A DNA stretch of 64,000 nt, from the IMG/VR virus record IMGVR_UViG_3300036715_003906, positions 1 to 64,000 of that record; one strand, given 5' to 3'. Of this stretch, positions 1 to 64,000 are shown piece after piece. Source of the DNA: a virus. The position numbers were made by a program, and so were the translations under genes. The stretch's first letter is position 1, and the number at the start of each line of letters is the position of its first letter. Below the pieces are notes generated by a model, which did not search any database, was not told the DNA's origin, and saw only the letters and a program-made list of their open reading frames with translations.

Positions 1-121
1 GGGCCAACTCCCTGAGCAGGTGGTCGTAGCCCGTCGGTTCGGGCGGGGGCGGCGGGGGCGGCGGTGACGGGAGGCCGTCGTGGACGGCGCGGGGGCGCTT
101 CTGCTTTTCGGTGAGGGCCAT
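1..121 (-). CDS. Unknown protein, N-terminal part only (runs off the left edge)
   Basis: Minus-strand frame starting at an ATG (119-121) and still open at base 1, so about 40 residues are visible. It begins MALTEKQKRPRAV, followed by a run of eight prolines and then a GYDHLLREL segment. The basic, Pro-rich start suggests a flexible N-terminal arm. The start is preceded by TAGACT eight bases upstream, a plausible -10 box, and the gene is divergent from the HNH gene at 160. No family is recognised. Confidence 0.5.
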   Translation of the reverse strand, partial: MALTEKQKRPRAVHDGLPSPPPPPPPPEPTGYDHLLRELA

Positions 122-159
122 CCCCCGAGTCTAGCGCATCCTGTGCTACCCCTCCGCCC

Positions 160-480
160 GTGGATCGTTTCCGTGCCCGCCAGCGCCGTCAAACCCTCCG
201 GGAAGAGGCTATCGCCCACCTCGGGGGCCGGTGCCAGATCTGCGGGTACGATCGCTGTCCAGAGGCCCTGGAGTTCCACCACCTGGACCCCGGGGAAAAG
301 GACTTCACGATCAGCCGCAGGCTAGGCAAGCTCTCCGCCCTCCTCCCGGAACTGCGCAAGTGCGCCCTCCTCTGCGCCAACTGTCACCGGGAGGTCCACG
401 CCGGCCAGCATCCGCGCTTCCTCGCCCTCGACTACCAGGAGGGCGGGGGCCTCTACGACGACGATTCCGAGTCCTCGTAA
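160..480 (+). CDS. HNH endonuclease-like protein
   Basis: A 106-residue protein with a compact HNH/zinc-finger fold. C25-x2-C28 (CQIC) and C72-x2-C75 (CANC) form the structural zinc site, and EFHH at 38-41 supplies the conserved histidine pair of the beta-beta-alpha metal finger; another His lies in CHREVH. This size is typical of free-standing phage HNH nucleases, which nick or cut DNA in packaging, recombination or homing; the specific role is not visible. Start is GTG at 160, the first start in frame after an upstream stop. The 3' end overlaps the convergent gene at 453-680 by 28 bases. Confidence 0.75.
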   Translation: MDRFRARQRRQTLREEAIAHLGGRCQICGYDRCPEALEFHHLDPGEKDFTISRRLGKLSALLPELRKCALLCANCHREVHAGQHPRFLALDYQEGGGLYDDDSESS

Positions 481-680
481 TCCCCCGGGACGATTGCGTG
501 GACGTCCCCCCGCAGAATCCGCCAACGCTGGATCGCCCCTCCCCGCACCCTTTCGAGGAGCACCCCGGAGCCCCGCGCCCGGACCACCCTTCCCCGGTTC
601 AGGGTGGGCCCCCCTGGGCTCTCATCCCAGAACGAGACCCACACCCCCGCGGTGAGCTTTCTCCTCACTTCCCGCATCTT
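453..680 (-). CDS. Small basic protein of unknown function
   Basis: A 75-residue protein starting MREVRRKLTAG. The ATG lies inside the end of the SWIM gene upstream, so the two are probably translationally coupled. The sequence alternates short strands (VWVSFWDE, GRVVRARGSGVLLERV, WRILRGDVHAIV) and looks like a small beta-barrel, but no family is recognised. The acidic tail overlaps the convergent HNH gene by 28 bases. A longer frame reaches back to 713, but that start lies well inside the SWIM gene. Confidence 0.55.
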   Translation of the reverse strand, partial: KMREVRRKLTAGVWVSFWDESPGGPTLNRGRVVRARGSGVLLERVRGGAIQRWRILRGDVHAIVPGDYEDSESSS

Positions 681-955
681 TCGTAGAGGCCGCAGGCGAA
701 GATGTGCTTGCACTTCGACCCCCGTTCCATGTGGTCGGGGCAGGTGCAGGTGGAGGTCTTGTTCGCCCGGTTCACGGTCACCGTGTAGACCGCCTCGCCG
801 CCCTCGACCACGAACTGGTCGTCGCGGTACTCGTCGGGGGTCACGTTGGCGACCAGGGCGATGGCCTTCTCGATCCGGGTCCGGGCGGCGGGCATCTTGG
901 CGATCCAGAGGCGGGCGACGGTGCTGGCGGCGGAGGAGGGGGTCGAGGTGGTCAT
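665..955 (-). CDS. SWIM zinc-finger protein
   Basis: A 96-residue protein with a C-terminal SWIM motif C70-x-C72-x9-C82-x-H84 (CTC...KCKH). SWIM fingers bind DNA or protein and occur in recombination accessory factors. Here the domain stands almost alone, preceded by a short strand-rich segment (AVYTVTV). The ATG at 955 is chosen because a complete TTGATT-N17-TAGTAG promoter ends four bases before it; the longer frame to 1033 would read through that promoter. The gene overlaps its downstream neighbour at 680. Confidence 0.75.
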   Translation of the reverse strand: MTTSTPSSAASTVARLWIAKMPAARTRIEKAIALVANVTPDEYRDDQFVVEGGEAVYTVTVNRANKTSTCTCPDHMERGSKCKHIFACGLYERCGK

Positions 956-959
956 GGAG

Positions 960-988
960 CTACTACGCGGCCCCTCCCCGAGAATCAA
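960..988 (-). promoter_or_regulatory. Class I leaderless promoter of the SWIM gene
   Basis: Reading the minus strand: TTGATT (983-988), 17-base spacer, TAGTAG (960-965), then CTCC and the ATG. Predicted initiation would fall on or next to the start codon. An AAATCGAC block lies about 15 bases upstream of the -35 box and recurs at the 1592 and 45520 copies. Confidence 0.7.
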
Positions 989-1017
989 AAGCCGCCCGTC
1001 GATTTCTTTTCGGCCCG

Positions 1018-1236
1018 CTATTTCAGCGGGCACCCGACGCGCTCGGCGGCCTTCACGGCCTCGTCGAAGCTCCCGTACCTCGTCCGTCGCCCCCCGCCCC
1101 GGGAGAGGTAGTCGTTGCCCCCCAGGTCATGGAAGAGGGGGTAGCGGTGGGACCCCATTCCCCCCTCGTGGCACTTGCCGCCGCACTCGCACGACTCGAA
1201 CCGAAGGCGTCTCCTACCCCCGCCGTACACCGTCAC
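1018..1236 (-). CDS. Small Cys-rich protein
   Basis: A 72-residue protein with a C-x-C-x3-C cluster (CECGGKC) near residue 17 and Gly/Arg-rich surroundings, possibly metal binding. Start is GTG at 1236 overlapping the stop of the S24-like gene in a GTGA arrangement, so the pair is probably coupled. The stop codon is 30 bases before the -35 box of the next gene's promoter. No family is recognised. Confidence 0.55.
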   Translation of the reverse strand: MTVYGGGRRRLRFESCECGGKCHEGGMGSHRYPLFHDLGGNDYLSRGGGRRTRYGSFDEAVKAAERVGCPLK

Positions 1237-1547
1237 GGGGCGATGGCGGGGGGTAACGGAGCCACCCCGATGAGCCTCCCGTAGACGTGTTTTTCAAGAG
1301 TCCAGCCGTTACAGTGGCCGTGGTTATTTGAAATCTGCAAGAGCTTGCCCTTCCGGGCCGTGCCGAGGTGGAGGAACTTCCGCCCCCGTACCTTGCAGAA
1401 CACGATGTCCCCGACGTCCGCGTCCGCCCCGAGGACGGGGGCCCCCGGGACGAGCTGGCCCGAGTAGACCCGGGGGGTCATCGAGTTTCCGTGGGGACAA
1501 AAAGAGACGGTTTCGCCGGCTTTCAGGCGGTCGTTCTGGTTTTGCAT
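1233..1547 (-). CDS. S24/LexA-fold-like protein
   Basis: A 104-residue protein resembling the C-terminal peptidase S24 domain of LexA and phage repressors. GNSMTPRVYSGQLV (residues 20-33) matches the loop carrying the catalytic serine, and VGDIVFCKV matches the following strand. The lysine expected before the next strand pair is replaced around FLHLGTA, so self-cleavage activity is doubtful. There is no DNA-binding domain. It could be a signal-peptidase-fold protein, a UmuD-like decoy or an anti-repressor. ATG at 1547 is the first start in the aligned region. Confidence 0.6.
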   Translation of the reverse strand: MQNQNDRLKAGETVSFCPHGNSMTPRVYSGQLVPGAPVLGADADVGDIVFCKVRGRKFLHLGTARKGKLLQISNNHGHCNGWTLEKHVYGRLIGVAPLPPAIAP

Positions 1548-1591
1548 GAGACCCGGACGATCGACCTTTGGAAAAATCGACAGGGCCGCTT

Positions 1592-1620
1592 TTGATTCCG
1601 AGGGGGGCGCTGCGTAGTAC
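1592..1620 (+). promoter_or_regulatory. Class I leaderless promoter
   Basis: TTGATT (1592-1597), 17 bases, TAGTAC (1615-1620), CCCC, ATG at 1625. This is the cleanest copy in the window. An AAAATCGAC block lies upstream at about 1574-1581. Confidence 0.75.
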
Positions 1621-1624
1621 CCCC

Positions 1625-1822
1625 ATGACCACGACGACCGCCACCCCGCCCCGGACCCGCCCCCTCTGCCCCTGCTGCTCGCAGCGGATGACGTCCGACG
1701 AGGACACCGTGCTCCTCTCGGGCGTCGGCTACCACTCCGACTGCGTGGCCGAGGTGAACGCGGACCTCGACGCCCGGGACGCCGACCTCGACCTCGACCC
1801 GGACTACCTGGCGGCCGTCTGA
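1625..1822 (+). CDS. Small zinc-finger-like protein with acidic tail
   Basis: A 65-residue protein. C-x-x-C (CPCC, around residues 15-18) and a later H-x3-C pair (YHSDC) could bind one zinc ion; the C-terminal 20 residues are mostly Asp and hydrophobic. The start is fixed by the promoter ending four bases upstream. Function is unknown; small zinc fingers of this size in phages are often early host-takeover or nucleic-acid-binding proteins, but nothing here shows that. Confidence 0.65.
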   Translation: MTTTTATPPRTRPLCPCCSQRMTSDEDTVLLSGVGYHSDCVAEVNADLDARDADLDLDPDYLAAV

Positions 1823-1836
1823 GTCCCTCGGCGCCC

Positions 1837-2241
1837 ATGCGGGGCGTCGAATCCCAACCGTTGGGCTTCCCGGTGGAGGCAACGGCCGAGCAGTTCCGGG
1901 CCCTCGCCCGGGTCCAGGTCAGCAAGGACGACCTCCGTAAGTTCGTCCGCTCGGTCTTCCGCCCCAAGGTCATCGAGGGTGGCCCCCTCGACCCGACGGA
2001 GGAAGCGGAGAACGACTGCGATAGGCTGCTCGGGAAGATCATCCCGCTCTTCGAGGGCGGTCGGGGGAACGACCTCCCCGGGGTCGCCGGCACGGCGTGG
2101 GGCGCCTACAATAGCTTGAACGAATATCTCGCTTACGAACGCGGGAATAATGACGCAACCCGGCTGGATTCCATGTGGTTTGGGGACTCGGCCCGCCTCA
2201 ATGAGCGCGCCCTGAAGGTCGCCCTGGCGATGGTCGGCTGA
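1837..2241 (+). CDS. DUF932 protein, C-terminal part only
   Basis: The 134 residues match the C-terminal third of DUF932 / phage-plasmid-like proteins of the TIGR03299 type. The diagnostic GTAWGAYNSLNEYL stretch (about residues 85-98) is followed by a small loop and the SMWFGDSARLNERAL helix. Full-length members are about 300 residues, so some 170 N-terminal residues are missing. No RBS or recurring promoter precedes the ATG at 1837, and the plus gene just upstream is in another frame. Truncated remnant is my preferred reading. Confidence 0.6.
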   Translation: MRGVESQPLGFPVEATAEQFRALARVQVSKDDLRKFVRSVFRPKVIEGGPLDPTEEAENDCDRLLGKIIPLFEGGRGNDLPGVAGTAWGAYNSLNEYLAYERGNNDATRLDSMWFGDSARLNERALKVALAMVG

Positions 2242-2305
2242 ACAACTCCCCTGCGAAGGGGGTAGCCGCGACGAGAAGGACCCCACGGTACACCCCGTCG
2301 ACCTC

Positions 2306-2919
2306 GTGCGCTTCATGATGAGCACGGGCCTCTTTGACGAGGAGACCGAAGGGGGCCCGGGCCTCGTCGGAGCCTTCACCGAAGGGGACCCCGCGTGGCG
2401 GGTCCTCCTCGGCACGGGCGAGAACGCCTCGGGCAAGAGCCCGGTCCGCCGGCTCATCAGCGCCATCTGCCAGCGGCAGAAGAAGGTCGAGCACATCGTG
2501 ACCAGCCTGGAGGCCAAGACCCATCACAGCGACGCCCCCTGGCTCGCCATGGTCTACGGCTCCGAAGCGTGGTCGGCGACGGGACAGAACTCGGCCCACC
2601 TCATCCTCGGCGGGATCCGTACAGCCAGGGGGCGGGAGACGCCCCACGTCCTCACCTGGGACGAGCCCGAGCTGGGGCTGAGTGAAGGCGCCCAGCTTGC
2701 CGCCGGAGAGGCTTTTGCTGACCTTGGGCGGGCCCCAGGAGCGCACACGAGGGTGATGGCCCTGGTCACCCACAGCCGACACATCGGAAGGGCTCTCCTG
2801 CCCCTCCGGCCACCCTGGAGGACTGGCTCCAGGCCCCGCTCGTCCCCCGCCCCCTGGAGGACCTCGAGAGCGCCGGCCACGCGCGCTTCCGCCGGGTCTC
2901 GGCGATCCTGAAAGAGTGA
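2306..2919 (+). pseudogene. ABC/AAA-type ATPase, frameshifted near its 3' end
   Basis: Walker A GTGENASGKS (36-45) and Walker B VLTWDEPELGLSE (115-127), followed by a VTHSRH sensor-like strand, place this in the ABC-type/AAA_21 group of small stand-alone ATPases. The fold order is normal up to codon 160. The frame then runs into an arginine-rich artefact ending at 2911. A second frame, from about 2795 to a TGA at 2917-2919, restores a natural tail (ATLEDWLQAPLV ... RVSAILKE). A small indel around 2790-2805 is therefore likely. The start region is weak: no stop-free ATG lies upstream, and a GTG six bases before the ATG is an alternative. Confidence 0.6.
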
Positions 2920-2928
2920 CGGGGGCTT

Positions 2929-2957
2929 TTGCTTCTCGCCCTCCACGCGCGTAGTAC
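2929..2957 (+). promoter_or_regulatory. Class I promoter preceding an AGG codon
   Basis: TTGCTT (2929-2934), 17 bases, TAGTAC (2952-2957), CGCC, then AGG at 2962 where other copies have ATG. GAAAGAGTGAC lies upstream at 2910-2920. Confidence 0.65.
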
Positions 2958-2961
2958 CGCC

Positions 2962-3276
2962 AGGGCCACGCAAACCGACCCCAAGGGCATCCCTCACGAC
3001 TACGACGCGGAGTACTTCAAGACCGCGAAGCGACCCACCGAAGCCCTCCAGGTGAAGGTGGGGGACATCGTGGAGTGGACCAAATACTTCCTCAAGAGCA
3101 CGGGCCACGGGCCCACCCATCCCGCCTGGCGTCTCCAGGGTCGGGTCGAGAGCCTCTGCGACGAGGGCGCTTTCAAGGGCTGGCCCCGGGTCCTCTGGGC
3201 CGGCCGCGACGAGGCGAACCTCGTCTGCCCCGTCACCCTCTGTTTCCCCGGCGCGAACCTGCGCCGCCTGGAGTAA
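2962..3276 (+). CDS. Unknown protein, apparent AGG start
   Basis: A 104-codon frame beginning exactly at an AGG four bases after a promoter, where other members of the promoter family have ATG. Reading AGG as Met gives M-ATQTDPKGIPHDYDAEYFK, a sensible N-terminus; the first other in-frame start is far inside. A formal TTG start at 2929 exists only within the promoter. The protein has a VKVGDIVEWTKYF strand (about 35-47), reminiscent of small SH3-like barrels, and a Trp-rich centre. No family is recognised. A T-to-G change, an AGG start, or a sequencing artefact are all possible. Confidence 0.55.
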   Translation, partial: RATQTDPKGIPHDYDAEYFKTAKRPTEALQVKVGDIVEWTKYFLKSTGHGPTHPAWRLQGRVESLCDEGAFKGWPRVLWAGRDEANLVCPVTLCFPGANLRRLE

Positions 3277-3337
3277 CCCTGCCCGTGCCCGTTCGGCGAC
3301 TCGTGAGCGCCTGCTCGACTTCGTTTTCCCCGAACGA

Positions 3338-3499
3338 GTGGCGCCCTCGCCGACCCCGTTCCCGGAGTTCCCCGAGCCCCGGGGGATTCGGCCGGGGGAG
3401 CTGATCGTGTTCGTGTCGCCCGACCGACGGAAGGCGCCCACCACGGAGTTCCGCATCGACTTCCGCGTGGAGTTCAGCAGGGAGTTTACGACGGGCTGA
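3338..3499 (+). CDS. Short protein, possibly the 3' part of a broken gene
   Basis: A 53-residue frame from a GTG. The coding style (PEFPEPRGIRPGELIVFV, then alternating charged strands) is more natural than either other frame. In-frame sense codons continue upstream to about 3277 (RERLLDFVFPERV) without a start, and a GTG at about 3287 (MPVRRL) leads into them only if one base is inserted. This may therefore be the end of a roughly 70-residue frameshifted gene. Function is unknown. Confidence 0.35.
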   Translation: MAPSPTPFPEFPEPRGIRPGELIVFVSPDRRKAPTTEFRIDFRVEFSREFTTG

Positions 3500-3531
3500 A
3501 CGACGACGAGTGATAAAGATCCGGGGGGCTT

Positions 3532-3560
3532 TTGATTCCCGACCAGCTCCCGCGTAGTAG
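3532..3560 (+). promoter_or_regulatory. Class I promoter preceding an AGG codon
   Basis: TTGATT (3532-3537), 17 bases, TAGTAG (3555-3560), CCAC, then AGG at 3565. Confidence 0.65.
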
Positions 3561-3564
3561 CCAC

Positions 3565-3837
3565 AGGACCCCCCTGAACGCCTCCCTCGGGCAGCAGCAC
3601 GCGATGGACTTCCTCACCGGCCCGTTGCCGTTGCCCCCCATCTCCGAGGATACCTGCACCCTCACCTTTTGGGCGAGTCACGCCATCGGGGCGTGCCGGG
3701 CAGACCTGACCCTGGAGTCTCCCGGGGAGGATTGTAAATTCTGCCTGATGGCCTACCTTTCGGCCTACCAGGCCACCTGCGCGACTTTCTACCAGATGTC
3801 CTGGCAGATGTTTGATTCCGGACGTCCCCCCGCGTAG
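3565..3837 (+). CDS. Unknown Cys-containing protein, apparent AGG start
   Basis: The frame opens at the AGG four bases after a promoter and gives M-TPLNASLGQQHAMDFL if AGG is read as Met; the first ATG in frame is at 3604. The 90-residue product has Cys residues spaced C-x14-C ... CKFC in a helix-rich segment ending YQMSWQMF. The stop codon TAG is itself the start of the TAGTAC box of the next promoter, so the last ten codons are made of promoter DNA. No family is recognised. Confidence 0.55.
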   Translation, partial: RTPLNASLGQQHAMDFLTGPLPLPPISEDTCTLTFWASHAIGACRADLTLESPGEDCKFCLMAYLSAYQATCATFYQMSWQMFDSGRPPA

Positions 3838-3840
3838 TAC
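3812..3840 (+). promoter_or_regulatory. Class I leaderless promoter
   Basis: TTGATT (3812-3817), 17 bases, TAGTAC (3835-3840), CCCC, ATG at 3845. It lies wholly inside the 3' end of the preceding gene. Confidence 0.75.
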
Positions 3841-3844
3841 CCCC

Positions 3845-4135
3845 ATGCGCCTGACCCGCTACCAGATTCCCAAAGCCCCGTTCTACATCCTCGGCTGGGC
3901 CGCGGACCCCAGCGCGGTCTACCGCACGAGCCGCTACATCGTCCCCGCGGCTTCGGCCGCGGAGGCAGAGAAGCTCAAGGGGGAGGTCGAGGCGGCCCTC
4001 GGGACCCACAAGGGCTCGGTCATTGTCTCGATCGAGACCGAGAAGCCCGAACTGCGCAAGGGCGTCTGGTACGCCCTGGGGATGCCCCCCGTCTTCCGCT
4101 TAGCGGTCTCGCATGGTGTACGGGAGGCCCCATGA
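3845..4135 (+). CDS. Unknown 96-residue protein
   Basis: Start set by the promoter ending four bases upstream. The product has a YQIPKAPFYILGW N-terminus, a central Ala/Glu-rich helix (ASAAEAEKLKGEVEAALG) and a following strand (GSVIVSIET). It overlaps the HNH gene by ATGA. It may act as a small regulator or nuclease partner, but nothing proves that. Confidence 0.6.
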   Translation: MRLTRYQIPKAPFYILGWAADPSAVYRTSRYIVPAASAAEAEKLKGEVEAALGTHKGSVIVSIETEKPELRKGVWYALGMPPVFRLAVSHGVREAP

Positions 4136-4635
4136 AAGAGACATGGCGCCCCATCCCGGGCATCCCGGGCTACGAAGCCAGCGACCGTGGTCGCGTGCGG
4201 TCCTGGGTCAAACGGCAGGGGGTCCGGCGAGACAGGCCCCTCCTCCGCAAGCCCGTCGAGAACAAGCAGCGAGGCTGCTACCAGCTCATGAACTTCTCGA
4301 CCCCCCGCGGCGTGGTGAGGCGCTACGTCCACCATGTCGTCCTCCGGGCCTTCGGTAAACCGGGCAGGAGGGGGCAAGAGGTCCGACACCTCGACGGCAA
4401 CAACCGCAACAACCGCCTCGACAACCTGAAATGGGGGACGCACCGGGTCAACATGCGCGACCAGGTCGCCCACGGGACCCACACGAAGGGCCACCGGAAC
4501 GGCAACGCCAAGCTCACCCCCCGGCAGGTAGCCGCCATCCGCCGGAGCCCGGCGACGGGGCGCTCTCTGGCCGAGGAGTACGGCGTCCACCCCTCGACCA
4601 TCGCCCGGGTAAAGACGGGGCAGCGGTATGTCTAA
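4132..4635 (+). CDS. HNH homing endonuclease with NUMOD4 domain
   Basis: A 167-residue protein with the classic free-standing homing nuclease order. A NUMOD4 motif lies at the N-terminus (WRPIPGIPGYEASDRGRVRS, 4-23). The HNH_3 core is around 66-110 (HHVVLRAFG, then HLDGNNRNNRLDNLKWGT with the catalytic Asn and His). A C-terminal helix-turn-helix (LAEEYGVHPSTIARVKTG) provides target specificity. Such genes spread between phages by cutting at the insertion site. It is followed without a gap by the Dam gene (8-base overlap), so it may have been inserted beside the methylase. Confidence 0.9.
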   Translation: MKETWRPIPGIPGYEASDRGRVRSWVKRQGVRRDRPLLRKPVENKQRGCYQLMNFSTPRGVVRRYVHHVVLRAFGKPGRRGQEVRHLDGNNRNNRLDNLKWGTHRVNMRDQVAHGTHTKGHRNGNAKLTPRQVAAIRRSPATGRSLAEEYGVHPSTIARVKTGQRYV

Positions 4636-5479
4636 GCCCCTCTTCAAATGGGCCGGCGGCAAGACCCGGCTCCTGCCCCACCTGCTCGCGATCCTGCCCG
4701 AGCGGGTCCATGCCTACTACGAGCCCTTCCTCGGGGGCGCGGCCGTGTTCTTCGCCCTCCAGCGGGAAGGTCGGTTCGAGCGCGCCCACCTCTCCGACAA
4801 GAACCCGGTGCTCACGAGCTTTTACAGCGTCATCCGGGGCGCCCCCGCGATGTTCTCGTCCCGGCTCGCCGCCCTCCTGCCCGCCTACCAGGAGAACCCC
4901 GAGGCGACCTTCCTCGCCTGGCGGGAGCGGTTCAACCGCAGGGACACGGACGCCATCACGCAGGCCGCCCTCTTCCTGGCCCTCAACAAGTCCTGCTTCA
5001 ATGGGCTCTACCGGGTCAACCGCTACGGACGCTTCAATGTCCCCTGGGGCAAGGAGCCCGTCCTGTCCCTCCCGACGGCGGAGGAAGTCGAGGCGGCCGG
5101 CCGGGCCCTCCTCGACGTGGGGATCGGGAACCTGGACTTCGAGGCGGCCACCAAGGACGCGGCCCCCGGCTCCCTCGTCTACCTCGACCCGCCCTACGTC
5201 CCCGCCAGCGACACGGCAGACTTCGTGGGCTACGCGGCCGGGGGCTTCGGTCTCGACGAGCACAAGAGGGTCGCCCGGGTCGCCCGGGAGCTTGCCCACC
5301 GGGGGGTGCAGGTCGTCGCGTCCAACGCCGACGTCCCCCTGGTCCGTGAGCTGTACGAGGGCTTCACCTTCACCCCCCTCTCTGTCCAGCGCTCAATCAG
5401 CGCCCGGGCCGGGAGCCGCGTCACCGTCGGGGAGGTCATCCTCACGAGCTACCCCACGAAGTGCGCCCGCGCGGTGTAG
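4628..5479 (+). CDS. DNA adenine N6-methyltransferase, Dam/D12 class
   Basis: A 283-residue alpha-class N6-adenine methylase. The AdoMet-binding motif I FKWAGGKTR is at 6-14, ending in the usual PHL segment. The second FxG element EPFLGGAAV is at 32-40 and the catalytic DPPY at 187-190. Target recognition lies between. Length matches T4 Dam and DpnM (about 260-285). It probably methylates GATC-like sites to protect phage DNA from restriction, although specificity cannot be read from the sequence. The C-terminus ends in CARAV, with its stop codon inside GGTGTAG. Confidence 0.93.
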   Translation: MSKPLFKWAGGKTRLLPHLLAILPERVHAYYEPFLGGAAVFFALQREGRFERAHLSDKNPVLTSFYSVIRGAPAMFSSRLAALLPAYQENPEATFLAWRERFNRRDTDAITQAALFLALNKSCFNGLYRVNRYGRFNVPWGKEPVLSLPTAEEVEAAGRALLDVGIGNLDFEAATKDAAPGSLVYLDPPYVPASDTADFVGYAAGGFGLDEHKRVARVARELAHRGVQVVASNADVPLVRELYEGFTFTPLSVQRSISARAGSRVTVGEVILTSYPTKCARAV

Positions 5480-5518
5480 CCGGGGGGGGGCAGGGGACAA
5501 TCCACGCTCACCTGCGCT

Positions 5519-5881
5519 ATGAGCGGGCTCGCCATCGAGCCCGGCTGCCAGGTCAGGTTCTACTTCCTGACCCAGAACATCTACGGCAACGACCTCGGCC
5601 CCGTCACCTACGGGGCCTGGGCTCCCCGGTCCCTCCCTTTTCGGGTCCGCTACCGGGGCTACGGGGACATCGAGGCGCCCGAGCCCGAGGATGAACGGAT
5701 CGCCAAGGTCGCGGCGGAGTGCTTTGACCTCGACATCCTCTCCCGGGGCTGGGGGGAGAACACGGTTCACGACGTGCCGACCCGCAAGGGCAGGATCCTG
5801 CCCCAGCTCGTCGAGGCTGCCTGGAACGCCTCCAGGTTCACGAGTTTGAGCACGGCCCGCTGCGCCGCTGGCCCCCCGTGA
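5519..5881 (+). CDS. Unknown 120-residue protein
   Basis: Begins at an ATG 37 bases after the Dam stop with a plausible ACAATC -10 about 22 bases upstream; no strong SD. N-terminal half is strand-rich (CQVRFYFLTQ, PFRVRYRGYGD), then an acidic helix (DERIAKVAAECFDL). The last 20 codons look less natural and overlap the next gene by GTGA. No family is recognised. Confidence 0.55.
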   Translation: MSGLAIEPGCQVRFYFLTQNIYGNDLGPVTYGAWAPRSLPFRVRYRGYGDIEAPEPEDERIAKVAAECFDLDILSRGWGENTVHDVPTRKGRILPQLVEAAWNASRFTSLSTARCAAGPP

Positions 5882-6675
5882 TCGTGCCGAAGGGTGTCCC
5901 GACCCTGGCCCGCCTCCACAAGCACCTTGCCCCCCACGCGGCCGAATACGGGGGGCTCGGGGAGTCCCCGGGCTACCTGCTCCGCCGGGAGGGCTACGGC
6001 CACTACAGCGTCTCCTGGGCGGGCGGGGAGGGCGGGGAGGACGGCGCGGATAGGGAGCACCTCGCCCGCTTCCTGGCGGCGCTCCGCTTCGAGTACGATG
6101 TCGAGCCCGAGCAGACCGGCCCGGACTCGGGCAAGCTCCATGTGGGGCCCCGGCAGGGCATCTCGGCGCACCTGCCGCCGATCCGCTCCCCCTTCCTGTC
6201 CGTGTCCTTCGCCCTCGTCCGGGAGGACATCTGGCAGGCGCTCACGACGGGGCCCACCTACCTCGGGGTGACCATGAACGACTTCCTGAACGACGTGCGG
6301 ACCTTCGCCCGCGCGATCCGGGAGACGGGCCCGGGCGCGGTCCCCTACTACCGCGATTCCTTCGCCTGGACCGGCCCGGCGTCCCAGGTTTACAGCCACG
6401 ACACGGTCGACAGGGCCGTCGGGCTGGCGACGCACTTCCACCGACTCTGCCTGAGCACCCCCGAGGCCGAGGAGGAAGGGCTCCTCCGGGTCGCGGCCGA
6501 GACCGCCCTCCTCTGGCGCGGGTTCCTGTCCGCTCGCCGCCTGTGGCCCCCCAGCTCCGCGGTCGCGGCCCGCGGGTCCGGCCAGCGGCTCGTCGAGTTC
6601 GACTACCTCGACCGCATCCACCGGGTCGCGGGGGCCAGGCGGGATGCCGAGGTCAAGGTCAGGGTGCAGCCGTGA
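5878..6675 (+). CDS. Unknown 265-residue protein
   Basis: GTG start overlapping the previous stop (GTGA). Mixed alpha/beta protein. The N-terminal 60 residues are rich in Gly/His/Tyr. The central part (IWQALTTGPTYLGVTMNDFLNDVRTFARAI) is helical, and the C-terminal half contains HDTVDRAVGLATHFHRLCL. No catalytic motif is evident. It sits in a four-gene plus-strand run with 4-base overlaps, so it is probably co-translated with the small genes at 6672 and 6839. Confidence 0.6.
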   Translation: MIVPKGVPTLARLHKHLAPHAAEYGGLGESPGYLLRREGYGHYSVSWAGGEGGEDGADREHLARFLAALRFEYDVEPEQTGPDSGKLHVGPRQGISAHLPPIRSPFLSVSFALVREDIWQALTTGPTYLGVTMNDFLNDVRTFARAIRETGPGAVPYYRDSFAWTGPASQVYSHDTVDRAVGLATHFHRLCLSTPEAEEEGLLRVAAETALLWRGFLSARRLWPPSSAVAARGSGQRLVEFDYLDRIHRVAGARRDAEVKVRVQP

Positions 6676-6842
6676 TCACCTTCCGCGCGAGGTATCACCA
6701 GGACTTCCAGGGTGTGATCTTCGACAGGGGCCAGGTCGTCTGGGTCGCCGGAGCCGTGGAAGCCGTCTTCACCGCGGACACCTTCCTGGATGCTCGCCAG
6801 AGGGTCCTCCGCGGGATGGAACGGATCTGGGGTGATCGATGA
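6672..6842 (+). CDS. Small unknown protein
   Basis: A 56-residue product from a GTG overlapping the upstream stop as GTGA. Sequence ITFRARYHQDF...VVWVAGAVEAVF suggests a small strand-rich fold with a C-terminal amphipathic helix (DARQRVLRGMERIWG). A 4-base overlap with the next gene supports expression as a cluster. Confidence 0.5.
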   Translation: MITFRARYHQDFQGVIFDRGQVVWVAGAVEAVFTADTFLDARQRVLRGMERIWGDR

Positions 6843-7033
6843 GCATGGCCCCCAACAGCCCCGACGGCCGCCGCCTGGTCGTCAGGATCCCCGCCGGGGA
6901 CGGGCTCGTGGACGGGCCGAGCACGAACGGCCCGGGCTGGACCTGCACCGTGCCCCAGATCACCGTCCGGCCCAGCATCGCTCAGCCCGGCTACCACGGG
7001 GGGCTCACGGAGGGGGTCCTGCTCGACGCCTGA
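6839..7033 (+). CDS. Small unknown protein, last gene of the plus-strand run
   Basis: A 64-residue product from an ATG overlapping the previous stop as ATGA. It is Gly/Pro-rich with no predicted membrane segment or zinc motif. Followed by a hairpin before the convergent minus-strand block. Confidence 0.5.
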   Translation: MSMAPNSPDGRRLVVRIPAGDGLVDGPSTNGPGWTCTVPQITVRPSIAQPGYHGGLTEGVLLDA

Positions 7034-7044
7034 CGAAAGGGTGT

Positions 7045-7071
7045 CAGAGGGGGTCCCGGGGGGGGACTCTG
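7045..7071. terminator. GC-rich hairpin between convergent genes
   Basis: CAGA...GTCCC-GGGG-GGGAC-TCTG can fold, with an unpaired G-run in the left arm. It lies between convergent stops at 7033 and 7084, where a bidirectional terminator would be expected. There is no U-tract, so the call is weak. Confidence 0.35.
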
Positions 7072-7083
7072 GCGGGTCGATGT

Positions 7084-9264
7084 TCAAGAACAGGACCCCC
7101 CACGCGATCGTCCGCCAGACGCACGGAAGCGGGCGAGGAGGCTCGCCATGATGTTCCGCGTCCCGAGCTTGGCAAAGAGCCGGTCAAAGATCGGGGCGAT
7201 GTCCCTCTCGAACCGCGCGTCGTCGATGTACACGTCCTGCTCGTAGGTGAGCCAGGTGAGCCAGGGGTTCACGATGCCCGCCTTGGACAGCTTCGTGTAG
7301 ACGTATTGCTCACACATGCGAGCCCAGACCTCGGCCGCGCTCTGGTAGTAGAAGAGCTTGCGATCGTCCCCGCCTGCGTTCTCCCGGTAGACCCGCTCGG
7401 CCTCCTTGACCAGCTCGGGCGGGAACTGGGACTTGTACCTCTGGGCGTCCGTCCAGCCTGCATCCTTGGCGTCGTAGTAGGGGTGGTCCGTGGGCAGGTC
7501 GTAGACGCTCATCCCCGTCAGGTTCTTGACCGCCTGGGCCATGCTGTCGGCGTGGGCATTGGTCAGCTTGTCCTCCCACCGGGCATAGTCGGGCGTGTTC
7601 GTCACGGCCGCCATGAGGTCGAAGGCTTCGGGGAGCATCGTATGCAGGGCGTCCTGCCGCTTGTTGTACGTACCCTCGACGTAGCTCTCGGCGAAATACT
7701 CCGCCGAAGCTCGCCCGAAGATGTCCCCGGGACCTCCCGAGAACGGGTACTTGCTCGTCTCGCCCTTCTCCTCGTTCATCCTCGTGTCGAGCTTGAACGC
7801 GATCAGGTCCTCGAAATAGTGGCTCAGCTCGTGGGCAAGCACGCCTTCGTACTCGTCGCCGAAGGTCACCCGCGGCTGCCACTCCCGCTTGTCGTCCCAG
7901 GCGAAGTAGTGTGCCTTGGCCATGACGTTCGACTTGCCTCCGAACCGGAAGGCCAGCTTCTTCTTGTGCTTGCCGCAGAAGCCCTTGCCGAAGATCCCCT
8001 CCAGGTCCGTGATGGCCCGGGAGACGCGCCCGAGGAGGACCTCGCTCTCTTCCGGCGGCATCCCGTCGGGCAGCTCGACCGCACCGGTGTCGTGCGCCGC
8101 CCGAAATTCCTCCGTCTTCATGGGCTTGAAGTAGAGGGGTACGAGCGGCACGCCCTCCTTGATGGCCTTGTTCTTCTGGAGGGAGTCGAAGACCGGCTTG
8201 AGGTCCTCGTTGAGCGCCCTGCTCACGATCCCCTTGTCCGAGGCTTCCCCGATGATCCGCTGGACGGTCTCCAGCGTCTTCGCCTTACGGAGAAGGGTCA
8301 CGAACTTCCCGGCGTCGCGTGGGAGGGGCGCCTTGTCCTCTTTCCAGTTGTCCCTCTTCCCGGGCGAGAGCCGCAGGCTTTGTTGGTGCTTCGCCGAGGA
8401 GATGAACGACTTGATAGCCGCCTCGACGACGAACTGCGTCCCGCCGTCGACATCCATCTTCGCTTCCCGCTTGAGCACGTCCTCCAGGGGCTCCCGCTCG
8501 CCCTTCTGGGACTCGAGGATGCCCCTGTTGACCCCGGTCTCCCGCAGGACCTTACGGAGCGCGCGGCTGGCGTTCTCGCACATCGCTCGCTTCTCCTCCG
8601 GGCTCTTGCCCGAGGTGCCGGCAGCCTCGAACTGGGCATGGATGTCGGCGAGGGTCTTGCGGACACCGGCCTTCTCCTCCTCGGTCATGTCGAACCATGC
8701 GCCGGGGTTCTCGTCCTCGTGGGGCGTCAGCGACAAGCTCTTGGAAGATCCCTTCCCGAGCTGGATGACCTTGCGGAGAAGGGTCTTCATCTGCGTCGGG
8801 ATGACCGACAACTTCAGGATCATCTGGAAGAAGGCTGTGAAGTCCTCCCCGTAGGTTGCCTCGTCCCCCTCGGCGATGCCCCTGGTTTCCCGGAGGAGCC
8901 GCATCACGGCGGGCGACAGCTCGTTGCGGGGCAAGTGACGGAAGCCCCGGATGACCTTGACCGCTTGGGCGAGGGCTTGCCGGTCCTGACGAGCCGTGAG
9001 CTTGGAAACAGCCCGGAGCGCGTGGGCTGAGGGTTCGAGCCCCGTCCCGTACCTCCCCTCGTCCATTCCGTCCGCCAGCGCGCCGCACGCCGTCGTGAAG
9101 GTGTCGTGGTACTGCCGTCGAAGGGTCAAGAACTTCTTGATCTCCTTCTCGTCGTAGAATGGATTTTGGACGATGACGTTCTGGGCGACGAGGAGCGCGA
9201 TGCCACCCATGATAGCCTCCACTTCCTGGACGGACGTGTCGCGCTCGTAGTTGTAGTCTGCCAT
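7084..9264 (-). CDS. Large zinc-metallopeptidase-like protein, possibly virion-associated
   Basis: A 726-residue protein. HELSHYFED near residue 476 is the HExxH zinc site of a gluzincin-type peptidase. The downstream GASxEYFAESY-like segment (ASAEYFAESYVEG, about 530) supplies a plausible third ligand Glu. The N-terminal 450 residues are mainly charged helices. The last residues (MASLLARFRAS) resemble the RLAARY motif found at the ends of several neighbours. The gene heads a minus-strand block containing topoisomerase IB and a second HExxH protein. It may be an injected peptidase. An AGGAGGG sits immediately before the ATG, too close for an ideal SD. Confidence 0.65.
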   Translation of the reverse strand: MADYNYERDTSVQEVEAIMGGIALLVAQNVIVQNPFYDEKEIKKFLTLRRQYHDTFTTACGALADGMDEGRYGTGLEPSAHALRAVSKLTARQDRQALAQAVKVIRGFRHLPRNELSPAVMRLLRETRGIAEGDEATYGEDFTAFFQMILKLSVIPTQMKTLLRKVIQLGKGSSKSLSLTPHEDENPGAWFDMTEEEKAGVRKTLADIHAQFEAAGTSGKSPEEKRAMCENASRALRKVLRETGVNRGILESQKGEREPLEDVLKREAKMDVDGGTQFVVEAAIKSFISSAKHQQSLRLSPGKRDNWKEDKAPLPRDAGKFVTLLRKAKTLETVQRIIGEASDKGIVSRALNEDLKPVFDSLQKNKAIKEGVPLVPLYFKPMKTEEFRAAHDTGAVELPDGMPPEESEVLLGRVSRAITDLEGIFGKGFCGKHKKKLAFRFGGKSNVMAKAHYFAWDDKREWQPRVTFGDEYEGVLAHELSHYFEDLIAFKLDTRMNEEKGETSKYPFSGGPGDIFGRASAEYFAESYVEGTYNKRQDALHTMLPEAFDLMAAVTNTPDYARWEDKLTNAHADSMAQAVKNLTGMSVYDLPTDHPYYDAKDAGWTDAQRYKSQFPPELVKEAERVYRENAGGDDRKLFYYQSAAEVWARMCEQYVYTKLSKAGIVNPWLTWLTYEQDVYIDDARFERDIAPIFDRLFAKLGTRNIMASLLARFRASGGRSRGGSCS

Positions 9265-9313
9265 CCCTCCTGCGAGGTCACAGAAGCATTAGGCTCATTT
9301 GTGGGGGAGGGGT

Positions 9314-9342
9314 TTTATTCTCGGGGGGCCCCCGCGTAGTAG
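9314..9342 (+). promoter_or_regulatory. Class I leaderless promoter
   Basis: TTTATT (9314-9319), 17 bases, TAGTAG (9337-9342), CTCC, ATG at 9347. It is divergent from the peptidase gene at 9264. Confidence 0.65.
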
Positions 9343-9346
9343 CTCC

Positions 9347-9745
9347 ATGACCACCCTGACCCTCCGCCCCGCCAAGCTCGCCGACCTCGACAACGTCATC
9401 CCAGGCTTGGCCAACGTCTGGAAGCAGATCAAGGCCCAGTGCGGCACGAAGAAGCGCGTCCCCACCATCACCCTCGCCGACTACGCCGAGGCGATGTGCC
9501 CGAACGACGACTCCCTGTGCCGGCGCTTCGCCCTCGACCTCACGACGATGAATCTGAGCGCCGGGCTCCGCGTCTCGGCCGGGGAGTGGGCGGTCCATGC
9601 CAGCCCCAACCACGACGAAGGCGTCGAGGGCGTCGGCAACGGGCAGGCCCTCCTTGACTGCGAGTGGAACGATTTTCACGGCTTCTTCACCCTGCGCATC
9701 CAGGTGGCCCCCGGGGCCCTCCCGAAGCAGGTCACCCAGGGCTGA
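9347..9745 (+). CDS. Unknown 132-residue protein
   Basis: Start fixed by the promoter. N-terminal part reads like a small alpha/beta domain (TLRPAKLADLDNVIPGLANVW); it contains two Cys in CPNDDSLCRRF. C-terminal HGFFTLRIQVAPG is a strand. No family recognised. The stop is followed within a few bases by GGTGTAG and the next gene. Confidence 0.6.
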   Translation: MTTLTLRPAKLADLDNVIPGLANVWKQIKAQCGTKKRVPTITLADYAEAMCPNDDSLCRRFALDLTTMNLSAGLRVSAGEWAVHASPNHDEGVEGVGNGQALLDCEWNDFHGFFTLRIQVAPGALPKQVTQG

Positions 9746-9780
9746 ACCGGTGTAGGGGGGGAGGATGGAGAACAACAACC

Positions 9781-10455
9781 ATGGGCCAGCGTAAGCCTCG
9801 CCTGCCCCGCAAGGTCACCCCGGATGAGATCTTCGAGACGTATGGAGTCGAGGCCCTGGCGCTGGCCCGAACCCACAAGGGACCCGGCCGGGTCGGGGTG
9901 GAGGGGACGCTCGACCACGGCTACCTCCAGATGAAGCTCGTGCCCGAGGCGTCGCTCCTCTCGGTCAAGGGGATTCGGGCGCGCATTCCCGTGATCGACG
10001 AGGGAGGGGTCATCTTCGCGATCCGCGCGGGACTACGGGCCACCTGCGTCCTGCTGAGGGACCCGAGGCGCGTCGACCTCGACGACCTGGCCGACCAGTA
10101 CGAGGAAGAAGCGCGGCTCGTCCTCGCCCGGTACAAGGAGCGCACGGCGGTCTGCATCTACATCCGCGAGAACGGCATCATCGAGGTCCGTGCCATGCCC
10201 GAGAAGGATTCCCTCTGGTTCTTCCACAAGGAGTCTCCACACCCGGCGCTGGCGCTCATGATCTTCGTCCTGCCTGACTGGGCCGTGGCCTACACCTTCC
10301 GCATCTCCGCCGAGGTCACCGAGGAGGCCCCGCCCCTGACCCCGGCGGAGGTCATCGCTCACAAATCATGGGGCGGTGTGCGCAGGGATCAGGTGAAGGA
10401 GTTATCGATCTTCCCGTTGTCGAGAAAATCGTCCTCAAGCCCAGGGACGAGGTAG
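9781..10455 (+). CDS. Unknown 224-residue protein
   Basis: The ATG at 9781 begins MGQRKPRLPRKVTPDEIF. The middle has two strand-rich parts (GYLQMKLVP, VIFAIRAGLRATCVLL) and a helix of Glu/Arg (DQYEEEARLVLARYKER). The last 22 codons overlap the 3' end of the convergent topoisomerase gene by 67 bases and look artefactual. A GGTGTAG motif lies 9 bases before another ATG at 9765, which opens only a nine-codon frame (MENNNHGPA). Removing one base would fuse it to MGQRK, so the real start may be 9765. Confidence 0.55.
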   Translation: MGQRKPRLPRKVTPDEIFETYGVEALALARTHKGPGRVGVEGTLDHGYLQMKLVPEASLLSVKGIRARIPVIDEGGVIFAIRAGLRATCVLLRDPRRVDLDDLADQYEEEARLVLARYKERTAVCIYIRENGIIEVRAMPEKDSLWFFHKESPHPALALMIFVLPDWAVAYTFRISAEVTEEAPPLTPAEVIAHKSWGGVRRDQVKELSIFPLSRKSSSSPGTR

Positions 10456-11324
10456 TGGGAGCGGAGGGTCGAGGGCTCGTGACCGACGGCGTCCGCCGTG
10501 GTGTCGAGGGCCCGCTTGAACTCCTCCTTGAGCTTCTTCTCCCGCTTCTTCTTGTCCTCGGGGAGCGCGCCGCCCTTCTTCCGCTCGGCCCGGAGCTGCG
10601 CCTGCATCTCATTGTTGGCGTGGAAGCCGCGGATGTCCTTGGCGGTGATCGTGAACTTCTTGAGGTAGCTGTTCACTTTGTCCGCGGTGACCTTGCCGCC
10701 CTCCCAGGCGAAGATGTCCGCGTCCTCCCCCTCGACGGCCTCGTAGGCGTCACGCAGGGCCGTGAGGATGGCCTTGTCGGTCACCTGCTTGTCGTGCTTG
10801 ACGCCGGCCTTGCCCACGTACTTGAGCTTGGCCCTGCCCTTGCCGAACGTGACGTGGCTCTTCTGCCAGCCGGTGACCCCGAAGTGCCCGTCGTCGGCCG
10901 ACTCCTCGTTGCCCACCCGCTCGTAGGTCTCGTCCATGAGGGCGACGGCCAGGGCGGTGAGCTTCGTCTCCGGATCGTCCGATCGGAGGTCGCGCTTCAC
11001 CTTCGCCCGAAGCTCGCCGATCTTGCCCCGGAGCTTCTCGATCCGCTTGGCCTTCTCCCGGTTCCGGTGCTCGATCTGCTTGTCCGAATAGAGATAGACC
11101 GTGCCCCCCTTGTCGGTCTTCTTCTTGTCCTTGTACTTGGCCGCCAGCCGGGCCGTCAGGGACATCCCGACCTCGGGCCCCCCTTGCCCGCACCCCGGGC
11201 AGGGGAAGCTGGCGTCGAAGACGGCCCCGGTCTCGGGGTCGCCCGTGAAGCCGCAGGCCGGGCAGCCGGCCGAAGCCGTCCGTACCCCGTACCGGGCCGC
11301 GAGTCGCTGGGCAAGGGGCGTCAT
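10389..11324 (-). CDS. DNA topoisomerase type IB with N-terminal zinc ribbon
   Basis: A 311-residue protein. An RVGNEES segment near 135 and KSHVTFGKGRAKLKYVGK around 155-175 match the pox-like type IB catalytic core. GFHANNE carries the conserved His region, and HEPSTLRSHYLVP near 280-294 carries the active-site Tyr. It relaxes supercoils through a 3'-phosphotyrosyl link. Unusually it starts with LAQRLAARY, then a CPAC...CPGC zinc ribbon (about 20-45), then a second SLTARLAAKY before the core. The start overlaps the upstream gene by ATGA. Confidence 0.85.
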   Translation of the reverse strand: MTPLAQRLAARYGVRTASAGCPACGFTGDPETGAVFDASFPCPGCGQGGPEVGMSLTARLAAKYKDKKKTDKGGTVYLYSDKQIEHRNREKAKRIEKLRGKIGELRAKVKRDLRSDDPETKLTALAVALMDETYERVGNEESADDGHFGVTGWQKSHVTFGKGRAKLKYVGKAGVKHDKQVTDKAILTALRDAYEAVEGEDADIFAWEGGKVTADKVNSYLKKFTITAKDIRGFHANNEMQAQLRAERKKGGALPEDKKKREKKLKEEFKRALDTTADAVGHEPSTLRSHYLVPGLEDDFLDNGKIDNSFT

Positions 11325-12097
11325 GTCACGGCCTCCAGGAACGCTTTGGTCGGTTCAGGCATCGCCTTGCCGAAAGCAAGGTGCGCCGCAGCTTCGGCGA
11401 AGTTCTCCAGCTCGTTGGTCTTGCCGTAGGGGGTCACGTAGAGGGCCGGGCGCTTCTCGCCCGCGGCAATCTCCTCGTCCCGGGTGCCCTGAGCGAGCTT
11501 GAACAGATCCTCTTCGCTGTTCTTGTCGGTCAGGCAATCCTGAACGTACTCCCGCACGGGGGGCGCGTCGGGGGACGTGAGCCAGAGGGTGAGGTTCTCG
11601 GACAGATCCGAGGGCATGGGCTTCTTGAACTTCCGCAAGCGCGCCATCGTCACCACCTCCGCCGCCACGGCCCTTCGCAGGGCACTGTCGAAGAGGCGGA
11701 TGTCGTAGCTCGGGTGCTGGAACCTCTTGAACTCTTCCCGCTGCTCGCTGCTCAGAAACTTGAACCAGAACCGGTGCCCGAACTCGTGTGCGATGGTGTA
11801 CGCCTGGCCCGCCGGCTTGTGGTAGGTGAACAGGATCGCGATGCTGTCCGTCTTGGGGTCATACTCGGCGGCGTTCCGCGAGCGTCCCACGAGGTTCACC
11901 TTTCCGTAGAGCCACTGCCGGAGCTTCCCGTGTTGCCCGAGGTGCGCCGCCGCCAGGTCAAGGGCCCCCAGCGTCTCCTCGGTCTGCTCGGGGGTTGCCG
12001 TCCCCGACACCGTGACCTCGAAGGGCCCCCGCTGGATTGTCTTGGCTTTGGCCGCGCTCCTTGCCCGATCGGCCCGTCGCTCCGTCATGGTGCTCAT
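11321..12097 (-). CDS. Zinc-metallopeptidase-like protein (HEFGH)
   Basis: A 258-residue protein with TIAHEFGHRFWFKF around 98-111, a canonical HExxH zinc motif preceded by an Ile/Ala strand as in metzincin/gluzincin folds. A later ENFAEAAAHLAFG segment (about 238) contains Glu and His that could act as the third ligand. It is the second HExxH protein in this minus-strand block. It overlaps both neighbours by ATGA, so the block (frameshifted gene, peptidase, topoisomerase) is probably translationally coupled. The role may be virion maturation or a packaged peptidase; inference only. Confidence 0.65.
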   Translation of the reverse strand: MSTMTERRADRARSAAKAKTIQRGPFEVTVSGTATPEQTEETLGALDLAAAHLGQHGKLRQWLYGKVNLVGRSRNAAEYDPKTDSIAILFTYHKPAGQAYTIAHEFGHRFWFKFLSSEQREEFKRFQHPSYDIRLFDSALRRAVAAEVVTMARLRKFKKPMPSDLSENLTLWLTSPDAPPVREYVQDCLTDKNSEEDLFKLAQGTRDEEIAAGEKRPALYVTPYGKTNELENFAEAAAHLAFGKAMPEPTKAFLEAVT

Positions 12098-12653
12098 TCG
12101 TCGTCCTCCTCGTCATCCTCGCCGGCCAGGATGACGGGCTCCGCCTCCTCGGCCTTCTGCTTGTCGGGCGGCGGGTCGTGCCAGATCTTGAACAGGCCAT
12201 CTCCTTGTCCTGCTTCCGACCCTTGGGCACGGGCTCGATCACGACCGTGGGGTTGCCGTGCTTGTCCTCGCCAAATTGCCGAATAATCCCGTGGGGGTTC
12301 TTGTATTTTCCGTGAAGTACGGGATCGCCGGGGGTGAAGAACCCCGCGCTAAGTGCGCGGCTCAGCAGGCGCATCCCCCTCGGGGACGTGTGCCCCGTAA
12401 AGGGCCAAAATCTGTCGAGCCCAATGGACCTTGTCAACGACCCGTTGCCCAGAGGGTTGGCTTGGGTGGGGGTGAGGGCACCCGTCGATCGTGCATGTTC
12501 CTCGTCGGACACGTATACTTTCGGCTCGTTGCCGCTGGAGGAGATGAGGGCGGCACAGCCCTGAACGTCCAGCGGGTTGCTCGCAGCTTTCGGCTTTGCA
12601 CGTGCCCGAGTACAGGAATAAGAGAAGTACCGGGAGGCCAGGCGCTGGGCCAT
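12094..12653 (-). pseudogene. Unknown protein with RLASRY motif, single-base frameshift
   Basis: Starts MAQRLASRYFSY and contains a second copy-like stretch GMRLLSRALSAGFF (about residue 100). After PVPKGRKQDKEM the frame collapses into Arg/Ser-rich nonsense. The next frame continues naturally (GLFKIWHDPPPDKQ, then an acidic tail EDDEEDDE) to a TGA that overlaps the next ATG as ATGA, exactly like its neighbours. One G is missing from a likely GGG at about 12195-12200. Either the gene is broken or this is a sequencing error. Function is unknown; the IIRQFGEDKHGNPTVVIEP segment looks like a small barrel. Confidence 0.6.
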
Positions 12654-12751
12654 CGGGACCTCCACAGGGCTCGCGCCAAGGACGCGGCCCGCCCGCCGCT
12701 GGGCGATGCTCCTACCCCCTGGCCAGCAAACAGAAAGAGTCTCACCCCCTT

Positions 12752-12780
12752 TGGATTCCCGGGGGGCCCCCGCGTAGTAG
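12752..12780 (+). promoter_or_regulatory. Class I leaderless promoter
   Basis: TGGATT (12752-12757; one-base variant of TTGATT), 17 bases, TAGTAG (12775-12780), CGGC, ATG at 12785. GAAAGAGTC lies upstream at 12733-12741. Confidence 0.65.
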
Positions 12781-12784
12781 CGGC

Positions 12785-13057
12785 ATGTTCAAACGAACCG
12801 ACCGGGTCACCTCCAGCGGCTGCCTCCTCACTGTCCTCGACGTCTCCGTCGGGGCCCTCACCAGGGCCTTCGGGGCCCCTTGCCGGGGGCATGAGGACGA
12901 TGAGGCGGGGTACAGCGGGGAGGAGTGGTACTTCGAGGGGACGGGGGGCCAGAAGGGCCACTTCCACGTCTACGTCCGGTGCGGGCAGCCTCGGATCGGG
13001 GGCAACGAGAACCAGAACCTCCCGCTCTTCAAGGCGTGGCTACGGAGCCGTCTCTGA
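12785..13057 (+). CDS. Unknown 90-residue protein
   Basis: Start fixed by the promoter. Strand-rich product (GCLLTVLDVSV, GHFHVYVRCG) with no recognised family. Its 3' end overlaps the convergent DHH gene by 18 bases. The upstream intergenic space (12654-12784) holds only the divergent starts and this promoter. Confidence 0.6.
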   Translation: MFKRTDRVTSSGCLLTVLDVSVGALTRAFGAPCRGHEDDEAGYSGEEWYFEGTGGQKGHFHVYVRCGQPRIGGNENQNLPLFKAWLRSRL

Positions 13058-14026
13058 CCGTTCCGGGCCCGTCTGGCCCGCTTCGTAGAAGCGCATCAGA
13101 CGGGCGACATACCGGAAGGGGTCCACGTCCAGGCCGTCGAGGGGCACCGTGCATCCCGCCGCTTTCCGGTGCCCGCCCCCGCCCCCGAAGCGCTTGCCGT
13201 AGTGCTGGCAGAAGGCCCCGCAGTCGAAGGTCCCCCGGCTCCGCGTCGACAGGATGAGCCGCGGGTAGGGGTCCGTGGCGGGCTCGTAGGCGAACGTGAT
13301 CCCGACCACGAAGTCCGCCCGATCCCCGAGGGCCTCCGCCGCGTCGCTGACCAGACCCTTGGTGGTCAGGATCGCCACCTTGGTGCCCTTGTCCGTCGTG
13401 TGCCAGTAGGCCCGCTTGATCGCCTTCTCGACGTCCCGCTGCTGCCGCTCGTGAAGGATGCGCCCGAGCGGCGCCCACGTCCCCTCCCACTCGCTCAGGA
13501 TCGTCGCGAGCCCCTTGGCCTGCCAAACGTCATTCGAGGCCAGGGACAGGGCGAGCCCCTGCTGGCACGCGAGGACCCAGTCGGGGGACGAACGCTGCCA
13601 GGTGTCCCGGACGCCCGCCAGGGTGGCGAAGCGCTCGACGGCCGGGTCCCCCGCCGGGTAGCGCGCCTTCCACACCTCGCTGTACGCCAGGGTCGCCCCG
13701 CAGATGCCGGGCTGGGTCTTCTCGTCCCCGAACACGCCCTTCTCCCCGAAGGCTTCCACGACCGGCCGAGCCGTCGCGTGGTGGTCGAGGACGATCGACC
13801 CCGCTGCCACGAACTCCGCGGTCCGTCCCTCCGGCGGGCTCATGTCGCAGAAGAGCAGGCCCTCCTCCGCCGGGAGATTCTTGTGGGCGTCGGTCCCGTA
13901 CTGGACGAACCGGATCGGGACACGGGGCAGGGCTGCTTGAAGGATCAGGGCGGACGCGGTCCCGTCCGAGCAGGAGTCGTGGGTGATGAAGGTCCGCACC
14001 TTCAGGAGATCTTGCAGGGATAGCAT
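13040..14026 (-). CDS. DHH-family phosphoesterase (NrnA/RecJ-like)
   Basis: A 328-residue protein with the full DHH/DHHA1 layout: HDSCSDG (16-22) and CDMSPP (60-65) for metal binding, DHH at 81-83, and a C-terminal GGGGHRKAAG (about 289) that holds substrate in DHHA1 domains. Family members hydrolyse short RNA/DNA oligonucleotides, pAp or cyclic dinucleotides. Its size and motif set fit NrnA-like enzymes better than RecJ. In a phage it could recycle host nucleotides or degrade a signalling nucleotide. The ATG is preceded by GGTATACC, a variant of the recurrent GGTGTA motif. Confidence 0.85.
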   Translation of the reverse strand: MLSLQDLLKVRTFITHDSCSDGTASALILQAALPRVPIRFVQYGTDAHKNLPAEEGLLFCDMSPPEGRTAEFVAAGSIVLDHHATARPVVEAFGEKGVFGDEKTQPGICGATLAYSEVWKARYPAGDPAVERFATLAGVRDTWQRSSPDWVLACQQGLALSLASNDVWQAKGLATILSEWEGTWAPLGRILHERQQRDVEKAIKRAYWHTTDKGTKVAILTTKGLVSDAAEALGDRADFVVGITFAYEPATDPYPRLILSTRSRGTFDCGAFCQHYGKRFGGGGGHRKAAGCTVPLDGLDVDPFRYVARLMRFYEAGQTGPERSETAP

Positions 14027-14187
14027 GGCGCCCAGGGTATACCGTGCGTGCCGGGAGGCCAGGTATTGACCCGGGGCCTCCTCACCCCCATCTCGTCACA
14101 CAGGTCCGCCAGCGGGAGCCACGGGTGGATGAGGACGTTGTGCGTCACGCAGAGGGCCCACCAGCGAAGGGACCGCCGGGGCTTCAC
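14002..14187 (-). CDS. Small unknown protein, paralogue of the next gene
   Basis: A 61-residue product from a GTG overlapping the previous stop (GTGA). The segment WWALCVTHNVLIHPWLPLAD resembles WRRVHNLVAHPLMEAL of the adjacent 14184-14474 product, suggesting a duplicated small module. The last 20 codons overlap the DHH start and may be wrong if a frameshift is present. Confidence 0.45.
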   Translation of the reverse strand: MKPRRSLRWWALCVTHNVLIHPWLPLADLCDEMGVRRPRVNTWPPGTHGIPWAPCYPCKIS

Positions 14188-14474
14188 CCGGGCCCCCGGT
14201 CGATGAAGGCCAGGGCCGCCGTCGTGTCGTGCAGCCAATCGCCCCAGGGGCCCGGGAGGGCCTCCATCAGCGGGTGGGCGACCAGGTTATGCACCCGGCG
14301 CCAGAAGAGGACGGACCGGGCCGAGGGCAGGGGAGGCAGGGGCAGACCCGCTTGCCTCTCCCGCAGACCCCGAAGCTCCTCCAGCCAGGCGGCAAGCTGC
14401 CGGTGCTCCTCGGCGCAGGGGCTCTCCCCCTGCCCCTTCTCGTCCGCGTGGACGATGGCCTCGTCCAGCGTCAC
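14184..14474 (-). CDS. Small unknown protein
   Basis: A 96-residue product from a GTG overlapping the upstream stop (GTGA). N-terminal acidic helix (TLDEAIVHADEKG), a long helix (EEHRQLAAWLEELRGLRERQ), then the shared RVHNLVAHPLMEALPGPWGDWLHD module. Function unknown; tight overlaps both sides place it in an eight-gene coupled chain from 16556 to 14002. Confidence 0.55.
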   Translation of the reverse strand: MTLDEAIVHADEKGQGESPCAEEHRQLAAWLEELRGLRERQAGLPLPPLPSARSVLFWRRVHNLVAHPLMEALPGPWGDWLHDTTAALAFIDRGPG

Positions 14475-14776
14475 GACGCCGGCTCCGCGGGCTCGTCGGG
14501 GGGCAGGGTGACCCGCACCACCTCCCGGTCCCCGATGCTCGCCTTGACCCTCTCCTCGGACCCCCACCAGCACTGCGGGCTGTAGACGTGGGTCCCGTTG
14601 TCGAGGAGGATGCGGGGCACCTCGCGACCGGCCTCGTGGGCCATCTCCGTCATCCACCCCACCGCCCCCGCCTCGGGGACGTGGTAGCCCTCGAACACTC
14701 CGTAGCCGAGAAGCCGGACCGGCGTCTGGTCGGCACTCAGCAGGGGCCCCACGCGCTCGCCCACCTTGGCTCTCAC
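14471..14776 (-). CDS. Conserved-looking phage protein with CWWGSE motif
   Basis: A 101-residue product from a GTG (GTGA overlap). LLGYGVFEGYHVP, then PRILLDNGTHVYSPQCWWGSEERVK, recalls small phage and plasmid proteins with a GYG...LD.G..V.G..CWWG pattern; I know of no function for them. The longer frame to 15274 is a shadow of the two genes upstream. Confidence 0.6.
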   Translation of the reverse strand: MRAKVGERVGPLLSADQTPVRLLGYGVFEGYHVPEAGAVGWMTEMAHEAGREVPRILLDNGTHVYSPQCWWGSEERVKASIGDREVVRVTLPPDEPAEPAS

Positions 14777-15165
14777 TGCATCCTCCGTATCGCGTCGAAG
14801 ATCTGGTTGCGACGTCCCGGGTCCGTGACCCGCTCGATCCGGCCCCGCTGGGCCTTGTACCACGCCTGGACAGACCCCCCGCCAGCCGCGTGCCGGTCCA
14901 GCTCCCCGAGGAGCAGGGCGACCTCGGCCCCCTGGTCCACCGGAGGCTCCTGGAAGGCTCGCGCTCCGGGGCTCCGCCCCTCCTCGGGAATCTCCTCGAT
15001 CTGCCCGGCCAGCTTGGTGGCGAGGGCCAGCCCCGCCAGGCCGTGCGTCAGGGCCGCCATGGCCTCCTTGCTGTCCTCCCCCCGCAGGAGGGTCCGGCAG
15101 ACGTTCTCGAACGCCTCCCGGGTGAGCGTGAGGATCTTCGCCTGACCTTCGGTCTGGGGTTTCAT
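14773..15165 (-). CDS. Unknown helical protein
   Basis: A 130-residue product starting MKPQTEGQAKILTLTREAF, mostly helical, with no Cys or membrane segment. ATG at 15165 overlaps the upstream stop (ATGA); the longer frame to 15495 reads through the neighbour. No family recognised. Confidence 0.55.
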   Translation of the reverse strand: MKPQTEGQAKILTLTREAFENVCRTLLRGEDSKEAMAALTHGLAGLALATKLAGQIEEIPEEGRSPGARAFQEPPVDQGAEVALLLGELDRHAAGGGSVQAWYKAQRGRIERVTDPGRRNQIFDAIRRMQ

Positions 15166-15455
15166 GATGTCGCTTTCCCTGCCCGCGCAAGAAGGAAGCT
15201 CTTGAGCTTCCCGGCCACCTCGGAGGCATCGAGGTTCCCGGCCTGTCGTAGCCCCACCTCCAGCGACCCTGCAAGGAAGGACGCCGCCTGCTGGGGGTCC
15301 TTCATCATGGCCCAGCAGGGCTTGCAGTAGTGGAGCGCCAGGGGCGCCTCCTGTCCCGTGGCCCGGAGCACGGCTCGCTCGGTTGGGGTGAGCGTCACCG
15401 TTTCCATCCGGCTCTCCTCGCGGAAGGCCCCACAGATGCCACAGGCTCGCTTCAT
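15162..15455 (-). CDS. Small zinc-binding protein
   Basis: A 97-residue product. C-x2-C (CGIC, near residue 5) and a second CKPC near 45 form a likely four-Cys zinc site joined by an SAM-like helical segment (TPTERAVLRATGQ). ATG overlaps the YkgJ stop (ATGA). C-terminal half is helical. Function unknown. Confidence 0.55.
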   Translation of the reverse strand: MKRACGICGAFREESRMETVTLTPTERAVLRATGQEAPLALHYCKPCWAMMKDPQQAASFLAGSLEVGLRQAGNLDASEVAGKLKSFLLARAGKATS

Positions 15456-16063
15456 TTCGCCCCGTTGTACGCGGAAGCAATCGCCATGTCCACATCGTGC
15501 GGGGAGAGCGTCCCGAGGGCCAGGCGCTCCCCGAGAAGCAGGGCCAGGCTCACGGGCACCGGGGCGGCCAGCGGGAAGAGACGACCGAGCCGCCGGACGT
15601 GCTCTCCAAACTCCCGGGCCTGGGAAGGCAGAGGGTCGATCCCGAGGCCCGTCCCTGCCCGATGGGGGTGACACTGGTCAGGGTCTCCGTGGCTCACGGT
15701 CACCCGGCAAGCCATCGGCCTGCCTCCATGCCCGAGGCACAGGCCCTTGTCGAGCACGGGGCACGGTATCCCCGCCAGGAACCACACCTCGGGGGCGAGG
15801 CCCCGCACCTTCTCCCAGTGCTCCTTGATCCGCGTCTGGAGAGCCGTGGTCCACCGGCCCTGCGCCCCGAGCGCGCGGTAGAGGAGGAGCCCCTCCACCA
15901 CGCTCGTATGGACCGGGTACAGGCAGCAGGACGCGCACCCCCTCTTGCACGAGAGGGGGCCTCGGCCCAGCGCCTCCTGGTGCGCCTCGTCCCCCAGCCG
16001 GGCCCGTTCGCTCCGGACATCCGCCACGGTTCGCTCGACGAGCAAGGGGAGCTTACGTTTCAT
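15452..16063 (-). CDS. YkgJ-type cysteine-cluster protein
   Basis: A 203-residue protein. C39-x3-C43-x2-C46-C47 (CKRGCASCC) followed by C101, C109 and C119 in CPVLDKGLCL and RPMACR match the UPF0153/YkgJ family, thought to bind zinc or an Fe-S cluster; no enzymatic role is established. Phage copies are known but their purpose is not. The start overlaps the end of the gene at 16053 by 11 bases. Confidence 0.75.
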   Translation of the reverse strand: MKRKLPLLVERTVADVRSERARLGDEAHQEALGRGPLSCKRGCASCCLYPVHTSVVEGLLLYRALGAQGRWTTALQTRIKEHWEKVRGLAPEVWFLAGIPCPVLDKGLCLGHGGRPMACRVTVSHGDPDQCHPHRAGTGLGIDPLPSQAREFGEHVRRLGRLFPLAAPVPVSLALLLGERLALGTLSPHDVDMAIASAYNGAK

Positions 16064-16556
16064 CGTCCCCGATCAGATCGTAAACCGTCGGGGGGGCGGG
16101 CTTGGGGGGCGCTTCGGCCCAGGCCCTGCGTTGGTCCACGCTCCCCACCTTCACCGGGATGCGGATGACCTGTTCCCCGCGCCTGTGTCCTGCCTTGACG
16201 AGCCCCCCAGGTACCAGGACGACCTCGGGGTGGAAGAAGATGCTGCCCCCCGCCGAGGAGGGGTCCACCATCGTCCACTGCTCGTAGGGCACGAGGAGGG
16301 ACCACGCCTTGCCATCGAAGGTCTGGATCGACTCGACGGGCCCCAGCCGGGGCTGCCTCGGGGCGATCAGAAAGCGCCAGGTCTGGGGGCTGGACACGAC
16401 CACGCAGTTCGTGGGGTCCGTCTCGTCCAGGTTGAAGGCCACCTGGGTCGAGGTACCGTCCGCACGCCGCAGTGTCGCAGAACGGGTCACCTTCGGATCG
16501 TAGCGCGTCACCGTCCACATCCGGCCCTCGCGCCGGATGATGTCCCCCACCTTCAC
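16053..16556 (-). CDS. Unknown 167-residue protein
   Basis: GTG start overlapping the upstream stop (GTGA). N-terminus VKVGDIIRREGRMWTVTRYD is a small barrel-like element; the central SILRR...SIFFHPEVVLVPGGL region is strand-rich, and a Pro-rich tail precedes VYDLIGDDE. It resembles small phage regulatory or structural proteins but no family is recognised. Confidence 0.55.
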   Translation of the reverse strand: MKVGDIIRREGRMWTVTRYDPKVTRSATLRRADGTSTQVAFNLDETDPTNCVVVSSPQTWRFLIAPRQPRLGPVESIQTFDGKAWSLLVPYEQWTMVDPSSAGGSIFFHPEVVLVPGGLVKAGHRRGEQVIRIPVKVGSVDQRRAWAEAPPKPAPPTVYDLIGDDET

Positions 16557-16870
16557 GGACTCACCCTGGGGAGCAGCTCCTCGGGGTGGAATCCCTCCAG
16601 AAACCGCACGATGCGGTCCCGGCTCTTCTCCGGCAGGGAGTCCGCCACCTCGGTCATGGCCTTCTCGGTCGCCTGTCGCAGAACGGCCATGAGGTCGTCC
16701 CGACTCTGGCTCTGCCGTGCCTGGTTCCACTGATCTTCCAGCCTCCCCGTCAACCCCTGCTCGATGGTGAGGAGGCCCTTGCCCACGTCGTCTTCGCGTC
16801 CTGCCATGACGGCTGCGCGGACCTTGCTCTTCATCAGGCGGTAGGCCGCCTCGTAGATTGTCTGTTTCAT
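16553..16870 (-). CDS. Unknown helical protein
   Basis: A 105-residue, largely helical product (IYEAAYRLMKSKVRAAVMAG, QWNQARQSQSRDDLMAVLRQ). Start at ATG 16870 because a class I promoter ends five bases upstream. It is the first gene of the coupled chain running to 14002. Confidence 0.6.
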   Translation of the reverse strand: MKQTIYEAAYRLMKSKVRAAVMAGREDDVGKGLLTIEQGLTGRLEDQWNQARQSQSRDDLMAVLRQATEKAMTEVADSLPEKSRDRIVRFLEGFHPEELLPRVSP

Positions 16871-16875
16871 GGGGG

Positions 16876-16904
16876 ATACTACACCTGACATGCCTTGAAA
16901 TCAA
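16876..16904 (-). promoter_or_regulatory. Class I leaderless promoter, -35 box made from a terminator tail
   Basis: Minus strand: TTGATT (16899-16904), 17 bases, TAGTAT (16876-16881), CCCCC, ATG at 16870. The TTTTGATT begins in the T-run of the hairpin at 16904-16933. Confidence 0.7.
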
Positions 16905-16933
16905 AAGCGCGGACCTTTCGGGGCCCGCGCTTT
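16904..16933 (-). terminator. Rho-independent terminator
   Basis: Perfect 9-bp stem AAAGCGCGG / CCGCGCTTT with a loop of about 12 bases, followed on the minus strand by TTTTGATTT. It ends transcription of the 16963-17886 gene and sits directly upstream of the next promoter. Confidence 0.65.
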
Positions 16934-16962
16934 GTCATCCCCAGAGGGGGCTCAGGAGAGGG

Positions 16963-17886
16963 TCAAGCCGACGCGGGCTGACCCAGGAAGGCGATGGCCG
17001 AGGTGCTCGTCACGTCGTCCGCGTGCCCGTTGGCCTTGTTCTTCGAGGTCTTGGGCGCGATCACCGTGGTCGTGACGACCGGGTCCGACGCCTTGGCCTT
17101 CCCCTCGGACTTCTTGGCCGGAGCGGGCGCGGGGACCGCCTGGATCTGCTTCTCCCGGAGCGCCTTCACATCCGCTTCCGCCCGGGCCCGGCCCTCGGCC
17201 GTCACCCGGTACATGCCCCGCTGCCCTGAGACCCGCTCGAACATCGCCGAGGTCGAGCTGAGCGTGTGGCTCACGTAGTCGATGGGCTTGCTCGCCCCCG
17301 GGGCCCAGCCCTCCGCCTTGAGGAGCTGGAGGACGGCGTCCGCGTTCATCGTCTGGTCCTTCATCACGTAAGCGATGCCCACCGCCGCCGTGGGCCGCAG
17401 CCCCATCGCCACCGCCCGCCGACCCTCGGCCGACGCCTGGAGCCGCCGCTTCTCGCTCTCCTCCGTCCGCCCCTTGGGCGCCGCCTTCACCGGCGCCGCG
17501 CTGACCGCCTTGTCGGCCTTCGGGGCCGCCTTGGGCGCCTCCTTGGCCGCCGGGGTCTTCGCCGCCTTCGTCTTCGTGACCGGGCCCGCCGTCTTCACGT
17601 CGATGACGGGCGCCACCACCGCGCTCGGGTGGCGGCCCGTGTCCTCCGTGGTCTTGAGCGTCGACATCCCGAGGGCGTGCTCGATCCCCTCGACCCGCTT
17701 CTGGGCCTGGTCCGCCTGGGCCCGGGCCGCCTGCGCCCGACCCTCCACCTCCGCCAGCCGGGCCTTGAGGTCCGCGACCTTGGCCTCCGCCGCCAGCGCC
17801 TCCTTCTGGAACGTCGCCGCCTCCTTCTGGGCCGCGGGGAGCAGGGTCTTGAGGGTATCGTTCATGGTCGTCGTCGTCGTGGTCAT
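16963..17886 (-). CDS. Coiled-coil protein with winged-helix-like domain
   Basis: A 307-residue protein in three parts. A Thr-run start is followed by a long coiled coil (about 10-75, ending in EHALG), a Lys/Ala/Pro-rich linker (about 90-150, resembling histone-tail or nucleoid proteins), and a globular segment at about 178-235 (NADAVLQLLKAEGWAPGA ... MYRVTAEGRARAE). That last segment has the helix-helix-wing pattern of a winged helix such as HARE-HTH. It may be a DNA-binding architectural protein. Start ATG overlaps the upstream stop as ATGA and has an SD-like GGAGAG nine bases upstream. Confidence 0.6.
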   Translation of the reverse strand: MTTTTTTMNDTLKTLLPAAQKEAATFQKEALAAEAKVADLKARLAEVEGRAQAARAQADQAQKRVEGIEHALGMSTLKTTEDTGRHPSAVVAPVIDVKTAGPVTKTKAAKTPAAKEAPKAAPKADKAVSAAPVKAAPKGRTEESEKRRLQASAEGRRAVAMGLRPTAAVGIAYVMKDQTMNADAVLQLLKAEGWAPGASKPIDYVSHTLSSTSAMFERVSGQRGMYRVTAEGRARAEADVKALREKQIQAVPAPAPAKKSEGKAKASDPVVTTTVIAPKTSKNKANGHADDVTSTSAIAFLGQPASA

Positions 17887-18194
17887 GGTTTCTCTCCGTT
17901 TTCGTTTCTGGGTATCGCCCCCGAAGGGGACATCTTGCGGAGGCAGGAGAGTGCTCCTTGGAGGGCGTCTCCTTCCTTCACGTTGGTAAACCGGCAGCGC
18001 CGGAGCTGGTGACAGGTGGCGAGGACTCCGGGCCCGGCCCGTAGCCCCTCACAGCGGTCACAGAGGGTGGTGCCAAAGTTGACCTCGAATCGTAGTCGCG
18101 CCACCTCTTCGTCAAGGTCGAGGAGCGCCTTGCTCACATCCCCCGCCGCCTGAAAGGCACGGGCAGGGTCCCCGGACTCGAAAGCCCGGATCAG
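17883..18194 (-). CDS. Unknown protein, probable CTG start
   Basis: A 103-residue helical product (IRAFESGDPARAFQAAGDVS...LLDLDEEVARL) with two Cys pairs (CDRCEG, CHQLRRC). No ATG, GTG or TTG is suitably placed. A CTG overlapping the upstream stop as CTGA fits the XTGA pattern used by its neighbours. The stop overlaps the next ATG as ATGA. Confidence 0.5.
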   Translation of the reverse strand: MIRAFESGDPARAFQAAGDVSKALLDLDEEVARLRFEVNFGTTLCDRCEGLRAGPGVLATCHQLRRCRFTNVKEGDALQGALSCLRKMSPSGAIPRNENGEKP

Positions 18195-18436
18195 ACGGTC
18201 GACGAGGGCAGCGGCATCTCCCGTTCCACGTCGCCCAGGTGGATGATCCCCAGGCGCCGCAGGTGGGCTTCCGTTTGCCCCTTCTGCTGGGCCGCGAGCA
18301 GACCGGGGACCCACTCGGGCCTGACCTGCCGTGCTCGCGACACCGCTGCTTGCAGGAGCTGTGCCCACTCCCCCGGGGTGGCGGGGGTCCGAATCCCCCC
18401 GGTCGGCGGGGTCTCGTGCGTTCTGAACTTCGTCAC
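18191..18436 (-). CDS. Unknown 81-residue protein
   Basis: GTG start seven bases after the previous stop. Helical (EWAQLLQAAVSRARQV, HLRRLGIIHLGDVE). No family recognised; coupled to the next gene by overlap. Confidence 0.5.
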   Translation of the reverse strand: MTKFRTHETPPTGGIRTPATPGEWAQLLQAAVSRARQVRPEWVPGLLAAQQKGQTEAHLRRLGIIHLGDVEREMPLPSSTV

Positions 18437-18442
18437 GTTGCC

Positions 18443-18835
18443 TCACTGCGCGAAGGGGGGGTTGCCGCGGAAGATGGCATAGAAGGGGTCCGCCAGCGGG
18501 GAGTGGTGCCGGTTGAGCGCCGTCTGGGTCGCGTCGTCCTGCTGCTCCGTCGGCAGACGCTGGATGGTCTGGGCCAGCTCCCGCAGCCGGGGGTTGGTCG
18601 TCACACGCAGGAGGTCCGCCCGGGCCTTGTCGTCCCGTTCAAGGACCGTGATGACCTGCTCCTCCGTCAGCGTGTCGAGCTGGCAGACGCCGACGACCCC
18701 GGGAGACTCCCGCTCGATCCACACGTTGTTGGTCGTGTCCCCGTCGCACAACGTACAGGTGGGAGGCGGGCAGCCGTACCCGGGCGGGAAGTGCGGGTTG
18801 CAGGTACAGGGGGTCTGGTTGCACGGACAGGGCAT
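18443..18835 (-). CDS. Cys/Pro-rich small protein
   Basis: A 130-residue product with a dense Cys N-terminus (PCPCNQTPCTCNPHFPPGYG, then TCTLC), ten residues of which could bind two metal ions or form disulfides. The middle is a helical, acidic segment (LTEEQVITVLERDD) with an AQTIQRLPTEQQDD motif. No signal peptide. Function unknown. Confidence 0.55.
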   Translation of the reverse strand: MPCPCNQTPCTCNPHFPPGYGCPPPTCTLCDGDTTNNVWIERESPGVVGVCQLDTLTEEQVITVLERDDKARADLLRVTTNPRLRELAQTIQRLPTEQQDDATQTALNRHHSPLADPFYAIFRGNPPFAQ

Positions 18836-18836
18836 A

Positions 18837-19085
18837 TTACCTCACGAGCCAGTCGGTCCGGTACACCACCGTGACCTCATGTTCCTGACTGGCACACCGG
18901 AGGTGAACCCGCCAGTAATGGTGCGGGGCCCTCCGGCGGAGAAGGTGCTTCTGGATGAGGAGCGGAGACCCGCACGGGCACCGTGCTTCGGCCAGGTGGG
19001 CCCTGACGTCTTCCGGGCCGGCCGCGGGGATCGCAGCGGCAACCTGGTCGTCCGTGAGGTCGGGGGAGTCTTCGAGGTTCGTCAT
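18837..19085 (-). CDS. Unknown small protein with one C-x-C pair
   Basis: An 82-residue product. Acidic N-terminus (LEDSPDLTDDQVAAAIPAAG), then ARCPCGSPLL and HHYWRVHLRCASQEHEV, which could form a treble-clef-like zinc site (two Cys, then His/Cys). ATG overlaps the upstream intein-containing gene as ATGA. Confidence 0.5.
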   Translation of the reverse strand: MTNLEDSPDLTDDQVAAAIPAAGPEDVRAHLAEARCPCGSPLLIQKHLLRRRAPHHYWRVHLRCASQEHEVTVVYRTDWLVR

Positions 19086-20425
19086 GGCAGGAGGGGCAGA
19101 CCCTTCGTGGTGTTCCGCTTCTTCGGAGCCAGGGTACGGTCCGCAGCGTAGCAGTTGTGGGTCGCGAGGCCCGCCGCCATGAAGGTCCGGGTGCTCGTGC
19201 GGATGTCGATGACCTCCCGCTCCCCTGCCCGCTCGATAGACACGATGCGGTCGTGGGCGAAGTCGATGCTCCTCCCAAAGAAGCCGAGCTTGTAGTCGTC
19301 GAGGAAGTCAGGCCCCAGGGCCACGTCAAAGCGGTGCAGGACCGAGGACACGCTCAGGCGATCCGCCCGCTTCCATTGCTTGCGGGTCCGGCCCTCCAGC
19401 CACAGGTGGTCCTCGGTCGTGTAGAACTCGGTCGACTCCGTCACGACGCGCAGGACGGGCTTGTGGAACGTCCAGACACCTTCCACTTTGCTGCTACGGA
19501 ACTTGCGGATCTTCCGCGGGCCTTCCGGTTCCTCATCGAACCCGATGAGCCGGTCCCCCGGCCGCACGGTGGCCAGGGGCCGCCAGGAGAAGTCCTCGAA
19601 CAGCACCGGCGTCGCCGGATCAAGGCAGTACGTACAGCCGAGCGTGCAGGATTCGTTGATCGTGAAGGGGTCCACCATGAGGACGCACCCGCAGCCCTCG
19701 GAGGGGGGAGCCTCATGCCCGGGCAGCCCGAAGGCCCGGGCCGGCGCGCACACCCCTGGCCGCAGGTTCGAGGGCAGCCCGTCCACCCGGTAGAGGGTGC
19801 GGTCCTCGTTGCAGAGCAGGACCCTCATCCCGTGGACCTGGGCCCGAGCCGCAAGCTCCCCCATGAGGGCGAGGCGCGCTTCCCGGTCCCGCGTCTCGAC
19901 CATGAGGTCGTTGCTCTGGAGGAAGGACAGGTACACGTCCCTGATCCGGGACCCCCTGATCTTGTCGAGAATCCGCACGAAACGCCCGATCACTTCCTCG
20001 TGGGGAAGCAGGGGCACGGGGGAAAATCGCCAGTGGGTCCGGGGAAAGGTGCAGGAGGTGCCGACCAGCATGTCACACGCTTCGTCGAGGTCAGGGGCTC
20101 CTTTCTCGACCTCCTCCCACCCCGTCACCGTGACGTGGACCTCGACCTTGTCGTACTCCCGCAGAAGCCGGTGATCCCGGAGCAGGTTCCGCGGGTCCTT
20201 CGTCCAGAAGGTGAGCCCCAGGGTGTCCTCGGGGCTCAGGGACCAATGGGCCGGAACCCCGCTCCGGGGGTCGATCCCGGCGAAGCTCCCCTCGGCCAGC
20301 CTGTCCCGAAACCAGGACCACTTCGCCGCCGGGACGTCGGTCCAGCGGGAAAAGGAGTAGGGGAGGTTCTCCTCGACGCCCGTCTTGAGGGCGCGGGGGG
20401 CGGAATGGATCAGTGGTTCGCTCAT
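19082..20425 (-). CDS. DUF1848 radical-SAM-like protein interrupted by an intein
   Basis: A 447-residue precursor. Residues 1-266 and 425-447 together match DUF1848: an N-terminal substrate-binding half with SFLQSNDL and CGC near 245, then INESCTLGCTY-C-YAADR, the C-x3-C-x2-C cluster expected to hold a 4Fe-4S centre. The 158-residue insertion (267-424) separates the second from the third cluster Cys; that third Cys is the +1 splice nucleophile. Only after splicing would the cluster be complete. The remaining C-extein is short (23 residues). ATG at 20425 follows a class I promoter. Confidence 0.75.
   Translation of the reverse strand: MSEPLIHSAPRALKTGVEENLPYSFSRWTDVPAAKWSWFRDRLAEGSFAGIDPRSGVPAHWSLSPEDTLGLTFWTKDPRNLLRDHRLLREYDKVEVHVTVTGWEEVEKGAPDLDEACDMLVGTSCTFPRTHWRFSPVPLLPHEEVIGRFVRILDKIRGSRIRDVYLSFLQSNDLMVETRDREARLALMGELAARAQVHGMRVLLCNEDRTLYRVDGLPSNLRPGVCAPARAFGLPGHEAPPSEGCGCVLMVDPFTINESCTLGCTYCLDPATPVLFEDFSWRPLATVRPGDRLIGFDEEPEGPRKIRKFRSSKVEGVWTFHKPVLRVVTESTEFYTTEDHLWLEGRTRKQWKRADRLSVSSVLHRFDVALGPDFLDDYKLGFFGRSIDFAHDRIVSIERAGEREVIDIRTSTRTFMAAGLATHNCYAADRTLAPKKRNTTKGLPLLP
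19154..19627 (-). other. Mini-intein (158 residues) inside the DUF1848 gene
   Basis: Begins Cys-Leu-Asp-Pro-Ala-Thr-Pro (block A), continues WRPLATVRPGDRLIGFD. Block B is TEDHLWLEG (TxxH-like), block F is EVIDIRTSTRTFMAAGLATHN, and it ends His-Asn before Cys+1. There is no LAGLIDADG or HNH nuclease domain, and 158 residues is typical for a mini-intein. Splicing should restore CTLGCTYCYAA. Confidence 0.8.
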
Positions 20426-20431
20426 GCCCCC

Positions 20432-20461
20432 CTACTACACCTCCCCGGGGGGCAGAATCAA
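20432..20461 (-). promoter_or_regulatory. Class I promoter with 18-base spacer
   Basis: Minus strand: TTGATT (20456-20461), 18 bases, TAGTAG (20432-20437), GGGGGGC, ATG at 20425. The stop TGA of the previous gene lies inside TTTGATT. Confidence 0.65.
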
Positions 20462-20938
20462 ACGTGGGCCTGACGGTATCGGGCCGCAAGCCGGGAGGCC
20501 ACCTCGGCCCCGAGGGCCCGGGCGACCAGGCGACCGGTCACCTTGGAGGGTACCTTGACCTGGAAGTCGTCGAGGAAGCGCCGCAGGACATCCCCGCTGA
20601 CGTCGGCGGCCTTCTCCGACGCCTGCACCCTCTGGCCGTCCTCCCGTGTCTCCGCGCCCCGCTCGTAAGGGTCCCACGAGCGGCGGGCTTCCTGGGCCTC
20701 GATCTCCGGCAGGAGCTTGCCCACGGCCTCCACGAGCCAGCGCGCGGCCGCCGAGGGAAGGTCGAACTCCCCGCCGCCCCCCGCCGCCCCCCGCCCCCAT
20801 GCTGTCCATCCGGTAGCGGACCTTGAACCGGGACCCGTACTCGGTCGAGGGGATCTCCAGGAGCGTCAGGGAGAGACCCCCGTTGTTGACGTGCAGGTAG
20901 GCGTTCGCTCGCTCCTTCTCGAGGAGGTCCGTGCTCAT
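20458..20938 (-). pseudogene. Small protein ending in RLAARY motif, frameshift in a G-run
   Basis: Starts MSTDLLEKERANAYLHVNNG from an ATG overlapping the upstream stop. After SMGAGGGGG the frame would turn into Arg-rich nonsense, but +1 gives GEFDLPSAAARWLVEAVGKL, then VASRLAARYRQAHV and a stop. The break lies in the poly-C stretch at about 20768-20798, so this is most likely one gene (about 160 codons) with a homopolymer indel. The N-terminal half is strand-rich, the C-terminal half helical. Function unknown; the terminal motif is shared with neighbours. Confidence 0.55.
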
Positions 20939-21633
20939 TTGCGGAGGTCCTCGGCAAACTTCCGCATGACGACGGCGAAGGGCCGTTCGAAGATCCTGTT
21001 GCGGAACCCCTCGAACGCTTCGTTGAACTGGCGCCTGTCCTCCGGGCTGAGCACGTCCCGGGTCCGCACGAGGGAGAGGCTGTCGTACTTGCCGTACAGC
21101 CGGTCCGTGAACCGCTCGGCCTGCTGCTCGGTCTTCCGCAGCCAGGCGACGAGCCCCTGGACGCCCGGGTCCTTGAGCTTCCCGGCCGCCGCCGTGAGTT
21201 CGTCCCGAGCCATCAACGTCCCGTGCTTGGCGAAGGTCTTGATCGCCTCCTCGGTCTTCTCGAAGAACGCCTCCAGGGCCGGCGAAGCCCCCGCCCGAAG
21301 GAGGGTGTCCTTGAAGGCGCCTAGCTCCCCGAGCGCCTGGTGCTCGAAGGACGTCAGCCACTTCTGCCCGGCCTCCGCGTCCTTCTTCACCTCGGCGTGA
21401 AAGGCGTCGAGGGACGACCCGTAGAAGGACGCGGTGAGGGCCCGTAGCGCCAGACGCCCTGCCATCGCGCTCTTGCCCTTGAGGTACTCCCCCTGTTCCT
21501 TCTTGCAGTGGTCCGAGCCCGGGTCCTTGTGCTTGCAGAAGACCGACCAGGCCGTCGCCCACGCCTGGGCCTCGGAATAGTCCGGGTTCCCCTGCTTCAC
21601 TTCCTCAAAGTAGCGTTCCACGTCGCTTGGCAT
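20935..21633 (-). CDS. Helical phage protein of the 'PSDVERYFEEVKQGNP' type
   Basis: A 232-residue product. The N-terminus (ERYFEEVKQGNPDYSEAQAW, then WSVFCKHKDPGSDHCKK) resembles a short family seen in large environmental phages. A SAMAGRLALRALTASF stretch near 57-72 resembles the shared RLAxRA motif. The rest is a long helical region, consistent with an internal virion or scaffold-like protein; inference only. ATG at 21633 has a weak GGGAG upstream. Confidence 0.55.
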   Translation of the reverse strand: MPSDVERYFEEVKQGNPDYSEAQAWATAWSVFCKHKDPGSDHCKKEQGEYLKGKSAMAGRLALRALTASFYGSSLDAFHAEVKKDAEAGQKWLTSFEHQALGELGAFKDTLLRAGASPALEAFFEKTEEAIKTFAKHGTLMARDELTAAAGKLKDPGVQGLVAWLRKTEQQAERFTDRLYGKYDSLSLVRTRDVLSPEDRRQFNEAFEGFRNRIFERPFAVVMRKFAEDLRK

Positions 21634-21771
21634 GTTGCTCCCCCGGGGGCACAAGAGCTTTCCTCGCCCGCCCATCCCGCATGTACCGGCGGTAGGCTTC
21701 TCGACACGACACGACACGCAGGGCGGTTCCTTGCGTTTTCGGTGACGGGCGTAACCCGAATCAGTACCCAC
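21605..21771 (-). pseudogene. Small CxxC protein of the actinophage 'GYxRHRR' type, frameshifted
   Basis: From a GTG at 21771 it reads MGTDSGYARHRKRKEPPCVS, then CRVEK. Inserting one base near 21694-21697 continues AYRRYMRDGRARKALVPPG to a TGA at 21605, which matches the small zinc-binding proteins common in actinobacteriophages (GYxRHxxRGExPCxxC...A..RY.R). Without the shift the frame runs into the next gene. Function is unknown. The shift is one of several single-base shifts in the window. Confidence 0.45.
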
Positions 21772-21851
21772 CCCGCACCCCGGAACATCAGGTAGAGGGG
21801 CCCGCAGCGGTCAACGTCGGCCGGCATGGGGCCCCTGGAGGCAGAGGGGGA

Positions 21852-22193
21852 TCAGTAGTGCCCGGAGTCTCCGTAGTGCTTGCGCCAGAAGTCGGCGTTC
21901 TTCGCAAACTCCTCGGGGGACATCTGGCGGATGTCGAGGCTGTAGCTGACCGTCCGGGCGTTCTTGTAGTCGTGCTTGCCGTCCTCGGCGATCGTGAAGT
22001 AGACGGCCTGGGCCTTGAACCAGAGACGGAACTTCCCGTCCGAGGACGTCGCGTAGGGGATCTTGAGGCCGGTCTTCACCGCCCACCCGTTCTGCTTCAG
22101 GTGGGAGAAGATGGCCTCCTGTGCCTGCGCAAAGGTGGGCGGCTTCCCAGCCGCTTCGAGGGCGCGGCTCACCAGGCGTTCTTTCAGGGTCAT
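21852..22193 (-). CDS. Small protein with N-terminal RLVSRALEAA motif
   Basis: A 113-residue product. MTLKERLVSRALEAAGK is followed by a helix (FAQAQEAIFSHLKQNGW) and strands (FRLWFKAQAVYFTIA, TVSYSLDIRQM), so a short tag plus a small alpha/beta domain. ATG has a good SD (GGAGG, seven bases upstream). No family recognised; the tag resembles the termini of the topoisomerase and neighbours. Confidence 0.6.
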   Translation of the reverse strand: MTLKERLVSRALEAAGKPPTFAQAQEAIFSHLKQNGWAVKTGLKIPYATSSDGKFRLWFKAQAVYFTIAEDGKHDYKNARTVSYSLDIRQMSPEEFAKNADFWRKHYGDSGHY

Positions 22194-22220
22194 GGCAATC
22201 CTCCGTGGAGCCTGAGGTGA

Positions 22221-23396
22221 TCAGAAGGGGTCGTGGACGCAGCGGAAGGGGGCGATGTCCCCCTCGGCCAAGAGGGACTCCTTGGCCGTCAGCATGTCCA
22301 CCGCATACCGGGTGTGCTCGATGGCCGGCTCCGCGTCCGCCGTCCACGCCTTCGACCCCAGCTTCGCGAAGGGGTCGGGCAGGTTGTAGGCGCAGGTGAT
22401 GGCCGGGTACTGCTCGGCCTCGACCGCCCCCACCTCGGCGCGGGTCGGCAGCCGGCCGTTGTTGTTGACGCAGAACTCCGCCGCCTGGCCCCAGGGGACC
22501 GACGCGGTCACCGCGTTCAGCCAGATGAGGCCCGTGACCGTGTCCTTGACCACCGGGAGGTAGCTCACCGCGCCGAGCGGGCCATCGTACTTGTACCCGT
22601 GGGTCGTCGCCACGAACCGCCCCGCCGGCCCCTGGCAGACGCACTCCAGGCTTGCCTGGTCACAGCCGTAGGTGCAAAGCCCCCCGTTTGGATTCCAGGT
22701 CTCCCCGTCGCAGATCTCGGGCTGGAGGCCACCGCACTGGCGAGCCCCCAACTCACACGTCCCGGCCCCCGCCTGCCCCCCGCCACCCTCGCCGGCCGCC
22801 CCTCCCGCCCCAGCCTGGCCCGCGCCGCCCTGGCCCGCCTGGCCCCCAGCTCCCGCCACCGGGGCCCCCGCCTGGCCGGCGTCCGCCTCCCCCCCCTCAC
22901 CGCCCACCGTGCCCGAGCCACCGGCCGCGGGAGCCCCCGCCTGACCAGCTCCCCCCGTGCCCGCCGTGCCCGCCATGCCGGACCCCGAGGCTCCCGCCTG
23001 GCCCGCGATCATCTGCTGGCCGCCCGTGCCGGCCGCACCACCGCCAGCCGTGCCTCCCGCCCCAGCCGGGGTCCCAGCCCCGCCGCTCGTGCCGGCCGCA
23101 CCACCGCCAGCCGTGCCTCCCGCCCCAGCCGGGGCCCCAGCCCCGCCGCTCGTGCCGGCCACCGGGCTCCCACCCTGGCCCGCCTGCCCCGCACCCCCCA
23201 GGCCCGACGAGCTTCCCTGACCCGACGAGCCCGACCCGCCCCCCGTGCCCCCCGGGCCCGCCGTCCCCCCGGGCGACGTTCCCCCGAGGTTGGAGGGCGC
23301 CTCGTCCGGGGCCTCCTCGAACGGCGCTCCCCCGCAACCAACCCCCACAACCATCCCCAGCACCACCCGCAGCGTTCTCGTGTTCATGTGCATCAC
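22221..23396 (-). CDS. Secreted Gly-rich lipoprotein of myxobacterial type
   Basis: A 391-residue protein. Signal peptide RTLRVVLGMVVGVGC ends in a lipobox-like VGC (Cys21). Residues 30-215 are Gly/Ala/Gln low complexity with collagen-like spacing. Then a Cys-rich module (CELGARQCGG ... NPNGGLCTYGCDQASLECVC, about 215-260) typical of Polyangiales cell-surface proteins. The C-terminal 140 residues (TGLIWLNAVTA ... GRLPTRAEVGA ... FRCVHDP) match the DUF1566 type. It probably sits in the outer membrane or on the virion. It is preceded by a class I-like promoter and an AAGG SD, so this gene is not leaderless. Confidence 0.75.
   Translation of the reverse strand: MMHMNTRTLRVVLGMVVGVGCGGAPFEEAPDEAPSNLGGTSPGGTAGPGGTGGGSGSSGQGSSSGLGGAGQAGQGGSPVAGTSGGAGAPAGAGGTAGGGAAGTSGGAGTPAGAGGTAGGGAAGTGGQQMIAGQAGASGSGMAGTAGTGGAGQAGAPAAGGSGTVGGEGGEADAGQAGAPVAGAGGQAGQGGAGQAGAGGAAGEGGGGQAGAGTCELGARQCGGLQPEICDGETWNPNGGLCTYGCDQASLECVCQGPAGRFVATTHGYKYDGPLGAVSYLPVVKDTVTGLIWLNAVTASVPWGQAAEFCVNNNGRLPTRAEVGAVEAEQYPAITCAYNLPDPFAKLGSKAWTADAEPAIEHTRYAVDMLTAKESLLAEGDIAPFRCVHDPF
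23026..23160 (-). repeat. 63-bp tandem repeat (21-residue units)
   Basis: Two full units (23026-23088, 23089-23151) plus nine bases of a third, differing at one base. Each encodes one turn of the Gly/Ala-rich region of the lipoprotein; likely hypervariable. Confidence 0.75.
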
Positions 23397-23411
23397 TCGC
23401 CTTTCTGACGA

Positions 23412-23440
23412 GTGCTACACCCGAGGACCTTCGGAATCAA
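23412..23440 (-). promoter_or_regulatory. Class I-like promoter of the lipoprotein gene
   Basis: Minus strand: TTGATT (23435-23440), 17 bases, TAGCAC (23412-23417). Unlike other copies the ATG is 15-18 bases further on and has an SD. Confidence 0.55.
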
Positions 23441-23458
23441 AAACCGGAGGTCCGTAGG

Positions 23459-24712
23459 TCAGCCGTTTGTCCGTGCGCCCTTCTCGACCAGGATAGCCGG
23501 ACCCCCCGCCACCGTGTCCTCGGTCACCCGGAGCGCCTTGAGGTTCGGGTGAGAGGGAGCCGTGAAGGCGTACTTCGCCAGGCATCCCTCGACGATGCCC
23601 CGGAGCGCCCGGGCCCCCGTCGGGTTCTTCTTGGCCAGGCGAGCGATGGCCCGGAGCGCCTCCGGGTCGAACTGGATGTCGATCCCATCCATGGCCCACA
23701 GGGCCTGCATCTGCCGGTGGATGCTGTTCTTCGGCTCCGTGAGGACACGGACCATGTCCTCCTCGCTCAGCTCGTAGGTCGAGGTCAGGACCGGGATACG
23801 CCCGACGAACTCGGGGATCATCCCGAACTCCAGGATATCGTCCGTCGTGATGGCCGCGTAGACCTCGGTCGGGGTGTGCTTCGCCCTCGACGTCGCCCCG
23901 AAGCCCAGGGACGCGCCCTTGTTGAGCCTCTGGGTCACCTCCTCCTCGATCCCGGCGAAGCTCCCCGCCGCAATGAAGAGGATGTTGGTCGTGTCGATGA
24001 CCTCGGTCGCCGTCCCGGCCCCCACCATCCGCTGACCCATCTCCCGGGGAATGGCCACCTTGCCCCCCTCGATGATCTTGAGCAGCGCCTGCTGGACCGC
24101 CTCGCCGCCGACGTCCTTGAACCCCGACTGGTTCCGGCCGCTCTTGCGGGCAATCTTGTCGATCTCGTCCACGAAGATGATCCCCCACTGGGCCCGCTCG
24201 ACGTCCCCGTCCGCGGCCCGAAGGAGACCCTGGAGCAAGGACTCGACGTCGTCCCCGACGTAGCCCGCCGCCGTGAGCCGGGTGGCGTCCGCGACGTGGA
24301 AGGGGACGTTGAGCATCCGGGCGATGGCCCGGGCGATGTGGGTCTTCCCGGTGCCCGTGGGCCCGAGGAGCAGGATGTTCGACTTGTCGATCTCGATGGG
24401 CCCCCCGGCGAACACGAAGCCCGTCTTGAACGCCTCCCGCCGCTTGTAGTGGTTGTAGACCGCGACGGCCATGTCGGTCTTCGCCCGATCCTGGGCGATG
24501 ACGAACTGGTCGAGGAACTCCTTGATCTCCATCGGCTTCTTGAGGGGCTCCTCCTTCTTCGCCTGGGTCTTGACCGCGTCCGCCTGGAGGGCCTTGTGGG
24601 CCGAACCGATGCAACGTTCGCAGATGAAGGGCCCGTCGGTGGTACCGACCAGGGACTTGACCTCGTTTCGGGGCCGACCGCAGAACCCGCACTTCGCCAT
24701 GGAAGTCGTCAT
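23459..24712 (-). CDS. clpX: ClpX-type unfoldase
   Basis: A 417-residue full-length ClpX. Zinc-binding domain C8-C11-C31-C34 (CGFC...CERC); Walker A GPTGTGKT (117-124); pore loop GYVG (150-153); Walker B IIFVDEID (178-185); and the LGF tripeptide at 269-271, the loop that docks ClpX on ClpP. It should unfold tagged substrates and hand them to a host ClpP, or act alone as a remodeller; no clpP is in the window. Start: first ATG; GGTGTAA lies 13 bases upstream with an AGAGGG SD. Confidence 0.93.
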
Positions 24713-24724
24713 GTTTCCCTCTCT

Positions 24725-25039
24725 TTACACCGCGAGCGTCTTGCCGTCCGTGCCCCAGAGGCGTCCGTTGTAGGACACCTTCCCCACGATGACGCCGTCC
24801 CGGCGTCTCCGCCGGGACTCGGGGCCCCAGTTGCCGCTGCCCAGCCCGTGGATGTCGAGGAAGCTCCGCACCACGCGGGAGGCTTGCTCGGGGCTGTCCA
24901 CGGCCCGCCAGGTCTCGGGCAGGCCCATGTTGCCGTACTGGCCGAGGTCGGGGTTCGGGTAGACCTTGAAGAACACCTCCCACCCCTTCACGGGGACCGA
25001 GGCGGGGGCGGGGGATTCCGGAGCGATCTTGCGTGCCAT
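24725..25039 (-). CDS. Unknown 104-residue protein
   Basis: Start fixed by a class I promoter ending four bases before the ATG. Product: basic N-terminus (MARKIAPESPAPAS), a strand (GWEVFFKVYP), a helix (SPEQASRVVRSFLDIHG) and the strand pair GVIVGKVSYNGRLWG. Stop codon lies inside GGTGTAA, the motif of the downstream clpX gene. No family recognised. Confidence 0.6.
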   Translation of the reverse strand: MARKIAPESPAPASVPVKGWEVFFKVYPNPDLGQYGNMGLPETWRAVDSPEQASRVVRSFLDIHGLGSGNWGPESRRRRRDGVIVGKVSYNGRLWGTDGKTLAV

Positions 25040-25043
25040 GGGG

Positions 25044-25072
25044 GTACTCCGCAGCACCCCGCCGGGAATCAA
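25044..25072 (-). promoter_or_regulatory. Class I leaderless promoter
   Basis: Minus strand: TTGATT (25067-25072), 17 bases, GAGTAC (25044-25049), CCCC, ATG at 25039. The stop TGA of the nitrilase-like gene is inside TTTGATT. Confidence 0.7.
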
Positions 25073-25815
25073 ACCTCGGCGATCACAAAACAGTCCCGGG
25101 ACCAGACGAGGCCCTGGCAGTGAACCTTGCCCGAGGGCTCGATCACGCACACCCCGCCCTCCCCGAAGTCGTTGCACCCCTCCTTGCCATACCGGTTCGA
25201 GACGATGAGGGCGCTCTTGTTCTCCTCGACGAAGTCCATCCAGGTCGTCGAGGGGAAGCCCCCGTTGCCCCAGTTGGCCGACAGGCACACGATGTCCGCG
25301 TCCCCCGGCCCGTAGAAGCTCCAGTCGTCGTTCTTCTTGTTCCGGGCGTCCCGGCAGATGAGCAGGCCCACCTTGCGGGTCGTCTCCCGGAACTTCGCCC
25401 GCACGACCGGCGGGTTCCCGATCCCCGGCTTCGCCCAGAGGTAGTCGTTGCCCCAGGGGTTGACCTTCCGGTAGGACAGGAAGTAGCCCGTGGGGTCGGC
25501 GTAGATCTGGCTGTTGTGGAGGTCCCCCGTCCCCCGGTCGATCTCGACGAGCCCCCCGAGCAAGTGGATCCCGAACTTCTTGGCCAGGGCCCGGAAGACC
25601 CCGAGGGTGGTCGAGGCGGGCTCGATGCTCTCGGCGTGGGGCCGTGCCTCCTCCTCCCCCATGAAGCTGTAGCCCGTCGCGCACAGCTCGGGCAAGACGA
25701 CCAGCTCGGCCCCGGCCTTGGCCGCACCCGCGACCAGGTGGGCGAGCCGGCGCAGGTTCTCGGCCTTCTGCCCCATCACCGGCGCGAACTGGACCGCGGC
25801 GACCTTGATCTTCAT
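25069..25815 (-). CDS. Carbon-nitrogen hydrolase (nitrilase superfamily)
   Basis: A 248-residue protein with the catalytic Glu43 (LPELCATGY), Lys117 (SYRKVN) and Cys154 (LLICRDAR) of the nitrilase/amidase fold. It also has the expected four-layer strand order (KVAAVQFAP, ELVVLPE, DIVCLSANWG). Such enzymes cleave amides, nitriles or carbamoyl groups, including NAD- and polyamine-pathway amides, so the substrate is unclear. It is uncommon in phages and may modify host metabolism or a defence signal. ATG has GGGGGAGA directly upstream. Confidence 0.85.
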   Translation of the reverse strand: MKIKVAAVQFAPVMGQKAENLRRLAHLVAGAAKAGAELVVLPELCATGYSFMGEEEARPHAESIEPASTTLGVFRALAKKFGIHLLGGLVEIDRGTGDLHNSQIYADPTGYFLSYRKVNPWGNDYLWAKPGIGNPPVVRAKFRETTRKVGLLICRDARNKKNDDWSFYGPGDADIVCLSANWGNGGFPSTTWMDFVEENKSALIVSNRYGKEGCNDFGEGGVCVIEPSGKVHCQGLVWSRDCFVIAEV

Positions 25816-25839
25816 GCTCTCCCCCGGAACAGAGGAAGG

Positions 25840-26280
25840 TTAGGGAGCCGGGAGGACCTTGGTCTCCTCCCACCCCTTGACCCGCGGTCCCTTGAAGAGC
25901 GCCCACTGGCTCTTGCGCTCGTAGGTGAAGAGGATGCTGTTCGGCAGGGGCCGGGAGCCCGTGGCCCAGCGCATCTGGATCTGACCTTCCTCCCGGCAGA
26001 TGACGGCCCGGCCCCCGGCGAGGAGCGCCTGCATCAGCGCCCGGGCCCCCTCCTCGCTCACGTCCGACCGGAACCGGTGGAAGATCCGCCCCTGAATCGG
26101 GATGGAGGTCATCCACTCCAGACGGCGAAACCAGGGCTTGACCCCCTTGCCCGCCTGGCAGGTGGCCACGATCACATCCCCCAAGCTCTCCCCCCGCCGG
26201 GCCTCGACCGCGAAGTGGGTGGTGAGGGGAAGCGTGGGGGGAGGGGGAATCCGGTTGTCAGCGTCGATGGTAGAGGACAT
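25840..26280 (-). CDS. Unknown 146-residue protein
   Basis: ATG at 26280 overlaps the DHFR 3' end by 23 bases. Product: Pro-rich start, HFAVEARRGESLGDVIVATC helix-strand, basic GKGVKPWFRRLEW, C-terminal WALFKGPRVKGW. No catalytic motif. Possibly a DNA- or RNA-binding protein. Confidence 0.5.
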   Translation of the reverse strand: MSSTIDADNRIPPPPTLPLTTHFAVEARRGESLGDVIVATCQAGKGVKPWFRRLEWMTSIPIQGRIFHRFRSDVSEEGARALMQALLAGGRAVICREEGQIQMRWATGSRPLPNSILFTYERKSQWALFKGPRVKGWEETKVLPAP

Positions 26281-26764
26281 GCGTCAGGCGTTCGTCGTTG
26301 GGGTTCACTGCTCGCGACGTCTCCTTCAACCCCACAAGGAGGTCCTCAGCCTCTTTCGGCCAGTAGACGAGGTCCGTCATGCCCGCCGTGTTCACGCGGG
26401 GCACCAGCGTCAGGTCCACGACGTCCACGAGGTCCGTCGCCAGCGCGTCCCGGTAGACGGCCGCGCCCCCCGCGACCCAGACGTTCTCCGCCAGCCCCTG
26501 GGCGATGGTGATGGCGTCGAGGATGTTCCTCGCACAGCCATCCGGCATCACCTTCCAGGGCCCCTGGGCGCTCCCCGTCACCACGATGTGACGGCGACCC
26601 GGGAGAAGCCCCGGCAGGCCCTGGAAGGTCTTGCGACCCATCACGAGGGCCCCGTCCATGGTGACCTTCTTGAACCGGGCGAGGTCCTCCTTGTACCGCC
26701 AGGGCAAGGTCCCTCCGGCACCGATGAGCCCCGCGGGGTCCCGCGCAACGATGAGTCCAATCAT
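26258..26764 (-). CDS. Dihydrofolate reductase
   Basis: A 168-residue DHFR. IGLIVARDPAGLIGAGGTLPW contains the Met20-loop region, LPWRYKEDLARFK the catalytic acidic residue, VMGRKTF and HIVVTGS bind NADPH, and NVWVAGGAAVYRDAL matches the GG-helix. It supplies tetrahydrofolate for the phage thymidylate synthase at 29500-30630. ATG at 26764 is chosen over an upstream GTG because it begins exactly at the first strand. Confidence 0.9.
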   Translation of the reverse strand: MIGLIVARDPAGLIGAGGTLPWRYKEDLARFKKVTMDGALVMGRKTFQGLPGLLPGRRHIVVTGSAQGPWKVMPDGCARNILDAITIAQGLAENVWVAGGAAVYRDALATDLVDVVDLTLVPRVNTAGMTDLVYWPKEAEDLLVGLKETSRAVNPNDERLTHVLYHRR

Positions 26765-26810
26765 GCGCGGGACCTTACCCACCACCCCCACCCCTGTCCA
26801 CCGCGTAACG

Positions 26811-27368
26811 TCAGCCGGCGCGGCTCCTTCGACGGTCCATGGACTCGACCGCCGCCACGCAGACGGCGGCGATCTGGATGACCCGCCGCCGGGGGGACTG
26901 GCGGCCTTCGAGGAGGCTCTCCGCCAGCTTCCCCATCTGGACGCTCAGGATGAAGTGCCAGTCCTTCGGGTCGTGGATGTCGTCGTGGGTCGCGCCCCCC
27001 CACTCGACCGTCTGCCGGTCCATCTCCGCCTTGATCTCGTCGAACACCGTGGGCATCTCGCTCATGGCCGCCGGTACACCAAGACGGACCCTGAGCTGGG
27101 CCAGGTCGGCTTCGGGCTGCCCGAGGTGACTCTCGGCCTCCCTGAGCAGCTCGGCCGCCACCTGGGGCGGCACCGTGTCAAAGGGCCCCTCGTGCCCGGC
27201 CCACGCCCGCAGCCCCTGGGGGCCGCAGTGGAGCGTGTGACGGATCCACTCCTCGTCGATGTCCACCAGGCTCGTGTCGGAGGCGACAGGGTCGAACCCC
27301 TCGTAGCGCTCCTCGATCGCCCCGAGCATCCCCGCGTCTCCCTGCCGTGTCCAGAATCTGTCCCCCAT
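26811..27368 (-). CDS. Phage protein with MazG-like C-terminal helical domain
   Basis: A 185-residue product. The C-terminal part (VFDEIKAEMDRQTVEWGG, then WHFILSVQMGKLAESLL and VIQIAAVCVAAVESM) recalls phage nucleotide-pyrophosphohydrolase-like helices (E...Q...WG...H....W). The N-terminal 90 residues are of unknown type. A second in-frame ATG at about 27065 would give the helical domain alone. ATG at 27368 follows GGTGTAA by nine bases. Confidence 0.6.
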   Translation of the reverse strand: MGDRFWTRQGDAGMLGAIEERYEGFDPVASDTSLVDIDEEWIRHTLHCGPQGLRAWAGHEGPFDTVPPQVAAELLREAESHLGQPEADLAQLRVRLGVPAAMSEMPTVFDEIKAEMDRQTVEWGGATHDDIHDPKDWHFILSVQMGKLAESLLEGRQSPRRRVIQIAAVCVAAVESMDRRRSRAG

Positions 27369-27377
27369 GGCCCAGGG

Positions 27378-28085
27378 TTACACCGCGAGTTGGGCCCGGG
27401 CAAAGGCACGGGCGAAGCCCTCGGGGGTCACCGACCGCACCTCCTTCGTCCGTTCGCTTTTGCCCCCCAGGGCCATCAGCCACGACCCCTGCGCCGTCGT
27501 GCGGACCAGGGGCACGGGGCGCTTCTCGGGCGGCTGGAAGCACCCCCAGAGCACGGTCCGCTTCGTGTAGGCGTTCGCCCGCTTGACGAGCCCGACGTCC
27601 TCCGATGTCATCTGGTCGTGAGGCGTCGCCCCCAGCACGGCGAGCCGGTCCCGCTCCTCCTCCGTCACGTCCGTCCAGCCCCCGAACTCCCAGGGGTCAA
27701 AGGTGAGCTTCTTCTCCCCGATCTCCGGAGCCAGGCGGGGCAGCCTGCCGATCGGGTTCTCGACGGCCCAGAAGTCAGGCTGGAGGAAGTCCACGGTACG
27801 GAGCACCTGGTAGACCAGCTCGACCGCCCGTGCCGTGGTCCCGTCCTGATCCTTCCTTGCCCAGTGCCCGGCCCCGCTCCGGGAGAAGTCCGTGCAAGGG
27901 GGCGCGGCGAGGAGGCCGTCGATCGTCGGGTACTGCTGGAGGAGCCCTTCCAGAAACCATCGGGCCGACAGCTCCCGGACGTCGTCGCCGAGCTTCAAGT
28001 CCATCTGGACGACGTTCCACCCTGCCTGCTCGAAGGGGAGGCACCAGGCCCCCGAGTGGTCGAAGAGGGACAGGACCGTCTTCAT
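27378..28085 (-). CDS. DNA cytosine C5-methyltransferase-like protein
   Basis: A 235-residue protein with LSLFDHSG (5-12, AdoMet motif I), LLAAPPCTDFSRSG (58-71, catalytic Pro-Cys at 63-64) and FWAVENPIG (105-113, ENV/ENP motif VI). The usual C-terminal motif IX-X is short, so it is smaller than typical m5C enzymes (about 330 residues); the target recognition region may be reduced or the family may be a phage subset. Probably protects DNA from restriction together with the Dam gene. Stop codon lies inside GGTGTAA. Confidence 0.8.
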   Translation of the reverse strand: MKTVLSLFDHSGAWCLPFEQAGWNVVQMDLKLGDDVRELSARWFLEGLLQQYPTIDGLLAAPPCTDFSRSGAGHWARKDQDGTTARAVELVYQVLRTVDFLQPDFWAVENPIGRLPRLAPEIGEKKLTFDPWEFGGWTDVTEEERDRLAVLGATPHDQMTSEDVGLVKRANAYTKRTVLWGCFQPPEKRPVPLVRTTAQGSWLMALGGKSERTKEVRSVTPEGFARAFARAQLAV

Positions 28086-28268
28086 GCCACCTCGCGCGGC
28101 CGGTAGGCCCCGCACGAGGGGCAGTCCGCCCCCCCGTAGACGTGGCCCTCGCCGCAGCGGGAGCAGCGCTGGGCAGCGAGCCACTCGGACCTCTCCCTCT
28201 GCGTCCGCCGCTTGTTCTTGTACACGGTCCGCTTGGGCCGCTTGCGCCCCCCCGTTGGCCTTGCGCAT
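28082..28268 (-). pseudogene. Zinc-ribbon protein, frameshift at a G7 run
   Basis: ATG at 28268 reads MRKANGGA, then nonsense. Removing one base of the seven-G run (28247-28253 on the plus strand) gives MRKANGGRKRPKRTVYKNKR, a basic arm, then CSRCGEGHVYGGADCPSCGA, a clean four-Cys zinc ribbon, ending ...REVA with a TGA overlapping the methyltransferase ATG as ATGA. This is almost certainly one 61-codon gene with a homopolymer error or mutation. Confidence 0.55.
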
Positions 28269-28285
28269 GCCCCCCGGCTACACCG

Positions 28286-28477
28286 TCACTCCTCGGGCTG
28301 GGCCCGGACGACCTTGTCCCCGACCAGGTCGAGGAAAAGCACGGGCCGAACCCGGCCGATGTCGCTCCTCATGACGGGGCTTCCGTCCCGGGTCGCCACC
28401 ACGGCGTCGTAGCCCCCTTCGGAGGCCCGCCGCTCCGCCATGGACTCGCTCAGGCCGATCCGCTCGTCCGGGGTCAC
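28286..28477 (-). CDS. Small unknown protein
   Basis: A 63-residue product from a GTG overlapping the upstream stop (GTGA). Acidic/basic helix (DERIGLSESMAERRA), then strand-rich VVATRDG, VLFLDLVGDKVVRAQ. Possibly a small regulator. Confidence 0.5.
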   Translation of the reverse strand: MTPDERIGLSESMAERRASEGGYDAVVATRDGSPVMRSDIGRVRPVLFLDLVGDKVVRAQPEE

Positions 28478-28803
28478 GCGGGCTCCGGGGCGGGGCTGGG
28501 GACCACCACGAAGTGCAGGAGCTTCCCGTCGTCGTCGTACTCCCCCGCGATGCGGTAGCCGGGGGACAGGATGCCGAGGAGCCCGTTGACGACGCCCAGC
28601 GTGCCGAGGAGCGGGCCCCGCGGCCCCTCCATGAGCACCACGGTCGGGTGGTCGAGGAGCGCCGACCCTTCCTCCACCCCCACCCGGTTCTCGACCATCT
28701 TCTCGATCGCCTCGGGCTCCGCCTCCCGGATCTCTTCGAGCAGTCGCCAGGCCGCGTACACGGCCCCCATCTCGGGGGCCGGCGTCACGTAGATGTGTTT
28801 CAT
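28474..28803 (-). CDS. Unknown 109-residue protein
   Basis: MKHIYVTPAPEMGAVYAAWRLLEEI is a helix-rich start; the middle has strands (TVVLMEGPRG) and a hydrophobic GTLGVVNGLLGIL stretch; ending FVVVPSPAPEP. ATG follows GGTGTAG by nine bases. No family recognised. Confidence 0.55.
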   Translation of the reverse strand: MKHIYVTPAPEMGAVYAAWRLLEEIREAEPEAIEKMVENRVGVEEGSALLDHPTVVLMEGPRGPLLGTLGVVNGLLGILSPGYRIAGEYDDDGKLLHFVVVPSPAPEPA

Positions 28804-28812
28804 CCCCCCGCC

Positions 28813-28928
28813 CTACACCGCTTCGATCTCGGCCACATCGTCGATCCGCACCCGGGGCCCCGTAGGAAGGGCCGCCTCCCCCGGAGGCTGGACCGCAAGA
28901 TCGATCCGTCCTCGTCGAGCGGCGGGGG
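28813..28928 (-). other. Gene remnant or frameshifted small gene
   Basis: A minus-strand frame ending RVRIDDVAEIEAV has its stop inside the GGTGTAG that serves the next gene, and its codon style is natural back to DLAVQPPGE. No start codon is found upstream. The other minus frame (GPFHPPPLDEDG) looks natural just upstream, so a frameshift near 28885-28905 would join them into a roughly 50-residue protein. Otherwise I see no gene here. Confidence 0.3.
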
Positions 28929-29192
28929 GTGGAAGGGGCCGAGCGGTCGCCCTTTTGCGACGGAGGCCCCGCTGCGGCCCGGGAGCACCTCCTGGAGCGA
29001 CTCCGCCCCTGGGCCCGGATGCTCGCCCTCCGGTTCGGGGCCCCGGTCTATCTCGTCGGCTCGGCTCTTGAGCTTGTCGACCCCCGGGACGTAGACGTCC
29101 GTGTCCTCGTCCGCGAGGAGGACTTCAAGGCTAGGTACGGCGATCCGGAAGAGTGGCGCCGGGCCCAGGGGTGGCCCGGCCCTCCTCCTTGA
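28929..29192 (+). CDS. Nucleotidyltransferase-like protein, short
   Basis: An 87-residue plus-strand frame in an otherwise minus-strand region. After a helical start (AAAREHLLERLRPWARMLAL) it contains YLVGSALELVDPRDVDVRVL, the G-S...D-x-D pattern of the nucleotidyltransferase fold (antitoxin/CCA-like). Known full proteins of this type are about twice as long; the C-terminal half (PEEWRRAQGWPGPPP) ends abruptly and may be truncated by a frameshift. The GTG start has no SD or promoter box. It overlaps minus-strand frames at its 3' end. Confidence 0.5.
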   Translation: MEGAERSPFCDGGPAAAREHLLERLRPWARMLALRFGAPVYLVGSALELVDPRDVDVRVLVREEDFKARYGDPEEWRRAQGWPGPPP

Positions 29193-29268
29193 CATGATCC
29201 ATGAGCCGCGAGACCAGGCGGAAGGCGGTGACGTGGATGTCTTCGATCGGCTTCGGGGTGAGCGTCAT
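29131..29268 (-). CDS. Small protein, low support
   Basis: A 45-residue minus-strand frame. Its ATG follows GGTGTAG by nine bases, as other genes here do, and it starts MTLTPKPIEDIHVTAFRL, then VSRLMDHVKEEGRA. It overlaps the 3' half of the plus-strand nucleotidyltransferase-like frame. One of the two may be spurious at this end. Confidence 0.4.
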   Translation of the reverse strand: MTLTPKPIEDIHVTAFRLVSRLMDHVKEEGRATPGPGATLPDRRT

Positions 29269-29277
29269 CCCCCAGGG

Positions 29278-29500
29278 CTACACCGCGAAGTCCGCTCCCT
29301 TCGGCGTCTTCCCGGACGTTCTGGAGGACGCCCCCGACGAGGTCCGCGTAGAGCACGGGCCCGAACCAGGCCACGTCGTTGAGCGGCATCCGCCGGCCCT
29401 CCCAGGGCACGATGTGGAGGTAGCCCCCGAGGGCCCGCAGCCGCACCACGGCCTCCTCGACGTGCAGGCCGTTCAGGCCGGCCAGGAACTCGGGGGGCAT
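29278..29500 (-). CDS. Unknown protein, possible frameshift near its end
   Basis: Starts MPPEFLAGLNGLHVEEAVVR with an ATG overlapping the thymidylate synthase stop (TGATG). The core GGYLHIVPW...AWFGPVLYADLVGGVLQNV is natural. The literal frame then continues across the next gene to 29048. Another frame ends KGADFAV with the stop inside GGTGTAG at 29278, like neighbouring genes, so I give that end and infer a one-base shift near 29317. A small metabolic or regulatory protein; function unknown. Confidence 0.45.
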
Positions 29501-30630
29501 CAGACGGCCACCTTGAACGCGATGGCCTGGTGGGGATCATAGCCCTCCAGCCGGAAGAGCGACATGATCTGCTCGGTCGTCACCTCGGGGGCCATGAGGG
29601 CCTCGATGTCGGCCAGGGTCTTGATCGTGTCGGAGATCACGAGCTTCGGGAGGGGGCGCGGTTCGCGGGTGATCTGTTCTTTCAGCCCGGGGATGTGGTC
29701 GAACTCGGCCATGCTCCCGTCGGGCTTTGCGCAATAGATGTGGGCGTCGACCAGGGTGTGGGCGAAGATACCCGGCTCGATACCGACGAAGCGCGAGAAC
29801 AAGTGCAAGAGCAGCCCGTAGCTCGCGATGTTGTACGGCACGCCCAGGGCGACGTCGCATGACCTCTGGGTCAGGTGCAGGCAGAGCTGCTTGCGGGCGG
29901 CGTGATGCGTGACATCATCCGTCGCCGTCCAACCCAGACCTTCATCGTCATTGTCCCCCACGTCACCGTACTTCCGGAGGAACGGGGCCAGGGCGAGGTT
30001 CAGCTCGTTCTCGCTCGCGGCCTCGTCCGCTTCGTTGGTGATGACCCGCAGGTCGATCTCACCCACCGGTTGACGCTTCCAGAGCACCTTGCACTTCACC
30101 GTGTCGTAGGCTTTGGCGTTTTGCACGTTCAGGATGAACATGCAGTGACACGGGGGCAGCTTGGACGTCTGGGCGTTGCCCGGAGCCCAGGCCGAGACGA
30201 CGAGCCGGCGCGACATGGGCAACCTGTTCAGCTCGTCGATGGCCCACTGGATCTGATCGTTGTGGGCGACGGCCGCGCCCTTGAACTCGCCGTCCTCCCC
30301 GTACACGGTGGGCTTGTGGACCGGGAACTCCCGCCAGAAGTTGCCGTAGGCGCTCGGGACCTTGCCCGTCTCCGTATCCGCCCAGGCGTCCCAGAACTTG
30401 CAGCCGTGGCGCTTGAGGATGGCGATGTCGGTCTGGCCCGACAGGAACCAGAGCATCTCGATGACGATGTTCTTCCACGAGATGGATTTGGTGGTCAGAA
30501 GCGGGAAGCCCTCCCGCATGCCGATCTCGTAGTTGTAGTTGAACGTGCTCAGGGTATCGACCCCGGTTCGGTTCTCTTTCCGCTGTCCGTGTTCGAGGAC
30601 GTGGGCGACGAGCTGCTGGTAGGTTCGCAT
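29500..30630 (-). CDS. thyA: Thymidylate synthase (ThyA type)
   Basis: A 376-residue ThyA. RTGVDTLS (21-28) is the folate-site Arg loop; WDAWAD (80-85) and the catalytic Cys161 (LPPCHC) are present, followed by QRSCDVALGVPYNIASY (255-271), which binds dUMP. It methylates dUMP with methylene-tetrahydrofolate and works with the DHFR at 26258. Residues about 171-250 hold an unusual insertion compared with E. coli (264 residues), rich in acidic residues. ATG at 30630 starts at the conserved Y-x-x-L helix. Confidence 0.93.
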   Translation of the reverse strand: MRTYQQLVAHVLEHGQRKENRTGVDTLSTFNYNYEIGMREGFPLLTTKSISWKNIVIEMLWFLSGQTDIAILKRHGCKFWDAWADTETGKVPSAYGNFWREFPVHKPTVYGEDGEFKGAAVAHNDQIQWAIDELNRLPMSRRLVVSAWAPGNAQTSKLPPCHCMFILNVQNAKAYDTVKCKVLWKRQPVGEIDLRVITNEADEAASENELNLALAPFLRKYGDVGDNDDEGLGWTATDDVTHHAARKQLCLHLTQRSCDVALGVPYNIASYGLLLHLFSRFVGIEPGIFAHTLVDAHIYCAKPDGSMAEFDHIPGLKEQITREPRPLPKLVISDTIKTLADIEALMAPEVTTEQIMSLFRLEGYDPHQAIAFKVAV

Positions 30631-30666
30631 GGGGGTTCTTTCTGGGTTTGGATGTGAGGGGAGAGG

Positions 30667-31323
30667 TCAGAAACAGCCGCGGCCCTTGCGCTTCTCGGCC
30701 TTCGCCAGCGGGAGGAGCTTCTCCTCGGCGAACGCCTTGAGGGCGGGGAGGTCGGCCAGCTCGGGCTGGTGGTTCTCGATGTACAGGAGATCCCCCAGGC
30801 GCCGCTGGACCTCCGCTCGCATGGCCTCCCGGTCGCCCCCGAACACGGGGGCAAGGATCGTGCCCGAGGGCATGGGGCAGTAGGCGTCGGGGTTTAGGGG
30901 CCGCGGCAGCACAGGGGCGAGGACGTCGTTCAGGTAGGCCGCCGTCATCCACACGGGGGCGCGGTTGACCTCGGGGGGCCGTTCCTCGAGGAGCGCCGTG
31001 AGGTAGACGCCGAGCATCTCCAGCGCGTAGTCGAGGGACCCGATCCAGTACGCCCGGGGCCGCTCCCGGGGCGTGAAGACCTCCTCGGACGTCCACCGGG
31101 GTCGGGGGTAGCCGTCGGGCCAGGGGATGACCTCCAGGAACTCCGTCTTGCGGCGGACGAAGGGCACGGCGTCCGCGTCGTCCTTGTCATCCTCCTTGAC
31201 GTAGACGACCATCCTCTCGTCGTTCGCGTCGTTCGCGTCGTTCGTCGTGTTGATCGCCTCCCCCCGGACCCAGTATTTGGGCCCCCGGTAGTGGCGGTAA
31301 AGACCCGGCTTGATTCCCGTCAT
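30667..31323 (-). CDS. DUF1653 domain protein with C-terminal extension
   Basis: A 218-residue product. The N-terminal 60 residues (GIKPGLYRHYRGPKYWVRGE, then VVYVKEDD ... FVRRKTEFLEV) match DUF1653, a short SH3-like domain of unknown role. A tandem NDANDAND run lies inside. The C-terminal 140 residues (TAAYLNDVLAPVLPRPL ... AFAEEKLLPLAKAEK) are helical and unknown. ATG at 31323 follows GGTGTAT by ten bases. Confidence 0.7.
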   Translation of the reverse strand: MTGIKPGLYRHYRGPKYWVRGEAINTTNDANDANDERMVVYVKEDDKDDADAVPFVRRKTEFLEVIPWPDGYPRPRWTSEEVFTPRERPRAYWIGSLDYALEMLGVYLTALLEERPPEVNRAPVWMTAAYLNDVLAPVLPRPLNPDAYCPMPSGTILAPVFGGDREAMRAEVQRRLGDLLYIENHQPELADLPALKAFAEEKLLPLAKAEKRKGRGCF

Positions 31324-31495
31324 GGGGAGCCGGATACACCGGCCGTTTCTCGGCGCGCTTCTCCTTGGTCTCCGCGGCCGAGAGGCACCGTCGGACCACC
31401 TCGGAGAACGAGACCCCGAGCTTCTCCGCTTGCTTCTCCGCCCAGGCCACATTCGGCCCGGAGAGCGCCACGGAGACCTTCTTCACTTTCTTCAT
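31187..31495 (-). CDS. Ribbon-helix-helix protein, 3' end uncertain
   Basis: MKKVKKVSVALSGPNVAWAE, then KLGVSFSEVVRRCLSAAE, is a classic RHH (Arc/MetJ) layout: a basic strand then two helices. The first 48 residues are enough for the fold. The literal frame continues to 31187 and overlaps the next gene by 137 bases. A frame ending at 31320 would overlap as ATGA like its neighbours, so a one-base shift after codon 55 is plausible. It could repress its own operon. Confidence 0.55.
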   Translation of the reverse strand: MKKVKKVSVALSGPNVAWAEKQAEKLGVSFSEVVRRCLSAAETKEKRAEKRPVYPAPHDGNQAGSLPPLPGAQILGPGGGDQHDERRERRERREDGRLRQGG

Positions 31496-32046
31496 AGCCC
31501 CTCGAGGTGCGTCATGACCTCGGCCCACGATCGGGTCCGATGCCCCACCCGGGCCGAGTCGTTGTACGGCTGGTGCCAGAGCAGGGGCAGGCCCTTCAGG
31601 TGATGCTCGGCCCACGACGCGATGTTATCGGGGTTGTCGTCGATGAGCACGTCGCCCGCCACCAGGAACTTCGCCGAGGTGTGGACGATCCGGCTCCGGG
31701 GGATGCCGAAGTGCTCGTGCAGCCACTCATCCCGCTCATTGGCCCAGTGGGCCGTGGGCATCGGGGCCGTCACGATGTAGGGGTCGGCCCGGAAGGCGAG
31801 GGCGCGGTAGCCCTCCTTGGCCCCCGCGTAGATCGGGATGTTCCGACACCACCCCTTCTCGCCACACGCCCGGATAAAGGCCGGTTCATGGGCCTTGTCG
31901 AACCGGTCGAACATAGGCCACTCGGTCTGGTCCTCGGGCCGGTGGTTCGTCCGGCCGAGGTAGTTCAGGAGGGCGTAGGCCGGGGTCAGAAAATCAGCGA
32001 GGACCCCATCGACGTCGAGCAGCACCCGGGGCTTTCGGTTTCTCAT
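31492..32046 (-). CDS. HAD-family 5'(3')-deoxyribonucleotidase
   Basis: A 184-residue protein with LLDVDGVLADF (Asp11 nucleophile, Asp13), then YIVTAPMPTAHWA and a late LIDDNPDN motif with the metal-binding Asp pair. The order fits the NT5C/deoxyribonucleotidase branch, which dephosphorylates dNMPs. In this nucleotide-metabolism block it may tune dUMP/dTMP levels. ATG follows GGTGTAA by nine bases. Confidence 0.85.
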   Translation of the reverse strand: MRNRKPRVLLDVDGVLADFLTPAYALLNYLGRTNHRPEDQTEWPMFDRFDKAHEPAFIRACGEKGWCRNIPIYAGAKEGYRALAFRADPYIVTAPMPTAHWANERDEWLHEHFGIPRSRIVHTSAKFLVAGDVLIDDNPDNIASWAEHHLKGLPLLWHQPYNDSARVGHRTRSWAEVMTHLEGL

Positions 32047-32054
32047 GACCCTCT

Positions 32055-32270
32055 TTACACCGGGAAGAAGCCCTCCAGCACGTCGAAGGCCGCGAGTTCC
32101 TCGGCCGTGGCCTTCCGTACCTTCCCGGCGTCGACCATCCCCGCCACCATCTCATCCACCTGCGCGATCGACAGGCAGGAGCCGAGGTGCATCGTCAGCG
32201 GCCCGAGGAGCGTGGGCCGCGGGGCCCGACTCCTCATGTACTCCGCGATCTCCGCCCGAACGTCCTTCAT
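32055..32270 (-). CDS. Small unknown protein
   Basis: A 71-residue product (VRAEIAEYMRSRAPRPTLL ... VDEMVAGMVDAGKVRKATAE) with two short helices. Stop is inside GGTGTAA upstream of the HAD gene. No family recognised. Confidence 0.5.
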   Translation of the reverse strand: MKDVRAEIAEYMRSRAPRPTLLGPLTMHLGSCLSIAQVDEMVAGMVDAGKVRKATAEELAAFDVLEGFFPV

Positions 32271-32508
32271 GACTCGCTCCCGTGAGGACGTCGCCCGCCT
32301 CGAGCAGCACCTGATCGTCCACCAGGACGGGGGTGTGGTCGTCGAGCGCCGTACACCTGCGGATCACTACACCCCTGGCCTCCAGCTCACCCCGGAAGCC
32401 GTCGATGTCCCCCGTCGTGGTCGTGAAGACGTTGAGCCCCCGGTCGAGCAAGACGCGGCGATGGGCCACCATCTCGGGGGCCCAGACCTCGATCGAGTAG
32501 TGCCTCAC
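32152..32508 (-). CDS. Unknown protein, 3' end uncertain
   Basis: GTG start overlapping the upstream stop (GTGA). Strand-rich start (YSIEVWAPEMVAHRR), then FTTTTGDIDGFRGELEARG. The final 40 codons overlap the gene at 32055-32270 by 119 bases and become Gly/Arg/Ala-rich. A one-base shift could give a TGA overlapping the next ATG, as its neighbours have, so the true end is probably near 32270. Confidence 0.45.
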   Translation of the reverse strand: MRHYSIEVWAPEMVAHRRVLLDRGLNVFTTTTGDIDGFRGELEARGVVIRRCTALDDHTPVLVDDQVLLEAGDVLTGASHEGRSGGDRGVHEESGPAAHAPRAADDAPRLLPVDRAGG

Positions 32509-32717
32509 GAGACCCGACCGCCAAAGCCGAGGTCGACCCCATAGGCGGCGACCATGCGCTGCGAAAGGGACCCGAGAAGGATCATCTTCGACGGCGGGAC
32601 GTCGTCGTACAGATCACTGCCGGCCGTCTGGACCGTGTAGGTCTGGGCGCCGCTGTTGTAGTCGTTGATCTCGACGACAGCCGCGCGAAAGGGCGAAGAG
32701 GAGGGGATCGTGGTCAT
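32505..32717 (-). CDS. Small unknown protein
   Basis: A 70-residue product (RAAVVEINDYNSGAQTYTVQ, then PPSKMILLGSLSQRMVAAYG). Begins MTTIPSSS. It follows the IPT/TIG gene with an overlap, and sits next to structural genes. Possibly a virion or assembly protein. Confidence 0.5.
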   Translation of the reverse strand: MTTIPSSSPFRAAVVEINDYNSGAQTYTVQTAGSDLYDDVPPSKMILLGSLSQRMVAAYGVDLGFGGRVS

Positions 32718-33079
32718 TGGAGGGTTCCTTGCGTACCGGGCAACAGCACGACCCTGGTCCCCCCGGCGAGGGAGACCAGGGGAGTCGGATCAGCCGCCAG
32801 GATAGCAAACGACGCCGACCGCGCCCCCACTCCCTGATCGCTCGACACCTGGACAGCGAAGAAGCCAGTCTGACCCACGGGGGCCGTGTCGGGGATGGAG
32901 GCGACGATCTGCGTGGCCCCCCACGAGACGATCGTCGCCTTCACCGTCGCCCCGTCCGTGGTCGGGTAGAACAGGACGACGGAGGTCCCTTGCGAGGCCC
33001 CGAAGCCCGTCCCCCCGAGCGTGGCGTTCGCCCCCAGCTTCCCCGTCGTCGTGGTGCTCGAAATCGTCGACATCGACAC
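32714..33079 (-). CDS. IPT/TIG Ig-like domain protein
   Basis: A 121-residue product with GANATLGGTGFGASQGTSVV (about 15-34), VSWGATQIVASIPDTAPVG and FFAVQVSSDQGVGARSASF, a near-textbook IPT/TIG Ig-like fold. In phages such domains decorate capsid or tail proteins and bind host surface sugars weakly. Single domain plus a Leu/Pro tail. Confidence 0.7.
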   Translation of the reverse strand: MSMSTISSTTTTGKLGANATLGGTGFGASQGTSVVLFYPTTDGATVKATIVSWGATQIVASIPDTAPVGQTGFFAVQVSSDQGVGARSASFAILAADPTPLVSLAGGTRVVLLPGTQGTLQ

Positions 33080-33097
33080 CCCGGGGGCATCAATGGG

Positions 33098-34201
33098 CTA
33101 GCGGACGATAGCCACCGCCGGGTCGACGACTACCTCGGGCACGTCGAGGGGCGCGAGGTGCTCCGTGCTGTAGCCGACGATCACCTCGACCGCGGCCCGG
33201 ATCTCCCACCGGTCGAACCACTCCCGGGTCTCGACCTCCCAGGGGGATAGGACCTCGAGGACCACGGCCCCTCGCCGCAGGCCCGTGGCTTGCCCCCGGT
33301 CGAGGGGGTAGAGGGCCCGGGCTCCCCGGGGCGGGAGAAGGGGCGCCTGCCCCGGGGAGGCGAGCCACACGTCGAAGTCCTCGGGGGGCTGGCGGGTCTC
33401 GCCCCGCACCACCTCCCCGAGAACGCAGACGAGGTCCCGGAGGAGACCGTGGCCCAGGGCAAGCCCGAGGCCCACGCGGGGGTCGTAGCGGAGGCTCGTG
33501 GCGTCCATGTCCTGGATGCCGCGGACGATGTGCGCGTTCAGGAGGGCCCGGCGGAGGGTGAGATCCGGCCCCGGGGGCCCGAAGACCAGGGCGTCGAGCA
33601 GCCCCCGGCCCGAGCCCTGGATCTGGGCCCACCACCCGGGGGCATCCGCCCGGAGATGGGCCCCGATGTCCTGCCGGCCCTGGCGGGTGACCACGTCGAG
33701 GCGCCGGTCCCCCTCGGTAAACTGGAGGGGCGTCATCACCAGGCGGTCCATCGCCCGGAGGAGCTGAGCCGTCTCCCGGTGCCCCTCGATGATGTGTGCG
33801 GTGAGGTCCGCTTCCAGCTCCGGGATGAGCCGGGGGAGGGGGCGGACCATCGTTCCGTCCGTACGGGGCACCGCGGGCGGCTGCCAGAGGTCCTCGTCGG
33901 TCACCCGACCGAGACAGGTCCCCGTCTGCGAGCAGACGATGACGATGCCGTCGCCCACCTGGACGAACTCGTCGGCCAGGTAGCGGGCCACCTCGGCCGC
34001 CGTCTCCAGAGGCCCCAGGAGGGGCACGAGGACCCCTGCCAGGCGCTCCGCATCCCACCCCCCCGCTCGGGCCTCAAGGAAGGCCGTCCGGAGAGGCGCC
34101 TCGTGGGCGATCCGGGCACGGGTGTGCAGGAGGTCGGTCGGCAGGGGACGAGCCCCCGTCGTGACCTGAAACCCCCGGACCCGGTCGAGCGCGTCAGCCA
34201 T
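33098..34201 (-). CDS. Unknown 367-residue protein
   Basis: ATG at 34201 overlaps the Ycf46-like gene's end by eight bases; the longer frame to 34252 would overlap more. A strand segment (IVIVCSQTGTCLGRV) is followed by long helical and Leu-rich regions (LRRALLNAHIVRGIQDMD) and a C-terminal strand pair (VEVIVGYSTEHLAPLDV, VVVDPAVAIV). It may be a structural or assembly protein. No family recognised. Confidence 0.55.
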   Translation of the reverse strand: MADALDRVRGFQVTTGARPLPTDLLHTRARIAHEAPLRTAFLEARAGGWDAERLAGVLVPLLGPLETAAEVARYLADEFVQVGDGIVIVCSQTGTCLGRVTDEDLWQPPAVPRTDGTMVRPLPRLIPELEADLTAHIIEGHRETAQLLRAMDRLVMTPLQFTEGDRRLDVVTRQGRQDIGAHLRADAPGWWAQIQGSGRGLLDALVFGPPGPDLTLRRALLNAHIVRGIQDMDATSLRYDPRVGLGLALGHGLLRDLVCVLGEVVRGETRQPPEDFDVWLASPGQAPLLPPRGARALYPLDRGQATGLRRGAVVLEVLSPWEVETREWFDRWEIRAAVEVIVGYSTEHLAPLDVPEVVVDPAVAIVR

Positions 34202-35780
34202 TGCCCCCGCCGTGAACCTGCAAGGCACCTTCCCGATCCGGGTCACTCGCAAACCGGGCCCGAATCCCGTCGCCCGCCTCGGGATCGTAACCGACCCAGT
34301 CGACGATCTCCTTGATCTCGTCGGCCATGGTCTTGAGGAGGCGGGGCTTGCTCGCCAGGGCCGCCCCGAGGATGTCCTCGTCGAGCCCGTCCTTCTTCTC
34401 GACGAAGGACTTGACCATGGCGTCCCGGATGGCCTGCTCGATCTCGCGACCGACCAGCCCCCGGCCCTTGCTCGACAGCTCCGCCAGGTTGAAGGTCGCG
34501 ACCTTCTGGCGCCGCTTCGCCAGGTGGATCTTGAGGATGTCGACCCGGTCGCTCTCCGACGGGATGTCGAAGAAGAAGCGTTCGTCCATGCGGTTGACGA
34601 ACTCCACCGGGAGGCCCTTGAGGCTGTTCGCCGTCATGGCCAGGCAGACCTTCGCCTGGGTCTCCTGGAGCCAGGTCGACAGGATGCCGATCATACGGCT
34701 GGTGGTGCCCGCGTCCGACTGGCCCGAGGAGGCGTTGCCGGACAGGGACTTCTCGGCCTCGTCCATCCAGACGATGCAGGGGGCGATGGCTTCGATGACG
34801 CGGATCGCCCGGTAGACGGCCGCCTCCGACTCCCCGACGCCCGAGGACCGGAGCCGACCCATTTCGAGCTGGACGACCGGCAGGCCCCACGCGGACCCCA
34901 TCGCCTTGACGCTGAGGCTCTTACCGCAGCCCCAGACGCCCACGCACAGCACTCCCTTGGGGGGCGTCAGGCCGAACTTGGCCCCCGCGTCGGACCACGT
35001 CGCCTGCGTCTCCTTCACCCACGCCTTGAACCGCCCGGCCCCGCCCACCTGGTCGAAGGAGAAGGCGCTCACGTCCACGTTCGACACGAGGTCGGTCTTG
35101 GCGATCTGGGCCTGCCGGAAGTCACGGATGATCTTCGGGTCGATGCGCTTGCCGCCCCCTGCCTCGTCCTTCTTGGTCGCCACCACCGACGCCCGGATGG
35201 CCTGGTCGATCTCGTAGGACGTCATTCCGCGGAACAGGTCCGCGATGCCCGTCGGGGTCTTCGTGAGCCGCAGGTTCGTCGCCGTGGTCTCGACCACGCC
35301 CATGGTCTCCTCGGGGGAGAGGCCCTTGTCGTGGATGACCTGGATGTACCGGGAGAGCTTCTCCGGGATGACCTTCCGGGCCCCGACGAAGATGATGACC
35401 TTGACCCGCCGGGCGTCGTTGTGGAGCTGGTGGGCGATGTTCATGAACCGCCGCACGACGTGGGGGTCGTTCAGCCAGCGTTCCGGATCGGTCACGACGT
35501 AGAAGTGCTGCTTGTCCCCCGTCGCTTCCTTGTAGATCTTGTCGAGGGTGTCGTGGATCGACACGGTCCCGGAATCCACCGGCGCCGCCCCCTGCTTCCA
35601 CTCCCCGATGTACGCGGGCAAGGGCAGGAGGCCGAGCGTCGCGTTGTACACGGACACCCGATCGGCGTGCTCGCTCAAGGCCGCCCGGAGGTCGATGAGG
35701 AACTTGTCCTCCTCGTCCGTGACGAAGTACAAAAACGAGGCCAGGTGCTTCAGGCGGAAGAACATCTCTTCGTTGATCAT
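34194..35780 (-). CDS. Ycf46-like AAA+ ATPase
   Basis: A 528-residue AAA+ protein. PKGVLCVGVWGCGKSLSVKA (Walker A near 280), PVVQLEMGRLRSSGVGESEA and CIVWMDEAEKSLSG (Walker B near 334) match the chloroplast/cyanobacterial Ycf46 pattern, including the GVGES element. The N-terminal 250 residues lack known motifs; the C-terminal 90 form the helical lid. Role of Ycf46 is not established. Two neighbours, DUF1257 and DUF2997-like, are the standard companions. ATG follows GGTGTAA by eight bases; a terminator lies just upstream, so it has its own promoter. Confidence 0.8.
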   Translation of the reverse strand: MINEEMFFRLKHLASFLYFVTDEEDKFLIDLRAALSEHADRVSVYNATLGLLPLPAYIGEWKQGAAPVDSGTVSIHDTLDKIYKEATGDKQHFYVVTDPERWLNDPHVVRRFMNIAHQLHNDARRVKVIIFVGARKVIPEKLSRYIQVIHDKGLSPEETMGVVETTATNLRLTKTPTGIADLFRGMTSYEIDQAIRASVVATKKDEAGGGKRIDPKIIRDFRQAQIAKTDLVSNVDVSAFSFDQVGGAGRFKAWVKETQATWSDAGAKFGLTPPKGVLCVGVWGCGKSLSVKAMGSAWGLPVVQLEMGRLRSSGVGESEAAVYRAIRVIEAIAPCIVWMDEAEKSLSGNASSGQSDAGTTSRMIGILSTWLQETQAKVCLAMTANSLKGLPVEFVNRMDERFFFDIPSESDRVDILKIHLAKRRQKVATFNLAELSSKGRGLVGREIEQAIRDAMVKSFVEKKDGLDEDILGAALASKPRLLKTMADEIKEIVDWVGYDPEAGDGIRARFASDPDREGALQVHGGGNG

Positions 35781-35820
35781 GACGGTCCTTACACCACCCG
35801 GGGAACGGGCAGTGGAGCTA

Positions 35821-35853
35821 ACGAAAAAGCCCCCGCGGGTCACGCGAGGGCTT
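35821..35853 (-). terminator. Rho-independent terminator
   Basis: Minus strand: AAGCCC-T-CGCG, TGACC loop, CGCG-G-GGGCTT, then TTT. The stem has one C/A mismatch. It lies after the DUF1257 gene and before the Ycf46-like gene. Confidence 0.6.
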
Positions 35854-35922
35854 GGGGCAGACGGGATGAAACGATGCCCCCGCCCCCCGTTATCGTGGGG
35901 GACAGGGACACCGTTCGGGCAC

Positions 35923-36252
35923 TCAGCCCATGGCGCAGGCGAGGAGGATGTCGCCGGTCTTGGCGTCGGTCGTCTCCGACTCGATCATGATCCCCTGCTT
36001 GGACATCTCGGCCTTCGCCTTGGCGACCGAGTACCCCTGGCGGAGCGCGCCGAGGACGGTCTCCGTGTGGCCGTGGTCGGTGTCGCCCGACACGGCGCCG
36101 GAACGCAGGTCGAGGAGGGCGTTCTTGAGCGCCCCCGAGGTGAAGTTCACGGTGTTGCCGCTCACCGTGAAGGTGATGCCCGCCTTCTTGGCGGCGGACG
36201 TGACGTGGGCGATGTCCTTCATATCCGTGCGGGTCGTAACGCGGTGGCTCAT
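35923..36252 (-). CDS. DUF1257 (Ycf35-like) protein
   Basis: A 109-residue product beginning MSHRVTTRTDMKDIAHVTSA with VTFTV/KFTSGAL strands, as in DUF1257/Ycf35, which is found in cyanobacteria, plastids and cyanophages and usually sits beside a Ycf46 ATPase. No enzymatic role is known. ATG has a good SD (AGGAG, about ten bases upstream). Confidence 0.7.
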   Translation of the reverse strand: MSHRVTTRTDMKDIAHVTSAAKKAGITFTVSGNTVNFTSGALKNALLDLRSGAVSGDTDHGHTETVLGALRQGYSVAKAKAEMSKQGIMIESETTDAKTGDILLACAMG

Positions 36253-36314
36253 GGTCTTTGCTCTCCTGGGGGGGGTTATCTTCCCGATCGTAGAAACGGC
36301 TCGGGCGAGGGGTA

Positions 36315-36503
36315 TCAGACAGACTTCTCGTGGACCGTGTCGGGGCGGTTGTCGGGCAGGCTCTCGTCCGACATCTGCTTCCCGATGCTGTTGGTGACCT
36401 TGTACACGGCATCGCAAAGGTGCTGACCGCGGTCAACGACCTCGGTGATCACCGTGCCATCCTTCTTGATCCGCATCACGAACTTCATCGACTCGTTGCT
36501 CAT
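36315..36503 (-). CDS. DUF2997-like small protein
   Basis: A 62-residue product. KFVMRIKKDGTVITEVVDRG, then LCDAVYKVTNSIG, matches the short strand-turn-strand then Cys helix of DUF2997, the third member of the Ycf46/Ycf35 cluster. ATG overlaps the upstream stop (ATGA). Confidence 0.6.
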   Translation of the reverse strand: MSNESMKFVMRIKKDGTVITEVVDRGQHLCDAVYKVTNSIGKQMSDESLPDNRPDTVHEKSV

Positions 36504-37117
36504 GGCTTCGTTTCCCTTCCCCCTCCTGGTACACCGCCCAGCCGGACCTTCGCCCCCGGCGTGACCACCAGACCCCCCGCGGGACGCGGAATCACGGGCC
36601 CCGCCCACGGATCGGAGACCGGCGTTGCGGGACGCCCTTGCAGCATCCGTCCCCCCTGGTTCGGGGCGTTGGCCCCGTAAAGAGGGGGAGAAAGCGCAGG
36701 GGATTCCGTCTGGAACCCTTCCGGACGTGGAGCGGGAGTCGCCTCGGGGGACGTGGGCGATTCTTCCGCCGGTTCCTTGTCCGCCGGCATGACCGGGGGA
36801 CGCTCCGGGACCGTGGGGGTCTCGTGGGGGTCCGTCCAGTCCGTCCGTATCTCCGGGGTACGCCCCACCTCGATGTGGGCGAAAGATTGCCGGGTCACCG
36901 CCCCGAAGCGGGGGTCCTCCGGGCGAAGGAGGGGGACCTCCGTGAAGAGGCGCTGCTCCCAGGTCGCGGCCCGGACGTCCATCTGCATCTTGCCGTGAAG
37001 GCTCCGGGTGCAGTCCGGGTTCAAGCACCTGGCGCACCAGGCCCGACTGAAATCGGCGAGGGGCTGGCCCTTGTTGTTGCAGCTCCCGACCCAGTCCTTG
37101 CGCGCCATCCCCGCCAT
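36500..37117 (-). CDS. Phage zinc-binding protein with Pro-rich tail
   Basis: A 205-residue product starting MAGMARKDWVGSCNNKGQPL, then WCARCLNPDCTRSLHG: four Cys form a likely zinc site in the first 45 residues. EQRLFTEVPLLRPEDPRFG follows, then a long Pro/Glu/Thr-rich tail. The N-terminal part resembles short phage proteins near replication genes; role unknown. Start: first ATG; GTG four codons upstream and ATG three codons downstream are alternatives. Confidence 0.6.
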   Translation of the reverse strand: MAGMARKDWVGSCNNKGQPLADFSRAWCARCLNPDCTRSLHGKMQMDVRAATWEQRLFTEVPLLRPEDPRFGAVTRQSFAHIEVGRTPEIRTDWTDPHETPTVPERPPVMPADKEPAEESPTSPEATPAPRPEGFQTESPALSPPLYGANAPNQGGRMLQGRPATPVSDPWAGPVIPRPAGGLVVTPGAKVRLGGVPGGGRETKP

Positions 37118-37145
37118 GGTAACCGCCACCGCCCCCCCGCGCTAC

Positions 37146-40100
37146 TCACTCCAGGCTGTGGGCTCCGTTCGACCAGTTGCCCTGATTCAAGGCGAACATG
37201 AAGGGCTGGGGATCGACCCGGATGTTCAGGATCGGATCGATGAGGACCTCGCCCGAAGCCGTGATCACCCGAAGGAGGGCCCCGTCCTCCTTCTTGAACT
37301 CCGTGCAAAGGCCCGCAATGCGGGGGATGGCCCGCCGGGTCGTCTCCTTGAGACGTACCGTGAGCACCTGCCCCGCGGGGGGCGTGGGGGCGGGCGTGGG
37401 GGGCCGGGGGGCCGGGACCGGAGCGGGCTGGGGAGCCGGAGCCGGTGCGGGAGGAGGGGGCGGCGCCGCGGGGACGGGGTCGTCCGAGGGGGACTCCATG
37501 CTCAGGGTGTCCTCCCCCTCCCCCTCCTCCGCCACAGAGACGTTCCCAGGAGCCTCGGCCGGTGACGGAGCGGCCGGCACCTCTCCGTTGGGGTAGGGCT
37601 CCGTCAGGTCGTCCCGCCACTCGGGGCCCCATTTGTCCAGGGTCTGGCGGAGCCAGTCCGGCGGCTTGACGAAGAGGAAGGCCCCCGAATGGACCTCACC
37701 CGGCCCTGCTTTCTCGCGCTCGCCGGCCTTGCTTACCTTGGCCCGGCGGGCCGTGGTCTCCGCCCCCCAGTTGGACCCGACCAGGGGGTCGGTGACCAGG
37801 GGGACACCCCACTCGGGGGTCGTCATCCGGCCGAGCGACTCCATGGTCCAGGTGATGACCTCGATCGCGACCAGCAGGACCTCGGGCTTGATCTCGAAGA
37901 CCAGCTCGTCGTGGACCGTGAGCAGCATCCGCACGCTGTCCGACCCGTTCTTGAGCCAGCCCCGCTTCCAGCATTGCTTGTGGATGAGGACCATGGCGAT
38001 CTTCATGATGTCGGCGCCCGTCCCCTGGATCGGGTAGTTCGTCGAGTGCCGCTCACAGGCCGCTCGCGTCGCCTGGGCCGTCTCCTGGTCCAAGGGCTTC
38101 TTGCGCGTGAACCGATCGTGGTAGGCGTACTCCCCCTCCTTGATCGCGGCGTCGGGGATGGAGATCCACCGGCCAAAGGCCGTGTAGACGCCCTTGTCGA
38201 GCTTCACCCTGTCGTGCTTCCTCTTCACCCACTGGGCAAAGGTGGGCAGGGCCTTGTCGAAGGCGTCCTTCTTCCGGCGGGCTTCGAGCTTGTCACACCC
38301 CACCGCCCGCTGGACCGAGGCCGCACCGCCGCCGTAGACCAGAGCGAAGTTGGCCATCTTGCCCGCCTTCCGGTAGCCCTTCTTCTTCTCCTTGTCCTTC
38401 TCCGTGTCGTACCCGGGGAAGAAGGCGCGAGCCGTGATGGCGTGAAGGTCCCCCTCCCCTTCGGTGAACTCCTTGATCCAGACCTTCTCCCCCGACAGGT
38501 TGGTGACGACGCGAAGCTCCTCCCCCGCGTAGTCGCACTTCACCATGACGTAGCCCTCGCGGGCCACGAAGCAGGTGCGCAGGTTCGACGTGCCGGGGAT
38601 GCCGTGGATGGCCAGACCCCCGAAGCCTTGCTCCGGGTCACCCTGGGGGGCCGAGAAGCGACCCGTCGCCGCGCCGGTCTGCTTGAACTGGAACCGGAAC
38701 TCGTCGTTCGCGTCCCCGTTGTGCGCCATGGCAAGGAGGTAGGTCCCGATGAGCTTCTCCTGCTTCCGGTAGGCGATGATCCACTTGAGGGCCGGGGGCG
38801 CATTCTCCCCGAGCTTCGTGGCCAGCTCGTCGATCGTGACCTTGTCGGTCTTGTACTGCCCGCTCGCCTTGTTCCGCTCGGGCTTGGGGGAGATGTCGAG
38901 GCCCCGCGCATCAAAGAGGAAGGTGCCGAGCTGGGCGGGGCTGTTGGGCTCGAAGTTCGGGAAGCCCTTGCTCTCGGCCAGGGCGATGATCTGGCCCCTG
39001 ATCCGGTCGCGCTCCTCCTCCGCCTGGGCCAGTAGCTCCTTGGCCCGGGGCCGATCCACCTTGACTCGGTTCCGCTCCATGACCCGCTTGGCCTGGACCA
39101 CCTGCTTCTCGACCCGGTACATCCAGGCGTGCCTGCTGCCGGACGCCACCACCTGCGGAACCCCCTCGGGGTGAGCGCAGAGGAGCCGTGTGCAGATGGC
39201 ATCCGAGCAGGCGTAGTTCACGATGCTCGGCTCGTCCGGAGAGAGTGTCTCGAAGCGCGGAGCCCGACCCCGGGCAAAGAGCGCGTCGAACTTGATCATC
39301 TCGTAGGGGTGGCCCTCCGGGTCCCGCAGGTACTGCGGGGCCTTCTCCTTGAGCGACAACCGCTTGTCGTCCGAGTAGACCATGTAGAACGCGAGCTGGC
39401 CGTCCTCGAACGAATCGGGGTGCCACCAGTCGATCCCCGTGATCGGGTAGAGCATCTCCTGGTCGAAGGCCGCGTGCCAGAAGTCGATCACCACCCTGGG
39501 CGGCGTCTTGTGCCTCTTGAAGCTGAGGATGTCCGCTTCCTCCGGGAACGGCTCCGGCTGGGCCGCCCGGCAGAGCTTCGCGATGGCAGCGAGCACCCGG
39601 TCCACCGGCTTGATGTTGAGGTCGGGGCCCCCGTCCTCGGGCCGGTGACGGATCGGGATGTAGTACCCGTCCTTTGCATCCCCGTAGGCGATGCAGAAGC
39701 CCACCACCTGATGCACCGTACGGAGGGCACCGGTGACCGGGTCGGGGTAGATGCGCGTGTCGAGACCCTCGGACTCGATGTCCAGGGCGCACCGGCCATT
39801 CGCGATGGCGCGACCAATAAGGTCCTCCACCTCCTCGGGCGTCTTGAGGAGGTGGAAGGTGTGGTGCTTCATCCACGGCTTGGTCATGAGCGGAACGTGG
39901 CGCTCCGCCGCGACGCCCATGATCGCCATGGAAGCCAGAGGGTCGTCCGCGTCCGTGTCCCCGTCGAGGCGCCGTTGCCGGGGCGGCAGGGCCACCATGT
40001 CCTCGGGACGAACGAGGTCGTCCACCGTTACGTTGCGTCCGAAGTCCTCGGGTCGAAGGAAGCTATCGGCCGTGAGTTCGACGGCGGGCGGCGGAGCCTG

Positions 40101-40262
40101 TCCCGGCGGGGCGCCGGGGAGGGGCAACACCCCCTGCGGAGAGAGGGGTAGGACGCCGTCCGCCTCATCGACGAGGGCCTCGTCCCGGGCGATGTTTTCG
40201 TCCTCGTCCTCGACTTCGATCCGGTAGGTGATGTCGTCATCCTCGTCCTCAAGCTGCACCAT
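37146..40262 (-). CDS. polA: Family A DNA polymerase with 3'-5' exonuclease
   Basis: A 1038-residue polymerase. N-terminal acidic region (1-90). Exo I DIESEGLD near 160 and Exo III YACSD near 340 give proofreading. Palm motif A DYAGEELR near 577, motif B KMANFALVYGG near 633 and motif C VHDELVFE near 782 are intact; there is no 5'-3' exonuclease domain. After the polymerase core a Pro-rich linker (about 905-965) leads to a 60-residue strand-rich tail (QVLTVRLKETTRRAIPRI ... EVLIDPILNIRV). ATG at 40262 overlaps the preceding gene by 14 bases. Confidence 0.93.
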   Translation of the reverse strand: MVQLEDEDDDITYRIEVEDEDENIARDEALVDEADGVLPLSPQGVLPLPGAPPGQAPPPAVELTADSFLRPEDFGRNVTVDDLVRPEDMVALPPRQRRLDGDTDADDPLASMAIMGVAAERHVPLMTKPWMKHHTFHLLKTPEEVEDLIGRAIANGRCALDIESEGLDTRIYPDPVTGALRTVHQVVGFCIAYGDAKDGYYIPIRHRPEDGGPDLNIKPVDRVLAAIAKLCRAAQPEPFPEEADILSFKRHKTPPRVVIDFWHAAFDQEMLYPITGIDWWHPDSFEDGQLAFYMVYSDDKRLSLKEKAPQYLRDPEGHPYEMIKFDALFARGRAPRFETLSPDEPSIVNYACSDAICTRLLCAHPEGVPQVVASGSRHAWMYRVEKQVVQAKRVMERNRVKVDRPRAKELLAQAEEERDRIRGQIIALAESKGFPNFEPNSPAQLGTFLFDARGLDISPKPERNKASGQYKTDKVTIDELATKLGENAPPALKWIIAYRKQEKLIGTYLLAMAHNGDANDEFRFQFKQTGAATGRFSAPQGDPEQGFGGLAIHGIPGTSNLRTCFVAREGYVMVKCDYAGEELRVVTNLSGEKVWIKEFTEGEGDLHAITARAFFPGYDTEKDKEKKKGYRKAGKMANFALVYGGGAASVQRAVGCDKLEARRKKDAFDKALPTFAQWVKRKHDRVKLDKGVYTAFGRWISIPDAAIKEGEYAYHDRFTRKKPLDQETAQATRAACERHSTNYPIQGTGADIMKIAMVLIHKQCWKRGWLKNGSDSVRMLLTVHDELVFEIKPEVLLVAIEVITWTMESLGRMTTPEWGVPLVTDPLVGSNWGAETTARRAKVSKAGEREKAGPGEVHSGAFLFVKPPDWLRQTLDKWGPEWRDDLTEPYPNGEVPAAPSPAEAPGNVSVAEEGEGEDTLSMESPSDDPVPAAPPPPPAPAPAPQPAPVPAPRPPTPAPTPPAGQVLTVRLKETTRRAIPRIAGLCTEFKKEDGALLRVITASGEVLIDPILNIRVDPQPFMFALNQGNWSNGAHSLE

Positions 40263-40695
40263 CGCTGTCCTCCTTGACCACGAGCACGTATACACCGCTC
40301 CGCCAGTACGACAGGAGCAAGTATCCCAGGAAAAGTGCTGCTTCGCCCTCCTGCCCGCCGGGCCGGTAGCAGGTGGGCATCTTGCTCGACAGGGGCGTAC
40401 AGCGCCCCTTGTCGCGGAGCACGCACCCCTCTTCCTCGAGGCACCGCTGGTCGAGCAGGGGGAGCTTGCGGACCACGAGCCTCGGGGCAAGCCCCAGCTT
40501 GTCGAAAAGGGGCCGGGTCCATCCCTTGAGGGCCGCGTCCAGCTCCCCCGCCGTGAGCACGGGGACGAGCTGCCCCATGTCCGAGCCCTGGAGGGGGGCC
40601 CACTCGGGCTCCCATGTCCCCGCCTTGTCCGCGTGGATGAGAAAGGCGTCGATGACGCCCATCTCCCGCACCTTGATCTTCAGCTCGCGCGGCAC
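40249..40695 (-). CDS. Unknown Cys-containing protein
   Basis: A 148-residue product. Strand (LKIKVREMGVIDAFLIHADK), helical middle, then CLEEEGCVLRDKGRC ... TCYRPGG with four Cys that may bind a metal, and a hydrophobic end (ALFLGYLLLSYWRSGVYVLVV). Part of the replication operon between primase and polymerase; could be a replication accessory. No family recognised. Confidence 0.55.
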   Translation of the reverse strand: MPRELKIKVREMGVIDAFLIHADKAGTWEPEWAPLQGSDMGQLVPVLTAGELDAALKGWTRPLFDKLGLAPRLVVRKLPLLDQRCLEEEGCVLRDKGRCTPLSSKMPTCYRPGGQEGEAALFLGYLLLSYWRSGVYVLVVKEDSDGAA

Positions 40696-41300
40696 TTCTC
40701 GCCGATCTTGCGGAGCACCCTTTCGAGCGCGGCCTTGGCTTCGGCGGGGGACGTCGTTCCCGCGTTCATCCGGGCCCGGAGCCGATCGAGGACCACGCCG
40801 AGCGTGAGGTAGCCCTTCCTGTCGAAGGACTCCCGCCCCACCACCAGGCGCCGCTCACAGGCCGCGAGGAGCGCGGTAAGCCGGGCCTCTTCCTCCTCCC
40901 CCGGCTTGTCCCAGACCTCGTAGCCCTCCATGGAAGGGATTTCGGGCGGGCAAAGGTTGTAGGCCCGCTCCATGGCCCGCAGGACAGCCGTGAACTTGGC
41001 CGCCTGCATCCCCTGGAACTCGCGCCAGACCCCCACCACGTCCCACCTCTTCTGGCAGACGAAGCAGTAGACCCCCGCGCCATGGTCGTCGTCCCCGTCC
41101 GCGTGGTACTTGGCCGCCATGCTCTTGCTGTTCGGGTGGAAGGGGCAAAAGATCTGCTCCGACCGGCTTCCGCCGTACCGCAAGGGGACGCCATTCTCCG
41201 ACAGGACATCGGCGACGCGGACCGCCTCCCGTATCGCGGCGGTCCGCTCCTTGATCCAGTCGGCGATCGGGCCCTCGAAGGTGCGCTTGTCCGCCGTCAC
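40680..41300 (-). CDS. DnaG-type primase zinc-binding domain protein
   Basis: A 206-residue product. FCPFHPNSKSMAAKYH (C52, H55) and VYCFVCQKRWDVVGVW (C79, C82) form the CHC2 zinc finger of bacterial and T7-type primases. The catalytic TOPRIM domain is absent; the rest is helical, including a conserved AERYNL region. It is probably a stand-alone primase zinc domain or template-recognition subunit that cooperates with a separate TOPRIM protein. Start ATG overlaps the helicase gene by ATGA. Confidence 0.75.
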   Translation of the reverse strand: MTADKRTFEGPIADWIKERTAAIREAVRVADVLSENGVPLRYGGSRSEQIFCPFHPNSKSMAAKYHADGDDDHGAGVYCFVCQKRWDVVGVWREFQGMQAAKFTAVLRAMERAYNLCPPEIPSMEGYEVWDKPGEEEEARLTALLAACERRLVVGRESFDRKGYLTLGVVLDRLRARMNAGTTSPAEAKAALERVLRKIGEKCRAS

Positions 41301-42775
41301 AGCCCCGCCATCGCCTCCATGACCGCCCGGTGCTCCTCGACGCTCATCCCGCCCCCCTGGGCCCCCTGGAAGATGTCGAGGTTGAAGATGCGCCGGGGCG
41401 CGAAGTCCACCTTGGCCGTGAAGGGCGCGAAGGTCGGGTTGTCCCGGTTCTTCAGGTTGCAGAAGACCGTGGTGCCCGCGGTCCGGTGGTCGTCGTTCAG
41501 GTACGTGGTCGTGATCGTGTCCGCCGACTTCTCGACCTCGTTCGCGTAGGTGAGGGCGCTGATCTTGTACCGGCCCTCGTTCTTGTCGGCGTCCTCCTTG
41601 CCGGCCCGGTTCATCTGGAAGAGCATCAGCACGGGGACCTTCTCCCCGTGGTTGAAGTGCAGGGCGAGCTTCTTCGCGTCCCGGACGATGCTGTTCATCT
41701 GGATCACGTACTCCTTGCCCGAGCCCTTGCGGGGCTCGATGAGCAGGCCGTGGTCGAGGATGACGAGCCCCACCTCCATCTGCCGGTGGATCAGCTCCGT
41801 TTCGAGGCGGATGTCCTGGATCGACACCTCCCGGTCAGGGCACCGGATCTCGACCTCGCAGTAGTTCGGGTTGTTGCAGAAGTCGTCGATGACGAGCTTG
41901 TAGAACTCCTCCTCCGCGGCCGTCAGCTCCCCGTCCCGGATCTTCCGGTAGTCGAGGGGCGCGTACCCCATCTTCTGGAACTTGAGGTTCGCCGAGTGGA
42001 TCGCGTAGAAGGTCCGGCGCACCTGCTCGTAGGGCATCTCCAGCGACCAGTAGACCGTGTGGGCCTTGTACCGGGTCGCCAGGTTGTAGGCCCAGTTGCA
42101 GGCGAAGCTGGTCTTTAGCTCGCCCGGGAAGGCCGCGTGGACCCACAGCTCCCCCTTCTTGGCGCCCTTGCAGCACTTGTCGATCTCGTTGATCCCGGTG
42201 AAGCGGCCCCAGACCTTGTCCTTGTTCGACTTGGCGTTCGTGTACTCGTCCCACATCGCCTGGCCGTCGTGACGGATCGTGCCGCTCGTCCGGGACGTGT
42301 AGTCCGATTGGACGAGTTCGAGGGACTTCTGGGCGAAGTGCATGACCCCGTCCCGGAGTCCCTGCTTGCGGATCTTGTCCCGGCCCTCCCTGAACTCGAC
42401 GCCCTTCGTGATGATGTCCCGGGCTTCGGTGAGCAGGGCGATGGCCTTGTGCTTGTTCTGGTCGTCCCGGATCTGGCTGAGCAGGTGGACGAAGGTCGTG
42501 CGGATGTAGAACGGCGCCGCCGCGATGTCCTTGACCCGCTCGACCGCCTCGATGTCCCCCGTCCCTCCCACGGTCTCGAAGTAGTCGATGACCGATTGCG
42601 AGGAGGGCATCTCCAGCCGGGCCTGGAAATACTCCAGGCAAAAGTTGTAGATCCGCTGCTCCTCGGGAAGCTGCCAGTCCACGTTGGCGCTGATCAGCTT
42701 CCCGAAGTTCTGGATCAGGTTGTCGGGCGAAACCTGTCCGTCGAAATCGATCACGCTCCGCAGTAGCCGCTTCAT
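41297..42775 (-). CDS. DnaB-like replicative helicase
   Basis: A 492-residue protein. The N-terminal 160 residues are helical, as in the primase-interaction domain of DnaB. Walker A is altered: HAAFPGELKTSFA (213-225) keeps Lys221-Thr222 but has Leu in place of the usual Gly. VGLVILDHGL is the Walker B strand, and an RYKISALTYANEVEKSADTI region includes the arginine-finger-side elements of the RecA core. It would unwind the fork and load behind the loader-like protein. ATG overlaps the next gene's end. Confidence 0.85.
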   Translation of the reverse strand: MKRLLRSVIDFDGQVSPDNLIQNFGKLISANVDWQLPEEQRIYNFCLEYFQARLEMPSSQSVIDYFETVGGTGDIEAVERVKDIAAAPFYIRTTFVHLLSQIRDDQNKHKAIALLTEARDIITKGVEFREGRDKIRKQGLRDGVMHFAQKSLELVQSDYTSRTSGTIRHDGQAMWDEYTNAKSNKDKVWGRFTGINEIDKCCKGAKKGELWVHAAFPGELKTSFACNWAYNLATRYKAHTVYWSLEMPYEQVRRTFYAIHSANLKFQKMGYAPLDYRKIRDGELTAAEEEFYKLVIDDFCNNPNYCEVEIRCPDREVSIQDIRLETELIHRQMEVGLVILDHGLLIEPRKGSGKEYVIQMNSIVRDAKKLALHFNHGEKVPVLMLFQMNRAGKEDADKNEGRYKISALTYANEVEKSADTITTTYLNDDHRTAGTTVFCNLKNRDNPTFAPFTAKVDFAPRRIFNLDIFQGAQGGGMSVEEHRAVMEAMAGL

Positions 42776-43737
42776 CGAGACCTCTTGGGATAGGAACCAC
42801 GCTTGCCGTTGGTCTTGGGCCCCGCCGGGCCGCTGAGGGGCCCGCTGAGGGGCCCCCGGGTCTCCTCCCGGTCCCGCTCACGTTCACGCTCTTTCCACGG
42901 GCTCTGCCGGGGGATGGAGGGCTTCTCCCTCGGGGGCAGAAGGGGCATCTCGTCCGTGTTCATCGAGACTTCCTCCGGCTCGTCCTCCTCGGCCTCGGGG
43001 GCTTCGGGGGCCGTCTCGGGCACGGGCTTCGGGGGAACCTTCGCGGTGGGCTTCGCGGGGGGCTTTGGAGCCGCGGAGTCCACGGGGACGGCCTTGGGCT
43101 TCCTCATGGGCATGATCTCGCCTTCCTTGAGCCCCAGCCGCTCGAAGTTGCGCGAGATGTAGTCGGAGACCTCGTCGCTGAACGCCGGGTGGTCTCCCAT
43201 GAAGAGCGCGTCGGGGTCCTCGATGATCCAGGTGGGGAGGAGGCGCGAGGCCCGCATCATGAGGGTCTCCTTGAGGATGCCCGGCATCGCCCGGTTCTTG
43301 TACCCGAGAAACCCGAGCCGCAGGATGAGGAGGTCGACCCCCCCCACGACCAGGTCCGACAGGGAGTTGAAGGTCTCCTGTTCGTCGCGGGTCTTCTTCG
43401 AGCGCGCCCGGTAATCCTCGGACCCCACCCACACGGTCTTGAGCCGCTCGTCGGTGACGACGCGGAACGAGAACTGGGGGCCCTTGAACGCGAGAGCCCA
43501 CTTGAGGTGCGAGAGCACCACGGGCCAGGTCCCCGTCAGAAAGAGGTCCTCGTTCGTCCGGTCCACCTTCCTGGGGAGGTAGAGGGGGCTCGCCTTGATC
43601 GTGTCTGCCCCCGCGATCTCGGCCCCCATGTGGATCTTCAGGGCCCGGGCGTAGGCGCAGATGCACTGCCGCACCGTGCTGTCGTCGTCGGGGAGCGGGC
43701 GGAAGCCGGCTCCCTTGCAAATCGTGCATTCAGCCAT
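42772..43737 (-). CDS. DnaC/IstB-like protein without Walker A
   Basis: A 321-residue product. N-terminal CTICKGAGF ... RQCICAYA is a four-Cys zinc knuckle. The middle contains VDLLILRLGFLGYKNRAMPG and PTWIIEDPDAL, the Walker B-like and sensor-like strands of DnaC/IstB ATPases, but no P-loop is seen. The last 120 residues are Pro/Glu/Arg-rich low complexity. Position next to the helicase suggests a loader or adaptor. It overlaps the SNF2 gene by eight bases. Confidence 0.6.
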   Translation of the reverse strand: MAECTICKGAGFRPLPDDDSTVRQCICAYARALKIHMGAEIAGADTIKASPLYLPRKVDRTNEDLFLTGTWPVVLSHLKWALAFKGPQFSFRVVTDERLKTVWVGSEDYRARSKKTRDEQETFNSLSDLVVGGVDLLILRLGFLGYKNRAMPGILKETLMMRASRLLPTWIIEDPDALFMGDHPAFSDEVSDYISRNFERLGLKEGEIMPMRKPKAVPVDSAAPKPPAKPTAKVPPKPVPETAPEAPEAEEDEPEEVSMNTDEMPLLPPREKPSIPRQSPWKERERERDREETRGPLSGPLSGPAGPKTNGKRGSYPKRSR

Positions 43738-45475
43738 GTTTCTTGGCCCCCTCTTGCATCTTCCGCACGAGGTCCTTGGTCGAGCTGCCCTTGGTGTCGA
43801 AGGTGAGGGCCCCCACGGCCGACTCCCCGAGTACCTGGTCGATGATCGCCTTCTTCCCTTCGAGGGTTTCGAGCACGTAGTCGTCGATCGTCTTGCGCTC
43901 CTTGGCCGTCTCCCCCGGTAGCTCGCTCACCAGGTGGTAGACGAGGATACGCGTGTGCTTCGACCCGAGCCGCTGGGGCCGGCCGAGCGTCTGGACGTAG
44001 TTCCCCCACGACCAGGGGGCGTCGAAGAACAGGAGGGCCGAGGCGGCTTGCAGGTTGATCGCCTCCGACCCCGCGTCGGTGATGAAGATCACCTTCGTCG
44101 GGCTGTTCTCGTCCTGGAAGGCGTCCTGAGCCGCCTTGCGTTGCTGGACCTTCTCCTTGCCCGTGATGCGGACCGAGGTGATCCCGCCCGCCGTCAGGAT
44201 GGCCTGGAGCCGGCCCACCAGCGACTCGAACCGCGTGTAGACAACGACCTTCTCGCCGTCGAGTTCCTCGGTCAAGATGTCCATCAGGAGCCGCTCCTTC
44301 GACCCGAGCTTGTCGACCTTGATCGCCTCCTCCGCAAAGGCCGAGCTGACCTCGTCCGCCTCCTTGTACTTGAGCAGCGTGAGGGAGTTGACGACGAGCT
44401 GGCAGTAGATGAGCGCCGTGAGCGCCTTGGTCTCCTCGTAGTCCTTGACCGTCCCGTCCCCGAGTTCGAGGACCCCCGACACCGCCTCCCGGTACTTCGC
44501 CACCTCCGCCGGCAGGAGCGTCGTCGTCATCCGCCGCGTCGTGAGCACCGGTAGCTCGTCCGACACCACGGTCTTCGGGCGGCCGAGGAAATAAGGGTCG
44601 ATCATCTGCCGGAAAAGGCTGAGGTTCCGGTAGCCCACGACCAGGGGGATGCGCCGGCCCCCGGGCATCACCTGCTCACGCACCACGCAGAAGGAGTCGT
44701 GAAATGCCTTCTTGGTCGCGAAGAGCCAGGGCACGACCGCCTTGTAGATCGAGAAACCCTCCACCAGATTGTTCTTCAGGAGCGTCGCCGTCAGGCCGTA
44801 GCAGCGGTTCGATCGGGCCGAGAGCGCCTGGACCACCGTCCACGTCTTCGTCGCCGTGTTCTTGAACGCCGTGGCCTCGTCGAAGATGGTCAGGACGCTG
44901 GTCATCTCCCGCGTGATCCCGTCGAGGAGCCCGGGGATGAAGATCGGCTTCTCGCCCCGCTTCGTGGCCTTGATCATCCCGCTGCCCGCGGTCCAGTCCC
45001 GCAGGAGCTGGCTGTACGTCATCAGCAGGAGCGGCTTGTCCGGCCCCGCGTAGGCTTTCCAGGCGTGGTAGATGGTCTTCCGCTCGTCCGGACCGCCCCC
45101 GACCACGAACACCTTGACCCCCTTCGTAAACCGCAGGATCTCGCTCTCCCACTGGAGCTGCGGGGCCACGGGCGAGACCACGATGGGCCGCGTCCCGGGC
45201 TCCCGCTGCCAGAGGTAGCAAAGGGCCGCCACGGCCTGGAGGGTCTTGCCCAGGCCCGTCCCGTCGCCGAGGATCATCCGAGGCATCCGCATCAGGTGGT
45301 AGACCCCGATCGTCTGATAGTACCTGAGCCGGAGCGGGACCGGCCCCGTCGGCGTGTCCAGCGTGTCCCGCAAATGAGGGGTGGGTTTCAGGGCCACCGT
45401 TTTCGAGTCCCGGATGCGTAGGAGGTCGTGGTAGGTGGCGGTGATCTCGGCTTGGGCCGCGGCCGGAAGGGGCAT
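43730..45475 (-). CDS. SNF2/DEAD-type DNA helicase
   Basis: A 581-residue protein with Walker A GDGTGLGKT (70-78), motif II IFDEAT (197-202), motif III GLTATLLKN and the second RecA lobe with VVYTRFESLVGRL and LLFFDAPWSWGNYVQTLGR. The DEAT rather than DEAH is seen in phage SNF2 proteins. It likely remodels or displaces proteins during replication or transcription. ATG at 45475 follows GGTGTAA by ten bases; a GTG three codons upstream is an alternative. Confidence 0.85.
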   Translation of the reverse strand: MPLPAAAQAEITATYHDLLRIRDSKTVALKPTPHLRDTLDTPTGPVPLRLRYYQTIGVYHLMRMPRMILGDGTGLGKTLQAVAALCYLWQREPGTRPIVVSPVAPQLQWESEILRFTKGVKVFVVGGGPDERKTIYHAWKAYAGPDKPLLLMTYSQLLRDWTAGSGMIKATKRGEKPIFIPGLLDGITREMTSVLTIFDEATAFKNTATKTWTVVQALSARSNRCYGLTATLLKNNLVEGFSIYKAVVPWLFATKKAFHDSFCVVREQVMPGGRRIPLVVGYRNLSLFRQMIDPYFLGRPKTVVSDELPVLTTRRMTTTLLPAEVAKYREAVSGVLELGDGTVKDYEETKALTALIYCQLVVNSLTLLKYKEADEVSSAFAEEAIKVDKLGSKERLLMDILTEELDGEKVVVYTRFESLVGRLQAILTAGGITSVRITGKEKVQQRKAAQDAFQDENSPTKVIFITDAGSEAINLQAASALLFFDAPWSWGNYVQTLGRPQRLGSKHTRILVYHLVSELPGETAKERKTIDDYVLETLEGKKAIIDQVLGESAVGALTFDTKGSSTKDLVRKMQEGAKKHG

Positions 45476-45519
45476 GGCGGGCACTTTACACCGGACCGGA
45501 GGAATCGACCGGCCGCCTT

Positions 45520-45548
45520 TTGATTCTCGTCCGAGCCCCGCGTAGTAC
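45520..45548 (+). promoter_or_regulatory. Class I promoter preceding an AGG codon
   Basis: TTGATT (45520-45525), 17 bases, TAGTAC (45543-45548), CCCC, then AGG at 45553. Confidence 0.65.
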
Positions 45549-45552
45549 CCCC

Positions 45553-45681
45553 AGGACCACGCTCCTCGTCACCCTGACGAGGCCCGAGCCCGACTACAGC
45601 GAGAGGGCCCGCGTCGAGGCCCCCCTCAGCTACGATCGGTTCAGGGCCATCGAGCAGGGTCGCGGGGACGGGAACTGCTGA
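45553..45681 (+). CDS. Small protein, apparent AGG start
   Basis: A 42-codon frame opening at the AGG four bases after a promoter. Reading it as Met gives M-TTLLVTLTRPEPDYSERAR, then SYDRFRAIEQG, a sensible small acidic/basic protein. Any other start would be shorter. The first three codons (AGG ACC ACG) differ by one base from ATG ACC ACG at 1625. Confidence 0.5.
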   Translation, partial: RTTLLVTLTRPEPDYSERARVEAPLSYDRFRAIEQGRGDGNC

Positions 45682-45689
45682 CCTGTCAG

Positions 45690-45710
45690 GAGGGGGGCCC
45701 ATCCCCCCTC
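45690..45710 (+). terminator. Strong GC hairpin after the AGG gene
   Basis: GAGGGGGG-CCCAT-CCCCCCTC, eight perfect pairs, just before the SD of the next gene. No U-tract follows, so it could be a terminator or an RNA-stabilising stem. Confidence 0.35.
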
Positions 45711-45722
45711 TAGGAGACCATC

Positions 45723-46346
45723 ATGACCAACCCACAGTTTGCCCACGCCCTCGCCCTCGCGGGGCGTCACTCCCATTTCTGGCCCGGCGTCGTCGCCGAA
45801 GGAGAGGAGCCCTCCTGGGCCGAGATCCACACCCGGTGCAAGGCCGCCTTCAAGGAGGCTTACCAGGAGCACGGCAACGGCCCCTGGTGCGGGGGCATCA
45901 CGCCCGAGGTCAGCGAGGACGGGACCCTGCGCCACACGACGATGACGGGCCGGCTAAGCTGGGTCATCCTGCCCGACGGGCACGTCACCCTCACCGTCGA
46001 CCGCAAGGACGTCGGTGTGGTCCTGATCTGCGAGGTCTACCACAGCCGCGGGCGGGGCTGGGTCGCCACCACCTTGACGGCCCCCGGGCTCCTCCGCCGT
46101 CACTTCTGGGCCTGGAAGCTCGCCCTCCATGCCGTTGCAGGGGCGGGCATCCTACCCCCCGCCGAGGTCGAGCGCGCCATCGACATCACGCTCCCCGATG
46201 TCGAGGACCTTCTCGACGAGCTGATCGAGTGCCGCGCCACCCTGGCTGCGGTCCTCGACCCCGAGAAGACGCCCGACCTCGTGAACCGGGAGGAGTCGAC
46301 GGCCCAGCACCGGGCATGGATCAAGCGAGTCGAAAGGAGTCTCTGA
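45723..46346 (+). CDS. Unknown 207-residue protein
   Basis: One of few genes here with a classical SD (AGGAG, eight bases before ATG). Strand-rich start, then VILPDGHVTLTVDRKDVGVV, RGRGWVATTLTAPGLLRRHF, and a helical end. No family recognised. It follows the hairpin, so it may have its own translation signal on a longer transcript. Confidence 0.55.
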   Translation: MTNPQFAHALALAGRHSHFWPGVVAEGEEPSWAEIHTRCKAAFKEAYQEHGNGPWCGGITPEVSEDGTLRHTTMTGRLSWVILPDGHVTLTVDRKDVGVVLICEVYHSRGRGWVATTLTAPGLLRRHFWAWKLALHAVAGAGILPPAEVERAIDITLPDVEDLLDELIECRATLAAVLDPEKTPDLVNREESTAQHRAWIKRVERSL

Positions 46347-46352
46347 GGGTTT

Positions 46353-46381
46353 TGCTTCCCGGGGGTCTGCCGCGTAGTACC
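46353..46381 (+). promoter_or_regulatory. Class I leaderless promoter
   Basis: TTGCTT (46353-46358), 17 bases, TAGTAC (46376-46381), only CCC, then ATG at 46385. Confidence 0.65.
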
Positions 46382-46384
46382 CCC

Positions 46385-46758
46385 ATGAAAACCCTGACAT
46401 CCGAGACGGCAACACCATCCACTCTGTCGAGGGCGAGGTGCTCCACGACGGCCGCATCCTCGTCACCTACCGGGGCCTCGACGCCTACACGGGAGAGGCA
46501 ACCCCCCTCTTTTTCGAGGCACACTTCAAGGGCAACGTCACCGCCCCCGTCGCCTTCTTCCGGGCCATGAGCCAGATGCAGGCAGACAACAAGCACCGCC
46601 TCGTCGAGATGTTCACGACGAGCGCGAAGTGGCACGTCCAGATGGGCGTCGGGCCCGACGGCCGCCCCTGCAACGAGAAGCCCGCCCCCCGGGCCAGCCG
46701 ACCCCTCGACATCCCGCGCGAGTCGAGGTGGTTCAACTTATCGGCGGGCGCTGTTTGA
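46385..46758 (+). pseudogene. Unknown protein, one-base frameshift after codon 4
   Basis: The promoter-defined ATG reads MKTLT, but the frame then becomes Ser/Thr/Arg nonsense. A second frame from about 46398 gives DIRDGNTIHSVEGEVLHDGR, YRGLDAYTGE, FRAMSQMQADNKHRL and ends AGAV at 46758, with the stop inside the next TTTGATT. Inserting one base after codon 4 joins them. A helical, acidic product of unknown function. Confidence 0.5.
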
Positions 46759-46783
46759 TTCCTGGGGGGTCTCTGCGTAGTAC
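46755..46783 (+). promoter_or_regulatory. Class I leaderless promoter
   Basis: TTGATT (46755-46760), 17 bases, TAGTAC (46778-46783), CCCC, ATG at 46788. The TGA stop of the upstream gene is part of TTTGATT. Confidence 0.7.
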
Positions 46784-46787
46784 CCCC

Positions 46788-47105
46788 ATGTCCACCGACC
46801 GCCGCTTCATCACCCGCTTCTCCCTCCTCGCGTCGACCATGGAGGTGCTCGTCGATACCGACTACGAGGGCCGCCTCGTCTTCGAGGCGAGCCTCCGTGA
46901 CGAGGGACAGGAGAGCGCGTACTACGTCCTCAGGGCCACCCGGTCCGTCGTCAGCAAGAACACGGACCGGCTCGCCGACGCCGTGATCCGAGCCCTGCTC
47001 GGGACGACCTGCGTGGTCGACGTGGTCGAGCTGTTCAAGGGCTCGGACCTGTGGATGGTGAGCGAGCACGACCAGGAAGCCCTGAACTACTACGCGGGCA
47101 TCTGA
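46788..47105 (+). CDS. Unknown 105-residue protein
   Basis: Start fixed by the promoter. Strands (RFSLLASTMEVLVDT, RLVFEASLRD), a helical middle and VDVVELFKGSDLWMVSEHD. Possibly a small adaptor; no family recognised. Confidence 0.6.
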   Translation: MSTDRRFITRFSLLASTMEVLVDTDYEGRLVFEASLRDEGQESAYYVLRATRSVVSKNTDRLADAVIRALLGTTCVVDVVELFKGSDLWMVSEHDQEALNYYAGI

Positions 47106-47126
47106 AAGAATCGTACAGGGGGGCGT

Positions 47127-47155
47127 TTGATTCCTCGGGGGGTGCTGCGTAGTGC
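47127..47155 (+). promoter_or_regulatory. Class I leaderless promoter
   Basis: TTGATT (47127-47132), 17 bases, TAGTGC (47150-47155), CCCC, ATG at 47160. GAAAGAATC lies upstream at 47104-47112. Confidence 0.7.
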
Positions 47156-47159
47156 CCCC

Positions 47160-47307
47160 ATGAACGCCGCCGCCTACCGCTCGAACGACGACACCGCCCT
47201 GCTGCCCGAGGACGAGGCCCCCCGCACGCTGCCGCGAACAGCCGTTCAACCTGTGCCCCGTGGGGGCGCGGCTCCTGACCGTGGCTGTGGCCGGGGCCGT
47301 GGTGTAG
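47160..47307 (+). pseudogene. Small protein, homopolymer frameshift
   Basis: The promoter-defined ATG gives MNAAAYRSNDDTALLPEDEA, then nonsense. In +1 after a C-run (about 47219-47225) the frame reads REQPFNLCPVGARLLTVAVA and stops at 47305, matching a small phage protein type with PFNLCPxGxRLL. The stop is inside GGTGTAG nine bases before the next ATG. One extra C in the run would explain the break. Confidence 0.5.
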
Positions 47308-47315
47308 TCCGTGGC

Positions 47316-48026
47316 ATGAGCACCAGGTTCGACAAGCTGTTCGTGGCCCACCACTCCCCCCAGAAGACGGCCAAGGACCTCCTCGCCGCCGTAGAGGCCA
47401 CCTCCTACCAGACGCTGGAGGAGTGGGGCCTCTACAACGGGGGCGGGGGGCGAGTCGCCTTCCGCAAGCTCCGTCAGGAGCAGCGGCTCAAGGCGGCCGA
47501 GGGGTACGTGCAGCGGATGGAGGTGGCCATCGCCCTCGGCCCCACCCTGGCGATGGCCGACGGGAGCTACACGACCGAGATCTCGGCGGAGGACAAGGGC
47601 AAGGTCGAGGGGGCCGCCCGGGGGGCGCTCGAATGTTTCTACGAGTGGTACAAGGGGGACATCCTCCGCCCGGGCTCCGTGGTTCGCGTCAAGGTCGCCA
47701 TCTCGGTCGACTTCGGAAAGGGCCGCAGCTTCCACACCGAAGAGTCTCTGGACACGACCCCGCCGGCCGGTCCCGTGGGGACCAGCCCCGAGGATCAGGT
47801 CATCCGCCGCTGCATCCGGCTGACGAAGCGGGAGACCTACTGCGGGCGATCCATCGGGGCGGAGTGGACCTTCGGGGTGAACGCGGCGATGAAGGCGGAC
47901 GGCCGCAAGGGACCGAACGCCCTGGTCCCCTGCCTGGCCGGCATCCAGGCCCTCGTCTTACCTCACCAGAGGGCGAAGGACACGGCCCCGATGACCTGGG
48001 AGCGCCCCTGCCAGCGCCAGGCGTAG
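47316..48026 (+). CDS. Unknown 236-residue protein
   Basis: ATG follows GGTGTAG (47301-47307) by eight bases. Product: STRFDKLFVAHHSPQKTAKD start, a helical centre (VQRMEVAIALGPTLAMADG) and a KRETYCGRSIGAEWTFGVNA end with one Cys. The last 21 codons overlap the convergent gene by 64 bases and may be an artefact. No family recognised. Confidence 0.55.
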   Translation: MSTRFDKLFVAHHSPQKTAKDLLAAVEATSYQTLEEWGLYNGGGGRVAFRKLRQEQRLKAAEGYVQRMEVAIALGPTLAMADGSYTTEISAEDKGKVEGAARGALECFYEWYKGDILRPGSVVRVKVAISVDFGKGRSFHTEESLDTTPPAGPVGTSPEDQVIRRCIRLTKRETYCGRSIGAEWTFGVNAAMKADGRKGPNALVPCLAGIQALVLPHQRAKDTAPMTWERPCQRQA

Positions 48027-48601
48027 CCCGTGTAGACGCCCAGGTTCTTCGTCACGTCGAGCCCGAGACCGGCCCCCACCGACCGCACGCCCACGAAGGC
48101 GTTGAGGTTCAGGTACTGCCAGTAGAAGGGCTCGAGGAGCAAACCCGCGTCGAGGGCCGAGGGCACGTCCGTACGGAGCGCCTCGACCGGGAGGAAGCCC
48201 AGGGCCGCCTTGGGCCGAAACCGCCCGCCCCAGGTCGGCTCGGGCATCTGCGCGGCGTAGACCCCCACCTGCCCCTTGGCCTCGATGTGGTAGTTGCACC
48301 AGTCGAGCGTGAGGGTGAAGGGCGCTGTGCCCGAGCCCGAGGCGAACACCCGCCCCTGCCGGTCCACCACCAGGGTCAGCTTGTCCGCCGTGAGTTGGGG
48401 CTGGGTTGCCCGCCGGCACTTCTCATCCCGGGCGAGCTGGAGAAGGGTCTGAAGGTCCTCCTTGGCCACCGTCACCGTCTCCTGTCCGAGCGCGGGGCGG
48501 GGCGAGCCCAGGAGGAAGAGGACCGTGACCCAGTAGAGGAGCCGCGTCGGGATGGGGACCCGGCGGGCCAGAAAGGCGCGTTCGTCAAAGGCCATGGTCA
48601 C
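47963..48601 (-). CDS. Secreted, probably outer-membrane beta-barrel protein
   Basis: A 212-residue product. A hydrophobic signal (RLLYWVTVLFLLGSPRPALG, about 20-39) ends at a plausible Ala-Leu-Gly site. After a helical spacer the protein becomes alternating strands (KLTLVVDRQGRVFASG, FTLTLDWCNYHI, AFVGVRSVGAGLGLDV) and ends VGAVSFALW, an aromatic C-terminus typical of outer-membrane barrels. It may act in lysis or superinfection exclusion; inference only. GTG start overlaps the upstream stop; an in-frame ATG is two codons later. Confidence 0.55.
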   Translation of the reverse strand: MTMAFDERAFLARRVPIPTRLLYWVTVLFLLGSPRPALGQETVTVAKEDLQTLLQLARDEKCRRATQPQLTADKLTLVVDRQGRVFASGSGTAPFTLTLDWCNYHIEAKGQVGVYAAQMPEPTWGGRFRPKAALGFLPVEALRTDVPSALDAGLLLEPFYWQYLNLNAFVGVRSVGAGLGLDVTKNLGVYTGYAWRWQGRSQVIGAVSFALW

Positions 48602-49119
48602 CCTCCATACTTCGCGAGCAGGTCGTCGAGCTTCTGCGTGGGCACGGGGGACGTGTCCTTGACCGACACGACGAACTTCCCGGGGGCGAGGACCACGACC
48701 TTGTCCACGTCCCGGGCCGTCACCCCCTTGGGCAGATCGATCTGGACCGGCTCGGTCTGCCCCGGGGGCACGACCTCGACGGTGGTTGGGTTCGAGAAGA
48801 GGCCCGGCGGGGTGATAGGGACCACGACGGCCTGGACGAAGCCCTTGTCATCCGGGGTGCCCGGCTGGATGATCTTCCCCTGCCCGTCCACCCGGCCCGC
48901 AGGAACCGTGTTCGTCACGTCGAGGGCTGGGGTCGAGCCCCCCTTGCGACCGAGGAGCCGGGCGAGCAGTCCCCCGATCTGGAGGTCCTTGGCCCCCATG
49001 GCAACCAGCATGAGGGCCCCGGCGACCAGCAGGAGCGCGACGCCCGGGGCCAGGATCTTGGTCCCCACCCATGCCCCCACGGCGCGGAGCTTGGCCCAGA
49101 CCGTAGCCCAGAAGCTCAC
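48598..49119 (-). CDS. Membrane-anchored virion/lysis-region protein
   Basis: A 173-residue product starting SFWATVWAKLRAVGAWVGTK, with one transmembrane segment (ILAPGVALLLVAGALMLVA, about 20-39), then a strand-rich outer part (AVVVPITPPGLFSN, VEVVPPGQTEPVQIDL). GTG start overlaps the upstream stop. Probably a membrane-anchored protein of the lysis/envelope cluster with its neighbours. Confidence 0.55.
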   Translation of the reverse strand: MSFWATVWAKLRAVGAWVGTKILAPGVALLLVAGALMLVAMGAKDLQIGGLLARLLGRKGGSTPALDVTNTVPAGRVDGQGKIIQPGTPDDKGFVQAVVVPITPPGLFSNPTTVEVVPPGQTEPVQIDLPKGVTARDVDKVVVLAPGKFVVSVKDTSPVPTQKLDDLLAKYGG

Positions 49120-49532
49120 AGCTTGTCCGTGGGGGGCAGGGTGACCGGCGGGGGGGCCTCGTCCTCGGCCACGGGCGCCGTGTCCTCCGTGCCCGGTACG
49201 GGGAAGGGATGGCCGGGCGACCACGCCCCGAGGATCGACCGGAAGCGGCTGTAGACCCAGCCGGAGGCGACTCCGCAGGCCCCGCCGTAGAAGAGGCGCG
49301 ACCAGGGGTCCGCCACGACGTCGGGCCAGGCGTAGCTGTGGGCCACGAAGGCGAGGATCACGCCGGTGCCGATGGGCCCGAGCGGGAGTGCCACCTCCCG
49401 CCACCACTTGTTGGTTTTGATGCCCGGCTGCGCCGTCTCGACGATCGTCCGTACCACGTAGGTCATGAGGAAGATGCCGATGCAGAGCAGGAGCGTGGGA
49501 ACCGAGAAGAAGACCTTTTCCAGCGCGTCCAT
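49116..49532 (-). CDS. Small polytopic membrane protein, holin-like
   Basis: A 138-residue product. Hydrophobic segments FFSVPTLLLCIGIFLMTYVV, ALPLGPIGTGVILAFVAH and FYGGACGVASGWVYS give about three membrane passes with short loops; the C-terminus is acidic and Pro-rich. This is the layout expected of a class I holin, though it is long for one; other phage membrane proteins could look similar. Start at ATG 49532. Confidence 0.55.
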   Translation of the reverse strand: MDALEKVFFSVPTLLLCIGIFLMTYVVRTIVETAQPGIKTNKWWREVALPLGPIGTGVILAFVAHSYAWPDVVADPWSRLFYGGACGVASGWVYSRFRSILGAWSPGHPFPVPGTEDTAPVAEDEAPPPVTLPPTDKL

Positions 49533-49568
49533 GGGATGCCCTCTGCCCCACCGGGGCATAAGGGCTTT

Positions 49569-49808
49569 TTACCCGCCCACGTCCTCGGCCACCTCGACGG
49601 TATCGCTCAGCGAGACCTCGTGGGCCACGGGGATGCGACCGTGCTCCCAGGCCCCGATCCGGGCGAACTCCTCCGCCACCTGGGCCCGCTGCCCCGGCGT
49701 GAGGAAGGGGTGCGCCAGGTGCCCCTGGAGACGGGTACGGGCCTCCCCTGCCCCCTGGCGCCGCTGCTCGGGGGTGAGGTCGAGGTACGTGATGTGCTTG
49801 ATCGCCAT
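49569..49808 (-). CDS. Small helical protein
   Basis: A 79-residue product (LTPEQRRQGAGEARTRLQGH, LTPGQRAQVAEEFARIG) with two similar helix-turn units, suggesting an internal duplication (LTPEQR / LTPGQR). It lies between the holin-like gene and the structural block. No family recognised. Confidence 0.5.
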   Translation of the reverse strand: MAIKHITYLDLTPEQRRQGAGEARTRLQGHLAHPFLTPGQRAQVAEEFARIGAWEHGRIPVAHEVSLSDTVEVAEDVGG

Positions 49809-49811
49809 GGG

Positions 49812-52800
49812 TCAGAGCTTCCGGTACAGCACGGGGCCAAGGGGGATGCCCGCGGGGTCGATGTCCTGCTGGACGTTGTCGGAGACCAGGGGGCGTCCCT
49901 CGATGCGGTAGAGGTCCGAGGCCGACCAGCCTTCCATCGTCCCGTTCGTGCTGAGGAGCACGCCCAGGGTGTCGGGGCCCGTGAGGGGCCAGGCCGTCGT
50001 GACGATCATCATCATCAGCTCGTCGCCCGCGCTCACCTCCGTCGACCCGACCGAGGTCACCGTGTTGCGGACCAGGAGGGCTCGACCCGCGAGGAGGTTC
50101 GCCCGGGGGGCCGTGACGAAGGTGCCGACCGGGATGGCCCGGCCCGCGACTTCCACGCCGCCCGCGGCAAAGGCGCTCCCCCCGCGCAGGGTCCGGTAGT
50201 TCGTGAGCAGGGAGTAGTTGCCCTGCTCCCCGTCCACCTGGACGACCACGTCCCCGGGCGTCGTCCCGCCTGCCGCCGACGTCTCGACCCCGAAGATCTC
50301 CATGGCGTCCCCGCTCGGCCGGAGGCGCAGGCCCATCAGCCACCCGCGGCTGTCGGCCGGGAAGAAGAGCACGGGCTCCCGCTGCCCGGGCGTGAACGAC
50401 TGCCCGTGGAAATCCTTGTCCCGGTAGAGGGCGCCCATGGGAAGCCGCTCCGTGCAGCCGATGTAGCTCGTCCCCTGGGGGAGCGAGGCGTCACCGCTGA
50501 GCGCCCCGAGAAGGGTGCGCGGACGGGCTGCAATGGCACTGGTCGGCGGCCAGACCGCCCTGTCCTCGTAGCCCACGTACTCGGGGAAGGCGTTGCTCTC
50601 GTGGGACGAGCCGGCCATGCGGCCCGTGCCGCTCGTCGTGGCGAAGTCGAGGACGGCCAGGACTTCGAGCGACTTCTGGTTGGGCCGCGTGAGCGACCCC
50701 GGCGTCAGGGTGGTCGAACCGACCTGGTACGCCGTGGCCGAGAGCAGGCACCCCGGCACGTAGCCGATGTCCTGGTAGCTCGTCTGGCTGCCCCAGGCGT
50801 CGCCCTGGTAGGGCGTGCGGCTGAAGGTGACCGTCACCTGGTCCGAGCCCGTCGGAGGCCCGGGAAGGACGCACACCGGCCCGGTGATGGCCGCCCCGAT
50901 GTTGCTCGCCCGGGTCCCGCTCACCGCCTCGCTCCGCATGTACCCTGACGACCCCGACCGGGTGAGGACGATCCGGCACTCCGACTGCGTGTCGAAGGTG
51001 CCCCGATCGAAGCCAAAGAGGCTGGCCTCGATCACGAAGTTGGCCGAGGCGTTGTCGAAGGACGTGATCGGGTAGTTCGTGCTCTTCGTGAGGTCGAGGG
51101 CCTCCGCGTTGAGGATGAAAGTGCTGTCCCCGTCCTCGTCCAGCTCGACCCAGAACAGCGGCCCCTGGACGTTTTGCCGGAGCAGGTTCTTGGCCGCCGT
51201 GAGGCTGCCCGTCGCCGCCCGGCTCGTCGGGTCGTAGGCCGACCCGTTGGTCTTGTAGTCGTTGGCCTCGTACACGGCCCAGAGGCGAGCCACGCCGTAG
51301 AAGGGAGGCAGCTCCAGACCCTTGCGACCGAGGCCGCGGGGGTCCGTGAACTTCCGCATCCCGGCGTAGGTCACCGGCACCGTGTACTTGGTGTTGTAGG
51401 TCGCCGGGTTGGGCAGCGGCACGGGGTCCTGGAGCTGCACCGTCGAGAAGAGCCCGAAGGTGAGCGCCCCGTTGCTGAACGGCACGTAGTTCGTCAGGGA
51501 CGCGGGGTAGGGCCCAGGACCCTTGCCGGTGAGGAAGCCGTAGTTGATCCCCTCGGCGAAGATGCCCTGGTCCTGCCAGAGCAAGGGCAGGCGGTACTCC
51601 CCCCAGCCGGGGACCAGGAAGCGGGGCATCTGGACGTAGAGGTTCTTCGTGGCCGCCGTGGGGTCCGTGACGCCGCAGAAGAGCCCCAAGGGGTCCGTCG
51701 TCGCCCACTTGGACGTCACGCCGTCTCGCTTGAGGAGGGGCATGAGCCCCTGACCCTTGAGCAAGATCCAGCCCACCGGCCCGGCCGAGGTCGGGATGAC
51801 CCGGTCGAGGGTGAGCGTCGCCGCCCCCGTGACCTGCACCACCGTGTAGCGCCCGGGCTGCGGGCCCCCCGTCACCACCAAGGTGTCCCCGGCCGAGACG
51901 CCCACCGTGAAGTTACCCGTGCCGTCCGTGAAGGTCGTCGAGCCGTTCGTGCTGCCCGTCAGCCCGTTCCGGTAGCCCGCGTCGGGCGTGTTGGCGGCCG
52001 TGCCGTCGAGCGTCACGAAGCTGTCGGGCATGTCGATCCGCCGGAGCGGGTTCAGGATCAGCGTCTTGCTGCCCGGGTCCACGTAGGTCTCGGTCACCAC
52101 GGGGGGCTGCGGCCCGAGGCCGTCCGTGTGGTACTTGGCCCACAGCATCGGGTGCGTCACCCGCGTCGGAAAGGTCGAGGAGGGAATCGACTTCGGCTGC
52201 TGCGTGAGCACGTCCGTCGAGGGGCTCACGTACTCGACCGAGTGCAGCATGTCCGGCCGCCGGCTGAGGCCCCGCCCCGGACCGTACTGGACATGCAGCT
52301 CCATGAGGAGCTTGCCCGTCTGGGCCCCCGGGAAGTTCGAGGACAGGGTGATGACGAGGTCGTCGTTCGGCGTGGGCGACGCGGGGGTCACCGTGTAGGC
52401 CGACTGCGGCAGATCATCGGTCTGCCCGTCGAGGCGCAGGGCGACCGAGAGCCCGGTGTCGTTCATCCACCGCACCTGGTCCGCGTCGCCGCCGGGGAGC
52501 CCCGCCTTGAGCTGGGCCACCGGCACCTGGAAGACGTCACCGGGGTTGAACTGGCTCGCCGTCGCCCGTGTCGTCTGGTTCACCTGGAGGCTCAGGGACC
52601 ATGCCACTCCCACCGGTGCGGGGAGGCCGGCCGCCGAGGGCGCCACGATGGCGTAGACCTTCTGCGGGACCGCCGCGTCGCTGAACACCTGCCGGATGTT
52701 GTCCGGCCCGTCCACCTTCGTGACCCCGAGCGCCGCCGCCCCCGTCGAAACCTTGTCCTGGTAGAGCACCACGGGACCCTGGGGCCCGCTGCCCGACCGC

Positions 52801-54128
52801 TTCCAGCCCGCCCGGAGCTGCCCCCGGAGGAGCCGGTCCAGGTTGCCCTTGAGGAGCGCCTGGTAGTCGAAGCCCGCGGGGTTCACCGCGTGACGTAGAT
52901 CGAGGATGTCCTCGGCCACCACCTGGTCGGCAAAGAGCCCGTCAGGACGCCCGGGGAGCACCCGGATCAGGGTCCCCGCCTTGTGCGCCTCCGCCCGGCA
53001 GCCCGCCACCCCGGCCCCGCGGGCGAGACCCGTCACCGTGGTGCCCGTGATCGAGGCGTAGGTCATGACCTCGTCGCCGATCTGGATCGCCACCGGCGTC
53101 GCCGGGGAAGCCGGCAAGGGGATGCCCGTGGCCGAGACCAGGGTCAGGCTTGTCGCCGTCGCGGACAGATCCGCCGCGAGCTGGGCCACGGTCCCGAAGA
53201 CCCGGGCCCCCGTGCGGTCCACCGCCGTCGGGTTCCGGCTGAAGCCGCCGTTCAGGTTCTGGCTCGGGTCCCCGGCCCAGGCGACACTGTTGCGCCGGAA
53301 GACCGCGCAGATCGGGACCGCGTAGACGTAGCCGTCCACCGTGCCGAGGGCGTTGGGCGTCCCGTCTCCCGCTCGCCAGAGCCCGGGGTCCCCGAGCGCC
53401 TGGCGCATGTTTGCGAAGGTGTAGGACGTCGGGGACGTCGCCGCCCCCTGGGCCTTGACGACGGCCGGATCGAAGCCATCCGGGTAGCTCGTGAAGCCAA
53501 CCAGACCCTTGACCACCCGCAGGCGGTACTGGGTCTGGACCCGCTGGGACGTCTCGCTCCCGATGGCCGGGTCTTGCAGGTTGTCGGGGAGGAAGGAGAA
53601 GCCCCCCTCGACGTTGCCGTACCGCCACAGGCCCGCCGCCGAGGGCTTGTTCGTCGTCGAGGGGTTGGGGGCCAGGCGCGCTTGCCAGACCTCCAGGAAA
53701 ACGAAGTCGATCCGGGCGTCCCCCGCGTTCGAGGGCGGGGGGTCGAGCGCGACGATGTTCGTCACGTCCACGTCGTTGGGGCTGCCCGGGGGGGTTCCCG
53801 TCCGCGTCCCTCCGACCGGCACCATCCACCCGTTCACCACGGCCCAGGAGAAAGCCGCGACCTCGCCGGACTTCTGCCGGCCGAACACGAAGCGATTGCT
53901 CCACGTCGGGTCCGTCACGAAGTCCGCCACAAGGCCCGTCTCATTGAGGAGCCAGCCCGAGGGCGTGCCCCGCATGACCACCCGTCGCTGGCCGGTCGTC
54001 GCGATTTCTTGCAGGAGGTTCAGCTCCGCGTCACACGGGGGACGTCCTGCCTGCCAGATCACCTCCGTAAACTCCGTCCCCGCAGGATCGAGGACGCGCG
54101 AGACACCCGGCCCGAGATTGTTGCTCAT
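49812..54128 (-). CDS. Large virion protein, probably baseplate or tail fibre
   Basis: A 1438-residue protein. Its N-terminus (FTEVIWQAGRPPCDAELNLL, about 19-38) matches the start of baseplate-type phage proteins that begin with a helical oligomerisation module. The rest is mainly strand-rich Gly/Thr-rich repeats with no enzymatic motif. It is the second-largest virion gene here and sits beside the 2503-residue protein, so it likely forms a tail-tip or fibre complex. Stop overlaps the small upstream gene spacing by four bases. Confidence 0.6.
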   Translation of the reverse strand: MSNNLGPGVSRVLDPAGTEFTEVIWQAGRPPCDAELNLLQEIATTGQRRVVMRGTPSGWLLNETGLVADFVTDPTWSNRFVFGRQKSGEVAAFSWAVVNGWMVPVGGTRTGTPPGSPNDVDVTNIVALDPPPSNAGDARIDFVFLEVWQARLAPNPSTTNKPSAAGLWRYGNVEGGFSFLPDNLQDPAIGSETSQRVQTQYRLRVVKGLVGFTSYPDGFDPAVVKAQGAATSPTSYTFANMRQALGDPGLWRAGDGTPNALGTVDGYVYAVPICAVFRRNSVAWAGDPSQNLNGGFSRNPTAVDRTGARVFGTVAQLAADLSATATSLTLVSATGIPLPASPATPVAIQIGDEVMTYASITGTTVTGLARGAGVAGCRAEAHKAGTLIRVLPGRPDGLFADQVVAEDILDLRHAVNPAGFDYQALLKGNLDRLLRGQLRAGWKRSGSGPQGPVVLYQDKVSTGAAALGVTKVDGPDNIRQVFSDAAVPQKVYAIVAPSAAGLPAPVGVAWSLSLQVNQTTRATASQFNPGDVFQVPVAQLKAGLPGGDADQVRWMNDTGLSVALRLDGQTDDLPQSAYTVTPASPTPNDDLVITLSSNFPGAQTGKLLMELHVQYGPGRGLSRRPDMLHSVEYVSPSTDVLTQQPKSIPSSTFPTRVTHPMLWAKYHTDGLGPQPPVVTETYVDPGSKTLILNPLRRIDMPDSFVTLDGTAANTPDAGYRNGLTGSTNGSTTFTDGTGNFTVGVSAGDTLVVTGGPQPGRYTVVQVTGAATLTLDRVIPTSAGPVGWILLKGQGLMPLLKRDGVTSKWATTDPLGLFCGVTDPTAATKNLYVQMPRFLVPGWGEYRLPLLWQDQGIFAEGINYGFLTGKGPGPYPASLTNYVPFSNGALTFGLFSTVQLQDPVPLPNPATYNTKYTVPVTYAGMRKFTDPRGLGRKGLELPPFYGVARLWAVYEANDYKTNGSAYDPTSRAATGSLTAAKNLLRQNVQGPLFWVELDEDGDSTFILNAEALDLTKSTNYPITSFDNASANFVIEASLFGFDRGTFDTQSECRIVLTRSGSSGYMRSEAVSGTRASNIGAAITGPVCVLPGPPTGSDQVTVTFSRTPYQGDAWGSQTSYQDIGYVPGCLLSATAYQVGSTTLTPGSLTRPNQKSLEVLAVLDFATTSGTGRMAGSSHESNAFPEYVGYEDRAVWPPTSAIAARPRTLLGALSGDASLPQGTSYIGCTERLPMGALYRDKDFHGQSFTPGQREPVLFFPADSRGWLMGLRLRPSGDAMEIFGVETSAAGGTTPGDVVVQVDGEQGNYSLLTNYRTLRGGSAFAAGGVEVAGRAIPVGTFVTAPRANLLAGRALLVRNTVTSVGSTEVSAGDELMMMIVTTAWPLTGPDTLGVLLSTNGTMEGWSASDLYRIEGRPLVSDNVQQDIDPAGIPLGPVLYRKL

Positions 54129-54131
54129 GTG

Positions 54132-54160
54132 CGTTTACCCCTTGGGCGAATCAGTAAACG
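54132..54160. repeat. 7-bp inverted repeat between structural genes
   Basis: CGTTTAC and GTAAACG, 15 bases apart, between the 54151 and 54128 genes, including the end of the former. May be an operator or a processing hairpin. Confidence 0.35.
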
Positions 54161-54780
54161 ACCGCCCAGGACCCGAGACCGACCTTGCCCCCGGTCGGGT
54201 TGGTCCACCGGAGGATCAAGCTGCTTCCCTGGTCAGGGAGCGCGATGTTGTTGACCGCGCCCGAGAGCACGGACTGGAAGGTCCCGCCGCCGTTGTACGA
54301 CACCTGACACGTCATGACGCTCGGGCTCGGGTCGACCTCCGCGTAGGTGCGGACAAAGGGCCCCGTCGCCGGGTCGCTGTCCGTGTACGTGAAGTTCTCC
54401 CACAGCACCACGGACTGGGACGGGGTCCCGGTCAGCGTGGCGGCCTGGGTCTGAACCCGGGCCCCGGGAGCCACCAGGACCACCCCGCGCCCCCCGAAGG
54501 TCCCGCCCGTGCCCGACGCCGTGAGGTCCACCCCTGTGAGGTCGAGGAGGTCGTCGTAGGCCAGGTGGGCAAAGCCCGCGTAGCTCGCGAGCAGGCCCTG
54601 GTGCTTCTTGGTGAGGAGGTCCCCGAGGTTGGTCGGGTTCTGGACCTGGATCGTGTCAGGGACACGGATCACCAGCGTCCCTTGCACCGGGGACTGCCCC
54701 GAGGGTGGCGACCTCACGTCCAGGATGCTCGCCGAGGGGAGGGGGTTGCCGAAGAGGTCGACCAGGTAGTGGGTGCTCAT
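54151..54780 (-). CDS. Virion-associated protein, function unknown
   Basis: A 209-residue product. Starts MSTHYLVDLFGNPLPSASIL, has a helical middle (LGDLLTKKHQGLLASY) and strand-rich ends (GTFGGRGVVLVAPGARVQTQ). Located between the two giant structural genes, so a tail-fibre or connector accessory is likely. Confidence 0.55.
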   Translation of the reverse strand: MSTHYLVDLFGNPLPSASILDVRSPPSGQSPVQGTLVIRVPDTIQVQNPTNLGDLLTKKHQGLLASYAGFAHLAYDDLLDLTGVDLTASGTGGTFGGRGVVLVAPGARVQTQAATLTGTPSQSVVLWENFTYTDSDPATGPFVRTYAEVDPSPSVMTCQVSYNGGGTFQSVLSGAVNNIALPDQGSSLILRWTNPTGGKVGLGSWAVVY

Positions 54781-57700
54781 TTCGTGTCCGTGGGGCGGTA
54801 GCCGTAGCGGTTACGGGAGCGGGACGTCATCCCCTCGATCCGGGGGGGCCGCGGGCGGCTGAGGACCGGGAGCCATTGGGGCCGCTGCCCGGGGCTGGCC
54901 GTGTCCCCGGCGAGGAGGCCGTTCGTCTTCGGGTAGAAGCGCCGCTTGAGGGTCGCGCCGAGGAGGGGACCGGAGGCGAGCCACCGGGTCCGGCCAAGGT
55001 ACTTCCACCGCTCCTCGACATCCACGCCGCCGTTGACCGTCACGTTGCGCAGCTCGACGCCGTCGGGGTCGAGGAGCTGGATCGTCGGGTCCGGGTAGCC
55101 GAGCGTGAGGAGGAAGACGTCTTCCCGGGGCGCGAGGAAGAGGTCACCCGCCAGATAGTCCGTTGCCGGCCGCGGGAGGAAGGGCGTGCTCAGGGTCACC
55201 GTGGCCTGGTTCACGCCCGCCGACCAGTTGACGTCGAGGACCTGGACCATGGCTTCCGGCTGGACCGCGCCCGAGAGGGCAACAGTGTTGTAGCGGAAGA
55301 CGAGCTGGCAGCCGGGGGTGATGTAGTTGGTGTCGTTCGTCCCCCCGTTGTCCAGCGTGAGGACATTGTTGCTGACGCTCGTGACCGTCGTGTTGATCAG
55401 TTGCCGCTCGGGGGGGAGCTGGTTGGTCCCGGTCGCCTGCGTCGGGGTGCCGTCGAAGTAGGTGGTAACCGACACGCTCACCATCCACCGGCCAAGTGCT
55501 CCGTTCCACCGGACCACGACGTTGCGGATACGGCACGGGGACAGGTTCGAGTTGGCGCTGAGGGCGCCGTCCCCGGGCGTCTGCCCCGGCTGCAAGCCTT
55601 GGAAATCCGAGTAGCCCCGGAGCACCTGGCTCTGCCCCACCTGCCGGAGCTGGCTGTCGTAGAGGGCGTAGCGGAGCCCCGTGCTCGACGGGGACCCGTC
55701 CGTGGCCCAGACCACGAGCAGGTGCTGCCCGTTCCACCCGAGCGAGGAGATGAGGTGCGTCGACCCCGCCGAGACCGGCACCACTCGCGACGCCTGGAGA
55801 GCCCGCTTGTCGAAGGCCACCAGGCTGATCGCGTTGCTGCTCCCGGTCGAGTCGTTGCCGATGAGGGCCACGTACTGGCCGGTCTCCGCCATGTGAGCGA
55901 TGCCGTAGACCCGGCCGATCCGGGCGAGGTCCGTGGCCGTCCGCCCGAGCTGCCGGCTGACGACGGGCGAGGGGATGAGGGCGTCGTCGATGACGTTCTC
56001 CCCGTCTCCCGTTGCGTTCGGATCGCCCTTGCCCTCGTTGACGATCTGACCGTAGATCCCGATCTTGTCCTTGCCGGAGGTCGAAGGAAAGCCCTCCTCG
56101 ACCAAGATGGCGTGCAGGTCGGGCAAGACCGAGAGCACCCGGAGTGTCCCCGGCACGCTCGTCACCGTGGCGTCATAGGTAGCCCGCGCGAGGCGGAGGG
56201 TGTCCCCCACCTTGACCCGCGGCATCGGGCGGAAGGCAAAGCCCTCGGTCGCCTGAGCCCCGGAGATGTGCAGGGCCCGGTCGGTGGTGAGGGTCGTCGA
56301 GGTCACCTGACGCGCCACGTAGATCTGCTTGTTCCCCGAGGGCCCGAAGAGTACGAGGCTCCCTTCCGTGAGGCCCAGGGTCGTCCAGTTGGTGGCCCCG
56401 GGCGCCACGATGGAGGTGCCCGAGGTCCCCGCGCCGCTCGTCACCGTGGCCACCGTCCGGCCCGCGAAGGAGATCAGCGTCGGGTCCGAGTCGTTGGGCG
56501 CGAGCAGCATGAGGGGCTGATCGGAGAGGTACGACTCCGCCGCGTGGGAGACCACCACGTTGGATGGGCTCCCCACGCCGTCCTCCCGGAGCGTGGCCAC
56601 CATGAGGTGGTCGGCCTTGATCCCGCTCTCCGAGGTGCCGCCGCTCCGCCAGGAGACCACGTACCGCTGACCGTCCCAGATGACATGGGGCGACCCGATG
56701 TTGACCCGCTGCGCGCCGATGGCCGGGCTGACCTCCAGCACGTAGGTCTTGGCCCCCGGCGGGAGCTTGGGCTTGTGGAGCGTGTAGCTGAAGGTCGTGC
56801 TGGGGAGCCAGCGGTCGAGGAAGAGGGACGTCGTGCTGACCGACGTCACCCGGTAGCGCCCGATGGCCGTGCCCGTCGTGACGATGAGGATGTCCCCCGC
56901 CGCCGCCATCCCGGCGAAGTTCACGCCCGTGGTCGCCGTCACGACCCCGTACTTGTAATCCTGGTCGAAGGTCTGCCCCAGGTAGCCGGCCGCGCTCGTT
57001 CCGTTCCCCGACCCGTAGTAGGGGGCGGGCTCGCACTCGTAGACGTGGCCGCTGCCGTGGACCCCGGCCGAGAAGATCGTGACCGCCACCATCGCCCCGG
57101 TGCTGTTCGTGCCCGAGACGTTCGTGTCCCTCCCGAGCGTCCAGGCCGCCGCGTAGGTCCGGCCCGAGGTGGCCAGGTCGACCGCCCCGACCGAGTAGCC
57201 GGTCCCGACGCGGGCCTGGATCTCCTGCGCCACCCGGGCCTGCCCCATGACGTCGTAGAGATTGACCGTCTCCGACATCGGCTGCCCGGGCTGATCGGCC
57301 CCGGGGAAGAAGGAGAAGCGCAGGACGGGCGTGCGGCTCGACAGGGTCGCGGTCTCCCACCACACGGCCGCATAGTTCGACCCGTCCCACACGACGCGGG
57401 GAGCCGCGGCGAGGTTCGGGTACACCTCCCGGCCCACGCCGCTGACGATGCCCGAGTAGAACTCCTGGGCAAAGGGGGCATCCTGGAAGTACCAGGGGGG
57501 GCTCGTCTGGGTCTGGAGCCGGCTCCGCGGACCCTCGATCCGCACCGGGTCGAGCCCGAGGGGATCGGAATAGACGGCGAAGACCCCGTGGCCGAAGTTC
57601 TCGAAGGCATTGATCCCCGAGAAGGTCCCGAGGGCCAGGGCGTCAAACCCGTTCTGCCGGCCGGCGAACACGAAGCACGCCCGGTGACCGTCCGTGGCAA

Positions 57701-60700
57701 AGAAGCCCTGGCTGCCCGTGGGCGTCCCGTGCCGCGTCCAGACGAGGTTCTGGCTCCGCAACGTGAGGGGCGAAGCCACACCCGCCACCAGGGCCGTCCG
57801 GGGGTTGCCCTCGACCTTCATGTCCCGGAGACCGTTGTGGTAGGGCCCAAAGCTCTGCCGCAGGACCGAGACCCGGTTGGTGACCGAGGCCGTCGAGGTG
57901 TTGCCACCCGCCACCTCACGGTCGACCGCCGCGTAGCCCGTCTCACCCCAGGCCAGGGCGATGAGCGAGCACTCCTGCTGGGCCACGTAGCTCGTGCCCT
58001 TGCTCCGGCCCACCGCAGGGCCACGGAAGCCGATGTCGGCCCGGTGCCGGGCGTCGGCGGGGGCGTCGTAGTTGATCGCCGCCGGGAAGGGGAAGCCCGA
58101 GGTGACCCAGGCCCCATCGACGAAGCGGTCCGACCCTCCCGTGCGGTTCATGAGCGTCGTGGCGGGAGGGATCGCAAGGAGGGCCGCGTCGTCCCCCAGC
58201 TCCTCGGCGAAGGTGATGTAGGAAGCGGAAGCCAAGACCTCGCCATCGAGCGTCACCCGGAAGCCCGGGTGCTTCGGCCCCTTCGAGGAGTTGGCGGACT
58301 TGATCCACACCCACTCGATGTTGGTCGTCGTCGTGCTCGACCCGAGGTTGAGGAGCCCCGCGTCCGTCCCCGTGAGGGTGACCGCGTGGGGCGCCAGGAT
58401 GTCCGCCACCGCCGCCACCGTGTTGGTGTCCGGGAAGTAAATGAGGTCGCCGAAGTCGAGGGTGGGACGGCCCACGCCCTGGTTGGACGCCTGGGCGTAG
58501 CTCGTCCCGTCGCCAAAGTAGACCGTGGCGTCCCGCAGGGTGACGATCCCGGTGTTGCCCACCGTATAGGTACCGACGAAGGACCGGATCTCGTGCTTGC
58601 TGGGCGAGGCGACCACGAAGTCCTCCCCGTTCCAGGTGACGTCCGGCAGGAGCGAGGGCGTCCGGCTCGTCGTCCACCGGTGCAGCCAGTTGCGGCACGC
58701 GACCTCGTCCGCCATCTGCTGCCCGTCCTTGCGGGTCCCGACGATGTCCCGGAAGTTCGGACGGGCCCCGATGAGGGTCCGCGTCCCGAGGGACCGGCGG
58801 ATCTGCGTCATCGGCCGGCCCTTGGCCTCGTCAAACTCCGGCATGTTCACGCCGATCGAGTCGCGCACCTCATCGAGCGGGGTGCCGTCCCAGCCAAGGA
58901 GGACCGCCGAGGTCGTGATGTGCTCACGGTGGGGCGCCTGGTAGTCCCGGAGGAACACGAAGGCGTCCGGCGGGAGGGGGGACCAGAGGATGCCGACCTC
59001 CCCCACCATGTAGTCCTTCGACAGCCGGCTCGTCGTGTTCATGTTCTGGTAGACCACGATGAAGCGGTCTTCCGCGGCCCCGAGGCGCACGTAGTCAGGC
59101 TCGTACTCCCCGAACTCGTAGGTCGAGGCCGAACCGGGAACCACGCCCCCGGCGAGGAGCAGCTTGGACAGCTCCGCCCCCCCGAGGCTCGTCGACCGGC
59201 GGCCCTCGACGTAGGTCCGCGGTGTCACCGCGAAGCGGAAGGGCCGGCCCACGAGGAGCAGGTACGCGGCCGAGGCGTCGTTGCTGGGGAAGGTCCCCAC
59301 GATGACCAGGCTGTGCGTGCTGATGGAGCCCGCCACCTCATACTCCCCGAGGTTGGGCCCAGAGAGGATGAAGATCTTGTCCCCCACTGCCACCCCCGCG
59401 GTGATGAAGTTGACCGAAGCGTCGCTGAGCGCACTACCTCCCGCGGTCGTGACGCCCGTCGTGCTGGTGGCCAGGACGTGGGTCGTGAAGGTCGGGTAGG
59501 GCTGCCCGTCCCGGCAGGACTTGATCCGGGGCCGCGAGGGGTTCGCGCTGTCGAAGTCGTAGACGATGCCGTCGTCTCCGTAGCTCGGAAGCTCGGCCAG
59601 GTTGAGCGTCGTCGGGGCATCGCCGAGGTAGCTCGTCACGTAGGTCGAGGGCAGGGGCACCCCGAGGTACATGAACTTCGACCCCGCCACGACACCCTTG
59701 GCGCCGAAGCTCCCGACGCCCGCGTCGGTCAGGTAGGAGTGGCCCGGGTCGGGGCTCGCGACCCCGGTGACCGTCCACTTGCCCGTCGTCCCGAAGAGGA
59801 TCGAGTGCGTCCGCACCGACCAGGCCGACTGGAAGCCCGTGCCCTGGCTGTCGAGCACCGCGTCCGTGGACGAGACCACGCCTGCCGTCCCGACCGAATC
59901 CGTCCGCACCGCCACCACGTTCACCGAAGGCGTCGTGGCCTGCCCGTAGACCCGGGCGATGGAGGACGTGTAGCTGCCCGGCGTGACGCTCGAATAAGCC
60001 CAGACGGTCACCAGGTACTCGGGGCTCCCCGTGGCCTCCCCGTGGACCGCGATGCTCGGGTGGTTCGACCAGGTGATCCCGGTCACCACGGCCACCGACG
60101 AGGCCCACCGCTTGACCACCGCGGGGACCGGCTGCGTGCCCTGGGGCGCCGAGGCGGTCGGCTCCGCGGGCTCCACCACCCGGATGGCCTGCATGTAGAC
60201 CTGCGGCCCCGTGTCCGGGCCCACCGTCTTCTCCTCGACCCACACGACGTAGTATTCGTTCGTGCCGATCGAGTGGACCACCCGGGGGTAGTGCCCCGTC
60301 GTGTGGTCCTGGCTGTTCGGCGAGGAGGAGCTGAACAGGTGCGTCGCCGACCCCTTGATCTCCACCCCGAGGCCGGAGAAGCGCGGCGTACCGTCCAGCC
60401 CCACCTCGTTGAACCAGAGGGAGTGCGTCGTCAGGTCCGCCGTCACCGTCCCCCACACCCGCCGCACCGGGTTCCAGGCCACGTCCACGCCCTCGATGCG
60501 CGTCGTCGGCTCGTAGTAGAAGTCCGTGATGTCGTTGGCTTGCCACACGCCCCGCGGCGTGTTGGGCCCGAACACGAAGGCCGTGCCCGTCGCCTTGACG
60601 ATCGTGGCGTCGCCCTCCCCTTCCACCGTGACTCCGGGCGGGACATGCACCGGGGACACGAGCTGGTGCGTCCCCCGGCGGAGGTGAACCACGCTGAACT

Positions 60701-62288
60701 GACCCTCCTCGAGCTTGTCGAAGAGGGAGGTGAGGGCGTTGTTGCCGTACCGACCTCCGTTGACCCCCCCGATGGTCGTGGTGGCGTTGTAGAGCCCGGG
60801 CGCCGTGGGGGGCGCCGAGGAGTCCCCGAGCGTGATCGCCGTGCGGTCCCCGACCTCGACCTCGTGCGCCGAAAGGGGGTCCGTGGGCGTGCCGACCTGG
60901 CGGGCGAGCATCTTCCAGACCCGCTGGCCCGTGGGGGTCGAGGCCGATCCGTAGTAGGAGAAATACCGATCCCGAGCCGACCCCGCCGTGGGGTCCATGG
61001 TGCCGAAGCGCAACGTGGCCCGGTAGTCCTCCGAGGTGTCCCGGACGTCCACAAAGAGGTCATTGGTGCTTCCCGTCGAGCCGATGAGCCACGCGGGCTT
61101 CGCCGGGTTCGTCGAGTAGCGAATGCGACCAGGAGACCGGGGCAAGCCGGGGAGCCCCCGCGTCGCCCACAGCCCCTGGGCCACGCCCGATGTCAGGCTG
61201 AGGTCCACGGCCCAGAAGACCGCGTACAGGTTGAGGCGGCCCGTCGTGGCGTTCACGCACCCCGTCGTGGGCTTGATCTTCGTCCCGGCCTGCGGGGCGC
61301 AGGAGAAGCGGATGACGCCGGCCCGGTAGTCGATCGTCTGCCGCTGGTCGGCCACCGGAATCGCCGGGTCGAGGAGGACGCTCGGGCTCAGGATGGGCGA
61401 GGTGAGGTCCGGGCCCGTCCCCGTGCCGTCATCGGGGTAGAGAACGATCCGGTAGCCGAGCTTGGTCGCCGCCGCCCTCGGGGCAGGCGAGGGGAAGACG
61501 GCGTCCGCACGGTCGACCGACGGGTCTTGCGTGTAGCCGGGGCCCACCAGGTCCATCACGCGGTCGGCGTTGATCTGGTCGATCGTGGGGTTCGACATCC
61601 CGTGAAGCGCCGAGCCCGGGAGAACCGCAAGGAAGGACTGCTCTCGCCCGACGGGCCCCGAACCGGGAACCGCGAAGAGCTGCACCGCCGCCGGCCGCAC
61701 GATGACGTAGCTGTACTCGTTCCCGTCCACGTTCCACAGGACCGGGCCGGCCCCGTTCAAGGGGTTCGTGATGTGCGAGCACCGGAGCTGGTTCGGACCG
61801 AGCACCGTCTGAACCACCGCCGTCCCGAAGGCGTTGAGGGAGCCCGAGGGGGAGACCAGGGGCTGATCCTGAACGATGATGAGGTCCCCGCTCTGAACCC
61901 CCATGGCCACGAAGTCCACCGCGGGGTCATGGGTCCCCCAGACGACCGACGTGACGGCCGCACCCCGCAAGTCGTCGAGGACGGGCGTGGGACCGTACCA
62001 TTGGACGCTCTCCGCCACGAGGGGCGCCGTCGCCGTGGTCGACCCGAGCAGGGTCCCCGGCGCCGGGGGCGGCACGACGCCGTACACGGCCTCGTTCGAC
62101 AGGGCAGGGCCCGTCAGGAAGCGCTCCGCATTCGGGTCCCCACGGCCCACCACACCCTCGGGGCTGAGGGCGGAGTCGCCCACCGTGAGCGCCTTGCCTC
62201 CGGCAGAGGTGTCCGCACGGCGGAGAGCCTCCAGCTCCAGGCGGGTCAGGTTGGAGAGCGTGCTCGTCGGGCTATAGGTTCCGGCCAT
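54777..62288 (-). CDS. Giant virion structural protein with W-(D/N)-G repeats and beta-helix
   Basis: A 2503-residue protein, the largest in the window. Around residues 533-563 a beta-helix-like run (HLRRGTHQLVSPVHVPPGVT) is present. Repeats of W-(D/N)-G-x-x-hydrophobic strands occur near 1216 (VTWNGEDFVVAS), 1630 (VVWDGSNYAAVWW), 1870 (VIWDGQRYVVSW), 2183 (LGWNGQHLLVVW) and 2258 (RWNGALGRWMVSV), a pattern also common in myxobacterial surface proteins. Probably a tail fibre or spike. ATG has an AGAGG SD and overlaps the next gene's start by ATGA. Confidence 0.65.
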   Translation of the reverse strand: MAGTYSPTSTLSNLTRLELEALRRADTSAGGKALTVGDSALSPEGVVGRGDPNAERFLTGPALSNEAVYGVVPPPAPGTLLGSTTATAPLVAESVQWYGPTPVLDDLRGAAVTSVVWGTHDPAVDFVAMGVQSGDLIIVQDQPLVSPSGSLNAFGTAVVQTVLGPNQLRCSHITNPLNGAGPVLWNVDGNEYSYVIVRPAAVQLFAVPGSGPVGREQSFLAVLPGSALHGMSNPTIDQINADRVMDLVGPGYTQDPSVDRADAVFPSPAPRAAATKLGYRIVLYPDDGTGTGPDLTSPILSPSVLLDPAIPVADQRQTIDYRAGVIRFSCAPQAGTKIKPTTGCVNATTGRLNLYAVFWAVDLSLTSGVAQGLWATRGLPGLPRSPGRIRYSTNPAKPAWLIGSTGSTNDLFVDVRDTSEDYRATLRFGTMDPTAGSARDRYFSYYGSASTPTGQRVWKMLARQVGTPTDPLSAHEVEVGDRTAITLGDSSAPPTAPGLYNATTTIGGVNGGRYGNNALTSLFDKLEEGQFSVVHLRRGTHQLVSPVHVPPGVTVEGEGDATIVKATGTAFVFGPNTPRGVWQANDITDFYYEPTTRIEGVDVAWNPVRRVWGTVTADLTTHSLWFNEVGLDGTPRFSGLGVEIKGSATHLFSSSSPNSQDHTTGHYPRVVHSIGTNEYYVVWVEEKTVGPDTGPQVYMQAIRVVEPAEPTASAPQGTQPVPAVVKRWASSVAVVTGITWSNHPSIAVHGEATGSPEYLVTVWAYSSVTPGSYTSSIARVYGQATTPSVNVVAVRTDSVGTAGVVSSTDAVLDSQGTGFQSAWSVRTHSILFGTTGKWTVTGVASPDPGHSYLTDAGVGSFGAKGVVAGSKFMYLGVPLPSTYVTSYLGDAPTTLNLAELPSYGDDGIVYDFDSANPSRPRIKSCRDGQPYPTFTTHVLATSTTGVTTAGGSALSDASVNFITAGVAVGDKIFILSGPNLGEYEVAGSISTHSLVIVGTFPSNDASAAYLLLVGRPFRFAVTPRTYVEGRRSTSLGGAELSKLLLAGGVVPGSASTYEFGEYEPDYVRLGAAEDRFIVVYQNMNTTSRLSKDYMVGEVGILWSPLPPDAFVFLRDYQAPHREHITTSAVLLGWDGTPLDEVRDSIGVNMPEFDEAKGRPMTQIRRSLGTRTLIGARPNFRDIVGTRKDGQQMADEVACRNWLHRWTTSRTPSLLPDVTWNGEDFVVASPSKHEIRSFVGTYTVGNTGIVTLRDATVYFGDGTSYAQASNQGVGRPTLDFGDLIYFPDTNTVAAVADILAPHAVTLTGTDAGLLNLGSSTTTTNIEWVWIKSANSSKGPKHPGFRVTLDGEVLASASYITFAEELGDDAALLAIPPATTLMNRTGGSDRFVDGAWVTSGFPFPAAINYDAPADARHRADIGFRGPAVGRSKGTSYVAQQECSLIALAWGETGYAAVDREVAGGNTSTASVTNRVSVLRQSFGPYHNGLRDMKVEGNPRTALVAGVASPLTLRSQNLVWTRHGTPTGSQGFFATDGHRACFVFAGRQNGFDALALGTFSGINAFENFGHGVFAVYSDPLGLDPVRIEGPRSRLQTQTSPPWYFQDAPFAQEFYSGIVSGVGREVYPNLAAAPRVVWDGSNYAAVWWETATLSSRTPVLRFSFFPGADQPGQPMSETVNLYDVMGQARVAQEIQARVGTGYSVGAVDLATSGRTYAAAWTLGRDTNVSGTNSTGAMVAVTIFSAGVHGSGHVYECEPAPYYGSGNGTSAAGYLGQTFDQDYKYGVVTATTGVNFAGMAAAGDILIVTTGTAIGRYRVTSVSTTSLFLDRWLPSTTFSYTLHKPKLPPGAKTYVLEVSPAIGAQRVNIGSPHVIWDGQRYVVSWRSGGTSESGIKADHLMVATLREDGVGSPSNVVVSHAAESYLSDQPLMLLAPNDSDPTLISFAGRTVATVTSGAGTSGTSIVAPGATNWTTLGLTEGSLVLFGPSGNKQIYVARQVTSTTLTTDRALHISGAQATEGFAFRPMPRVKVGDTLRLARATYDATVTSVPGTLRVLSVLPDLHAILVEEGFPSTSGKDKIGIYGQIVNEGKGDPNATGDGENVIDDALIPSPVVSRQLGRTATDLARIGRVYGIAHMAETGQYVALIGNDSTGSSNAISLVAFDKRALQASRVVPVSAGSTHLISSLGWNGQHLLVVWATDGSPSSTGLRYALYDSQLRQVGQSQVLRGYSDFQGLQPGQTPGDGALSANSNLSPCRIRNVVVRWNGALGRWMVSVSVTTYFDGTPTQATGTNQLPPERQLINTTVTSVSNNVLTLDNGGTNDTNYITPGCQLVFRYNTVALSGAVQPEAMVQVLDVNWSAGVNQATVTLSTPFLPRPATDYLAGDLFLAPREDVFLLTLGYPDPTIQLLDPDGVELRNVTVNGGVDVEERWKYLGRTRWLASGPLLGATLKRRFYPKTNGLLAGDTASPGQRPQWLPVLSRPRPPRIEGMTSRSRNRYGYRPTDTK

Positions 62289-62321
62289 GAATCCTCTGCT
62301 GTGTCTGCGGGGATAAAAGAC

Positions 62322-64000
62322 TCAGGGGGTGAGCCACTCGAACTCATTGACCCCAAGGGTCGTCCCGGGTCCTTTGATGAGCGTGAGGCGCAGGAAGAGG
62401 GGGAACACCAACCCGTAGTTGCCCGTCGGCGACGTCGTGTTGTAGCTCACAACGACGTCCGAGCCCGAGGTTGAAAGACCGGTCTGGCACCCGTGACCGT
62501 CCACCGTGGTGAGGTCAGGGTCGCCTTGGATGCGCCCGAGGTCAAGCCACCCCGTGACCCCGGGGACCTTGATCTCCAGGATCGCGCCCCCCGGATGATC
62601 CGCCACGGGGTCGCCTGTGAAGACGCCGAGCGAGGCAAAAGCCGATGCCGCGAGCCCGTTTACCCGGATCCGGCCCGTGTTCCGGGAGATGCCCGTGTCG
62701 AAGGCTCGGACGTACCGCCGCAGATGGTTCGCGGCATCCGCCGCCAGAACCGCCGCGTAGTTGGGCTGCCCCGTGGGACGGTAGACCGCAGCGGAGTAAT
62801 CCGTCGTCGGATAGACCACCTGGTTGCCGATGATTTGCAGGTCGTCACCCCCCGCCGTCAGCACCGCCGCGGAGTTGAAGTGGTCACCCCCCGCGGGGAT
62901 AACACCCACCGTGGCCACGCTGGCCGGGTAGGTCGAGACGTAGCGATACCGCTCGTCGACCATCGGCTCCAGGGTCGTGGTCGAGGCCGTGCTCCCCCCC
63001 GACTGGGGAAAGGAGTTGAAGAGCCAGGCGTGGTTGGTGTCCTCGTAGGAGGTCGCGACGTTCTGGTACGGCTTGCTCAGCTCCACGGTAAAGACCCCTA
63101 CGCCCTGCCCGCTCCGGGTGAAAGGCGTCGGGGAAGGAATCGTGACCGATCCGCTCGCAAACTGGCCCTGGTCTCCGGGCAGGGGCGCCGAGGATAGCGA
63201 GTAGAGGCTGCCCCCCGTCGGCTTGAGCTGCGTGTACGGGACGTCGAGGGCCGTCCCACCGAAGGTCGCAAAGTCGAACCGGATCGGCGGGTAATCCGTC
63301 GTGAAGCCCGTGGGGATGTCGGGGGGGCTGGCTGTCGTGCCCAGGTAAAAACTCCCATTAAAGAGGTTGTTCACCCGGAGGTCCACCGTCCACGACAAGC
63401 CCGCGCCCGAGTAGTGCTGGACCCCCGACGTCGCGATGAGGGTCGGGGACCCGTTGACCGTGACGTTGAAGAGCGCCCCAGACGGCGCCGTGCTCGACTG
63501 GGGGTCGACGAAGATGTTGTGCCGGTTGACCGTCTCGATGTCCCCCACGTCAAAGCTCCCCGCGATCGGAACCGCCGAGTACACGTTGGCCGCCACCATG
63601 TTCCCCGAGGTCAGGTTGACCGGCTGGATGGCGCTCAGGCTGACCGCGAAGGTCTCCCGCCAGTGGACGAGGAGGTACGAGCCGTTGTCCCCGTTCGACA
63701 GGGGGCGGCTCATGGCGAACGACGCGAGCTGGTAGCGGAAGAAGTCGATCCCGTAGTCGGCGTAGATCCCCGCGTAGGCCGAGTAATCCTTGAGGTTCGG
63801 GAGCCGGTGGGTGAGCGCGAAGATGTCGAGCCCGCCCCCTCCCGTGTGGTCGGCCTGGGCCCCCGTGCGGCTCGATTCCAGGAAGTTTGCGCTGGGCAAG
63901 CCCGCCGGGGGCGCCGCGGAGCCCAGCCACACGGCCCCGACGAGCGTCGTGTGGCTGCTGTCGAAGTAGTCGCTCGTCGTGGTCGTCCGGTAGAGGGCGA
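62322..64000 (-). CDS. Virion protein, 5' end beyond the window
   Basis: The frame is open through base 64000, so only the C-terminal 559 residues are seen; a GTG at 63932 is not a start but an internal Val. Strand-rich, Gly/Ser/Thr-rich (GSFYLGTTASPPDIPTGF, GYSGAGLSWTVDLRV-like). It ends LGVNEFEWLTP. It follows the 2503-residue gene by 33 bases and probably belongs to the same tail complex. Confidence 0.55.
   Translation of the reverse strand, partial: ALYRTTTTSDYFDSSHTTLVGAVWLGSAAPPAGLPSANFLESSRTGAQADHTGGGGLDIFALTHRLPNLKDYSAYAGIYADYGIDFFRYQLASFAMSRPLSNGDNGSYLLVHWRETFAVSLSAIQPVNLTSGNMVAANVYSAVPIAGSFDVGDIETVNRHNIFVDPQSSTAPSGALFNVTVNGSPTLIATSGVQHYSGAGLSWTVDLRVNNLFNGSFYLGTTASPPDIPTGFTTDYPPIRFDFATFGGTALDVPYTQLKPTGGSLYSLSSAPLPGDQGQFASGSVTIPSPTPFTRSGQGVGVFTVELSKPYQNVATSYEDTNHAWLFNSFPQSGGSTASTTTLEPMVDERYRYVSTYPASVATVGVIPAGGDHFNSAAVLTAGGDDLQIIGNQVVYPTTDYSAAVYRPTGQPNYAAVLAADAANHLRRYVRAFDTGISRNTGRIRVNGLAASAFASLGVFTGDPVADHPGGAILEIKVPGVTGWLDLGRIQGDPDLTTVDGHGCQTGLSTSGSDVVVSYNTTSPTGNYGLVFPLFLRLTLIKGPGTTLGVNEFEWLTP

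Follow-up and report, generated by a model that had tools for sequence, protein, structure and literature searches.

Introduction

Leaderless genes are known from lambda cI, from mycobacteria and from Deinococcus. In these genes, the -10 element is placed so that transcription should start at the start codon, and there is no Shine-Dalgarno sequence. The phage genes described here have the same layout. They differ from the known cases in that their promoter, TTTGATTC-N13-GCGTAGTA, is phage-specific, occurring only in this phage and in one related contig, and in that the transcription start is one that we infer. Binding of a leaderless mRNA depends on its AUG (PMC4965119). GUG, UUG and CUG are no replacement for AUG on such an mRNA, and a UAG start was not rescued even by a tRNA with the matching anticodon (review, PMC4611024). 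Elsewhere in bacteria, non-canonical starts do occur, such as the GTC codon described for Streptomyces sigR (PMC5472188). The genes studied here likewise have a codon other than ATG, GTG or TTG at the start position; however, cases of the kind described for sigR rest on translation evidence whereas the present codon, AGG, is known from sequence alone. Decaying accessory pseudogenes of phages are also comparable, having a mutated start, a promoter and most of the frame kept, and broken genes nearby. Here, in contrast, three genes carry an identical T-to-G change and as yet no other lesion.

The window analysed corresponds to the first 64 kb (64,000 nucleotides) of the 251,474-base phage record IMGVR_UViG_3300036715_003906, which has a G+C content of 68% and contains phage replication genes. 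A first-pass annotation had pointed to three genes of this window with AGG in place of ATG, and had offered as explanations the use of AGG as a leaderless start, a recent loss of the start codon, or miscalling of a modified nucleotide.

Results

The promoter family recurs across the phage record. A position-weight matrix in which the start triplet was left unscored was run over the whole 251-kb record with a threshold of at least 29 bits. Twenty-five strong copies were obtained, scoring 29-39 bits as compared to a maximum of ~12 bits in shuffled sequence. These copies are mostly found in two clusters, at 1-47 kb and 212-246 kb; examples in the window are the sites at 960, 1620, 3840, 9342, 12780 and 46783. 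At the start position, the triplet is ATG in 20 of the 25 copies, AGG in three and another triplet in two. The ATG lies exactly 5 bases behind GTAGTA in 19 copies and 6 bases behind it in one. This constant spacing suggests a leaderless layout of the genes, in which the first transcribed base would be the start-codon A or one adjacent to it. The two promoters with neither ATG nor AGG (234043 and 246161) show ACC and TCG at this position and have instead a downstream ATG with a Shine-Dalgarno sequence.

The three AGG triplets are located at 2962-2964, 3565-3567 and 45553-45555, each 5 bases past GTAGTA. The corresponding promoter copies, all on the plus strand, are at 2928-2956 (variant TTTGCTTC-N13-GCGTAGTA, 32.7 bits), 3531-3559 (38.8 bits) and 45519-45547 (38.8 bits). 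The open reading frames that follow, also on the plus strand, comprise 104 codons (2962-3276), 90 codons (3565-3837) and 42 codons (45553-45681). Candidate N-terminal peptides after Met would be ATQTDPK, TPLNASLGQQHA and TTLLVTLTR, respectively. The first canonical in-frame start downstream of the AGG is codon 31 in the 2962 frame (GTG, 3052) and codon 14 in the 3565 frame (ATG, 3604), and the 45553 frame contains no ATG, GTG or TTG at all; an alternative start giving nearly the same protein is absent from all three. The presence of AGG where ATG is expected was thus confirmed against the 20 ATG sister promoters. It had also been claimed that two of the three sites have no ATG or GTG nearby upstream. 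Upstream of the AGG, each of the three frames has a single canonical start codon, the TTG of the promoter's TTTTG box, 33 bases up. Since the sequence behind this TTG is non-coding, it was ruled out as a start. The possibility that AGG(A) serves as a 5′-end Shine-Dalgarno sequence was ruled out as well, as no suitably spaced start codon follows except a CTG at 3574.

A run of G residues is present in the spacer of 18 of the 20 ATG promoters, whereas all five non-ATG copies are without it (Fisher p = 0.0004, a comparison made after looking). When only the three AGG promoters, all of which lack it, are compared with the ATG promoters, the value is p = 0.006, again post hoc. The absence of the G-run suggests that the AGG promoters form a separate subclass or are themselves drifting. 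As it is absent, too, from the two leadered promoters (234043 and 246161), though the genes there look intact, loss of the G-run is not specific to decay. The TTTGCTTC variant was found at the 2962 gene and otherwise only at a frameshifted gene with its ATG at 46385.

The position at which coding begins was determined using a hidden Markov model built on codon usage and stops only, and therefore blind to start codons. Coding onset was placed at 3568 and 45556, that is at the codon right after the AGG, and at 2974 in the case of the 2962 gene. Over the 15 codons following the AGG, the coding scores were +5.3, +7.3 and +6.7 nats (2962, 3565 and 45553), similar to those at ATG sites; the same score was about -10 nats at the two leadered promoter sites. 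The codons after the AGGs (GCC ACG, ACC CCC and ACC ACG) resemble those behind the sister ATGs. The first-pass view that the open frame begins at the AGG, with codons like those of sister-gene starts, agrees with the start-blind onsets and with this resemblance. In general, AGG triplets are not sites of coding onset: the rate is 5.3 per thousand for AGG, below that of GTG or TTG and far below the 19 per thousand of ATG. Several other genes to which the model seemingly gave no start, such as that of the major head protein (149261), were set aside because a canonical start was found a few codons inside, reflecting overshoot of the boundary.

We then considered that the frames might not start at AGG, the promoters giving rise to leadered transcripts for genes further downstream (45723; 3604; 3052 or 3305) and the AGG stretches being leader or former coding sequence. 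In agreement with this idea, the two promoter copies that precede leadered Shine-Dalgarno genes are likewise devoid of the G-run, and the 45723 gene has a well-spaced AGGAG. However, from the AGG to the first canonical start the coding score is +11.7 (2962), +4.3 (3565) and +12.1 nats (45553), whereas the remaining two forward frames over these stretches give strongly negative values of -8 to -38 nats (-27 and -38 at 45553). Moreover, a Shine-Dalgarno sequence is absent in front of both 3604 and 3052. Overall, we regard a leadered arrangement as rather unlikely.

The accuracy of the bases themselves was also examined. The record is a single metagenomic contig, with two of the AGG sites in the terminal 4 kb, which would be compatible with a sequencing or assembly error masking true ATG codons. 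However, the 22-mer GCGTAGTACCCCCA(T/G)GACCACG is found twice, with ATG in GCGTAGTACCCCCATGACCACG (1612-1633) and with AGG in GCGTAGTACCCCCAGGACCACG (45540-45561), and is otherwise identical. The first copy belongs to an intact sister gene of 65 codons (1591-1822, plus strand) having the family promoter and its ATG at 1625. Given that all other bases of the two 22-mers agree, a miscall caused by sequence context is improbable, and one depending on methylation was rejected on the same grounds. None of the 20 sister promoters shows a disturbed reading of the ATG either, so that the proposed miscalling of a modified nucleotide is unlikely. For errors of any kind to account for the AGGs, 3 of ~69 start-codon bases would have to carry the same wrong call, which implies a high error rate; the open frames of up to 7.5 kb show that the rate is low. 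An error at the three sites is accordingly quite unlikely.

If AGG were a working start on leaderless mRNAs, ensuring a deliberately low expression, it would break the AUG rule for these mRNAs, and every gene finder would miss such genes. In favor of this, coding begins exactly at the AGG in intact frames, the codon is identical at three sites, the codons that follow are like those after sister ATGs, and the phage has a divergent tRNA whose CCU anticodon would read AGG. This tRNA-like gene (207351-207422, minus strand, G000; L016 3351-3422; anticodon loop UUCCUAA) scores 28 bits, just below the Rfam cut-off of 29, and was overlooked by ARAGORN, which detected a tmRNA and about 33 tRNAs in the phage record. 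It also has an unusual T loop, UCCAACU. As G1 and C72 are paired and the anticodon stem, CUGGU/ACCGG, is without the three consecutive G-C pairs of initiators, it looks like an ordinary elongator arginine tRNA. No Met tRNA is in the ARAGORN listing of the phage record, no initiator-type tRNA was found in the record, and IF1 and IF3 genes were not found in the phage. In addition, among in-frame codons near coding onsets behind a Shine-Dalgarno sequence, ATG is enriched 4.0-fold and GTG 1.8-fold, and no enrichment was seen for AGG or ACG. A 5′-terminal AUG, reported in the literature to be needed and not to be replaced by other codons, would be carried by the mRNAs of the 20 ATG sisters and is missing from those of the three AGG genes. 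Finally, a proven pseudogene adjoins. A functional AGG start is therefore very improbable, and a still smaller chance is given to AGG being a deliberate low-efficiency start that a few early genes would use on their leaderless mRNAs, maybe aided by the CCU tRNA. This first-pass option is considered improbable, given the lack of AGG enrichment and of an initiator-type tRNA and the requirement for AUG.

The surroundings of the AGG genes were then inspected. Between the intact leaderless genes at 1625 and 3845, there are five coding segments whose 5′ ends are damaged or uncertain, at 1837, 2285, 2962 (AGG), 3305 and 3565 (AGG). The first (1837-2241, plus strand) is the C-terminal remnant of a DUF932 gene, matching only the final 98 of the 227 positions of Pfam DUF932 (130-227) and positions 233-333 of 355 of PHROG 1221. 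The second (2285-2911, plus strand) encodes a P-loop ATPase with homologues in KX853510 and in Caulobacter phages, among others. Its ACG codon, behind the good Shine-Dalgarno sequence AGAAGGA, aligns with Met1 of the Virus Rctr197k homologue; near 2800 it has an out-of-frame deletion of about a dozen of the homologues' codons, and coding changes frame at 2809. In the homologues (Virus Rctr197k; G006 and G007 from IMG/VR; Caulobacter and Brevundimonas phages), the gene is in one continuous frame. The ATPase gene is a pseudogene. It ends 50 bp ahead of the 2962 AGG. It is for this ACG gene only, and for none of the three AGG genes, that Met1 of a homologue was found at the position of the lost start. 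The segment at 3305-3493 (plus strand), delineated by the model, has no recognizable start.

Near the third AGG site, an intact gene behind AGGAG (45723-46346, plus strand) is followed by a promoter-family gene (46351-46755, plus strand) with ATG at 46385 and coding in another frame from about 46396, owing to a frameshift within its first codons. A further gene of the family, at 109487, is frameshifted after ~60 codons. At least five of 23 promoter-family genes thus carry lesions. In contrast, no second inactivating lesion is present within the three AGG genes, whose frames are intact with good codon usage.

Relatives of the AGG genes proved scarce. For the three products, no informative match was obtained in Pfam, PHROGs or NCBIfam, and Rfam gave no match around 45553. 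Searches of IMG/VR with protein patterns found no close relative of two of the genes, the 42-residue product being too short for patterns. No close relatives were found by tblastn in phages and plasmids or in 16 related phage records, and a DNA pattern spanning the 45553 AGG revealed none. Of the three products, only that of the 2962 frame (P0001) gave a homologue, in LR745208, which has diverged too far for the start base to be settled from it.

Discussion

Our preferred explanation, to which we assign a probability of about 0.62, is a recent ATG-to-AGG start loss in small accessory phage genes. Among the options of the first-pass annotation it has the strongest support, since two of the AGG sites have broken genes as immediate neighbors and the third has them less than 1 kb away. 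Further points in its favor are the missing G-run of the AGG promoters and the TTTGCTTC variant shared by the 2962 gene and the frameshifted 46385 gene. According to this model, the start codon would have undergone a T-to-G change in three small accessory genes driven by the repeated phage promoter. The promoters would still be working, or at least have been retained. As an mRNA without a 5′-terminal AUG should not be translated efficiently, the AGG genes would be transcribed as leaderless but poorly translated mRNAs, and have probably been silenced recently, being in early decay. The promoter at 45519 may have been kept for the intact gene downstream at 45723, which it probably serves.

Three identical T-to-G changes with no second lesion are nevertheless somewhat uncomfortable for start loss. 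Under a uniform model, the probability of any identical triple among the seven loss substitutions is ~0.02, which counts against it, as does the share of first lesions expected at the start codon under random decay, ~5-10% by rough estimate. Since the three frames show no other damage and keep a good codon usage, the loss would have to be recent each time. Copying of AGG cassettes within the genome from a shared origin could explain the identical change, though the spacers are not clearly related. If start loss is correct, a strong repeated promoter reveals start-lost genes that annotation would miss or would start wrongly at the promoter TTG.

Other features of the record were observed. The tRNA array (roughly 30 genes) and the tmRNA (tag ANDNVALVALAA) are found at about 203213-211667 and 200303-200654, on the minus strand, and some tRNAs look damaged, for instance at 204853-204929 and 210611-210684. 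At 203525-203999 (minus strand), one protein is apparently split by a frameshift (..QMRYNLAVTL / EHEGQTLTLAEG..). Also in the window, an open frame on the minus strand (54777-62288) is very long, at 2503 codons.

In other phages, the promoter was found only in the 60-kb relative IMGVR_UViG_3300036715_004341, in two copies, both with ATG. The promoters appear to move as cassettes. The relative's promoter TTTGATTCCCGTCACCCCGCTGCGTAGTA (L049) is identical to the phage copy at 246132-246160 and has a different gene downstream.

Follow-up and report, generated by a model that had tools for sequence, protein, structure and literature searches.

A DUF1848 gene of a phage was found to carry an in-frame insert that is best explained as a cis-splicing mini-intein of the class 1 type, which has lost its endonuclease in frame and is one member of a mobile lineage that homes to a conserved cysteine motif. 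We give this reading a probability of about 0.88. The window, i.e. the whole stretch of DNA analysed here, comprises the initial 64 kb of a viral record 251 kb in length. Members of the lineage of this insert occupy the position immediately ahead of the third cysteine in the CxxxCxxC-type motifs of at least five protein families. The features of the gene are as follows, in window coordinates.

19082..20425, minus strand: DUF1848 gene with the in-frame intein, encoding a 447-aa precursor (open reading frame and translation; PF08902, E 4.5e-23)
19628..20425, minus strand: N-extein, residues 1-266, with the C-terminal sequence ESCTLGCTY (alignment with eight uninterrupted homologues)
19646..19648, minus strand: Cys260, first Cys of CxxxCxxC, at -7 to the intein (invariant in alignments)
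19634..19636, minus strand: Cys264, second Cys, at -3 to the intein and a candidate disulfide partner of Cys1 (invariant; a -3 Cys is present in 45/45 inteins at the third Cys)
19154..19627, minus strand: 158-aa mini-intein, residues 267-424 (alignments; AlphaFold2 model; Foldseek match to the Ssp DnaB mini-intein)
19592..19627, minus strand: block A with Cys1, CLDPATPVLFED, the sole Cys of the intein (intein alignment)
19406..19417, minus strand: block B TxxH, T71-E-D-H74 (H74 invariant in the 14-intein alignment)
19282..19283, minus strand: scar of the missing 170-aa endonuclease insert, relative to the longer allele described below, between residues 115 and 116 of the intein (the alignment has no gaps on either side)
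19154..19207, minus strand: blocks F and G, DIRTSTRTFMAAGLATHN, with the penultimate His and terminal Asn (D141, H157 and N158 invariant)
19151..19153, minus strand: Cys425, third motif Cys and +1 splice nucleophile (translation, alignment)
19082..19153, minus strand: C-extein CYAADRTLAPKKRNTTKGLPLLP and stop (translation, homologue alignment)

The PF08902 (DUF1848) match of the precursor reached 82.8 bits against a cut-off of 30.5 and ended at residue 267. When Pfam profiles were run against the precursor, DUF1848 was the sole family above cut-off and no radical SAM profile matched; PHROGs gave no match for the protein. A CxxxCxxC motif of the radical-SAM type is present in it as CTLGCTYC, with cysteines that are invariant in the alignments. 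Judged from these residues it is likely an iron-sulfur motif, and Fe-S binding by the protein is putative. The structural model of an uninterrupted DUF1848 homologue gave weak fold matches to generic TIM barrels only (TM ≤0.40), and its Cys-containing tail was modelled with a pLDDT below 50. Two other genes were recorded on the minus strand of the window: a topoisomerase IB-like gene at 10389-11324 (PF01028, E 4.8e-27) and, near the DUF1848 gene, one for a Cys-rich protein with a CxxCxxCC-like motif at 15452-16063, for which PF03692 scored just below its cut-off.

Translation of positions 19154-19627 on the minus strand gave 158 aa without a stop, starting with CLDPATPV and ending with GLATHN, and the next residue is Cys. 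The extent, the initial Cys and the final His-Asn are exactly those proposed in an earlier note made from the sequence alone. All residues of a class 1 intein were found, namely Cys1, the TxxH motif, the block F Asp, the terminal His-Asn and Cys+1; the alignment of 14 inteins showed no variation at Cys1, at the His of block B, at the Asp of block F or at the terminal His-Asn. The structure of the intein was modelled with AlphaFold2 on its alignment (pLDDT 90.1), and the top Foldseek matches of the model were mini-inteins, i.e. Ssp DnaB (E 2e-8) and Npu DnaB (E 5.5e-8), together with gp41-1 and RecA inteins. The isolated intein scored 17.4 bits with the Pfam profile PF14890 (Intein_splicing), below the gathering cut-off of 35.8. 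Since this score of a divergent sequence is below the cut-off, the assignment was based on the structural match, the empty sites and the alleles homologous to it. Sequence matches of the mini-intein in the PDB were at chance level only, and the profile of the intein alignment matched LAGLIDADG endonucleases (1dq3, I-DmoI) and known inteins there.

Two viral scans yielded 30 contigs with DUF1848 relatives, of which about 26 are distinct since duplicates are among them. An uninterrupted CxxxCxYCY was present in 29 of the 30, and the alignment gap falls precisely at the junction of Tyr266 with the third Cys. A native 158-residue segment in DUF1848 homologues, which had been named beforehand as the observation that would speak against an intein, is absent from these 29 contigs, and the remaining one has a LAGLIDADG intein at the site. 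The view that the insert is a native domain of DUF1848 and not an intein could draw on the open frame alone; it is opposed by the 29 uninterrupted homologous contigs, the LAGLIDADG allele and the related inteins in other families, and it was rejected on the empty sites, with practically no probability left to it.

The occupied homologue (L020; IMGVR_UViG_3300028654_000001, a 512-kb contig) is in the same gene family and carries its intein at the same residue. Unlike the window copy, this intein is 328 aa long and includes an endonuclease with both LAGLIDADG motifs. The two inteins could be aligned without gaps save for one block of 170 residues, which is absent from the window copy after position 115, and they are identical at 64/115 positions on the N-terminal side of the break and at 32/43 on its C-terminal side (96/158 in total, or 61% over the shared positions). 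Since the alignment is otherwise gap-free, the window intein looks like the L020 intein with its endonuclease deleted. The catalytic residues, the fold match, the empty sites and the LAGLIDADG allele all agree with the mini-intein identity proposed earlier. The same note had known of no intein at this position of a DUF1848 protein; there is one in L020, several radical-SAM-type families have one too, and the NCBIfam entry NF038136 models one. An inactive or cleavage-only intein that leaves the gene broken would fit the loss of the endonuclease and the score of the intein alone below the Pfam cut-off. However, the catalytic positions and the fold are all kept, the frame is open across the 474-nt insert, and the intein identity to L020 (61%) is not below that of the exteins (52% by tblastn). 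We therefore consider a broken gene improbable.

As a functional mini-intein, the preferred reading, the insert is predicted from its residues to splice autocatalytically. Cys1 would attack the bond after Tyr266 and the acyl group would shift to Cys425; Asn424 would then cyclise with the aid of His423, and the exteins would be ligated to a 32.5-kDa DUF1848 protein with an intact CTLGCTYCYAA. The calculated masses of the precursor (50.7 kDa) and the spliced product (32.5 kDa) are close to the values of about 50 and 33 kDa estimated before. The boundary Y266|Cys425 in CTLGCTY|CYAA bears out the proposal that the third motif Cys is also the +1 nucleophile, and because one residue has both roles the precursor lacks an intact motif until splicing. 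Most likely, an ancestral LAGLIDADG endonuclease targeted the motif-coding DNA, which also provides the +1 Cys, and the placement of the intein would thus be selfish homing first.

Across all families, 45 inteins at the third Cys were read; their hosts are DUF1848, DUF5131, PA0069/Rv2578c, cyanobacterial radical-SAM and QueE genes. All 45 have Cys at -3 and at +1, and the -3 Cys was found in 0/15 relatives inserted elsewhere. The profile of the first scan, built from a three-intein alignment, retrieved cases in genomes and viral contigs that all, where the flanks were readable, lie before the third Cys, with hosts in DUF5131, deltaproteobacterial radical SAM genes of the PA0069 family and one cyanobacterial radical-SAM gene. 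This profile carried the C-extein residues CYA and was biased towards the third-Cys site, and the later searches were therefore made with an intein-only profile. The intein-only profile matched 32 of 397 Actinomycetota genomes (about 8%), and each of the 30 loci read has its intein at the third Cys; most of the genes are Rv2578c-like, one is a DUF5131 and one a QueE gene. In viral contigs it gave one further DUF5131-like case at high similarity (L126), after which came a drop to relatives of weak similarity, in terminases and in genes of other kinds as named by eye. Searches of the cyanobacteria (1/244) and the Deltaproteobacteria (1/247) returned the seed genome only. Nothing was found when the mini-intein alone, which is too divergent in sequence, was searched against the genome contig collection; the longer allele of L020 served better as a query. 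Matches on haloarchaeal plasmids, including one next to a UvrD-helicase gene, were discarded as too distant and with no Cys motif in the flank.

Several individual loci deserve mention. An actinomycetotal intein (L111, genome G354) interrupts, ahead of the third Cys, a gene read as QueE-like from its sequence, without a profile (GGCDYRCSW|...RN|CDSKFAV), and is divergent, starting with Ser and ending with Arg-Asn instead of His-Asn. Two deltaproteobacterial radical-SAM inteins (L068, L066) have altered or partly deleted LAGLIDADG motifs and are apparent intermediates of endonuclease loss. Furthermore, a single TGA within the endonuclease region interrupts the intein frame of a PA0069-type gene (L059/L076).

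A maximum-likelihood tree was calculated for 28 sampled third-Cys inteins and 13 inteins at other sites. A branch with support 97/94 separated all 28 from the 13 others; since the tree has no root, this "one clade" could be a grade. When QueE was placed outside the constrained set, the best tree was slightly different and p-AU was 0.129. The inteins group by host family, and six changes suffice for the seven family labels. The window and L020 inteins are sisters (100/99), in agreement with a smaller tree, but a sister relation of their exteins was rejected (p-AU 0.025). These facts are consistent with horizontal movement or repeated loss of the intein independently of the gene, and the discordance of the exteins could also stem from losses. 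The joined 30-nt target of the window has 13-21 bases in common with the targets of other third-Cys inteins, compared with 6-12 for targets at other sites. This similarity, which is partly mere codon sharing, makes occasional homing across families plausible.

The site might also have been kept for another reason. A disulfide between Cys264 at -3 and Cys1, or a metal bound by Cys260, Cys264, Cys1 and Cys425, could gate splicing according to redox state or metal, so that the Fe-S protein would mature only when the cell is reducing and cluster assembly is possible. A redox-sensitive switch had been raised in the earlier note and, by analogy, is plausible. It accords with the occurrence of the -3 Cys at all third-Cys sites and at none elsewhere, although this is a consequence of the site. 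There is also a precedent in the radical-SAM protein MoaA of P. abyssi, for which two reviews describe a Cys-3/Cys1 disulfide (PMC3922620, PMC10663303). Three host families still have endonuclease-free inteins at the site (the window copy, the cyanobacterial L071 and the Rv2578c mini-inteins L140-L142). Of these, L071, L115 (the same gene as L142) and the window copy have Cys1 as the sole Cys of the intein. However, selfish homing to a conserved motif accounts for the site without any regulatory selection, and occupancy is sporadic, with only one of the 30 viral DUF1848 contigs besides the window and about 8% of Actinomycetota genomes having the intein. Since the -3 Cys comes with the site, its presence is no evidence for selected regulation. 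The persistent endonuclease-free forms fit either a retained function or inserts that are merely hard to remove. Gating as the reason for the site is thus considered unlikely, and sensitivity to redox or metal would be a likely by-product of the closely placed cysteines at -7, -3, 1 and +1.

A broader proposal, equally doubtful in our view, is that one lineage has specialised on the third Cys, moves among at least five families in phages, plasmids and bacteria, and is partly kept because the -3 Cys, inevitable at this site, makes splicing conditional on redox or metal. If it were true, the Fe-S proteins would mature only under reducing conditions. Whatever the role of the site, the survey extends the single case of P. 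abyssi MoaA to a comparative set of 45 related inteins with the same catalytic-type cysteine in several Fe-S-type families, spanning long, partly deleted and mini forms as well as many empty alleles. With this set, the question whether inteins are selfish or act as environmental switches could be tested across hosts. It also suggests a route between non-orthologous genes, in which the intein follows a short conserved motif that supplies its splice nucleophile.

The phage of the window is rich in inteins. Outside the window, at about 129.1-131.7 kb of its contig (G000:C1; L139 1603-4165, minus strand), one protein is seemingly encoded in three open reading frames with two consecutive split inteins. 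Their N-terminal pieces, about 32 and 38 aa by eye, are at the ends of the frames, and the C-terminal pieces, matched by PF14890, are in the next ones. Two more large cis inteins are located at G000:C1:152330-153178 (L014) and about 160.6 kb (L016), and one of the genes is portal-like by eye. The phage of the L020 allele (G001) has up to six more intein-like matches at 292-377 kb of its 512-kb contig.

Among open PMC papers, no paper was found on the inteins of Rv2578c, spore photoproduct lyase, DUF5131/DUF1848 or QueE, and no description of the cross-family third-Cys pattern. The kind of intein and the Rv2578c site modelled by NCBI are already known, and the occupation of the motif Cys across families is the more interesting result. 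The closest modelled system is NF038136 ("intein-containing Rv2578c family radical SAM protein", an NCBIfam model of the "exception" type), in which a homologous intein lies before the third Cys (YRGCSHACxY|CFAR). The model matches the flank and intein of the window (E 7.5e-19), but its extein is an actinobacterial chromosomal radical SAM protein and the window scores 68 of 700 bits, far below the cut-off. A search with NF038136 recovered the same actinobacterial loci, and far more genomes have the gene without an intein. The DUF5131 inteins of a Streptomyces plasmid (NZ_CP129127.1) and of phage contigs (L057, L058, L126) are homologous as well, and they too interrupt the motif ahead of its third Cys, at junctions such as GCDN|CYAL. 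Their motif, unlike that of the window, is C-x6-C-x2-C; the extein is PF07505, as tested for the plasmid case, and the plasmid intein has LAGLIDADG. Inteins of phage terminases, portal proteins and RecA (for example mycobacteriophage LinStu, L116) resemble the window copy at about 40% over the N-terminal 92 residues; they have other insertion sites and a +1 Ser more often than Cys, and in the tree they fall on the opposite side. For the intein of P. abyssi MoaA, the two reviews cited above report, after Callahan et al. 2011, that the disulfide between Cys-3 and Cys1 blocks splicing until it is reduced. Its host protein is an archaeal radical-SAM enzyme, and the likeness drawn here to the window intein is that of the -3 Cys and of the type of motif.
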